A stretch of DNA of 23,776 bases from a virus. The stretch covers positions 1 through 23,776 of IMG/VR virus record IMGVR_UViG_3300008459_000403; one strand, given 5' to 3'. Numbering within the stretch: the first letter of the stretch is position 1; each line of letters starts with the position of its first letter. Below are positions 1 to 23,776 of this stretch, one piece after another. Both the position numbers and the translations under genes were made by a program. The notes below the pieces were generated by a model. The model was not told where the DNA came from, made no database searches, and saw nothing but the letters and a program-made list of their open reading frames with translations.

Positions 1-78
1 GGTTATAATGTTAGTGTAATATGTGAAACTCACTATGTACCTGCTGATAGAGTAAATATAGTTAAACAAAGATTATAA
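1..78 (+). CDS. 3' end of an unidentified phage gene (partial)
   Basis: Frame 1 is open from the first base and stops at TAA 76-78, giving the last 25 residues of a protein (ending VNIVKQRL). The stop overlaps the next start by one base (TAATG), the usual arrangement for translationally coupled phage structural genes. Its position before a gp15-like gene suggests a neck or tail-completion protein, but the fragment is too short to identify. It contains one Cys and one His, with no recognisable motif. Confidence 0.7.
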   Translation, partial: GYNVSVICETHYVPADRVNIVKQRL

Positions 79-1343
79 TGGCTAGAGGAAGAAAACCAAT
101 ACCAAAAACACAAAGAGAAATAAGTGAATCTCTACAAGAGCCGTTTGTACCTCCTGTAGGGGCTCCTGGTTTTCAATCTACTGGTAATCCAAATAATGCA
201 AATGGGGTTAATAGAGCAGAACAGACTTCTTTTAAGGATGATACTGTTAAACCTTTATCTATAGGAATTCAAGATTTAGATGAATCTGTAATGTATTATT
301 TTCAAAATGTTATTAAACCTTTTGTAATACAAAACGGAGAAAGAATAGCTGTACCTATTATCTATGGTTCACCTGAGAAATGGAAATCATTTCAAAAGGA
401 TGGATATTATAGAGATTTAAATGGAAGAATGATGGCTCCTCTTATTATGTTTAAGAAAAATAATATTGAGAAAGTTAGAAATTTAACTAATAAATTAGAT
501 GCTAATTCTCCTAATAACATTGCAGTATATGGAAAAAGATATAGTAAACAAAATGAATATAGTAAATTTAACATTTTAAATAATGTTAAAAAAGAACAAA
601 CATATTATGCTACTGTAGTTCCTGATTATTTAAATATAACTTATGACTGTGTGATATTTACTTATTATAATGATCAGTTAAATAAAATAATAGAGGCTTT
701 AGAATATGCTTCTGATGCTTATTGGGGTGATCCAGAACGTTTTAAATTTAAAGCAACTATAAGTTCATTCTCACCAACAACAGAATTATCAGATAGTCAA
801 GAACGTGTTGTAAGATGTGCTTTAAGTATAACTTTATATGGTTATATTATACCTGAAATCCCTCAAAAAGATTTAAATGCGGTAAGAAAATTCTCTAACA
901 AAAATAAATTAACTTTTACTTTAGAAACTGCTACTGGTGATTCTGAGGTATTTAATACAACAGTAGAAAGAGCATCAACACAAGGAGGTGGATTATCAAG
1001 TATAATAGATTCTCCAAATATTGTAAATAATATAACTCAAGGTGGAGGAGTGGATACAAATACTTTAATTTATTTAAATACAAATAAAGCTTTACAAGCC
1101 ACAACAGTTAGTGCCCCAAATGTAGCAACATTCCCTTCAACTTTCTTAGTAGCGCCAACAGGATTACCACCTACAAATTCAAATTCATTTTCATTTTATG
1201 TTAATGGACAATTAATAGAACCTAATGCTATAACATCATTTGTAGAAGTTAGTGGAAATAGTGTGTTAACAGTTAATACTAGTAACTTAGGATTTGTACT
1301 ACAATCAACAGATGAGGTAGTAGCAATAGGTAAATTTGCATAA
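78..1343 (+). CDS. gp15-like proximal tail sheath stabiliser / tail terminator
   Basis: 421 aa. Residues about 60-262 follow the pattern of T4 gp15, which caps the top of the tail tube and sheath and joins it to the neck. Matching features are an N-terminal helix ending in YYFQNVIKP, then an 'AVPIIYGSPEKW' strand (T4 has 'RVPITYASKEHF'), then 'YDCVIFTYYNDQLNKIIEAL' (T4 has 'YELSIFTRYEDDMFQIVEQI'), then a 'GYIIPEI' strand (T4 'NGWMYPP'). The first 55 residues are low-complexity. Residues about 330-421 form an extra C-terminal domain with an FYVNGQLIEP hairpin and a GKFA end, as in many marine T4-like phage structural proteins. T4 gp15 is only 272 aa. The start overlaps the preceding stop by one base. 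The T4 comparison is from memory, not an alignment. Confidence 0.75.
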   Translation: MARGRKPIPKTQREISESLQEPFVPPVGAPGFQSTGNPNNANGVNRAEQTSFKDDTVKPLSIGIQDLDESVMYYFQNVIKPFVIQNGERIAVPIIYGSPEKWKSFQKDGYYRDLNGRMMAPLIMFKKNNIEKVRNLTNKLDANSPNNIAVYGKRYSKQNEYSKFNILNNVKKEQTYYATVVPDYLNITYDCVIFTYYNDQLNKIIEALEYASDAYWGDPERFKFKATISSFSPTTELSDSQERVVRCALSITLYGYIIPEIPQKDLNAVRKFSNKNKLTFTLETATGDSEVFNTTVERASTQGGGLSSIIDSPNIVNNITQGGGVDTNTLIYLNTNKALQATTVSAPNVATFPSTFLVAPTGLPPTNSNSFSFYVNGQLIEPNAITSFVEVSGNSVLTVNTSNLGFVLQSTDEVVAIGKFA

Positions 1344-1345
1344 CA

Positions 1346-3337
1346 ATGAGTATAATAAGAAGAGAACAATTAGTAACACCTTTATCAGCGTCATATGCAG
1401 CTACTGCTTCTATAGCAACATCAGCTTCATATGCTGCTACAGCTTCATATGCTGAAAATGCAGGTGTAAGTATTAATACAGGTAGCTTTGTTACTACTTC
1501 TAGTTTTAACGCGTATACAGCGAGTATAAACAGCTTTACCTCTAGTATTAACATATTTACCGCCTCTTATAGTACAGGCAGTTTTACGGGCAGTTTTATT
1601 GGTAGTTTAATAGGAACAAGTAGTTGGGCTGTAAGTGCTTCTCAAGCGATATCTGCTTCTTTTTATCAAGAAACAGATCCTATATTTACAGCGGTGTCAG
1701 GAACATTTGTTACAACTTCAAGTTTTAATAATTTTACATCTTCTTATAACACTGGATCATTTACAGGATCTTTTACAGGATCATTACAAGGAACAGCAAC
1801 TACAGCCTCATTTTATCAAGAAACAGATCCTGTATTTGTAGCAAAATCAGCCTCACTTGCTACAACCGGCTCAAATATTTTTATAGGTAATCAAACTATA
1901 ACTGGTTCATTAACAATAACAAACAACATTACAGTATTAGGATCTGCTTCTATACAATATATCTCAGAATCAACTCTTAACATTGGTACAAACTTAATTA
2001 CAGTTAATACTAATACTCCAAGTGTAAGATTTGGTGGGTTAGCAGTTATAGATTCAGGCTCTTCACCTTTAACATCAGCCTCATTCTTATATGATTCTGT
2101 ACAAGATGAATTTATTTTTGTACATAAAGGAGATGGTACTAATATTACATCTTCACATTTTGTTTTAGGACCTGAAACTTATAATAGTTTAGGTAATGAG
2201 ACTTATCTAACAGCTAATAGAATACCTAAAGGTAAAGGCAATGAACATTTAAATGATAGTAATATATCAGATAATGGTAGTTTAGTTAGTATTAATAGTA
2301 ACACTAACATTACAGGTAGTTTAACAGTTACTGGTAGTTTATTTGTATCTAATAGCATTGATTCTAATAGGAGCACTTTATTAAGTGATAATAGTGTAGA
2401 TAGTCTAAATTGGGAAAATAGAGTTTTATTTGATAACGATGGTAATCAAAGTGCAGATTGGAAACAGAGATATTTATTAGATAGTGTTGAGGGTGTTAGT
2501 ATAGATTGGGATAGTAGAAAATTATATGATTCAAGTGGAAATGAAGTTTTAGGATGGAGTGACCTAAGTACAGCTCAATTTTATGGCACTGCTTCTTATG
2601 CTAACTCAGCTCAATCTGCTTCTTTTTCTACAACATCATCTTTTGCTATAACATCATCCTTTGTTCAATTAGCTCAATCTGCTAGCCTAGTTAATGTTAT
2701 TAGAGGAGTTGTACCTGCTAGTAGTAGATCATATGTTCCATTTGTAGAAAATTACTCACCAGGACCAGGAACATATGAACAACTTTATACAAACAGTGGA
2801 GCAGTTTATTTATCAGGTTCAATATTATACGCTAATAATATTAATTCTTCATTTACTGGTTCATTATTAGGAACAGCATCTTTTGCCACCACAGCCTCAT
2901 ATATCAATCCTACTTTTATATCCGCTTCAGCTGCAGCTAGTGGATTTGGTTCTGGAGGTGGTGGTGGAGTAACAGTATCTACATCATCTATTGTACTAAC
3001 ATTAGATGGATTAGGAGGAACTGTGACTACAGGATCAAAAGGATATATTCGTGTACCATTTGATTTTATAATTAATTCATGGTCAATTATAGCAGTACCA
3101 GCAGGTACTATAACATTTGATGTTTGGAAAGCAAATAACACAGTACCAACTGTTGCTAATACTATATGTGGTGGAAACTTTCCATCAGCATCTTCACCAA
3201 ATACATTTACTACTAGTTCAAATATTACTAGTTGGACATCAGGTGGATTAGCTGGTGATATAATAGGATGGAATCTAGCTTCTGCTTCAAATGCTTCATT
3301 TGTTACATTTCAATTAAATACAACAAGAACTTTATAA
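1346..3337 (+). CDS. tail fibre / adhesin-like structural protein with stalk repeats
   Basis: 663 aa, very rich in Ser, Thr, Ala and Gly. Residues 1-160 and about 410-460 are stalk-like repeats of the types SASYAATASYA, GSFTGSLxGTAS and TTSSFN. The segment SFYQETDP is duplicated at 1661 and 1811. Residues 353-400 hold three tandem 16-residue units with the pattern W-x2-R-x-L-x-D-x2-G, a repeat I associate with phage fibres. The last 115 residues form a separate domain (VLTLDGLGGTV, then FDVWKANN, then ITSWTSGGLAGDIIGWN). I recognise it as a common C-terminal beta domain of phage tail proteins, probably the exposed tip. It starts 2 bases after the gp15-like stop. The role is probably host binding, but the receptor cannot be read from sequence. 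Confidence 0.65.
   Translation: MSIIRREQLVTPLSASYAATASIATSASYAATASYAENAGVSINTGSFVTTSSFNAYTASINSFTSSINIFTASYSTGSFTGSFIGSLIGTSSWAVSASQAISASFYQETDPIFTAVSGTFVTTSSFNNFTSSYNTGSFTGSFTGSLQGTATTASFYQETDPVFVAKSASLATTGSNIFIGNQTITGSLTITNNITVLGSASIQYISESTLNIGTNLITVNTNTPSVRFGGLAVIDSGSSPLTSASFLYDSVQDEFIFVHKGDGTNITSSHFVLGPETYNSLGNETYLTANRIPKGKGNEHLNDSNISDNGSLVSINSNTNITGSLTVTGSLFVSNSIDSNRSTLLSDNSVDSLNWENRVLFDNDGNQSADWKQRYLLDSVEGVSIDWDSRKLYDSSGNEVLGWSDLSTAQFYGTASYANSAQSASFSTTSSFAITSSFVQLAQSASLVNVIRGVVPASSRSYVPFVENYSPGPGTYEQLYTNSGAVYLSGSILYANNINSSFTGSLLGTASFATTASYINPTFISASAAASGFGSGGGGGVTVSTSSIVLTLDGLGGTVTTGSKGYIRVPFDFIINSWSIIAVPAGTITFDVWKANNTVPTVANTICGGNFPSASSPNTFTTSSNITSWTSGGLAGDIIGWNLASASNASFVTFQLNTTRTL
2402..2545 (+). 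repeat. three tandem 48-bp units coding W-R-L-D fibre repeats
   Basis: Three consecutive 48-bp units encode 16-residue repeats at residues 353-400. Each has a Trp at position 4, Arg at 7, Leu at 9, Asp or Tyr-Asp around 11, and Gly near 14. A fourth truncated unit (VLGWSD) follows. The units differ at the DNA level, so this is an old protein repeat rather than a recent duplication. Confidence 0.75.
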
Positions 3338-3339
3338 TT

Positions 3340-3576
3340 ATGGCTACACAAATTACAATATTAGACAAATTTAGATACGAAGATAATCTAGTTACACAAG
3401 TACAATATGATTTTGATGTTGAAATTAATGACTCAATAATTGTGAGTATATATCATTTTAGACCAAAAACAGAACTAGAAGTAGAACAAAGTATTATTAA
3501 TAGAGGTGAGTCTGAAAAAGCAAAAATTATGGCTCAAAATTTAATAGATCAAATTTTACCAAACATCAATGTATAA
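3340..3576 (+). CDS. small conserved-looking phage protein of unknown function
   Basis: 78 aa from the ATG at 3340. The frame is open further upstream (to 3268), but that part lies inside the preceding gene; the ATG directly follows its stop and has the same 'TTATGGCTA'-like context as nearby starts. The protein is acidic, with alternating strands at residues 3-45 (ITILDKF, VQYDFDVEI, IIVSIYHF) and a helix at 46-75 (ELEVEQSIINRGESEKAKIM). No catalytic motif is visible. Its place between two fibre genes suggests a virion accessory protein or fibre chaperone; this is inference only. Confidence 0.6.
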   Translation: MATQITILDKFRYEDNLVTQVQYDFDVEINDSIIVSIYHFRPKTELEVEQSIINRGESEKAKIMAQNLIDQILPNINV

Positions 3577-3583
3577 TTAAGTT

Positions 3584-5776
3584 ATGGCTAATAGGTATTG
3601 GGTTGGGGTCACAAATCAAAACTGGAATAATACAGGAAATTGGTCTGCTACATCAGGTGGTGGAAGTGGGGCTTCCTTCCCTACAGTAGCTGATGATGTT
3701 TTCTTTGATGCTAATTCAAATTTAGCAGTTAATAAAAATGTTAATATAAATGTTGCTTCTGCTTGTCGAAGAATAGATTTTAAAGTATATACTGGAGCTG
3801 TTACTATGAGTAACTCACTTACTGTAGGAGCAAATGCTGCTGGTGTCACAGGTTCAGTAGAATTAGGATCAGGAATGTCTATTGTAGGTAGTGGTACTTT
3901 GCAAACTCGTACAAATACATGGTTTCAATTTATTCCAAATGGAAAACATTGGCCTAATGCTTTAGGGTTAAATAATCAATATACTGTTGCTAATTCAAAT
4001 TTAATCATAAGTGGTAGTGATTTAGTAGTTAGTGGTACATTAACATTACATAGTAATAATACTAATGCTTCTGATTTAAATATTTACTCAGGTGGTTCAG
4101 GTGGGCCTTTTAATATAATAGTAAGTGGTTCTTTTATTGATAACTGTGATTCCAATGATGATATAATTTCATTCGGCCCTAAATTAATATTTAAAGGCCC
4201 AGGTACTTGGAGTAATCCTAATACTACTAACCATGCTCTTTTTATGCCTGTAGATATAGATACAGGACCGAGTACTTTAACTATAAGCACAGTAGCACAT
4301 GGTGGTAATTTGACATATCTTTCTGGTACTGTTAACTGTACTGGGACTTATATTACTCGTGGTGGTACAGGAACATATACATTAAGTACCAGTGGTAGTA
4401 CTAGTCCGTTAGCTACAACTTCAAGTAATAGTGGTATTAATTTTAATAATATACAATTTAGAACATTTTCTAATGGTGTTCCTGCATATTCACTACCTAA
4501 TCCTATGTGTGTTGTAGGTACATTATTAACTCGAGACACTACCGGAGCAGTATCAAATATAAATGCTTATATTTATCTTAATACGGCATCTGTATATTTA
4601 AACGGTATTTTAGATCATGGAACAAGAAGATTAGAAGGAACATCAAAACTAATATTTCAATCTCCAACAACAGGAATTTGGAGAGATACAGGATTAACAG
4701 CTGGGACAACTAATGGTCGTGTTGGTGTAGGTATGGATATAGATATAGCGTGTTCTGGAAGTTTAATTATAACTGGATCTGTAGCTTATGGAGGTTCAAA
4801 TAACCCTTCTACATTACAATACATAACTGGTAGTGTAATTACATCTGGTTCAACACTAGTTTTTGGTACAGCTGATAACACTACAATAATAAGTTGCTCT
4901 AATGTAGTATGGAATAACATGCAGATAGGTGTTACTAACCAGATAAATGGAGTGGGAGTAACTTTTAATGGTGATCATACATTTACTGGGAGTTTTATAT
5001 ACACCTCATCTTTGAATTCTAATGTTACTATTAATGGTTCAAATATTTATTTTGGAAGGAACATATCTTTTCCAACACTTACAACACAAAATATACTAGG
5101 TACAGCTACATTTGTGACTACAGGTCCAGGAACAATGTCTATGAATCCAGCTGTGACAACTGGGACTTTTAGAAATAATCTTGTATTTAATAATGGAGCT
5201 AACACTTTTGGAATATCAGGTAGTTTTAGATATCAAGGTGGAACAATAACTTATACAAGTGGTATAATAGATACTACAACATTTGCATCTAACTTAATAC
5301 TACCAGCAGCAGCAAGTTTTAATACAAATGGAATGTCATGGTATGATATAACAATATCAAATACTGCTACTCATACTTTAAACTCAGAATTAACAGTTAA
5401 TGATGCTCTAACAATACAAGGTGTGAATACAACATTTGCTGGTGCTGGAGGATTTAATGTATCTAGTTTTATAGGAACATTACCTGCTGCTAGTCGTATA
5501 ATAACTTTTGATGATACGGCTACTGATTTTATAATAAGAGATAATTTAAACTTTTCAACAACTCCTAGTATAACATATACACTTACATCAGATGATACTG
5601 TTAACAGAGCTTATCTTACTTTTCGAACATCATCTACAAGTACAACAGCTTATGTGAATCCAATCAGAATAGATAGTAGTAGAGGTAGAACAGTATTATC
5701 ACCTAGTAGTTCTTTAACAGATACTATCAACTGGTCATTAGGAAGAACACTCCCACAATCATTTATTTTAGATTAA
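3584..5776 (+). CDS. large beta-rich fibre/adhesin-like protein with YWVG N-terminal domain
   Basis: 730 aa. The N-terminus reads RYWVGVTNQNWNNTGNW, then SATSGGGSGASFPTVADDVFFD. This matches a module I know from surface-exposed and secreted proteins of Bacteroidota and from their phages (YWVGG-x-G-x-W-x3-NW...SGG...P-x3-D-V-F-FD). The rest is long, Gly/Ser/Thr/Asn-rich and made of short strands (NLIISGSDLVVSGTLTL, SGSLIITGSV, NNLVFNNG), as in parallel beta-helix proteins. There are few charged residues and no visible enzymatic motif. It follows the 78-aa gene by 7 bases and has no promoter box of its own, so it is probably co-transcribed with the genes before it. The likely role is a virion adhesin. 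The fold is inferred from composition and strand rhythm. Confidence 0.6.
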   Translation: MANRYWVGVTNQNWNNTGNWSATSGGGSGASFPTVADDVFFDANSNLAVNKNVNINVASACRRIDFKVYTGAVTMSNSLTVGANAAGVTGSVELGSGMSIVGSGTLQTRTNTWFQFIPNGKHWPNALGLNNQYTVANSNLIISGSDLVVSGTLTLHSNNTNASDLNIYSGGSGGPFNIIVSGSFIDNCDSNDDIISFGPKLIFKGPGTWSNPNTTNHALFMPVDIDTGPSTLTISTVAHGGNLTYLSGTVNCTGTYITRGGTGTYTLSTSGSTSPLATTSSNSGINFNNIQFRTFSNGVPAYSLPNPMCVVGTLLTRDTTGAVSNINAYIYLNTASVYLNGILDHGTRRLEGTSKLIFQSPTTGIWRDTGLTAGTTNGRVGVGMDIDIACSGSLIITGSVAYGGSNNPSTLQYITGSVITSGSTLVFGTADNTTIISCSNVVWNNMQIGVTNQINGVGVTFNGDHTFTGSFIYTSSLNSNVTINGSNIYFGRNISFPTLTTQNILGTATFVTTGPGTMSMNPAVTTGTFRNNLVFNNGANTFGISGSFRYQGGTITYTSGIIDTTTFASNLILPAAASFNTNGMSWYDITISNTATHTLNSELTVNDALTIQGVNTTFAGAGGFNVSSFIGTLPAASRIITFDDTATDFIIRDNLNFSTTPSITYTLTSDDTVNRAYLTFRTSSTSTTAYVNPIRIDSSRGRTVLSPSSSLTDTINWSLGRTLPQSFILD

Positions 5777-5783
5777 ATTTAAA

Positions 5784-5791
5784 TATTTATA
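5784..5791 (+). promoter_or_regulatory. late-type promoter box ATATTTATA upstream of the HAEG fibre gene
   Basis: The box lies between two genes and ends 10 bases before ATG 5802. This copy also overlaps a forward T4-type TATAAATA at 5788-5795, the only box here where both readings occur together. Confidence 0.6.
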
Positions 5792-5801
5792 AATAAAACA
5801 C

Positions 5802-8327
5802 ATGCCATTAATTTTAAGATCAGTTAAAGGTTCAAAATTATCTATCCCTGAGATGGATGGTAACCTTACATATTTAGCTTCAACTTTATCAGGTTCAGTA
5901 ATACAAGTTACAGGTTCATTAATAAATGCTTCTAATACTCCAATTACTGCTTTATCTTTTTCAGGTGATGGAAGTCAATTAATAAATGTAACAGCATCAT
6001 ATATAACATCTTCTAATGTTTATGGTCCAAATGGAGCTAATAGTATATTAAGTTCATCTTATGCTTTAAGTGCTTCTCAAGCTGTGAGTAGTTCTTTTGC
6101 TGTAAGTTCTTCATACACGGTAAGTAGTTCTTTTGCTGTAAGTTCATCTTATGCTTTAAGTGCTTCATATGTAAATCCACTTAACCAAAATGTTCAAATT
6201 ACGGGCTCATTATTAATATCAACAGGAAGTTTTATAATAAGTACAGGTTCATTAAAACAATCAACAGCAGCTTATTATGTTACTGATGTAACTACAGGAG
6301 CAGCATCTGATATTTATTTTAATCTAAAAGATCATGATATTCAATTTATAGGAGTAAATAAAACATTTAATGGTGGAGGACCTACTGCTTCATTGCCTCT
6401 TTTATCTCAAAATGTTGGTAGAACTTTTCAAATAACTAATACTTACGGAAGTCAATTACATATTAGTAAATCTGTTTCTGATGGTTTATCTAATTTAAAA
6501 GATACATCAGTGGATGTAGGAGGAGTAGATATCCCATCAGGTGAAACTTTTAGATTTACAGCTTCACCAACTACAACAGGATATTGGTATTATGAAAATT
6601 TAAATATTGTAACTTCATCTTCATATGCTTTAAGTAGTTCATTTGCAACAACAGCATCTTATGCTAATACTATTAATCCTATTCAAACTTCTAGTATACA
6701 ATTAAGTGGTTCATTAACAATAAATGGACAATTAATAGTAGGAGGAAATACTATAACAGCAGCATCAGTAGGAGGCTCAGATACTCAAATCCAGTTTAAT
6801 AGTGGAAGTGTATTTGCTGGATTAGCAAGTTTAGCTTTTATATATCAAAGTCAATCTTTACAACAAGGTAACTCAACAATTGCAAATGGTCTTTATTCAC
6901 ATGCTGAGGGACAGCAAACTGAAACATCAGGATTTTATTCTCATGCTGAAGGATATCAAACTCTAGCATCAGGATCACACTCACATGCTGAAGGTGATCG
7001 AACTCTAGCATCAGGATCATACTCACATGCTGAAGGTCGTCAAACAACTGCTAGTGGTAATGCAAGTCATGCTGAAGGTCGTCAAACTCTAGCATCAGGA
7101 CCATGGTCACATGCTGAAGGATATCAGACCATAGCATTAGGTTCATACACACACGCTAAAGGTTTCTTAACTGTAGCTTTAGGTAATTATTCACATACCG
7201 AAGGAAATCAAACTGTAGCATCAGGAGCATATTCACATGCTGAAGGATATTTAACTACAACAAGAAATCAATATTCACATGCTGAAGGAGCTGTGACATA
7301 TGCTCTTCAAGAACATTCACACGCCGAAGGTTATGGTACAAGAGCTGATGGAATAGGTGCTCATGCTGAAGGTCAATCTACATACGCTTCTGGTCAATAT
7401 TCACATACTGAGGGATATTTAACTTCAGCCTCAGGATTTGGCTCTCATGCTGAAGGTCAATTCACACATGCTTCTGGTGGTCTATCACATGCTGAGGGAA
7501 CATTCACTGAAGCTCTTGGTGAGTTTTCACATGCTGAAGGAGCTTATAATGTAGCCTTGGGAACTAATGCTCATGCTGAAGGTATTTACACAATAGCATC
7601 AGGTAATACTAGTCACGCTGAAGGTAGTGGTTCTCAAGCATTAGGAGCAAGTTCTCATGCTGAGGGTTATTTAACTATAGCATCTGGTTCTTCTTCTCAT
7701 ACTGAAGGACAAGAAACAATAGCTTCGGGTTCTTTTTCTCATGCTGAAGGATATCTAACAATAGCCTCAGGTTCATATTCACATGCCGAAGGAGTAGGTA
7801 GTAAAGCTATAGGTGAATCTTCACATGCTGAAGGAAAGAGTACTATATCATTAGGTGATTATTCTCACGCTGAAGGCCAAACTACTATCGCTTATGATCT
7901 TGGATCACATGCTGAAGGCTTAAAAACATTAGCATTAGGTCAGTTTTCACATACTGAAGGATATTTAACTACAGCCTCAGGACTTTATTCTCATGCTGAA
8001 GGTTCAGGAAGTATATCATTAGGTATGGCTTCTTACGCTGGAGGAAACCGAACTATAGCATCTGGATCTCATCAAACAGTAGTAGGTACACTTAATGCTC
8101 AAGGAGACACTACAAGTTATTTTATTGTGGGAGGAGGAAATAAAAGTACTGGGGCTAGAAAAGATGCTTTTAAAGTAACACATAGTTCATCTATTATGGT
8201 AGCTACTCAAAGTTCTGCTCCTGGATGGGTAGGGATTGAAGGTGAGATGGTACCTGCGAATAATGGAGGCAGTTATTATATTTATACTTATATAGGTGGA
8301 GCATGGAGATCAGCTTCATTATCTTAA
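5802..8327 (+). CDS. trimeric-adhesin-like tail fibre with 28 HAEG repeats
   Basis: 841 aa. The N-terminus (MPLILRSVKGSKLSIPEMDGN) is a conserved start I know from phage fibre-like proteins and may attach to the virion. Residues about 85-125 are stalk repeats (SSSFAVSSSYALSASYV), like those of the 663-aa gene. Residues 365-756 are 28 gapless 14-residue units, consensus YSHAEGxxTxASGx. They resemble the YadA/Hep_Hag head repeats of trimeric autotransporter adhesins, which form a left-handed beta-roll. The array is capped by HQTVVGTLNAQGD. A C-terminal domain of about 70 residues follows (YFIVGGGN, DAFKVTHSSSIMV, GEMVPANNGGSYYIYTY) and may be the tip. The protein is probably a trimeric receptor-binding fibre. 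A late-type box precedes the gene. Confidence 0.75.
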   Translation: MPLILRSVKGSKLSIPEMDGNLTYLASTLSGSVIQVTGSLINASNTPITALSFSGDGSQLINVTASYITSSNVYGPNGANSILSSSYALSASQAVSSSFAVSSSYTVSSSFAVSSSYALSASYVNPLNQNVQITGSLLISTGSFIISTGSLKQSTAAYYVTDVTTGAASDIYFNLKDHDIQFIGVNKTFNGGGPTASLPLLSQNVGRTFQITNTYGSQLHISKSVSDGLSNLKDTSVDVGGVDIPSGETFRFTASPTTTGYWYYENLNIVTSSSYALSSSFATTASYANTINPIQTSSIQLSGSLTINGQLIVGGNTITAASVGGSDTQIQFNSGSVFAGLASLAFIYQSQSLQQGNSTIANGLYSHAEGQQTETSGFYSHAEGYQTLASGSHSHAEGDRTLASGSYSHAEGRQTTASGNASHAEGRQTLASGPWSHAEGYQTIALGSYTHAKGFLTVALGNYSHTEGNQTVASGAYSHAEGYLTTTRNQYSHAEGAVTYALQEHSHAEGYGTRADGIGAHAEGQSTYASGQYSHTEGYLTSASGFGSHAEGQFTHASGGLSHAEGTFTEALGEFSHAEGAYNVALGTNAHAEGIYTIASGNTSHAEGSGSQALGASSHAEGYLTIASGSSSHTEGQETIASGSFSHAEGYLTIASGSYSHAEGVGSKAIGESSHAEGKSTISLGDYSHAEGQTTIAYDLGSHAEGLKTLALGQFSHTEGYLTTASGLYSHAEGSGSISLGMASYAGGNRTIASGSHQTVVGTLNAQGDTTSYFIVGGGNKSTGARKDAFKVTHSSSIMVATQSSAPGWVGIEGEMVPANNGGSYYIYTYIGGAWRSASLS
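6894..8069 (+). repeat. 28 x 42-bp in-frame repeat array (HAEG units)
   Basis: The array is 1176 bp, exactly 28 x 42, with no insertion or deletion. Each unit encodes a 14-residue turn. Histidine is present in units 1-27 and becomes Tyr in unit 28 (SYAGG). The Glu of HAEG becomes Lys in unit 7. Units 2-5 and 19-21 are most alike at the DNA level (shared 'actctagcatcagga' and 'aatagc..caggttc' stretches), which suggests recent internal duplication. It is coding sequence, not a CRISPR: there are no constant repeats with unique spacers. Confidence 0.9.
8279..8286 (+). promoter_or_regulatory. possible late-type box inside the fibre gene's 3' end
   Basis: An exact ATATTTATA occurs at 8278-8286, inside codons for YIYTY, ending 54 bases before ATG 8341. 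It is the only exact copy found inside a gene, and it lacks the A-rich sequence that follows the intergenic copies. It could drive the 79-aa gene or be chance. Confidence 0.25.
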
Positions 8328-8340
8328 TAAAAAATAAAAA

Positions 8341-8580
8341 ATGGAAACAAAAGTTTTAACACAAGAAGAAATTACTAGTTTAAAAGAAATTCAAAGTAAA
8401 AGAATTTATTTAACTGAGCAGTTTGGAGTTTTAGAAGTACAATACGAGACTCAAAAACAATCACTAACAAGTGAACTATATACTTTACTAAAACAAGAAG
8501 AACAAATAGGATCCCAATTACAAGAAAAGTATGGAAGTGGTACTATTAATTTAGATGAAGGAAAATTTATAAGTGATTAG
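8341..8580 (+). CDS. small coiled-coil phage protein, function unknown
   Basis: 79 aa. Almost all of residues 5-62 is predicted helix with heptad-like spacing of hydrophobics (ITSLKEIQSKRIYLTEQFGV, then LEVQYETQKQSLTSELYTLL). The end is YGSGTINLDEGKFISD. Proteins with this layout (a helical hairpin, then 'KYGxGxINxxxGxFI') recur in T4-like phages beside structural genes, but I know of no assigned role. It is the only gene here ending in TAG. The start follows the fibre-gene stop by 13 A-rich bases. It may be a virion or assembly protein. Confidence 0.65.
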   Translation: METKVLTQEEITSLKEIQSKRIYLTEQFGVLEVQYETQKQSLTSELYTLLKQEEQIGSQLQEKYGSGTINLDEGKFISD

Positions 8581-8598
8581 TTTTGACATATTTTAAGA

Positions 8599-8606
8599 TA
8601 TTTATA
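8599..8606 (+). promoter_or_regulatory. late-type promoter box upstream of tail sheath gene
   Basis: ATATTTATA in the 52-base gap before the sheath gene, ending 26 bases before ATG 8633. The sequence after it is almost free of G (AACAAACAAAATCAATTTAA). Confidence 0.65.
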
Positions 8607-8632
8607 AACAAACAAAATCAATTTAAAATAAC

Positions 8633-10348
8633 ATGGCAGAAACTTTAATATCACCTGGTGTATTAGCAAGAGAAAATGATACATCATTTGTTACCGCCCA
8701 ACCAATAACTGTAGGAGCAGCTATCATAGGTCCAACAGTAAAAGGTCCTGTTGAAATACCTACTATTGTATCTTCATATAGTGAATATGTGAATACATTT
8801 GGTGACGTTCTTACAAGTGGTAGTGATACTTATTCTTATTTCACTTCTATAGCGGCTTATAATTACTTTGTTAATGGTGGTGAAACACTATTAGTAGCAA
8901 GAGTAGTATCAAGTTCAACAGATTACACCTCAGCTATTAGTACAGCTATTAGCGGAAGTCCACAAGCTGCTTCTCAACCAGCTTTTGTATTAGAAACAAT
9001 TTCTAAAGGTGTAATAACAAATAGTACAAGTACTCAAGACTCAAAAGGAGCTTTACCTAGTGGATCTGTAAATAACATTCGTTGGCAGATTGTTAATCCA
9101 AACACATCTTCAGGTACATTTAACCTATTAGTAAGACAAGGTAACGATACAACAAATTCAAATATTGTATTAGAGACATGGACTAACTTATCATTAGACC
9201 CACAAGCTTCTAATTATGTAGCTAAAGTAATTGGAGACTATACTTACAATTATAATCCAAGTACAGTACAAATTGAAATATCAGGTTCTTATCCTAATGC
9301 TTCAAAATATATTAGAGTAAAATCAGTTAATTTACCTACTCCAGGATATTTTACAAACTCAGGAACAGCTAAACCTCAATACACTTCTTCTATTCCAATA
9401 GCAGCAAGTGGAACATTTGGTGGTGCTGAAGGTGATGTAAAAGGAGGAGCTAATTTTTATGAAAATATTAATAGTTCAAATACTCAAGGTTTAATAGCAG
9501 CTAACTATACAAATATGGTTAATTTGTTATCAAATCAAGATGACTATAGATTTAATGCTTTATTCACTCCTGGTTTATATAGTGCAGATTATTCTTCTAT
9601 AATATCAAGTATTATTACTAATACACAAAATAGAGGAGATAATATCTATGTAATGGATTTAGTACCTTATAGTACAACTACTGCAACCACAGTAATAAAT
9701 GAGGCTGCTAATTATGATACTTCATATGCTGCTACTTACTGGCCTTGGTGCCAAATTAAAGACCCAGGAACAGGTAAGAATGTTTGGGTTCCAGCTTCAA
9801 CAATGATAGCGGGAGTTTACGCTTATAATGATAAAGTAGCAGCTACTTGGTTCGCACCAGCAGGTATAAACAGAGGAGGATTATCAACAGTAATCAGAGC
9901 AGCTCAAAAATTACCTCAATCATCTCGTGATGTATTATATGATGGTAAAGTAAATCCAATAGCAACATTCCCAGGTACTGGAACTGTAGTGTATGGTCAA
10001 AAGACATTACAAGTAAATTCATCAGCCCTTGATCGTGTAAATGTTAGAAGATTATTAATCACACTTAAGTCTTATATCTCTCAAGTTGCAAATAACTTAG
10101 TATTCGAACAAAATACTAATGCAACAAGAAATCAATTCTTAAACCAAGTTAATCCATATCTTGAAACAGTACAACAAAAACAAGGTTTATATGCTTTCAG
10201 AGTAGTAATGGATGATACTAATAATACAGCAGATGTAATAGATAGAAACCAATTAATAGGTCAAATTTATCTACAACCAACTAAAACAGCTGAATTTATT
10301 TATCTAGACTTCAACATTACACCTACAGGAGCTACTTTCCCAGTGTAA
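8633..10348 (+). CDS. contractile tail sheath protein (gp18-like)
   Basis: 571 aa, against 659 in T4. The N-terminus (SPGVLARENDTSF, then VGAAIIGPTVKGPVEIPTIV, then YVNTFGD) is the hallmark of myovirus sheath proteins, where this segment takes part in the strand exchange that links subunits. The centre (about 130-290) is a variable outer domain. The C-terminal half has the usual conserved core: 'YWPWCQIKDPGTGKNVWVPA' (surface-core junction), 'WFAPAGINRGGL', 'VNVRRLLITLKSYISQVANN', and a final strand 'FIYLDFNITPTGATFPV'. The sheath surrounds the tube and contracts to drive it through the host envelope. It precedes the tube gene, as in T4 (18-19), has its own late-type box and no Shine-Dalgarno sequence. 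Confidence 0.97.
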   Translation: MAETLISPGVLARENDTSFVTAQPITVGAAIIGPTVKGPVEIPTIVSSYSEYVNTFGDVLTSGSDTYSYFTSIAAYNYFVNGGETLLVARVVSSSTDYTSAISTAISGSPQAASQPAFVLETISKGVITNSTSTQDSKGALPSGSVNNIRWQIVNPNTSSGTFNLLVRQGNDTTNSNIVLETWTNLSLDPQASNYVAKVIGDYTYNYNPSTVQIEISGSYPNASKYIRVKSVNLPTPGYFTNSGTAKPQYTSSIPIAASGTFGGAEGDVKGGANFYENINSSNTQGLIAANYTNMVNLLSNQDDYRFNALFTPGLYSADYSSIISSIITNTQNRGDNIYVMDLVPYSTTTATTVINEAANYDTSYAATYWPWCQIKDPGTGKNVWVPASTMIAGVYAYNDKVAATWFAPAGINRGGLSTVIRAAQKLPQSSRDVLYDGKVNPIATFPGTGTVVYGQKTLQVNSSALDRVNVRRLLITLKSYISQVANNLVFEQNTNATRNQFLNQVNPYLETVQQKQGLYAFRVVMDDTNNTADVIDRNQLIGQIYLQPTKTAEFIYLDFNITPTGATFPV

Positions 10349-10364
10349 GGATTAGACATATAGA

Positions 10365-10372
10365 TATTTATA
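10365..10372 (+). promoter_or_regulatory. late-type promoter box upstream of tail tube gene
   Basis: ATATTTATA in the 43-base sheath-tube gap, ending 19 bases before ATG 10392 and followed by ATAAAATAAAG. A separate box for the tube gene would allow it to be expressed independently of the sheath. Confidence 0.65.
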
Positions 10373-10391
10373 ATAAAATAAAGAAAATAAA

Positions 10392-10880
10392 ATGGCAATA
10401 TTAGACGCAAACGAAATATTTTTCACAGCCTTTGAACCAAAACAGGCTAATAGATTCATCATGTATATGGATGGTGTTCCTAGCTACCTTATCAAAGGTG
10501 TAAACGCAGTCACATTATCTCAAGGTGAAGTAATATTAAACCACATTAACGTTTATCGTAAAGTTAAAGGTAAAACTACTTGGGGAGATATACAAATGAC
10601 ACTATTTGATCCAATTACTCCTTCTGGTGCTCAATCAGTAATGGAATGGGTTCGTTTACACCATGAATCAGTAACAGGTAGAGATGGATATTCTGATTTC
10701 TATAAAAAGGATTTAGTAATCGATGTTTTAGGCCCTGTAGGTGATATTGTAGGTGAATGGATTATCAAAGGCGCATACATTAAAGAAGCTAATTTTGGTG
10801 ATTATAACTGGGATACAGAAAACCAAGCAGTTAACATCACAATGACAGTAGCAATGGATTATTGCGTATTAAATTTCTAA
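10392..10880 (+). CDS. tail tube protein (gp19-like)
   Basis: 162 aa, nearly the length of T4 gp19 (163 aa). Recognisable family features are an N-terminal 'EPKQANRFIMYMDGVPSYLI', then 'VILNHINVYRKVKGKTTWGD', then 'MTLFDPITPSGAQSVMEWVR', and a closing strand 'NITMTVAMDYCVLNF'. These belong to the T4 gp19 branch of the tube/Hcp beta-barrel fold. Hexamer rings stack on the baseplate to form the channel through which DNA and the tape measure leave. It directly follows the sheath gene and is closed by a strong terminator, suggesting high and separately controlled transcription. G and C are used more at third positions here than in the fibre genes. Confidence 0.95.
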   Translation: MAILDANEIFFTAFEPKQANRFIMYMDGVPSYLIKGVNAVTLSQGEVILNHINVYRKVKGKTTWGDIQMTLFDPITPSGAQSVMEWVRLHHESVTGRDGYSDFYKKDLVIDVLGPVGDIVGEWIIKGAYIKEANFGDYNWDTENQAVNITMTVAMDYCVLNF

Positions 10881-10897
10881 AATTAAATATTTTAAAA

Positions 10898-10926
10898 GAG
10901 TCCGCCTTTTGGCGGACTTCTTTTTT
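10898..10926 (+). terminator. Rho-independent terminator after the tube gene
   Basis: An 8-bp perfect stem AGTCCGCC (10899-10906) pairs with GGCGGACT (10911-10918) around a TTTT loop. It can be extended by a G-T pair and is followed by TC and six T (10921-10926). The GC-rich stem stands out in this AT-rich sequence. It lies 18 bases after the tube stop, and a late-type box starts 8 bases after the T run. Confidence 0.9.
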
Positions 10927-10933
10927 CTCTACA

Positions 10934-10941
10934 TATTTATA
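10934..10941 (+). promoter_or_regulatory. late-type promoter box upstream of the gp26-family gene
   Basis: ATATTTATA directly behind the terminator, ending 18 bases before ATG 10960. Because the terminator would stop transcription from upstream, this box is the most economical source of transcripts for the chaperone-like pair. Confidence 0.65.
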
Positions 10942-10959
10942 AACAAAAAGTTATTATAA

Positions 10960-11691
10960 ATGGAAAACCAGTTTACAACACCAACAGAAATCGTTGATTT
11001 ACCTTCAAAAGGTTTAGTCTACCCAGAATCAAATCCTCTATCAAGTGGGAAAATAGAAATGAAATATATGACGGCTAAGGAAGAAGATATTCTAACTAAC
11101 CAAAATTATATTAGTAAAGGCACCGTATTAGATGAGTTAATCAAATCGCTTATTGTAAGCGATGTAAAGTATGAAGATCTAATAGTAGGTGATAAAAACG
11201 CCTTATTAGTAGCAGCTCGTATTTTAGGATATGGTAAAGATTATAAATTTGAATGGGGTGGAGAAGAATATAATATTGATTTAACTACAATAGAAGATAA
11301 ACCAATAAATGAAAAACTATTTATTAAAGGTAAAAATGAGTTTTCTTTTACTCTCCCATCTACAGGTTTAGAAATTACTTTTAAACTATTAACAGGAGCA
11401 GATGAGAAAAAAATCAATGCTGAGTTAGAAGGTTTAAAGAAAATAAATAAAAATATTTCTCCTGAGTTGTCTACTCGTTTAAAATATATGATTACTTCAA
11501 TTGGAGGTAATAGAGAAGCAAAAGACATTCGTCAATTTGTTGATAACCAATTATTAGCTAGAGACTCTCGTGCATTACGTGAGTACATAAAGGAGGTGCA
11601 GCCAGACGTTGATCTGACCTTTTTTCCCGACGGAAGCGACTCAAAAGTTTCAATTCCAGTTGGACTTAGCTTTTTTTGGCCTGACTTCTGA
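10960..11691 (+). CDS. gp26-family baseplate/tail protein; zero-frame product of a likely frameshift pair
   Basis: 243 aa. It matches the T4 gp26 'T4 base plate protein' family: 'EIVDLPSKGLVYPESNPL' at the N-terminus, 'IEMKYMTAKEEDILTNQNYI' near residues 28-47, then 'VLDELIKSLIVSDVKYEDLI' and 'DKNALLVAARILGYGKDYKF'. The C-terminus 'IPVGLSFFWPDF' looks like the family's normal ending, so the zero-frame stop is probably real. That stop is TGA, the only TGA stop in this window. It lies between tube and tape measure, where most long-tailed phages encode tail-assembly chaperones. The last 100 bases are unusually GC-rich (47 of 100) and contain a T7 run at which ribosomes could enter the overlapping second frame. 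It may act in hub assembly, as in T4, or as a tail chaperone. Confidence 0.8.
   Translation: MENQFTTPTEIVDLPSKGLVYPESNPLSSGKIEMKYMTAKEEDILTNQNYISKGTVLDELIKSLIVSDVKYEDLIVGDKNALLVAARILGYGKDYKFEWGGEEYNIDLTTIEDKPINEKLFIKGKNEFSFTLPSTGLEITFKLLTGADEKKINAELEGLKKINKNISPELSTRLKYMITSIGGNREAKDIRQFVDNQLLARDSRALREYIKEVQPDVDLTFFPDGSDSKVSIPVGLSFFWPDF
11591..11690 (+). other. GC-rich island containing the frame overlap and T7 slip site
   Basis: Counted by hand, 47 of these 100 bases are G or C, and 28 of the first 50, compared with roughly 30% elsewhere. Frame +1 is open from 11618, so the dual-frame region is 11618-11691. Two candidate slip sites exist: TTT-TTT-CCC at 11620-11628 and AGC-TTT-TTT-TGG with T7 at 11671-11677. 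A possible hairpin pairs 11645-11653 with 11660-11667 (one bulge, loop TTCCAG), ending 3 bases before the T run. An AAGGAGGTG sequence at the island's start is not followed by a start codon. Confidence 0.6.
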
Positions 11692-11959
11692 GATAACACC
11701 TCAGTATAGATCTAATTTATTTACTCAAATTCATGAAATAGTTTTTCATGGTCAAGGTGGCTATGATTGGGGAACAGTCTACAATATGCCTATTTGGTTA
11801 CGTAAGTTTACTTATCATAAATTAAAAGAATATTATGATAAACAAAACTCACAAAACAATGAAGATTTAGGTTCTCAAACTCAAAAAGTTAAGGATGGTA
11901 AAATAGAATTACCTTCTCACTTTAAAGGTCAAACAGGTAAACGAGCACCTAAATATTAA
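11660..11959 (+). CDS. downstream frame of the chaperone-like pair, probably reached by +1/-2 frameshift
   Basis: This frame continues to 11959 and overlaps the gp26-family gene. The only possible independent start nearby is TTG 11660, with no ribosome site and in the conserved C-terminal region of the other protein, so separate initiation is unlikely. Reading from the T7 run gives LSFF-GLTSEITPQYRSN, then 'IHEIVFHGQGGYDWGTVYNM', 'PIWLRKFTYHKLKEYYDKQN' and a polar tail. The predicted joined protein is 332 aa with a +1 shift (10960-11676 plus 11678-11959) or 333 aa with a -2 shift. I recognise the GGYxWxxVYxMPxWLRxFTYxK block from T4-like phage hub-assembly/chaperone-type proteins. If the T run is really six T, this would be a single continuous gene. 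Confidence 0.7.
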   Translation: MDLAFFGLTSEITPQYRSNLFTQIHEIVFHGQGGYDWGTVYNMPIWLRKFTYHKLKEYYDKQNSQNNEDLGSQTQKVKDGKIELPSHFKGQTGKRAPKY

Positions 11960-11975
11960 TTCCTTAGTCCTTTAA

Positions 11976-11983
11976 TATTTATA
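11976..11983 (+). promoter_or_regulatory. late-type promoter box upstream of tape measure gene
   Basis: ATATTTATA in the 40-base gap, ending 16 bases before ATG 12000. It is the only intergenic copy with G rather than A directly after the core (ATATTTATAG). Confidence 0.6.
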
Positions 11984-11999
11984 GTATATAAGTAAACAT

Positions 12000-14366
12000 A
12001 TGGCTAGTAATCAATTATCAGCTGCAGAATTAGCAGAATTAGTACAATATTATAAACAGATTGAAAATTTAAGTCAATCTGCAGCTACGAACGCTGCTAA
12101 TTTAGCTCAACAACAAGGCAATGCTCGTATCCAATTAGAGCGTTTACGTAGAGAATATCAAGATTGGACAAGTGATATTGATAGTTCATTACAAAGTTTT
12201 AAAGAAATATCATCTGAACTTAATAAATTTAAAACAGGAATAAATGATTCTAAAAAATCTTACTCAAATTTAGAATCATTAGCTCAAAAACTTCAATATC
12301 ATCAAAAAGGTATATCTACTTTATCATCTAGAGAATTAAGTAATCTTCAAAAGAAAGCTAAACAACAAATCAAGAATTTAGAAACTTCCCAAAATACATT
12401 AACAAATGATAGAACTCGATTACTAGAAGAACAAAGAAGATATGAAAATATTATATACCAAAAAGAAATATTAGGTCAATCTACTGATAGAGAATATAAA
12501 AAATTAATTGAAATTGAAAGTACTCTTAGTCAAATTAGTAAATCATATGCTTTAAATCAAGAACTTTTAGATAGTGAAAATCAATCTTTAGAACATACTT
12601 TAGCAACAATATCTGAAACATTAAAAAAACAGAAGGCAATTGAAAAATCTATGGGTCTTACTGGGGCTTTAATGAAAGGTATAAGTAAAATTCCGTTTTT
12701 AGGAGACTTACCAGGAATGAGAGAAGTATTAGGTGAAGTTGAGGTTGAAATAAGCGCGATCCAAAAAAATACAGGTAAAACGGTCTCTAGAACTGAGGCT
12801 ATGGGAATGGCTTTTAAAAAGATGGGACCTGTTATTAAAGATGCTTTTACAGATCCTTTAGTAACTATTGGATTATTAGTTAAAGGTTTTAAAATGTTCT
12901 TAGAGTTAGGATTTGCTGTTGATAAACAAGTAACAGAAATGAGTAAATCTATGGCTGTTTCTAAAGATGTAGCGGCTTTAACTCGAGATAGATTTGTTGA
13001 GATACAAAGTTCAAGTAATAATCTTTTAGAAACAACTAATAATTTAGTTGATGCACAAGGACAATTAGCTAAATCTTTTGGTACTACTTTAGGATTTACA
13101 GATGCTCAATTAAAAGATCAAATAATGTTAACCAAACAAGTTGGTCTTGAAGAAGAATCAGCAGCTGGTTTACAACAATTAGCTTTAGCAAATGGACAAT
13201 CAGCTAATGACATTTTAAAATCTACAGTTAAACAAACTGCTGCTTTAGCTAGACAAACAGGTGTTCAATTAGATAATAGAAAAGTATTAACAGAAGTAGC
13301 AAAAGTATCAGGACAATTAAGATTACAATATCAAAATAATCCTGAGTTAATAGCTAAGGCAGTTATACAAACTCAAAAATTAGGTATTAGCTTTGAAACA
13401 GCTAAAAATATGGCTAATAAATTATTAGATTTTGAAAATTCTATCTCTAGTGAATTAGAAGCAGAATTATTAACAGGTAAACAACTTAATTTAGAAGAAG
13501 CTAGATTATTAGCATTACAAGGTAAATCTGCTGAAGCTGCTGCTTTAATAGCAGAACAAGTAGGTAGTGCTGCTGAATTCTCAGAACTAAATGTTATAGC
13601 TCAACAATCATTAGCTGAGGCTGCTGGAATGAGTGCTGATGAATTAGCTAATTCATTAGTATACCAAGAAAATTTAGCGGAATTAGGTAGTCAAGCTAAA
13701 CAACAAATTGAAGAACAAGTTCAAAAATTAAAAGATCAAGGTAAAACAGAAGAAGCTAACCAGTTGATGAGATCAATAGGAAATGCTGATTCTGCTGAAG
13801 CAGCTTTAAAAGAATTAGATGCTCAAAATACATTTAATGCTGCTGTTGATAAATTAAAAGGTATGCTATCAGATATAGTTAGTGGACCAGCTCAAAAATT
13901 TGTTGATTTATTAGGTAAACTAGCTTCAAACGCTTCTTTAATTAAAGGTATATTTTATACAATAGTAGGTTTAGCAAGTGCTTTAGCTGCTTCTATGATT
14001 GTAACAGCAGCTGTCACTAATCCTGCTGGTTTTTTAATAGGATTAGCTGCTGCATTTGGAGGTATAGCATTTTTAAAATCAGCAACGAGTACTCCACCTC
14101 CAATTGAGAAAAAAGGAGATGTAATGTATGATCCTAATGGAGGCCTTATAGTATCTTCCCCTCAAGAAGGAGCATTATTTCAATTAGCTAAAAAAGACGG
14201 AATGATGGCAGGTCCTGTAACTACTAATACTGGAGGTGGAGGAGAAAACAATAAAGCTATAGAAGAACAAAATGCATTATTTGAAAAATTCATTAATAGA
14301 CCTGTAAAAGTAGACGTAGGTAATTTCTTTAATGACTCAGCTAGATCAGCAGTTCGAATTCAATAA
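12000..14366 (+). CDS. tape measure protein (gp29 position)
   Basis: 788 aa. Residues 1-220 are strongly helical and rich in Gln, Ser, Leu and Lys with coiled-coil spacing. The middle is Ala/Gln-rich helix, for example 'LEEARLLALQGKSAEAAALI'. Residues about 643-697 are hydrophobic (GIFYTIVGLASALAASMIV, then GFLIGLAAAFGGIAF), as is usual in tape measures. The C-terminus contains 'GDVMYDPNGGLIVSSPQEGA', a short segment I often see near the ends of these proteins. It lies inside the tube, sets tail length and probably enters the host membrane on ejection. At about 0.15 nm per residue it would give a tail near 118 nm, slightly longer than T4. It follows the chaperone-like pair, as expected. Confidence 0.85.
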   Translation: MASNQLSAAELAELVQYYKQIENLSQSAATNAANLAQQQGNARIQLERLRREYQDWTSDIDSSLQSFKEISSELNKFKTGINDSKKSYSNLESLAQKLQYHQKGISTLSSRELSNLQKKAKQQIKNLETSQNTLTNDRTRLLEEQRRYENIIYQKEILGQSTDREYKKLIEIESTLSQISKSYALNQELLDSENQSLEHTLATISETLKKQKAIEKSMGLTGALMKGISKIPFLGDLPGMREVLGEVEVEISAIQKNTGKTVSRTEAMGMAFKKMGPVIKDAFTDPLVTIGLLVKGFKMFLELGFAVDKQVTEMSKSMAVSKDVAALTRDRFVEIQSSSNNLLETTNNLVDAQGQLAKSFGTTLGFTDAQLKDQIMLTKQVGLEEESAAGLQQLALANGQSANDILKSTVKQTAALARQTGVQLDNRKVLTEVAKVSGQLRLQYQNNPELIAKAVIQTQKLGISFETAKNMANKLLDFENSISSELEAELLTGKQLNLEEARLLALQGKSAEAAALIAEQVGSAAEFSELNVIAQQSLAEAAGMSADELANSLVYQENLAELGSQAKQQIEEQVQKLKDQGKTEEANQLMRSIGNADSAEAALKELDAQNTFNAAVDKLKGMLSDIVSGPAQKFVDLLGKLASNASLIKGIFYTIVGLASALAASMIVTAAVTNPAGFLIGLAAAFGGIAFLKSATSTPPPIEKKGDVMYDPNGGLIVSSPQEGALFQLAKKDGMMAGPVTTNTGGGGENNKAIEEQNALFEKFINRPVKVDVGNFFNDSARSAVRIQ

Positions 14367-14374
14367 TATTTATA
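14367..14374 (+). promoter_or_regulatory. late-type promoter box upstream of the 58-aa gene
   Basis: ATATTTATA starts at the last base of the tape measure stop codon and ends 13 bases before ATG 14388. It is followed by ATAAAACAAAAC. Its presence supports the small gene behind it and would serve the baseplate genes after it. Confidence 0.65.
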
Positions 14375-14387
14375 ATAAAACAAAACA

Positions 14388-14564
14388 ATGGGAATACTAA
14401 CAAAACTTCAAACTCAAGGCTCATTACTAACTAATTTAGATGGGTCTACACCAAACAAATATAGTGGAATAAATTCAGTTCTAAATCCTGAATCTTTAAA
14501 AGGTTCACAATTAGATTTAAATGGAACTACCCCAGACAAATATTTAGACAATCTACCTAAATAA
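14388..14564 (+). CDS. 58-aa protein with a duplicated LxGxTPxKY motif, function unknown
   Basis: This short gene starts at ATG 14388 and stops at TAA 14562-14564, three bases before the next start. Support comes from the promoter box ahead of it, tight packing and matching start context. The motif 'NLDGSTPNKYSG' recurs as 'DLNGTTPDKYLDN' about 26 residues later. The N-terminus MGILTKLQTQGS resembles that of the next protein (MGLLNLKTDLKS), suggesting a shared docking element or an old partial duplication. I recall similar short proteins next to baseplate genes in related phages but know no function. It is probably a minor baseplate component. Confidence 0.7.
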   Translation: MGILTKLQTQGSLLTNLDGSTPNKYSGINSVLNPESLKGSQLDLNGTTPDKYLDNLPK

Positions 14565-14567
14565 TAA

Positions 14568-16217
14568 ATGGGATTACTTAATCTAAAAACAGATCTTAAG
14601 TCTCTCAAGTATGGTAATGATCAACGTGGTGGTGGTTCAAGTAACCAACCATACATAGTCACTCCTATACCTGATGGATATGCTGATACTTCGCCAGATT
14701 TTATATTGCGTAATGGATATCTTTCTAATCCTATTAGTTTGGCTCAAGATGTTAGTGGATTTATTCCTGTAAATTCTGTACAGGATGTTAGTAGATTAAC
14801 TAAATTATTTGCAGATACTAAATCTCCTAATGGTCTTTTATTTATTGCTAAACAAGAACTTTTAGAAAGACAAAATGTAGAAATACCTGGTGGATTTGGT
14901 AGAGTTTATAATCCGGCAGGTACACTGGCTCAAGCGGCTGTGTTATCTGGTGGTTACCACTTGAATAAACAAGGATTAAATCCATTTCAACGAGGATATT
15001 TTAATGGAGGAGAAAATGGATATTATCAAACTACTTTAAATGATTATAAAGTAGATATTAATAGATTAACATCATTATATTATAAACAATCTTCTCAAGC
15101 GGCGCTAACTGGAGAAAATTTTACTACTCAAAATAAATCATATAAATATTATAATATAAGTGCTGATGGTGAGTCAACCAATATGATTTCATACGATGGA
15201 GGACCAGGAAGTGTATTAGGTGTAGGTAAAACTAATATTAGATTTACAGGTACAGGATATAGAGAAAGAACTAATAATTCAATAGTTAAAACAGATGCTT
15301 TAGAGATTTTTAAAAGATTTACCCCAAGAAAGGACACTCTTCCTAATTTTAATACAGATACTGGAGCTTCTGTACGTTATATTACACCCGCTCAAGGAAA
15401 TGGAAGTACGCTTTTAACATCATTAAATAATACATACAATCCTGGAATAAGTGAATATGGAGGTGGAAGTATAGGAAATTTTAATAGAGAATATACATAT
15501 GACACTTCATATACTGAATATAAAAGTATACCTCCAAAAAAAGATCCTAATTCTTTTTATGCTGCGGATGAAATTAATGCTTCTAGAATATTATTTTCTG
15601 ATAGAGATGATATTATTGATGAATATAAAAATAAGGATTTAATTAAATTCTATTTTGAAGTAATAAACAATGATACTATTGAGGATACTGAGAATAGTTA
15701 TTTATTTTTTAGAGCATATATTAATAATTTAGGTGATAGTTATAAAGCTGAGTGGCAATCTTACAAATATGTAGGTAGAGGTGAAAATTTTTACAAATAC
15801 GGTGGCTTTTCTAGAGATATTTCATTATCATTCACAATATATGCTCACTCAAGAAAAGAAATGATACCACTTTATAATAAATTAAATTATTTATTAGGAA
15901 CAACAGCCCCAAGTTATTCAGGTGCTGGTTTAATGAGAGGTAATTTTATAAAAATGACTGTTGGGGATTATCTATTAGATGTTCCTGGTATTATTCAAAG
16001 TATAAATTTAAAACCTAGTTTTGAAGCAGGATGGGATATTAATAGAGATAAATATGAAAATGGAAAACTATTTACATATGATGAGGATAATAGAGATGAT
16101 GAAAATGGGACTAAATTTGTAGGTCAAATCCCACGTTTAATAGAAGTAGATTTATCATTCACTCCAGTTCATTCATTCACACCTCAAATTGGAGCAAGTT
16201 TTATTAGAAATATATAA
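14568..16217 (+). CDS. baseplate protein, candidate tail-tube junction (gp48/gp54 type)
   Basis: 549 aa. Residues 1-360 are Gly/Tyr/Asn-rich and poorly characterised. Residues about 365-549 look like a compact domain: 'LIKFYFEVINNDT', 'AEWQSYKYVGRGENFYKYGG', 'SLSFTIYAHSRKEMIPLYNK', 'MTVGDYLLDVPGIIQSINLK', and a final 'PRLIEVDLSFTPVHSFTPQ'. A strand pattern in which a central domain meets a 'G-x-Y-L-x-D-x-PG' hairpin and an 'I-x-V-D-x-S-F-T-P' strand occurs in tube-like baseplate proteins that nucleate the tail tube. Position after the tape measure and before gp53 fits this (T4 order 29-48-54). The gp48/gp54 assignment is tentative; a structural baseplate role is more certain. Confidence 0.6.
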   Translation: MGLLNLKTDLKSLKYGNDQRGGGSSNQPYIVTPIPDGYADTSPDFILRNGYLSNPISLAQDVSGFIPVNSVQDVSRLTKLFADTKSPNGLLFIAKQELLERQNVEIPGGFGRVYNPAGTLAQAAVLSGGYHLNKQGLNPFQRGYFNGGENGYYQTTLNDYKVDINRLTSLYYKQSSQAALTGENFTTQNKSYKYYNISADGESTNMISYDGGPGSVLGVGKTNIRFTGTGYRERTNNSIVKTDALEIFKRFTPRKDTLPNFNTDTGASVRYITPAQGNGSTLLTSLNNTYNPGISEYGGGSIGNFNREYTYDTSYTEYKSIPPKKDPNSFYAADEINASRILFSDRDDIIDEYKNKDLIKFYFEVINNDTIEDTENSYLFFRAYINNLGDSYKAEWQSYKYVGRGENFYKYGGFSRDISLSFTIYAHSRKEMIPLYNKLNYLLGTTAPSYSGAGLMRGNFIKMTVGDYLLDVPGIIQSINLKPSFEAGWDINRDKYENGKLFTYDEDNRDDENGTKFVGQIPRLIEVDLSFTPVHSFTPQIGASFIRNI

Positions 16218-16218
16218 A

Positions 16219-16518
16219 ATGAATAGATATCAAAACATACCAATAATAAAAAATTCAACAGGTACTCGTTATTATAGAGATAATAAGTACCCACGAATTC
16301 CTTTATCTGTTAATGATATTTATGCTATATCAACATCAGGAGATAGATTTGATTTATTAGCACAACAATATTATGGTGACTCATCTTTGTGGTGGATTAT
16401 CTCTATCGCTAATGAAAATTTATCTCAAAACTCATTATATATACCTGAAGGAACTCAAATTAGAATTCCTTCAAATCCCTCAGCAATTGCAAGTAGTTAT
16501 AACCAGTTAAATTCTTAA
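16219..16518 (+). CDS. gp53-like baseplate wedge protein with LysM-like domain
   Basis: 99 aa from ATG 16219, which lies one base after the preceding stop. The frame is open 30 bases further upstream, but that overlaps the previous gene. Residues 37-85 read 'ISTSGDRFDLLAQQYYGDSS', then 'LWWIISIANE', then 'YIPEGTQIRIPS': the LysM-like core typical of T4 gp53, with a Trp pair and the closing 'GTQIRIP' strand. In T4, gp53 is the last wedge subunit and links wedges around the hub; T4 gp53 is about twice as long, so this is a compact version. Its place between the junction candidate and the hub gene agrees. Confidence 0.85.
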   Translation: MNRYQNIPIIKNSTGTRYYRDNKYPRIPLSVNDIYAISTSGDRFDLLAQQYYGDSSLWWIISIANENLSQNSLYIPEGTQIRIPSNPSAIASSYNQLNS

Positions 16519-16520
16519 TT

Positions 16521-19500
16521 ATGGCTTTATTAGGAGAAAGTTTTGAACCTTGGGTAAAAGAACAAATTGATTTACGTCAAGATATATTAAGTGGAAAAAA
16601 AGATAATATTGGTAGTTCATTTACTAGAGATCAAGAATTAAAATATACTTTATCTAAATCTCCATTTATACGTTTAACTTCTGGAGTTAATATTGATAGT
16701 GGTGATAGTGGAACAGCTAAAATCCAAAATTTAGGATTCAAAGATGATGCTACTAATTATTTAGGTAATAAATTAGCCTCTAAATATATTTTATTTTCTT
16801 CTAGATTTGATAATGAATTCACTAAGGGTGTTAATTATGAAACATTAAGTCCATCATATGGTTTTTCTTCTGATCCTGAGTATGGATTAGTTCCACCTCC
16901 TGGTATTTTATCAGTAGATGTTAGAGCATTAAATAGAGGTTCATTACGAGAAGCTACTATAAAAATAGTATGTCATAACCTATCACAATTTAAAGTAATT
17001 GATACTTTATTTTTAAAATTAAGATATTCTTTATTATTAGAATGGGGCCATACTGTATATTTTAATAATGATGGTAGTTTAGCTTCTCCTTTAAGTATAC
17101 CTAATATTTCAACTGAATTTTTAAAAGGAGATTTTACTCAAGAAACATTATTGGATAAAATTGAAAGTGAAAAGAAAAAATCATTTGGTAATTATGATGC
17201 GTTTTTTGGTATAATTAAAAATTTTGATTGGCAATTACTTGAAAATGGTAGCTATGATATTACTGTTAAAGCTATTTCTACAGGTGATGTTATTGAATCT
17301 TTAAAAGTTAATACTAATTATCCTTTCTCTAAAAGAACTGAAGGGGATAATCCAGAACCTATATATTTAAAATCTACTTTACATAAAATATTAGGTGATA
17401 TAAGACAAAAAATTAATGATGGAGGACCAGGAGCACCTGGGTATTTAAATGGGTTTAAAACTTCTCCTACAGATAATTCATTAGATACCGGAACAATTAG
17501 TAGTTTTACAGATTTTTTATACAATTATAAAAGAAGTGGAGATAATATAAATGTTACTTCACCAAATGATGATTTAACTACAAATGAAGGATTTAGAATT
17601 TGGTTTGCAAATCTTGAAAAAATAAAAGGTGCAGATGGAAAAGAGATAACAGCTATCCAATATTATATTAAATTAGGAACTTTACTTCGTATTATAGAAT
17701 CATTTTTAATTTATTATGATAAGACTAAAAAAGATGGAACAGATGGAAACAATCCTCCAGTTTTTAAGATAGATCATAATTATAATACTAATTTTTGTTT
17801 AACAACTCTTACTCATTTATCTGTTGACCCTAGAGTATGTATTATACCATTAAGTTATGATTCCAAATTGAATGCCAATTTAGCAGGAGAATATACTAAA
17901 GTTACAAAATTATATAGATATACATTTAATATAACAAGACCTAATAATGAAAAGTGGATAGAAAGTGATGAGGCTTTTGAGAAAGAAGAATTCTTATCAG
18001 AAGATCAAATACCAGAGGGAGTTGAAATAAATAGATTAGCAGAGGTTTATTCTGTCTCTGATATTAATGTTAATAATTTAAATTTTACAAAAAGAATAAC
18101 TGAGAATGCAACTTTAGGTTTCGAAAAAACATTAGATGCACCATTAAGTGATTTAGATAAAACAGATTTAGAAAGTACAAAACAACAAATTAAAAGTATT
18201 TTATCCAATGCATTTTTAAATAATCCCAGAGGTTCTATTGATAATGCTGGACCATATGTTAATGGTTTACTATCAAATGTACAAACTCAATATATTAATG
18301 AAACTGTTAAAAAAGAAGGTCTTGGTACTCTTAATTATTTATTAGGTCTTGACATTAAAGAAAATGTAGATTATAAAGTAAATAGATTCTTAACAGGATA
18401 TGTTGAAATTCCATCTGTATCATATTATAAAAATGAGAACACCGCTGCTATATTAGAAAATTTATATTTAGAACAAGTTAATAATCAAGTAGGAGGAGAT
18501 AATTTATTTAGAAGTACTGATGATGCTTTAAAAGCTAAAACAATGCATATCCAAGTTAATATTGGATATATTATAAAAACTTTAGATAATAATATTGATG
18601 AAGAAGGAAATATCTCAGTCTATGATTTTCTAAAAGAATTAATGTCTGGTATAAAAGGATCTTTATGTAATATAAATGATTTTGAAATTGTTTATGAAGA
18701 AAGTACTAATACATTTTCAATTATAGATAATGCTTTATTAGCTTCACTGTATAAAAATGGAGATGATGCTAGATTCAATATAAATTTGTTAAAAAATAAT
18801 TCTATAGATCCAGATATATCAAATGGTTTTATAAAAGGAAATGGAAGTTTTATTACTAATTTTAGTTTAAAGACAGAATTATTTTCTAGAATAGCGAATA
18901 CTATAGCTATAGGAGCTCAAGCTAATGGTAATACTACTATATCAAACTCAACAGCTTTTAGTGAATTTAATAGAGCATTGACTGATAGAGTATTAACTAC
19001 TAAAGTTAATAAAAATGATCCTGAAGAAAATGATAAAGGAGTAGATATTAAATTTAAACAATTATATAGTAATTATATTAAATTTAGAACAAATTATTTT
19101 ACTAGAATAATAAATGAATCAGATGTTTCTGCAGCTCAAAGATATGTTAGAGAAATAATACAATATGAGTTAGGAGAATATACTAAAAGTAAAAGAATAC
19201 CAGGTGTTGGATTTATTCCTCTAAATCTTCAATTAACAATGGATGGTTTAAGCGGAATGAAAATATATCAAACCTTTGATATAGATGAAACTTTATTACC
19301 TGATGAGTATAAAAGTAGAATTAGATTTATTATTAGAGGAGTTAATCATAAAATAGATAAAAATGGTTGGGAAACATCAGTTGAAACTCTTTCTTTACCT
19401 AAAGAAAAAAAGATAGATTATAGTGTAAAATTAACAACAATCCCAAAGGATGCTTCTGGCGGAATAAAATCAAAAAGAACTCCAACAGCTCCTGTTGGAA

Positions 19501-19955
19501 GTGTTAACGCTAATAGATTAAGAGAAGCTATAAAAAGTGCTGGGTATTTAGATGGACGACCTGAAAAAGGTACTCAATTAGACGATTCTGGGTATGATAT
19601 TTTACCAGCTACAGCGGATGCAGGAATTGCTTTTATTAATGATTTAAAAAAACGGTATCCTACTTATAAAATTATTTTCACAGCAGGGAATGATCTTTGG
19701 CATGTTGAGAATAGTAAAAGTAATATTCACCCATCAGGAAAAGCTCTTGATATTTCTATTGTCGGGGTAGACCAAACTAAAGTTAAAAATCCTACAGGAG
19801 AAAATGCCTATGTTGCTAAACCATATACTGACCTAGAAAAATTACTAATTAATGATATTGCAGCTATAGCTAGGAAATATTTTAAAAGTGTAGGTGATGA
19901 ATATCAATTCCCAGTTAAATGGGCTACAGCAGGACATATACATATGAATATATAA
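16521..19955 (+). CDS. baseplate hub protein with C-terminal M15-like peptidase (tail lysin)
   Basis: 1144 aa, the largest gene here. The N-terminal region includes 'PPPGILSVDVRALNRGSLRE', 'KVIDTLFLKLRYSLLLEWGH' and 'ITVKAISTGDVIESLKVNTN'. I associate this layout with large hub proteins of T4-like phages of Bacteroidota and marine hosts. About residues 920-970 are beta-rich with 'IRFIIRGVNHKIDKNGWETS'. A Ser/Thr/Pro-rich linker follows near 975-995. Residues about 995-1144 look like a D-Ala-D-Ala/L-Ala-D-Glu peptidase of the M15 type: H1070 and D1077 in 'HPSGKALDIS', and H1139/H1141 in 'AGHIHMNI', are the likely zinc ligands. The domain would cut host peptidoglycan at injection, as T4 gp5 lysozyme does by another chemistry. 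Confidence 0.75.
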   Translation: MALLGESFEPWVKEQIDLRQDILSGKKDNIGSSFTRDQELKYTLSKSPFIRLTSGVNIDSGDSGTAKIQNLGFKDDATNYLGNKLASKYILFSSRFDNEFTKGVNYETLSPSYGFSSDPEYGLVPPPGILSVDVRALNRGSLREATIKIVCHNLSQFKVIDTLFLKLRYSLLLEWGHTVYFNNDGSLASPLSIPNISTEFLKGDFTQETLLDKIESEKKKSFGNYDAFFGIIKNFDWQLLENGSYDITVKAISTGDVIESLKVNTNYPFSKRTEGDNPEPIYLKSTLHKILGDIRQKINDGGPGAPGYLNGFKTSPTDNSLDTGTISSFTDFLYNYKRSGDNINVTSPNDDLTTNEGFRIWFANLEKIKGADGKEITAIQYYIKLGTLLRIIESFLIYYDKTKKDGTDGNNPPVFKIDHNYNTNFCLTTLTHLSVDPRVCIIPLSYDSKLNANLAGEYTKVTKLYRYTFNITRPNNEKWIESDEAFEKEEFLSEDQIPEGVEINRLAEVYSVSDINVNNLNFTKRITENATLGFEKTLDAPLSDLDKTDLESTKQQIKSILSNAFLNNPRGSIDNAGPYVNGLLSNVQTQYINETVKKEGLGTLNYLLGLDIKENVDYKVNRFLTGYVEIPSVSYYKNENTAAILENLYLEQVNNQVGGDNLFRSTDDALKAKTMHIQVNIGYIIKTLDNNIDEEGNISVYDFLKELMSGIKGSLCNINDFEIVYEESTNTFSIIDNALLASLYKNGDDARFNINLLKNNSIDPDISNGFIKGNGSFITNFSLKTELFSRIANTIAIGAQANGNTTISNSTAFSEFNRALTDRVLTTKVNKNDPEENDKGVDIKFKQLYSNYIKFRTNYFTRIINESDVSAAQRYVREIIQYELGEYTKSKRIPGVGFIPLNLQLTMDGLSGMKIYQTFDIDETLLPDEYKSRIRFIIRGVNHKIDKNGWETSVETLSLPKEKKIDYSVKLTTIPKDASGGIKSKRTPTAPVGSVNANRLREAIKSAGYLDGRPEKGTQLDDSGYDILPATADAGIAFINDLKKRYPTYKIIFTAGNDLWHVENSKSNIHPSGKALDISIVGVDQTKVKNPTGENAYVAKPYTDLEKLLINDIAAIARKYFKSVGDEYQFPVKWATAGHIHMNI

Positions 19956-19964
19956 ATTAATATT

Positions 19965-20498
19965 ATGGCTTATATTCCTAAAAATAAGATACAAACTAAT
20001 CTTTATACATCTGGAGGAGAGTATGCTTATGCTTCTGATTTAAAAAATTATATAGGATATTATTATAAATTATATAATGGAAAATTCTTTACAGGTAAAA
20101 CTCCTGATGAATTAGATTCTAAAGAATTAACATATACACCATTTATTGATGGAGGAAACGCAGTTCCATTACCATTAATTATTCCTTATAATCCTCTTTT
20201 ACCTACAGAACAAGATTATCAAATAGGTCAATTTACAAGATACTTTAATATTAAAAGAAACCAAACTATTTTTACAGAGATTTCTAAAGAAACATATAAT
20301 GATTTTAAACAACAAAATTCTAATATACCTTGGAAATTATACAGAGTATTCTCATTATCATGGGTTTTAAAAGGAAACATTGATAATGTAGCTCAAGTTA
20401 ATAAAAACATAACTGAATTAACAGAGGCAAAAGAAAAAGTATTAGGATTAAGTCTATATCTAAAAGAAAATTGGACCCAATATTATAAACCCCTTTAA
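19965..20498 (+). CDS. conserved baseplate-region protein of unknown function
   Basis: 177 aa. It begins 'MAYIPKNKIQTNLYTSGGEY', followed by 'YIGYYYKLYNGKFFTGKTPD', then 'DYQIGQFTRYFNIKRNQ', 'IPWKLYRVFSLSWVLKG' and a C-terminal 'LSLYLKENWTQYY'. It is rich in Tyr and Asn, with no enzymatic motif. I recognise this arrangement (a YTSGxE start, a Y-x-G-Y-Y-x-x-Y-x-G-K strand pair, then RYF) from T4-like phages, always beside baseplate genes and annotated as hypothetical or structural. It is the last gene of the structural block; a promoter of the other type follows. It is probably a virion protein, perhaps a wedge or fibre connector. Confidence 0.6.
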   Translation: MAYIPKNKIQTNLYTSGGEYAYASDLKNYIGYYYKLYNGKFFTGKTPDELDSKELTYTPFIDGGNAVPLPLIIPYNPLLPTEQDYQIGQFTRYFNIKRNQTIFTEISKETYNDFKQQNSNIPWKLYRVFSLSWVLKGNIDNVAQVNKNITELTEAKEKVLGLSLYLKENWTQYYKPL

Positions 20499-20505
20499 AA
20501 AATAG

Positions 20506-20535
20506 TTTGGCCTCCAAAATATAATTACTATATTA
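20506..20535 (+). promoter_or_regulatory. candidate early/middle promoter of the polymerase gene
   Basis: TTTGGC (20506-20511) and TATATT (20529-20534) are separated by 17 bases, within the longer shared string AGTTTGGCCT. The only similar arrangement in the window is before the gp32 gene. An A tract (TTTAAAAAAT) lies just upstream. The predicted transcript would start about 15-20 bases before ATG 20558. Confidence 0.5.
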
Positions 20536-20557
20536 GAGCTAATAAGGGTTACAAAAT

Positions 20558-21838
20558 ATGTTTTGGATTATAGAAAATAAAGAGCAGTTAGAAACGTTTT
20601 ATCTCAATGAATACAAGGAGGTGTTTGTAGAGATTATTCCGTTCCATAATAATATACATCCTATATTAAACAATGTCTCTCTAATCTATATCAGGCCTTT
20701 AACAGATACTAAAGGATACATAATATGTGTTGATCATAGTGAAACATTATCTGTAGGTGAAACTTATATTAAACGTCTATTCCAACAATTAGAAACAATT
20801 TACGTTCGAGATAAAAAATCGTTTCTATATTATTTCCAGCTAAACAAAGTAATAGACATTTCCTCAATCAAATGTGTAGAAACACCTAAACTACCTATAT
20901 TTGATATCTTCTACAGACAACATCCAAATAAAACAGATATAAATAAAATTATACCCATAGTTAAACATTATGAGGTATGTGAGAATATTTATCACCAGCT
21001 AAAAGAAGTATTAGAGGCTCCTAAACCAGAATATGTAAAGTTCTATAATAAAGGAGCATTAGCTTTCTTTGGTATTGAGAAAAAGGGAATAAAAATAAAC
21101 ACAGATAAATTCTATAAATTTTATGAACCTAACAATGACATCTATTCTGTACAAGATGATATCATATACACACAATATAACCTCAATACTACAACGAGAA
21201 GACCTTCTAATGCTTTCAATGGCATTAACTTTGCTGCTCTAAATAAAGACAATCACTCTAGAGCAAGTCTAATCCCACGTAATAATGAATTTATTGAAAT
21301 TGATATCTCAGCTTATCACCCAACACTCGCAGGGCGTCTTGTCAATCATACGTTTGATAATCCTGATATTCATTCTGACTTTGCTCAAATGTATGGGGTA
21401 AGTTATGCTGAAGCAAAAGAATTAACATTCAAACAATTATATGGAGGTATTTTCAAAGAATACCAACATTTAGAATTTTTCCAGAAAGTACAAAATCATA
21501 TTACTACTCAATGGGAATTATTTAATAATCAAGGTTATATAGATGTTCCTGTTTCTAATTATAGATTTGAAAAAGATAAATTGGATAATATGAATCCACA
21601 AAAACTTTTCAACTATACCTTGCAAAATTTAGAAACCTCTATTAACATACAGATATTACTAAAAATACATAAAATATTACTTAATAAGTACAGTAAAGTG
21701 GTTTTATACACATACGATTCATTTCTTATAGATTGGGATGAAGATGAGGAGGATGTTTTAGATCAACTAAAATCCATATTTAACGAGATGAATTTATCAA
21801 TTAAAATTAATAGAGGAAAAAATTATGACTTTAAATAA
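20558..21838 (+). CDS. family-A-like DNA polymerase (divergent, short)
   Basis: 426 aa. The C-terminal half carries PolA-type motifs: 'TTTRRPSNAFNGINFAALNK' (211-230), 'SRASLIP' with R235, motif A 'EIDISAYHP' with D249, motif B as K287-x3-F291-x3-Y295-G, and motif C 'LYTYDSFLI' with D387. Both metal-binding Asp are thus present. Motif B has Tyr283 where Taq has Arg659, and motif C reads YDS instead of HDE. Residues 1-200 may be a remnant exonuclease-type domain, but I see no DxE triad. Family A members of this size are far shorter than Pol I. It could be the replicase, replacing the family B gp43 of T4, or an accessory polymerase. It overlaps the next gene by 14 bases and lies near gp32 and uvsX. 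Confidence 0.75.
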   Translation: MFWIIENKEQLETFYLNEYKEVFVEIIPFHNNIHPILNNVSLIYIRPLTDTKGYIICVDHSETLSVGETYIKRLFQQLETIYVRDKKSFLYYFQLNKVIDISSIKCVETPKLPIFDIFYRQHPNKTDINKIIPIVKHYEVCENIYHQLKEVLEAPKPEYVKFYNKGALAFFGIEKKGIKINTDKFYKFYEPNNDIYSVQDDIIYTQYNLNTTTRRPSNAFNGINFAALNKDNHSRASLIPRNNEFIEIDISAYHPTLAGRLVNHTFDNPDIHSDFAQMYGVSYAEAKELTFKQLYGGIFKEYQHLEFFQKVQNHITTQWELFNNQGYIDVPVSNYRFEKDKLDNMNPQKLFNYTLQNLETSINIQILLKIHKILLNKYSKVVLYTYDSFLIDWDEDEEDVLDQLKSIFNEMNLSIKINRGKNYDFK

Positions 21839-22271
21839 TAGTTATCATACGTATGACATGGACATACACACAATTTTTAAAGATCTGAATAACAAATTAT
21901 TCTGTACGTTTACACCAGAAGATGGGCTTGAAACGTTAGTAGAAAATATCGCATCTTCTTATACTATCATGTATAATAAAATGTTTGTGCTTTTTGTTAA
22001 GAGCACGAACGAGTATGTTGTCACTTATAATGTTGATCAAGGCAACATCAGTTCAATTCCTGAAAATACAATTTTAGTTCACCGTAAAAAAGAAACTAAT
22101 TCGCTTTATACTATCAATGCTATAAATGAATTAATAAAGAAATTAAATGGTGGTGTAGTAGATACTTCTTATAGAATCAACTGGCAACACTATCGTAATT
22201 GTATTTTACTTACCCAACACAATGAGTTAAAGCAACTTAATACAAAAGTGCACTCTATAATAGAGCTTTAA
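21825..22271 (+). CDS. unknown protein coupled to the DNA polymerase gene
   Basis: 148 aa from ATG 21825, inside the last codons of the polymerase gene and preceded by AGAGG about 8 bases away. A second ATG at 21858 (residue 12) is also possible. Visible segments are 'MFVLFVKSTNEYVVTYNVDQ', 'ENTILVHRKKETNSLYTINA', 'LNELIKKL'-like helix near 105-112, and 'YRINWQHYRNCILLTQ'. The mix of strands and helix suggests a small globular protein of about 17 kDa. I recall relatives beside replication genes in other phages but no function. The overlap suggests coupled synthesis with, and perhaps binding to, the polymerase. No nuclease, ATPase or DNA-binding motif is visible. Confidence 0.65.
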   Translation: MTLNNSYHTYDMDIHTIFKDLNNKLFCTFTPEDGLETLVENIASSYTIMYNKMFVLFVKSTNEYVVTYNVDQGNISSIPENTILVHRKKETNSLYTINAINELIKKLNGGVVDTSYRINWQHYRNCILLTQHNELKQLNTKVHSIIEL

Positions 22272-22279
22272 TATTTATA
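22272..22279 (+). promoter_or_regulatory. late-type promoter box at the start of the gp32 leader
   Basis: ATATTTATA begins at the last base of the preceding stop codon, followed by ATAAACACAAAG. It is 152 bases before the gp32 start, unlike the 10-26 base spacing elsewhere. T4 gene 32 is also transcribed from several promoters of different timing. Confidence 0.5.
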
Positions 22280-22431
22280 ATAAACACAAAGGTGTTTATA
22301 CTGGTTAACTACCGTTAAATTTTACAACACAAATAAAAATAAAGGCATTTTAAGCTTATTTAAAAGCAGTTTGGCCTAATAAACAAAGTGTAATATATTA
22401 TAATAACAAATTAAAAACCAAAATTAAATTT
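22280..22431 (+). other. long untranslated leader of the gp32-like gene
   Basis: This is the longest gene-free stretch in the window. It holds no credible open frame. Two inverted repeats are visible: TTAAC-TACC-GTTAA (22305-22318) and GC(A)TTTTAA-GCTTAT-TTAAAAGC (22345-22367, an 8-bp stem with one bulged A). The last 30 bases before the start are A/T only apart from a few C. T4 gp32 represses its own translation by binding an A/U-rich leader next to a pseudoknot, so a similar role is possible but not shown. Confidence 0.4.
22370..22400 (+). promoter_or_regulatory. candidate early/middle promoter of the gp32 gene
   Basis: TTTGGC (22370-22375) and TATATT (22394-22399) are separated by 18 bases. 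The shared string AGTTTGGCCT starts at 22368, directly after the 8-bp hairpin. An A tract (TTTAAAA) lies just upstream, as at the polymerase gene. The start codon is 32 bases beyond the -10-like box. Confidence 0.5.
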
Positions 22432-23274
22432 ATGGACATTAATGCAATTAAACAGAGACTAAGTTCTCTACAATCGTCTAATTCTTCTGGTAAGAAAGAA
22501 AAAATCGATTATTCCAAGTACTATTGGAAACCAAAACAAGAGGGTAAATATCAAATTCGTTTTGTACCGTCGGTACTCGACCCTCAAAATCCATTTAAAG
22601 AAGTGTTTGTACACTATGGATTCTCTAAATTTCCTACTTATGCCTTAACTAACTGGGGTGAAAAAGATCCTATTGTTGAAATGGCAGCTCAACTCCGCAA
22701 TGCTGGTGGTTCTGACAACTACAAATTGGCTAAGAAATTAGATCCAAAAATGAGAGTGTTCGCACCTGTAATTGTTAGAGGTGAAGAAGAAAAAGGCGTT
22801 CGTCTTTGGGAATTTGGAAAAGAAATTTATATGCAATTATTAGGTATTGCAGAGGATGAAGATTATGGAGATTTTACTTCAATCACAGAAGGTCGTGACT
22901 TCACAGTTGAGGCTGTTATGGGTGATATTGGAGGTCGTCAAGGTCTAAAATCATCAATTCGTATCAAACCTAAAACTACAGCATTAGGAACTGATAAAAC
23001 TATTATCAAAGAATGGTTAACTAACCAACCTGATGTATTACAACTTCAAAGAAAATCAACTTTTGAAGATATCAAAGGAATGTTATATAGTTTCTTAAAT
23101 CCAGAAGCAGAAGCATCTGAAGGTGAAACAACACCTGCTGCATCTGAAGATGAAGATACAAATGACTTGCCATGGGAAGATAAAAAACCAGCAACAAACA
23201 ATTACGCTGTTAAAAATACAGGTAAAGTAACTAAAGCTGACAAGTTCGATTCAGTATTCGAAGACGAAGAATAA
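22432..23274 (+). CDS. gp32-like single-stranded DNA-binding protein
   Basis: 280 aa, against 301 in T4. The N-terminus (DINAIKQRLSSLQ) is a short basic helix like the cooperativity (LAST-type) arm of gp32. The core contains 'YYWKPKQEGKYQIRFVPSVL', 'PFKEVFVHYGF' and 'KMRVFAPVIVRGEEEKGVRL', in the order seen in T4 gp32. Residues about 225-280 are acidic and low-complexity, ending in 'FDSVFEDEE', the tail that in T4 contacts polymerase, helicase loader and UvsY. The protein has no cysteine, so the His-Cys3 zinc site of T4 gp32 is absent. It coats single strands in replication and recombination. It stands between polymerase and uvsX genes, with a long leader that may carry its control. Confidence 0.9.
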   Translation: MDINAIKQRLSSLQSSNSSGKKEKIDYSKYYWKPKQEGKYQIRFVPSVLDPQNPFKEVFVHYGFSKFPTYALTNWGEKDPIVEMAAQLRNAGGSDNYKLAKKLDPKMRVFAPVIVRGEEEKGVRLWEFGKEIYMQLLGIAEDEDYGDFTSITEGRDFTVEAVMGDIGGRQGLKSSIRIKPKTTALGTDKTIIKEWLTNQPDVLQLQRKSTFEDIKGMLYSFLNPEAEASEGETTPAASEDEDTNDLPWEDKKPATNNYAVKNTGKVTKADKFDSVFEDEE

Positions 23275-23294
23275 TCAATTAAATTATACAACTA

Positions 23295-23776
23295 ATGGCC
23301 AAAAAGAAAGAATCTTTAATGACAGCAGTCTCTGAAGAAATTAAGTCTAATTTTAACTTAGACAAATTCAAAGAGAAAAAGCTATTAAATAGCACTGTCA
23401 AGTTTAAAGAGCAGAAATGGATTCCATTTTCTAAAGCTCTACAAGATTCAGTTTCGATTCCAGGTGCGCCAGTAGGTCATATTACTCTATTAAGAGGACA
23501 CAGTAACACAGGTAAAACAACAGCTTTACTTGAGTTGGCAATAAATGCCCAGAAAATGGGCATTTTGCCTGTGTTCATTATTACAGAGATGAAATGGTCT
23601 TGGGAACACGCTAAACAAATGGGATTCCAAATTGAAGACGTCGTTGACGAATCAACAGGAGAAATTATAGACTATAAAGGTTTTTTCCTTTATACTGACC
23701 GAAGCAAATTAGGCACTATTGAAGATGTAGCTGGGTTTATAGCAGACTTATTAGATGAACAGAAAAAAGGTAATTT
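23295..23776 (+). CDS. uvsX: UvsX/RecA-like recombinase (5' part, runs off the window)
   Basis: The first 160 residues are present; the gene continues past 23776. It starts at ATG 23295, 20 bases after the gp32 stop. A Walker A motif GHSNTGKTT spans residues 68-76, with K74. It is followed by 'PVFIITEMKWSWEHAKQMGF' (92-111), which parallels RecA 'FIDAEHALDPIYARKLGV', with E98 in place of the catalytic Glu. The spacing and the two-part N-terminus fit the UvsX branch of phage recombinases rather than a DnaB-type helicase, but Walker B and the DNA-binding loops are outside the window. UvsX forms filaments on gp32-coated single strands and drives strand invasion for recombination-dependent replication. 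No box is visible between the two genes, so they are probably co-transcribed. Confidence 0.85.
   Translation, partial: MAKKKESLMTAVSEEIKSNFNLDKFKEKKLLNSTVKFKEQKWIPFSKALQDSVSIPGAPVGHITLLRGHSNTGKTTALLELAINAQKMGILPVFIITEMKWSWEHAKQMGFQIEDVVDESTGEIIDYKGFFLYTDRSKLGTIEDVAGFIADLLDEQKKGN

Follow-up and report, generated by a model that had tools for sequence, protein, structure and literature searches.

We propose that the nine-letter word ATATTTATA, repeated between genes in a 23.8 kb fragment of viral DNA (the window, meaning the whole stretch analyzed), is likely a -10-type late-promoter element that faces its genes and is opened by the host RNA polymerase together with a phage gp55-like sigma-2 protein. 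The element would have the core TATTTAT, usually with one A before and one after it. Host RNA polymerase carrying the phage-encoded factor would open this box, and transcripts would begin about 5-6 nt downstream of it, so that leaders would be short (roughly 5-25 nt). The box looks like an altered form of the T4-type late promoter in a T4-like phage lineage: where the T4 late box reads TAT-AA-ATA, only the central pair differs here, giving TAT-TT-ATA.

Counted on both strands of the window, ATATTTATA occurs eight times on the plus strand and once on the minus strand, nine copies against 2.85 expected and a number reached in 0 of 100 shuffles. The seven intergenic copies of the original prediction were all recovered, each on the plus strand (Table 1), and the gaps between genes contain no reverse copy. 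Piecewise shuffling of these gaps gave an expectation of 0.12 forward copies, and none of 2000 shuffles reached the seven observed. Seven of the eight gaps that measure at least 21 nt and have genes on both sides contain the box, the exception being the gap before 20558; the upstream region truncated by the left end of the window is also without one. Six copies end 10, 26, 19, 18, 16 and 13 nt upstream of an ATG, in agreement with the distances first reported, and those at 14366 and 22271 share the last base of the preceding gene's stop codon. The additional plus-strand copy inside a gene, also reported at the outset, was present as described. The single minus-strand copy, at 15141, had not been listed and is intragenic.

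Table 1. Promoter-like and related features of the window, in window coordinates
Feature	Position	Strand	Details
Late-type -10 box ATATTTATA, before ORF 5802-8327	5783..5791	+	predicted start ~5795 (+/-1), from the purine peak
ATATTTATA copy within ORF 5802-8327, 54 nt before ORF 8341	8278..8286	+	possibly a chance copy
Late-type box, before tail sheath gene 8633	8598..8606	+	predicted start ~8610
Late-type box, before tail tube gene 10392	10364..10372	+	predicted start ~10376
Intrinsic terminator of upstream transcript	10898..10919	+	9-pair stem, then CTTTTTTC; 13 nt before box 10933
Late-type box, before baseplate-hub-like gene 10960	10933..10941	+	predicted start ~10945
Late-type box, before tape measure gene 12000	11975..11983	+	predicted start ~11987
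Late-type box, before small ORF 14388-14564	14366..14374	+	predicted start ~14378
Candidate early/middle promoter before DNA-polymerase-like gene 20558	20506..20536	+	TTTGGC 20506-20511, TATATTAG 20529-20536; TTTG to TATATTAG 19 nt
Late-type box, 152 nt before SSB gene 22432	22271..22279	+	predicted start ~22283
Candidate early/middle promoter before SSB gene 22432	22370..22401	+	TTTGGC 22370-22375, TATATTAT 22394-22401; TTTG to TATATTAT 20 nt

The same directional bias is found in related phages. Motifs were counted over 1.33 Mb, comprising the window, four long phage genomes and 76 related loci, after exclusion of L009, L011, L012 and L078 as copies of the window or of the related contigs G001 and G002. 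Noncoding regions, here as well as in the upstream-region, G001 and marine-clade counts below, were defined by our own ORF caller (ATG starts, 40-70 aa minimum) rather than by curated annotation. The octamer ATATTTAT has 446 forward and 18 reverse sites in noncoding DNA, and 101 forward and 66 reverse sites in coding DNA. This corresponds to 38.6, 1.6, 0.83 and 0.55 sites per 10 kb, the noncoding density being roughly 25-fold higher along the genes than against them. The original prediction had singled out the frequencies in coding DNA and in the two orientations for comparison, and these are far from equal. Duplicates were kept in the figure of 446; 397 of the sites have a start within 80 nt, and the distinct sites number 372-373. 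In 680 upstream regions (deduplicated from 708), ATATTTAT is the top 8-mer, seen 319 times against 14.9 expected, with its reverse complement seen 9 times, and the full ATATTTATA occurs 249 times forward and twice in reverse. TATTTAT is present in 61 of 63 sheath upstream regions; these come from 63 of the 80 related loci, namely those where the match began at residue 1 and the start was usable, with a few omitted for brevity. Boxes are spread along G001, the longest near relative (155 kb), beyond its structural genes. Microcystis phage Mel-JY01 has eight noncoding forward boxes and no reverse ones. Rhodothermus phage RM378 has three forward and three reverse copies of ATATTTATA, despite a distant sigma match (E 3.5e-4).

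The position of the box relative to its genes points to transcription initiation. Across 372 sites, the distance from the end of the box to the ATG has a median of 19 nt (quartiles 14-25). Among the 152 sites at least 22 nt before the ATG, position 13 (the A of ATATTTAT being 1) is A or G in 97%, and G rises to 29% there from 4% one position earlier. This purine peak occupies a single position, 5 bases downstream of the box, and the left flank carries little signal. As a shared -35-like element, TTTTGA before the sheath gene was promising at first and was set aside, since no word reached a majority over 373 sites; the best G-bearing word was TTTTG at -17 (23/373), and an A-run, AAAAA, stood at -17 in 48/373. 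The start-codon distance, the purine peak and the terminator upstream of one copy make the box best read forward, as a -10-type promoter. An element acting in RNA, as a translation start signal or a processing site, would also fit a box that lies mostly 10-35 nt before start codons, near enough to touch the initiation region. We consider such a role very improbable, given that the distance moves to 33-37 nt for six of the Mel-JY01 boxes with the word unchanged, that one box directly follows a terminator, that the short gaps inside the window's gene clusters have no box, and that a purine peak at a single position is what a transcript start would be expected to leave.

The original prediction noted that a gp55-type factor reading the box in the T4 way would face away from the genes; a T4 box in reversed orientation is not supported in that form. 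The flanks of TAT-NN-ATA are self-complementary, so the reverse complement of the T4 octamer TATAAATA is the same octamer with its central AA replaced by TT. Aligned along the genes, TATTTATA and TATAAATA are equal at six of eight positions and differ only in the two central bases. T4 gp55 inserts A-12 and A-8 into deep pockets (PMC7892883), and both adenines are retained in TATTTATA. The same counting applied to the T4 late region gave 12 forward copies of TATAAATA and one reverse copy, showing that the method recovers a known orientation. Boxes in the T4 orientation, driving antisense transcripts away from the genes, would account for the reverse complement TATAAATAT containing the T4 late core. 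This reading has almost no probability in our estimate: both the flanking signal and the constant spacing are found toward the genes, and in the 680 upstream regions forward TATAAATA stays at background, with 21 occurrences versus 283 of TATTTATA.

The genes behind the forward-facing box suggest when it acts. In Flavobacterium phage immuto the box lies ahead of 18 of the 56 starts of structural genes and of 18 of the 177 remaining starts (odds ratio 4.2, p 2e-4), and in the window it stands before several tail genes. It is enriched before virion genes and is not exclusive to them. A separate, host-like promoter class, carried by early genes, consists of GTTG or TTTGGC plus TA(TC/TA)TTTA, and in immuto this early type stands before two structural starts and 28 others. 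The SSB leader of the window showed no RNA structure signal (z -0.13). The early-type sites resemble Bacteroidota sigma-A promoters (TTG/TTTG at -33, TAnnTTTG at -7), with which the late box shares a TTT run. It is conceivable that the late box itself is a weak -7 element of the host primary sigma factor, its genes being transcribed by the host holoenzyme; flavobacterial sigma-A sites show variations of TAnnTTTG at -12 to -5 (PMC9723704), and many immuto boxes read TATATTTAT, which fits TAnnTTT without the final G. We nevertheless judge this improbable. In the window the leading TA is missing (T precedes ATATTTAT in 0/7 boxes). Across the 680 upstream regions, the two 'nn' positions hold fixed bases, T and A, and TTT is followed by A rather than G; no TTG or TTTG at -33 or elsewhere upstream is common to most sites. 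Moreover, Mel-JY01, whose recorded host is a Microcystis, uses the same box, and the phages have their distinct host-like class besides.

A phage-encoded reader is suggested by an unannotated protein with a sigma-2 fold in the relatives, immuto gp118 and its homologs. Among the structural matches listed, 50 of 50 are sigma factors or RNA polymerase complexes, T4 gp55 (7d7c_F) ranking third (Z 9.8, 123 residues, rmsd 5.4). At E <= 0.1, 23 of the 32 members of this protein family match Sigma70_r2 (best 9.4e-5), more than match any other Pfam family, and 18 match the late sigma phrog_234 (best 7.7e-4), the most frequent PHROG. Profile-profile comparison with gp55 was weak (hhalign E 0.033 and 0.016), a PDB sequence search gave no match, and Foldseek with the whole model gave none at E <= 0.001. 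The gene is present in 20 of 22 sufficiently long loci from the window lineage, L221 and L281 being the two in which it was not found; these loci were obtained through a gp6-like gene. Mel-JY01 also encodes the protein (E 9.6e-46). The window itself has no recognised sigma gene. Single-protein and profile searches of sheath-bearing IMG/VR contigs found the sigma-like gene in 0 of 12, for G001 and G002 because of where the contigs end: G001 starts immediately beyond the locus, and G002 does not include this region. The gp55 PHROG profiles, run over 12 records, matched none with phrog_12791 and one with phrog_234 (immuto, E 0.008).

From this distribution and from the box, we infer a promoter role, late action and reading by the sigma-like protein. 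The lineage-specific element of the original prediction stands on the noncoding forward bias and on conservation, and the altered late sigma it envisaged is probably the protein encoded in the relatives. Of the T4 partners it had named, no gp33 was recognised near the sigma-like gene, where the neighboring immuto gp117 (116 aa) had no PHROG match at E <= 0.1, and the gp45-type clamp PF02916 was found in T4 and not in immuto, Mel-JY01, G001, G002 or G013 (G001 and G002 being incomplete). The residues facing the promoter in T4 gp55 suggest only partial residue-to-base matching. In T4, Y97 stacks on A-12 and T99 contacts A-8. Y97 is Y in 8 of 8 gp55s and all 32 family members, and F86 is F or Y in 32 of 32; N13 is replaced by T in 31 of 32 (90 N-terminal residues were cut from Atu_ph07 gp55 in this alignment, so its letter at position 13 is unreliable), and H95 by F or Y in 32 of 32, an aromatic residue also found in 4 of 8 aligned gp55s. 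T99 is G, Q or S in all 32 members, though A-8 is kept in the box. The C-terminal helical domain of the protein folds well (pLDDT 89.8). It was considered as a sigma-4 domain, and Foldseek and a second look gave no credible match and no sigma-4.

The box could alternatively be read by another phage factor, whether a sigma of another kind or a protein that binds RNA polymerase. The gp118-like proteins are tied to gp55 by weak sequence matches and fold alone, and T99 is not conserved among them. This is the most serious competitor, albeit one to which we assign a rather low probability. The sigma-like gene and TATTTAT occur jointly in immuto, G013, Mel-JY01 and the window lineage, and a marine clade of the same sigma family, with a roughly 60% identical protein, carries the variant box CTATTTAT instead of ATATTTAT. 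Both observations speak against another reader, although the departure from ATATTTAT in the marine clade also counts against the main proposal.

The proposed system resembles the T4 late promoter (TATAAATA, -13 to -6; gp55, gp33, gp45) in its single AT-rich octamer in the -10 position, the AT-rich DNA downstream, its location before head and tail genes, the lack of a -35 element common to most sites, and a phage-encoded sigma-2 protein, here in relatives and with predicted DNA binding. It differs in the central TT, which sets it apart from TATAAATA and its forms with N or A at -13 or CTAAATA, in that PF02916 found no gp45-type clamp in the five relatives, and in a C-terminal helical domain (pLDDT 90) that has no recognised relative. 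Variant T4-like late promoters have been found in silico, NATAAATA in cyanophage S-PM2 and CTAAATA in Aeromonas phage Aeh1. They too are lineage-specific spellings of one late box; unlike the present box, whose center is changed, they keep the AAATA core and vary at its 5' edge.

More broadly, and tentatively, a branch of T4-like phages that infects Bacteroidota and at least one cyanobacterium, probably Far-T4, may use a previously unrecognised single-chain late sigma, composed of sigma-2 and its own C-terminal helical domain, that reads a box of inverted center, TAT-TT-ATA, without clamp or gp33 activation. We find this possible, with the odds somewhat against it. In the open-access literature, no relevant text linked TATTTATA with phage and promoter, none joined 'late promoter' with Far-T4, none dealt with Mel-JY01, and publications mentioning immuto apparently do not concern transcription. 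A 2015 Far-T4 study reportedly did not detect T4 transcription-regulation core genes and noted that transcription might differ (PMC4360716). If the reading is right, the missing late switch of Far-T4 would be found, the candidate sigma would lie among genes now annotated 'hypothetical protein', and the box would serve to locate late operons across hundreds of phages not yet cultured. The pair of T4 (AA) and this lineage (TT) would provide a natural test of base choice by the sigma-2 pocket at -10/-9, and with immuto growing on Flavobacterium LMO8 the reading is testable in culture.

By gene content, the window (23,776 bases, 31% G+C) reads as a T4-like contractile-tailed phage whose genes, apart from stray overlapping ORFs, form a single run on the + strand. 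Its sheath protein shares 53% identity with the sheath of Flavobacterium phage immuto, whose host is Flavobacterium sp. LMO8; with the sheath of Microcystis phage Mel-JY01 it shares 48%, over 71% of its length. The large ORF at 5802-8327, with many (uncounted) 'SHAEG'-like repeats, matches phrog_25468 (E 9e-102), a family of unknown function; its product is possibly a tail or fibre protein.

Genes and early/middle-type promoter candidates in the window
Feature	Position	Strand	Remark
Tail sheath	start 8633	+	
Tail tube	start 10392	+	
Baseplate-hub-like	start 10960	+	
Tape measure	start 12000	+	
Baseplate wedge-like	start 16219	+	
DNA-polymerase-like	start 20558	+	
Single-strand binding protein (SSB)	start 22432	+	
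UvsX-like recombinase	start 23295	+	continues past window end
Candidate TTTGGC + TATATTA(G/T)	20506-20536		before DNA-polymerase-like gene; downstream spacing 19-20 nt
Candidate TTTGGC + TATATTA(G/T)	22370-22401		before SSB gene; downstream spacing 19-20 nt

Across the whole window, exact copies of ATATTTATA (core TATTTAT; the box) occur at eight + strand positions (5783, 8278, 8598, 10364, 10933, 11975, 14366 and 22271) and at one on the - strand (15141). As originally predicted, seven of the eight + strand copies lie between genes; with the gaps alone shuffled, 0.12 forward copies were expected there, and none of 2000 shuffles produced seven or more. The box is present in seven of the eight gaps of at least 21 nt flanked by genes on both sides, and in none of the shorter ones.

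The box is real, and it is conserved among relatives. From at least 600 matches to the sheath query in IMG/VR, 80 loci were kept and 63 used for sheath upstream stretches (56 of them distinct). TATTTAT lies at most 70 nt upstream of the sheath gene in 61 of these 63, one of the two exceptions having just 15 nt of sequence; the base before it is A (51 loci), C (7) or G (3). ATAAATA, the reverse complement of TATTTAT, was found in two of the 63. An unbiased count over 680 distinct upstream regions placed ATATTTAT first among 8-mers (319 versus 14.9 expected; reverse complement, 9). Here the consensus ATATTTATA occurs 249 times forward, its commonest single-base variants being C at position 1 (24) and T (47) or C (21) at position 9, and the most frequent core variants G at position 5 (15) and C at position 3 (12). 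In total, the 115,686 noncoding bases of the window, of 76 loci and of four long phage genomes (immuto and the IMG/VR genomes G001, G002 and G013) contain 446 forward and 18 reverse ATATTTAT sites; their 1,209,663 coding bases contain 101 forward and 66 reverse.

The original prediction also held that a T4-type factor on the box would face away from the genes. This is unsupported and is an artefact of the word's self-complementary flanks: because TAT and ATA are mutual reverse complements, reversing the T4 late-box octamer TATAAATA keeps the flanks and swaps AA for TT. Several observations are evidence for a forward reading, along the genes. The distance from box end to ATG is constrained (median 19 nt, quartiles 14-25, 372 sites), and there is signal in the 3' flank (consensus AATAAAA), with little in the 5' flank. 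Among 152 sites at least 22 nt from the ATG, 97% have a purine at position 13, with G in 29% versus 4% one position earlier; this peak resembles a transcript start, predicted to lie 5 nt past the box. In the window, 13 nt separate the end of a terminator (10898-10919, +) from the box at 10933 downstream of it. The T4 late region, counted in the same way as a control, has 12 forward and 1 reverse TATAAATA, and in the 680 upstream regions of these phages forward TATAAATA is at background (21 versus 283 for TATTTATA).

Mel-JY01 (recorded host Microcystis elabens) bears on whether the box could instead be a translation signal. Its late module has eight forward and no reverse noncoding ATATTTAT, six of them 33-37 nt before the start, a spacing wide enough to accommodate the GGAG-like sequences that can be seen ahead of several of its starts. 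This shift with the word unchanged rules against a translation signal; an unchanged word in another host, at another distance, is consistent with a promoter recognised by a phage factor. Flavobacterial sigma-A sites are described as variants of TAnnTTTG at -12 to -5 (PMC9723704), and the leading TA is missing in 7/7 window boxes, which rules against a host sigma-A promoter.

T4 late promoters are described as consisting of one 8-bp element, roughly a helical turn ahead of the transcription start, and as lacking a -35 element (PMC2988020). Spelling variants found in silico in other T4-like phages include T or A at -13, CTAAATA in Aeh1 (PMC1524935) and NATAAATA in cyanophages (PMC2984593). In contrast to such phages, Microcystis phage Ma-LMM01 is reported to lack gp55, the T4 late sigma, and is thought to rely on host sigma throughout (PMC5780444). 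For Far-T4 phages, a 2015 study reported detecting no T4 transcription-regulation core genes (PMC4360716), and a study from 2020 connected one such phage with Bacteroidetes (PMC7198788).

A PHROG search for a T4 late sigma yielded a single weak candidate, gp118 of immuto (E 0.008), annotated as hypothetical and with at least 600 relatives among the matches listed. When 32 diverse family members were scanned singly, 23 matched Sigma70_r2, the commonest Pfam family (best 9.4e-5), and 18 matched late sigma phrog_234, the commonest PHROG (best 7.7e-4). Against solved structures, all 50 rows listed for the AlphaFold2 model of gp118 (mean pLDDT 75) are sigma factors or RNA polymerase complexes, counting RPSH, RPSB and RPSD (UniProt names for sigma factors); the promoter-complex structure of T4 gp55 (7d7c_F) ranks third, with Z 9.8 over 123 aligned residues and an rmsd of 5.4. 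This uniform list is the basis of the fold call, since Foldseek alone gave no match to the model at E <= 0.001, profile-profile comparison of the family with eight gp55s was weak, and helical folds yield middling Z. The C-terminal helical domain is confidently folded in the model and of unknown kinship. The gp118-like protein is likely a diverged gp55-like sigma and the putative reader of TATTTATA.

The gene has a counterpart in Mel-JY01 (E 9.6e-46), where the head gene cluster also includes an annotated ribosomal protein S21 gene (RpsU; L210 7198-7425). Among window-lineage loci fetched via the neighbouring gp6-like gene, it is found in 20 of the 22 with at least 4.9 kb upstream of that neighbour, and wherever matched it lies 3.2-4.9 kb before it; it is missing from G001 and G002 because the contigs stop short. 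A separate TATTTAT box precedes the gene immediately downstream, both in immuto (gp117, L091 28906-29256) and in a window-lineage contig (L227 1413). In a marine clade with a sigma sharing about 60% identity with that of immuto, the box is CTATTTAT (35 seen, 1.9 expected, reverse 0), and ATATTTAT occurs 13 times forward and 24 reverse. The box thus shifts with the sigma lineage, at an edge position also variable in T4-like phages. On the marine sigma-bearing contigs (L112-L174), the word TCGTATAT is also enriched upstream of genes. A distant match occurs in RM378 (E 3.5e-4), a 264-aa 'hypothetical protein' (L215 1222-2016; RM378 record 17032-17826); ATATTTATA has no strand bias in RM378, and its late box may be spelled differently.

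In T4 gp55, pockets take up A-12, A-9 and A-8 of the non-template strand: Y97 stacks on A-12, N13 and H95 contact A-9, and T99 forms a bond with A-8 (PMC7892883). In T4 numbering, the box keeps A-12 and A-8, whereas -10 and -9 are changed to T. In a joint alignment of 8 gp55s and 32 gp118-family members, the Y97 position is Y in all 8 and all 32, the N13 position is T in 31 of the 32, and the H95 position is F or Y in the family (F also in 4 of the 8 gp55s). At the T99 position the family has G, Q or S, even though the box retains A-8, so that this contact, if made, must be made differently. The comparison points to a conserved A-12 contact and changed surroundings of -9; a diverged, gp118-like sigma would then read TATTTATA. 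The T4 late activator gp45 (PF02916) was found in T4 and not in immuto, Mel-JY01, G001, G002 or G013, and no gp33 was recognised beside the sigma-like gene.

A second, host-like class accompanies the box. Immuto carries 32 forward copies of GTTG-N17-25-TA(T/A)(C/A)TTTA and one on the opposite strand; the starts preceded by this class comprise 28 non-structural and 2 structural ones. For the TATTTAT box the figures are 18/56 structural versus 18/177 other starts (odds ratio 4.2; p 2e-4 by Fisher's test), and for its reverse word 7 and 10, 'structural' denoting two gene blocks delimited from annotation (81.5-100.8 and 119-160.4 kb). The box is thus enriched before virion genes yet also stands before others; that it acts late is an inference. 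The host-like early/middle class (GTTG + TAnnTTTA in immuto) also occurs in G001 and G002, where, as in the window, its upstream half is TTTGGC. In immuto (L091), 25 of the 32 forward early-type sites fall before small ORFs within 60.9-76.2 kb, which suggests an early region of mostly single-gene units. The window's long SSB leader (22283-22431) contains an AAACAC/GTGTTT hairpin, and its stretch AAAGGCATT..AAGCT..TTTGGCC is partly kept in G001; overall, shuffled sequences fold equally well (z -0.13). In T4, gene 32 regulates its own expression through its leader.

Collectively, the results give good support to the core of the original prediction, a distinct late element paired with an altered late sigma, and the candidate reader of the box is testable in culture.

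Follow-up and report, generated by a model that had tools for sequence, protein, structure and literature searches.

A conserved, very probably programmed +1 frameshift yielding G and G-T tail assembly chaperones of the T4 type

The window analysed here, a 23,776-base IMG/VR virus record, carries a T4-type tail block in the order sheath, tail tube, gp26-type protein and tape measure, with gp32-like and UvsX-like genes at the window end; gp18, gp19, gp32 and UvsX were the T4-like core genes recognized in it. Between the gp19-like tail tube gene (10392–10880; phrog_4542, 1.2e-20) and the tape measure gene (12000–14366; phrog_167, 9.1e-6; a tape measure is annotated at this place in the phages immuto and SP-15) lie two overlapping frames, G and T, in the manner of lambda-type G/GT loci, and the features of this locus described below are located, like these genes, on the plus strand. 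G (10960–11691) encodes a 243-aa gp26-type protein, the putative short form (TAC-N) of a tail assembly chaperone, and ends in SFFWPDF followed by TGA, the only TGA among the stop codons of the 18 genes called in the window (one is TAG, the rest are TAA). The sequence-only reading of this stretch had described both the normal-looking FFWPDF end and the singular TGA stop, and its coordinates proved right. The second frame lies +1 relative to G, is open from 11618 to a TAA at 11957–11959 and carries GGYDWGTVYNMPIWLRKFTY, the sole start listed for it in the window being a TTG at 11660; this agrees with the earlier description of a conserved-looking block that has no credible start of its own. The part of this frame that extends G, termed T (11678–11959, 93 aa), begins directly behind a run of seven T's at 11671–11677, which had also been located correctly. 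A G-T fusion (TAC-NC; 10960–11959) is predicted from a +1 shift in which 11677 is skipped; translation computed with one four-base step gave 332 aa, while a -2 shift would give 333 aa. The product lengths of 243 and about 332 aa anticipated previously are thus those computed for G and for the +1 fusion.

Several comparisons place G in the gp26 family. The protein matched Pfam PF12322 with 26.4 bits, above the cut-off of 24.5, and phrog_150 (baseplate hub) with 1.8e-10. For structural comparison, G and T were folded separately and not as a G-T fusion, and the AF2 model of G (pLDDT 90) had its best viral-model matches (Foldseek, BFVD) among gp26-type hub proteins, e.g. that of SP-15 (2.4e-16). 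Comparison of the model with 997 solved chains returned as the two best 3klu (YqbN; Z 5.8), which we take to be an XkdN-type chaperone, and 2ob9, the HK97 tail assembly chaperone (Z 4.8), a modelled resemblance that would be little proof if taken alone. In T4, gp26 (short) and gp51 (long) have reportedly been described as tail assembly chaperones by Vladimirov, Gautam and Davidson in 2022.

T is predicted to form a helical domain (AF2, pLDDT 71). A GGY...MPxWLR block is conserved in it, and 57% of the substitutions seen beyond the G end in a comparison of similar loci fell at third positions of the T frame. Among viral proteins, the T model was matched best (Foldseek probability 0.97, E 0.75) by one of 57 aa from the T4-related phage pf16, and the search against the PDB yielded unrelated-looking rows only (best Z 4.5). 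The pf16 record contains a 57-aa ORF, pf16_157, directly behind the gp26-type gene and in its -1 frame, which we infer from its length to be the matched protein.

Relatives were fetched via G, via T and via an alignment of T, resulting in 175 distinct loci with both parts; the locus counts given here treat loci as independent and ignore phylogeny. T was found in the +1 frame of G, with the overlap kept, in all 175 loci, and a [C/T]TT-T motif stood at the junction in 174 of them. The dominant variant was TTT TTT TGG CCT (164 loci), followed by TTT CTT TAC (3) and TTT CTT TGG (2), with all others occurring singly; the one exception to the motif, L163, has TTT CTA and allows +1 re-pairing onto TTC. 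With T in the +1 frame throughout the group, none of its loci has the -1 downstream ORF that belongs to a canonical -1 heptamer. A homopolymer in a metagenomic contig readily raises the suspicion of gene decay or of an error in sequencing or assembly, but the identical frame break recurs in cultured phages and in these 175 loci, which come from many samples, and some of the sites are not homopolymers. The relatives refute this explanation, the probability of which we regard as practically nil: among those examined, none has six T's that would join both parts in one continuous gene.

The layout is kept in records of cultured phages or complete sequences, namely in Flavobacterium phage immuto (TTT CTT TGG), Microcystis phage Mel-JY01 and Rhodothermus phage RM378 (both TTT TTT TGG), Streptococcus phage GXN1 (TTC TTT CGT), Bacillus SP-15 (TTT TTT CAC) and Listeria LIS04 (TTT TTT AGT), as well as in the metagenomic LR756508 (TTT CTA TTC). 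In the window, the P-site Phe codon at 11674–11676 of the slip site TTT TTT T (11671–11677) can re-pair at 11675–11677, with GGC (11678–11680) as the next codon, and at each of these sites tRNA-Phe or tRNA-Leu can move ahead by one base and pair again (UUU-U, CUU-U or UUU-C). The last two re-pairings are those of prfB (RF2), in which CUU-U gives UUU, and of influenza PA-X (UUU-C). No classical +1 stimulator was found: the A site holds TGG, TAC, TAT or TTC among the site variants and never a slow stop codon, and no Shine-Dalgarno sequence at prfB spacing is present in the window, so that the site differs from prfB and PA-X in having neither an A-site stop codon nor a Shine-Dalgarno spacer.

The isolate variants also bear on the direction and nature of the slip. 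A backward shift of two bases, in which tRNA-Phe would slip on the T7 run to give a product with one extra Phe, reaches the same frame, is permitted by the seven T's and has a precedent in the tail chaperone of Mu, for which the 2016 review by Atkins (PMC5009743) is the source in its part on this phage. We nevertheless consider it improbable, as TTT CTT TGG/TAC (immuto and few other loci), TTT CTA TTC (L163) and TTC TTT CGT (GXN1) permit +1 but not -2 re-pairing. A T7 run in most loci would equally suit transcriptional slippage, in which some mRNAs lacking one U would encode G-T in one frame; bacterial examples on T/A runs are known, slippage of this kind being a topic of the same review (PMC5009743). 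This possibility appears to us marginally less probable still, since the layout persists where the longest T run is three (TTTCTTT, TTTCTATT, TTCTTTCG). As several isolate sites make -2 re-pairing impossible and several have no T run longer than three, a +1 shift is favoured over -2 and ribosomal over transcriptional slippage, while sequencing error is excluded. Of the two directions that the sequence-only reading had offered for the T7 run, the +1 slip is hence favoured and the -2 slip improbable, given that the CTT-T, TTT-C and TTT-CTA variants allow re-pairing in the forward direction only. Its other proposed shift site, TTT-CCC at 11623–11628, was rejected, because in relatives it is separated from the T run by +1-frame stops, and several relatives do not have the T's of that site.

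The T run itself could partly reflect codon bias and is weak evidence if taken alone, because these genomes mostly encode FF as TTT TTT elsewhere too (117 of the 124 other pairs). The codon choice after the site provides the stronger argument. The Pro codon that follows is CCT in 173 of 174 loci versus 35% in the remainder of G; for the Asp codon, GAC is used in 163 of 165 loci versus 23% in the remainder. These bases are demanded by the T frame (GGC CTG AC., G-L-T), which suggests that T-frame translation begins directly at the T run; the dual-coding signature starts immediately after the slip site. Upstream of the run, the T frame was not conserved in the relatives compared: 13 loci carry a +1-frame stop 9–15 nt before the shift point, and 17 distinct loci offer no ATG, GTG or TTG for T (examples of a stop or a missing start are L054 and L064).

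Thus, independent initiation of T cannot be general. A reading without any frameshift, in which T is an independent gene initiated in the window at TTG 11660, would fit the in-frame TTG, GTG or ATG present somewhere in many relatives and the existing annotations, in which the T frame appears as a small separate hypothetical ORF in immuto (L161 3854–3964), RM378 (L165 3701–3877) and SP-15 (L258 2321–2440). Against this stand the loci just mentioned, the finding that no start for T is positionally conserved among relatives, and the constraint on G codons that sets in directly at the T run, and we therefore consider a separate gene very improbable. The public annotations of immuto, RM378 and SP-15 have missed the putative frameshift, and in LIS04 the T frame is unannotated.

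Upstream of the slip site lies a GC-rich stretch at the G end (11626–11670), which we regard as a candidate 5' stimulatory element. The sequence-only reading had called the G-T overlap unusually GC-rich; it does exceed the window in GC (0.432 versus 0.309), but 4.5% of 74-nt windows reach this value, which makes the excess modest when considered alone. Comparison among relatives is more telling, as GC is higher at the G end than in the remainder of the gene in 173 of 174 relatives and, across 118 diverse loci, the GC-ending codons at -16 to -1 before the site number about three times what the amino acids would predict. Together, these two features suggest selection on the nucleotide sequence of this stretch. 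The hairpin noted previously just upstream of the site (11627–11663) can indeed form, with a minimum free energy of -11.5 kcal/mol and a dinucleotide-shuffle z of -1.94 (z about -2 in the window's clade), but it does not stand above synonymous-codon controls. Folding z-scores upstream and downstream of the site likewise do not exceed those of control regions; against synonymous-codon controls the mean z was -0.38, with -0.02 to -0.77 in control regions. The consensus structure is weak, with three pairs only. A (-19,-10) pair covaries (138 paired of 174 versus 103 in shuffles) by a statistic that ignores relatedness. Conserved RNA structure was on these grounds rejected.

T4 itself has two PF12322 genes, 26 and 51, whereas RM378, SP-15, LIS04, GXN1, Bellamy and pf16 have one each. 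Because immuto and Mel-JY01 escaped the PF12322 scan, copies of G were recounted with our own alignment of G, which found exactly one G in each of ten +1-group genomes or large contigs, including these two phages; a T profile matched in six of the ten, with one T each. With a single G and at most one T per genome, the frameshift would be the sole source of the long form, and the T4 arrangement of separate PF12322 genes with a fused long form occurs in none of the ten.

Relatives of the Synechococcus phage Bellamy and of pf16, in contrast, place a homologous T in the -1 frame (117 of 121 distinct loci), and T TTT TTY stands at the G end in those listed. The Bellamy-type and pf16-type loci are numbered L260–L421 (e.g. 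L262 and L342). From this layout, T4-like cyanophages and pf16 relatives likely employ a programmed -1 frameshift. Profile comparison (hhalign) matched the +1-type T with the -1-type T, with none of 40 column shuffles scoring as well, and the -1-type T with the C-terminal extension of T4 gp51 (E 7e-9, again 0 of 40 shuffles as good). Compared directly, the +1-type T and the gp51 C-terminus scored no better than shuffles, and the +1-type T is linked to the gp51 extension via the cyanophage T, which matches both. A comparison of SP-15-type with cyanophage-type T was not relied on, as 1 of 40 shuffles scored spuriously high. Judged from these sequence comparisons, one chaperone family appears to use -1 shifting, +1 shifting or gene duplication. 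More tentatively, and rather less likely than not in our view, the same T-rich junction may serve for -1 shifts in cyanophages and pf16 and for +1 shifts in the present group, and may have been replaced by duplication in T4, while a selected GC-rich stretch of ~48 nt upstream in the +1 group, perhaps as a hairpin behind the ribosome, would push the ribosome forward. To our knowledge, a 5' stimulator of this kind has not been described for tail chaperone frameshifts.

Taken together, a conserved programmed +1 frameshift that yields T4-type G and G-T tail assembly chaperones is in our view very likely the correct explanation, and the sequence-only interpretation is largely upheld. Most ribosomes would translate G to its TGA, whereas in a minority the P-site tRNA-Phe, paired with the second TTT of AGC TTT TTT TGG, would slip +1 onto TTT; these ribosomes would then read GGC CTG A.. 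as T-frame codons and complete the G-T protein. The lambda gpG/gpGT pair suggests a division of work in which G would coat the tape measure and tail tube subunits would be recruited by the T portion. Comparison of the loci shows the conserved frame offset, the site, the dual coding that starts there, the single gene copy and the homology of G to gp26/gp51; we infer the ribosomal nature and +1 direction of the slip, how efficient it is, what the GC-rich stretch does and the chaperone function.

The locus resembles lambda gpG/gpGT and its equivalents in P2, HK97 and Mu in its position between tail tube and tape measure genes and in pairing a short protein with a form extended by frameshifting at the 3' end of G, and it would thus be a new variant of this system that presumably works alike. 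It differs from lambda and P2 (-1) and Mu (-2) in the +1 shift, in a G that belongs to the PF12322 gp26 family and in having no canonical heptamer. With T4 gp26/gp51 it shares a PF12322 member and an extension that occupies the position of the gp51 C-terminus, but T4 has two genes and no frameshift, while here one gene overlaps a +1 frame. The cyanophage/pf16 locus has homologous G and T and a T-rich site at the same junction, and differs in the -1 position of T.

The relevant part of the Atkins review describes long-tailed phages as widely sharing the G-T frameshift, 'except T4' (PMC5009743), and T4-like chaperones are summarized in the PRFect paper as a short gene plus a fused long gene (PMC10274946, citing Vladimirov et al. 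2022). The link between gp26 and tail chaperones has, going by that citation, already been published. The sequence-only reading had known of no documented case in the T4 lineage, which agrees with 'except T4' and with the title of the 2022 paper, but not with the -1 layout of the cyanophages nor with a 2025 paper (PMC12846349) that, again citing Vladimirov et al. 2022, refers to poly-T -1 signals in T4-like phages; a -1 case may therefore already be known. For a +1 case in T4-like phages, our literature search, to which the full text of Vladimirov et al. 2022 did not belong, found no report. Forward shifts in tail chaperone genes are on record for other phage lineages, namely as likely in the haloarchaeal myovirus HSTV-2 (Atkins 2016, PMC5009743, in its remarks on this virus) and in the SEA-PHAGES training set as outlined for PRFect (PMC10274946). 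If our reading is correct, a conserved +1 frameshift has gone unannotated in a wide group of phages with T4-type chaperones, the long-sequenced RM378 and SP-15 among them. Such a group would bridge tail assembly of the lambda and T4 types and indicate that the direction of shifting can differ between homologous genes. It also identifies cultured phages in which +1 slipping is testable.

Some further observations were made alongside this analysis. L166 (LR756511; 3769 onward), a large-phage relative without a +1 T, has a T-like ORF whose start may be an ATG that overlaps the stop codon of G, and T may be a separate gene there. Inside G, AAGGAGGTG (11590–11598) is a perfect anti-16S complement located ~75 nt upstream of the slip site, which is too distant for a known frameshift stimulator. 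At the C-terminus of a 1144-aa protein, an HPSGKALDIS...HIHM pattern (19600–19955) is, to our eye, reminiscent of peptidase M15; this family did not come up when the full-length protein was scanned with Pfam. The protein encoded at 5802–8327 contains many SHAEG repeats, which we take to resemble the head repeats of YadA-like adhesins, and is presumably a tail fibre or adhesin.
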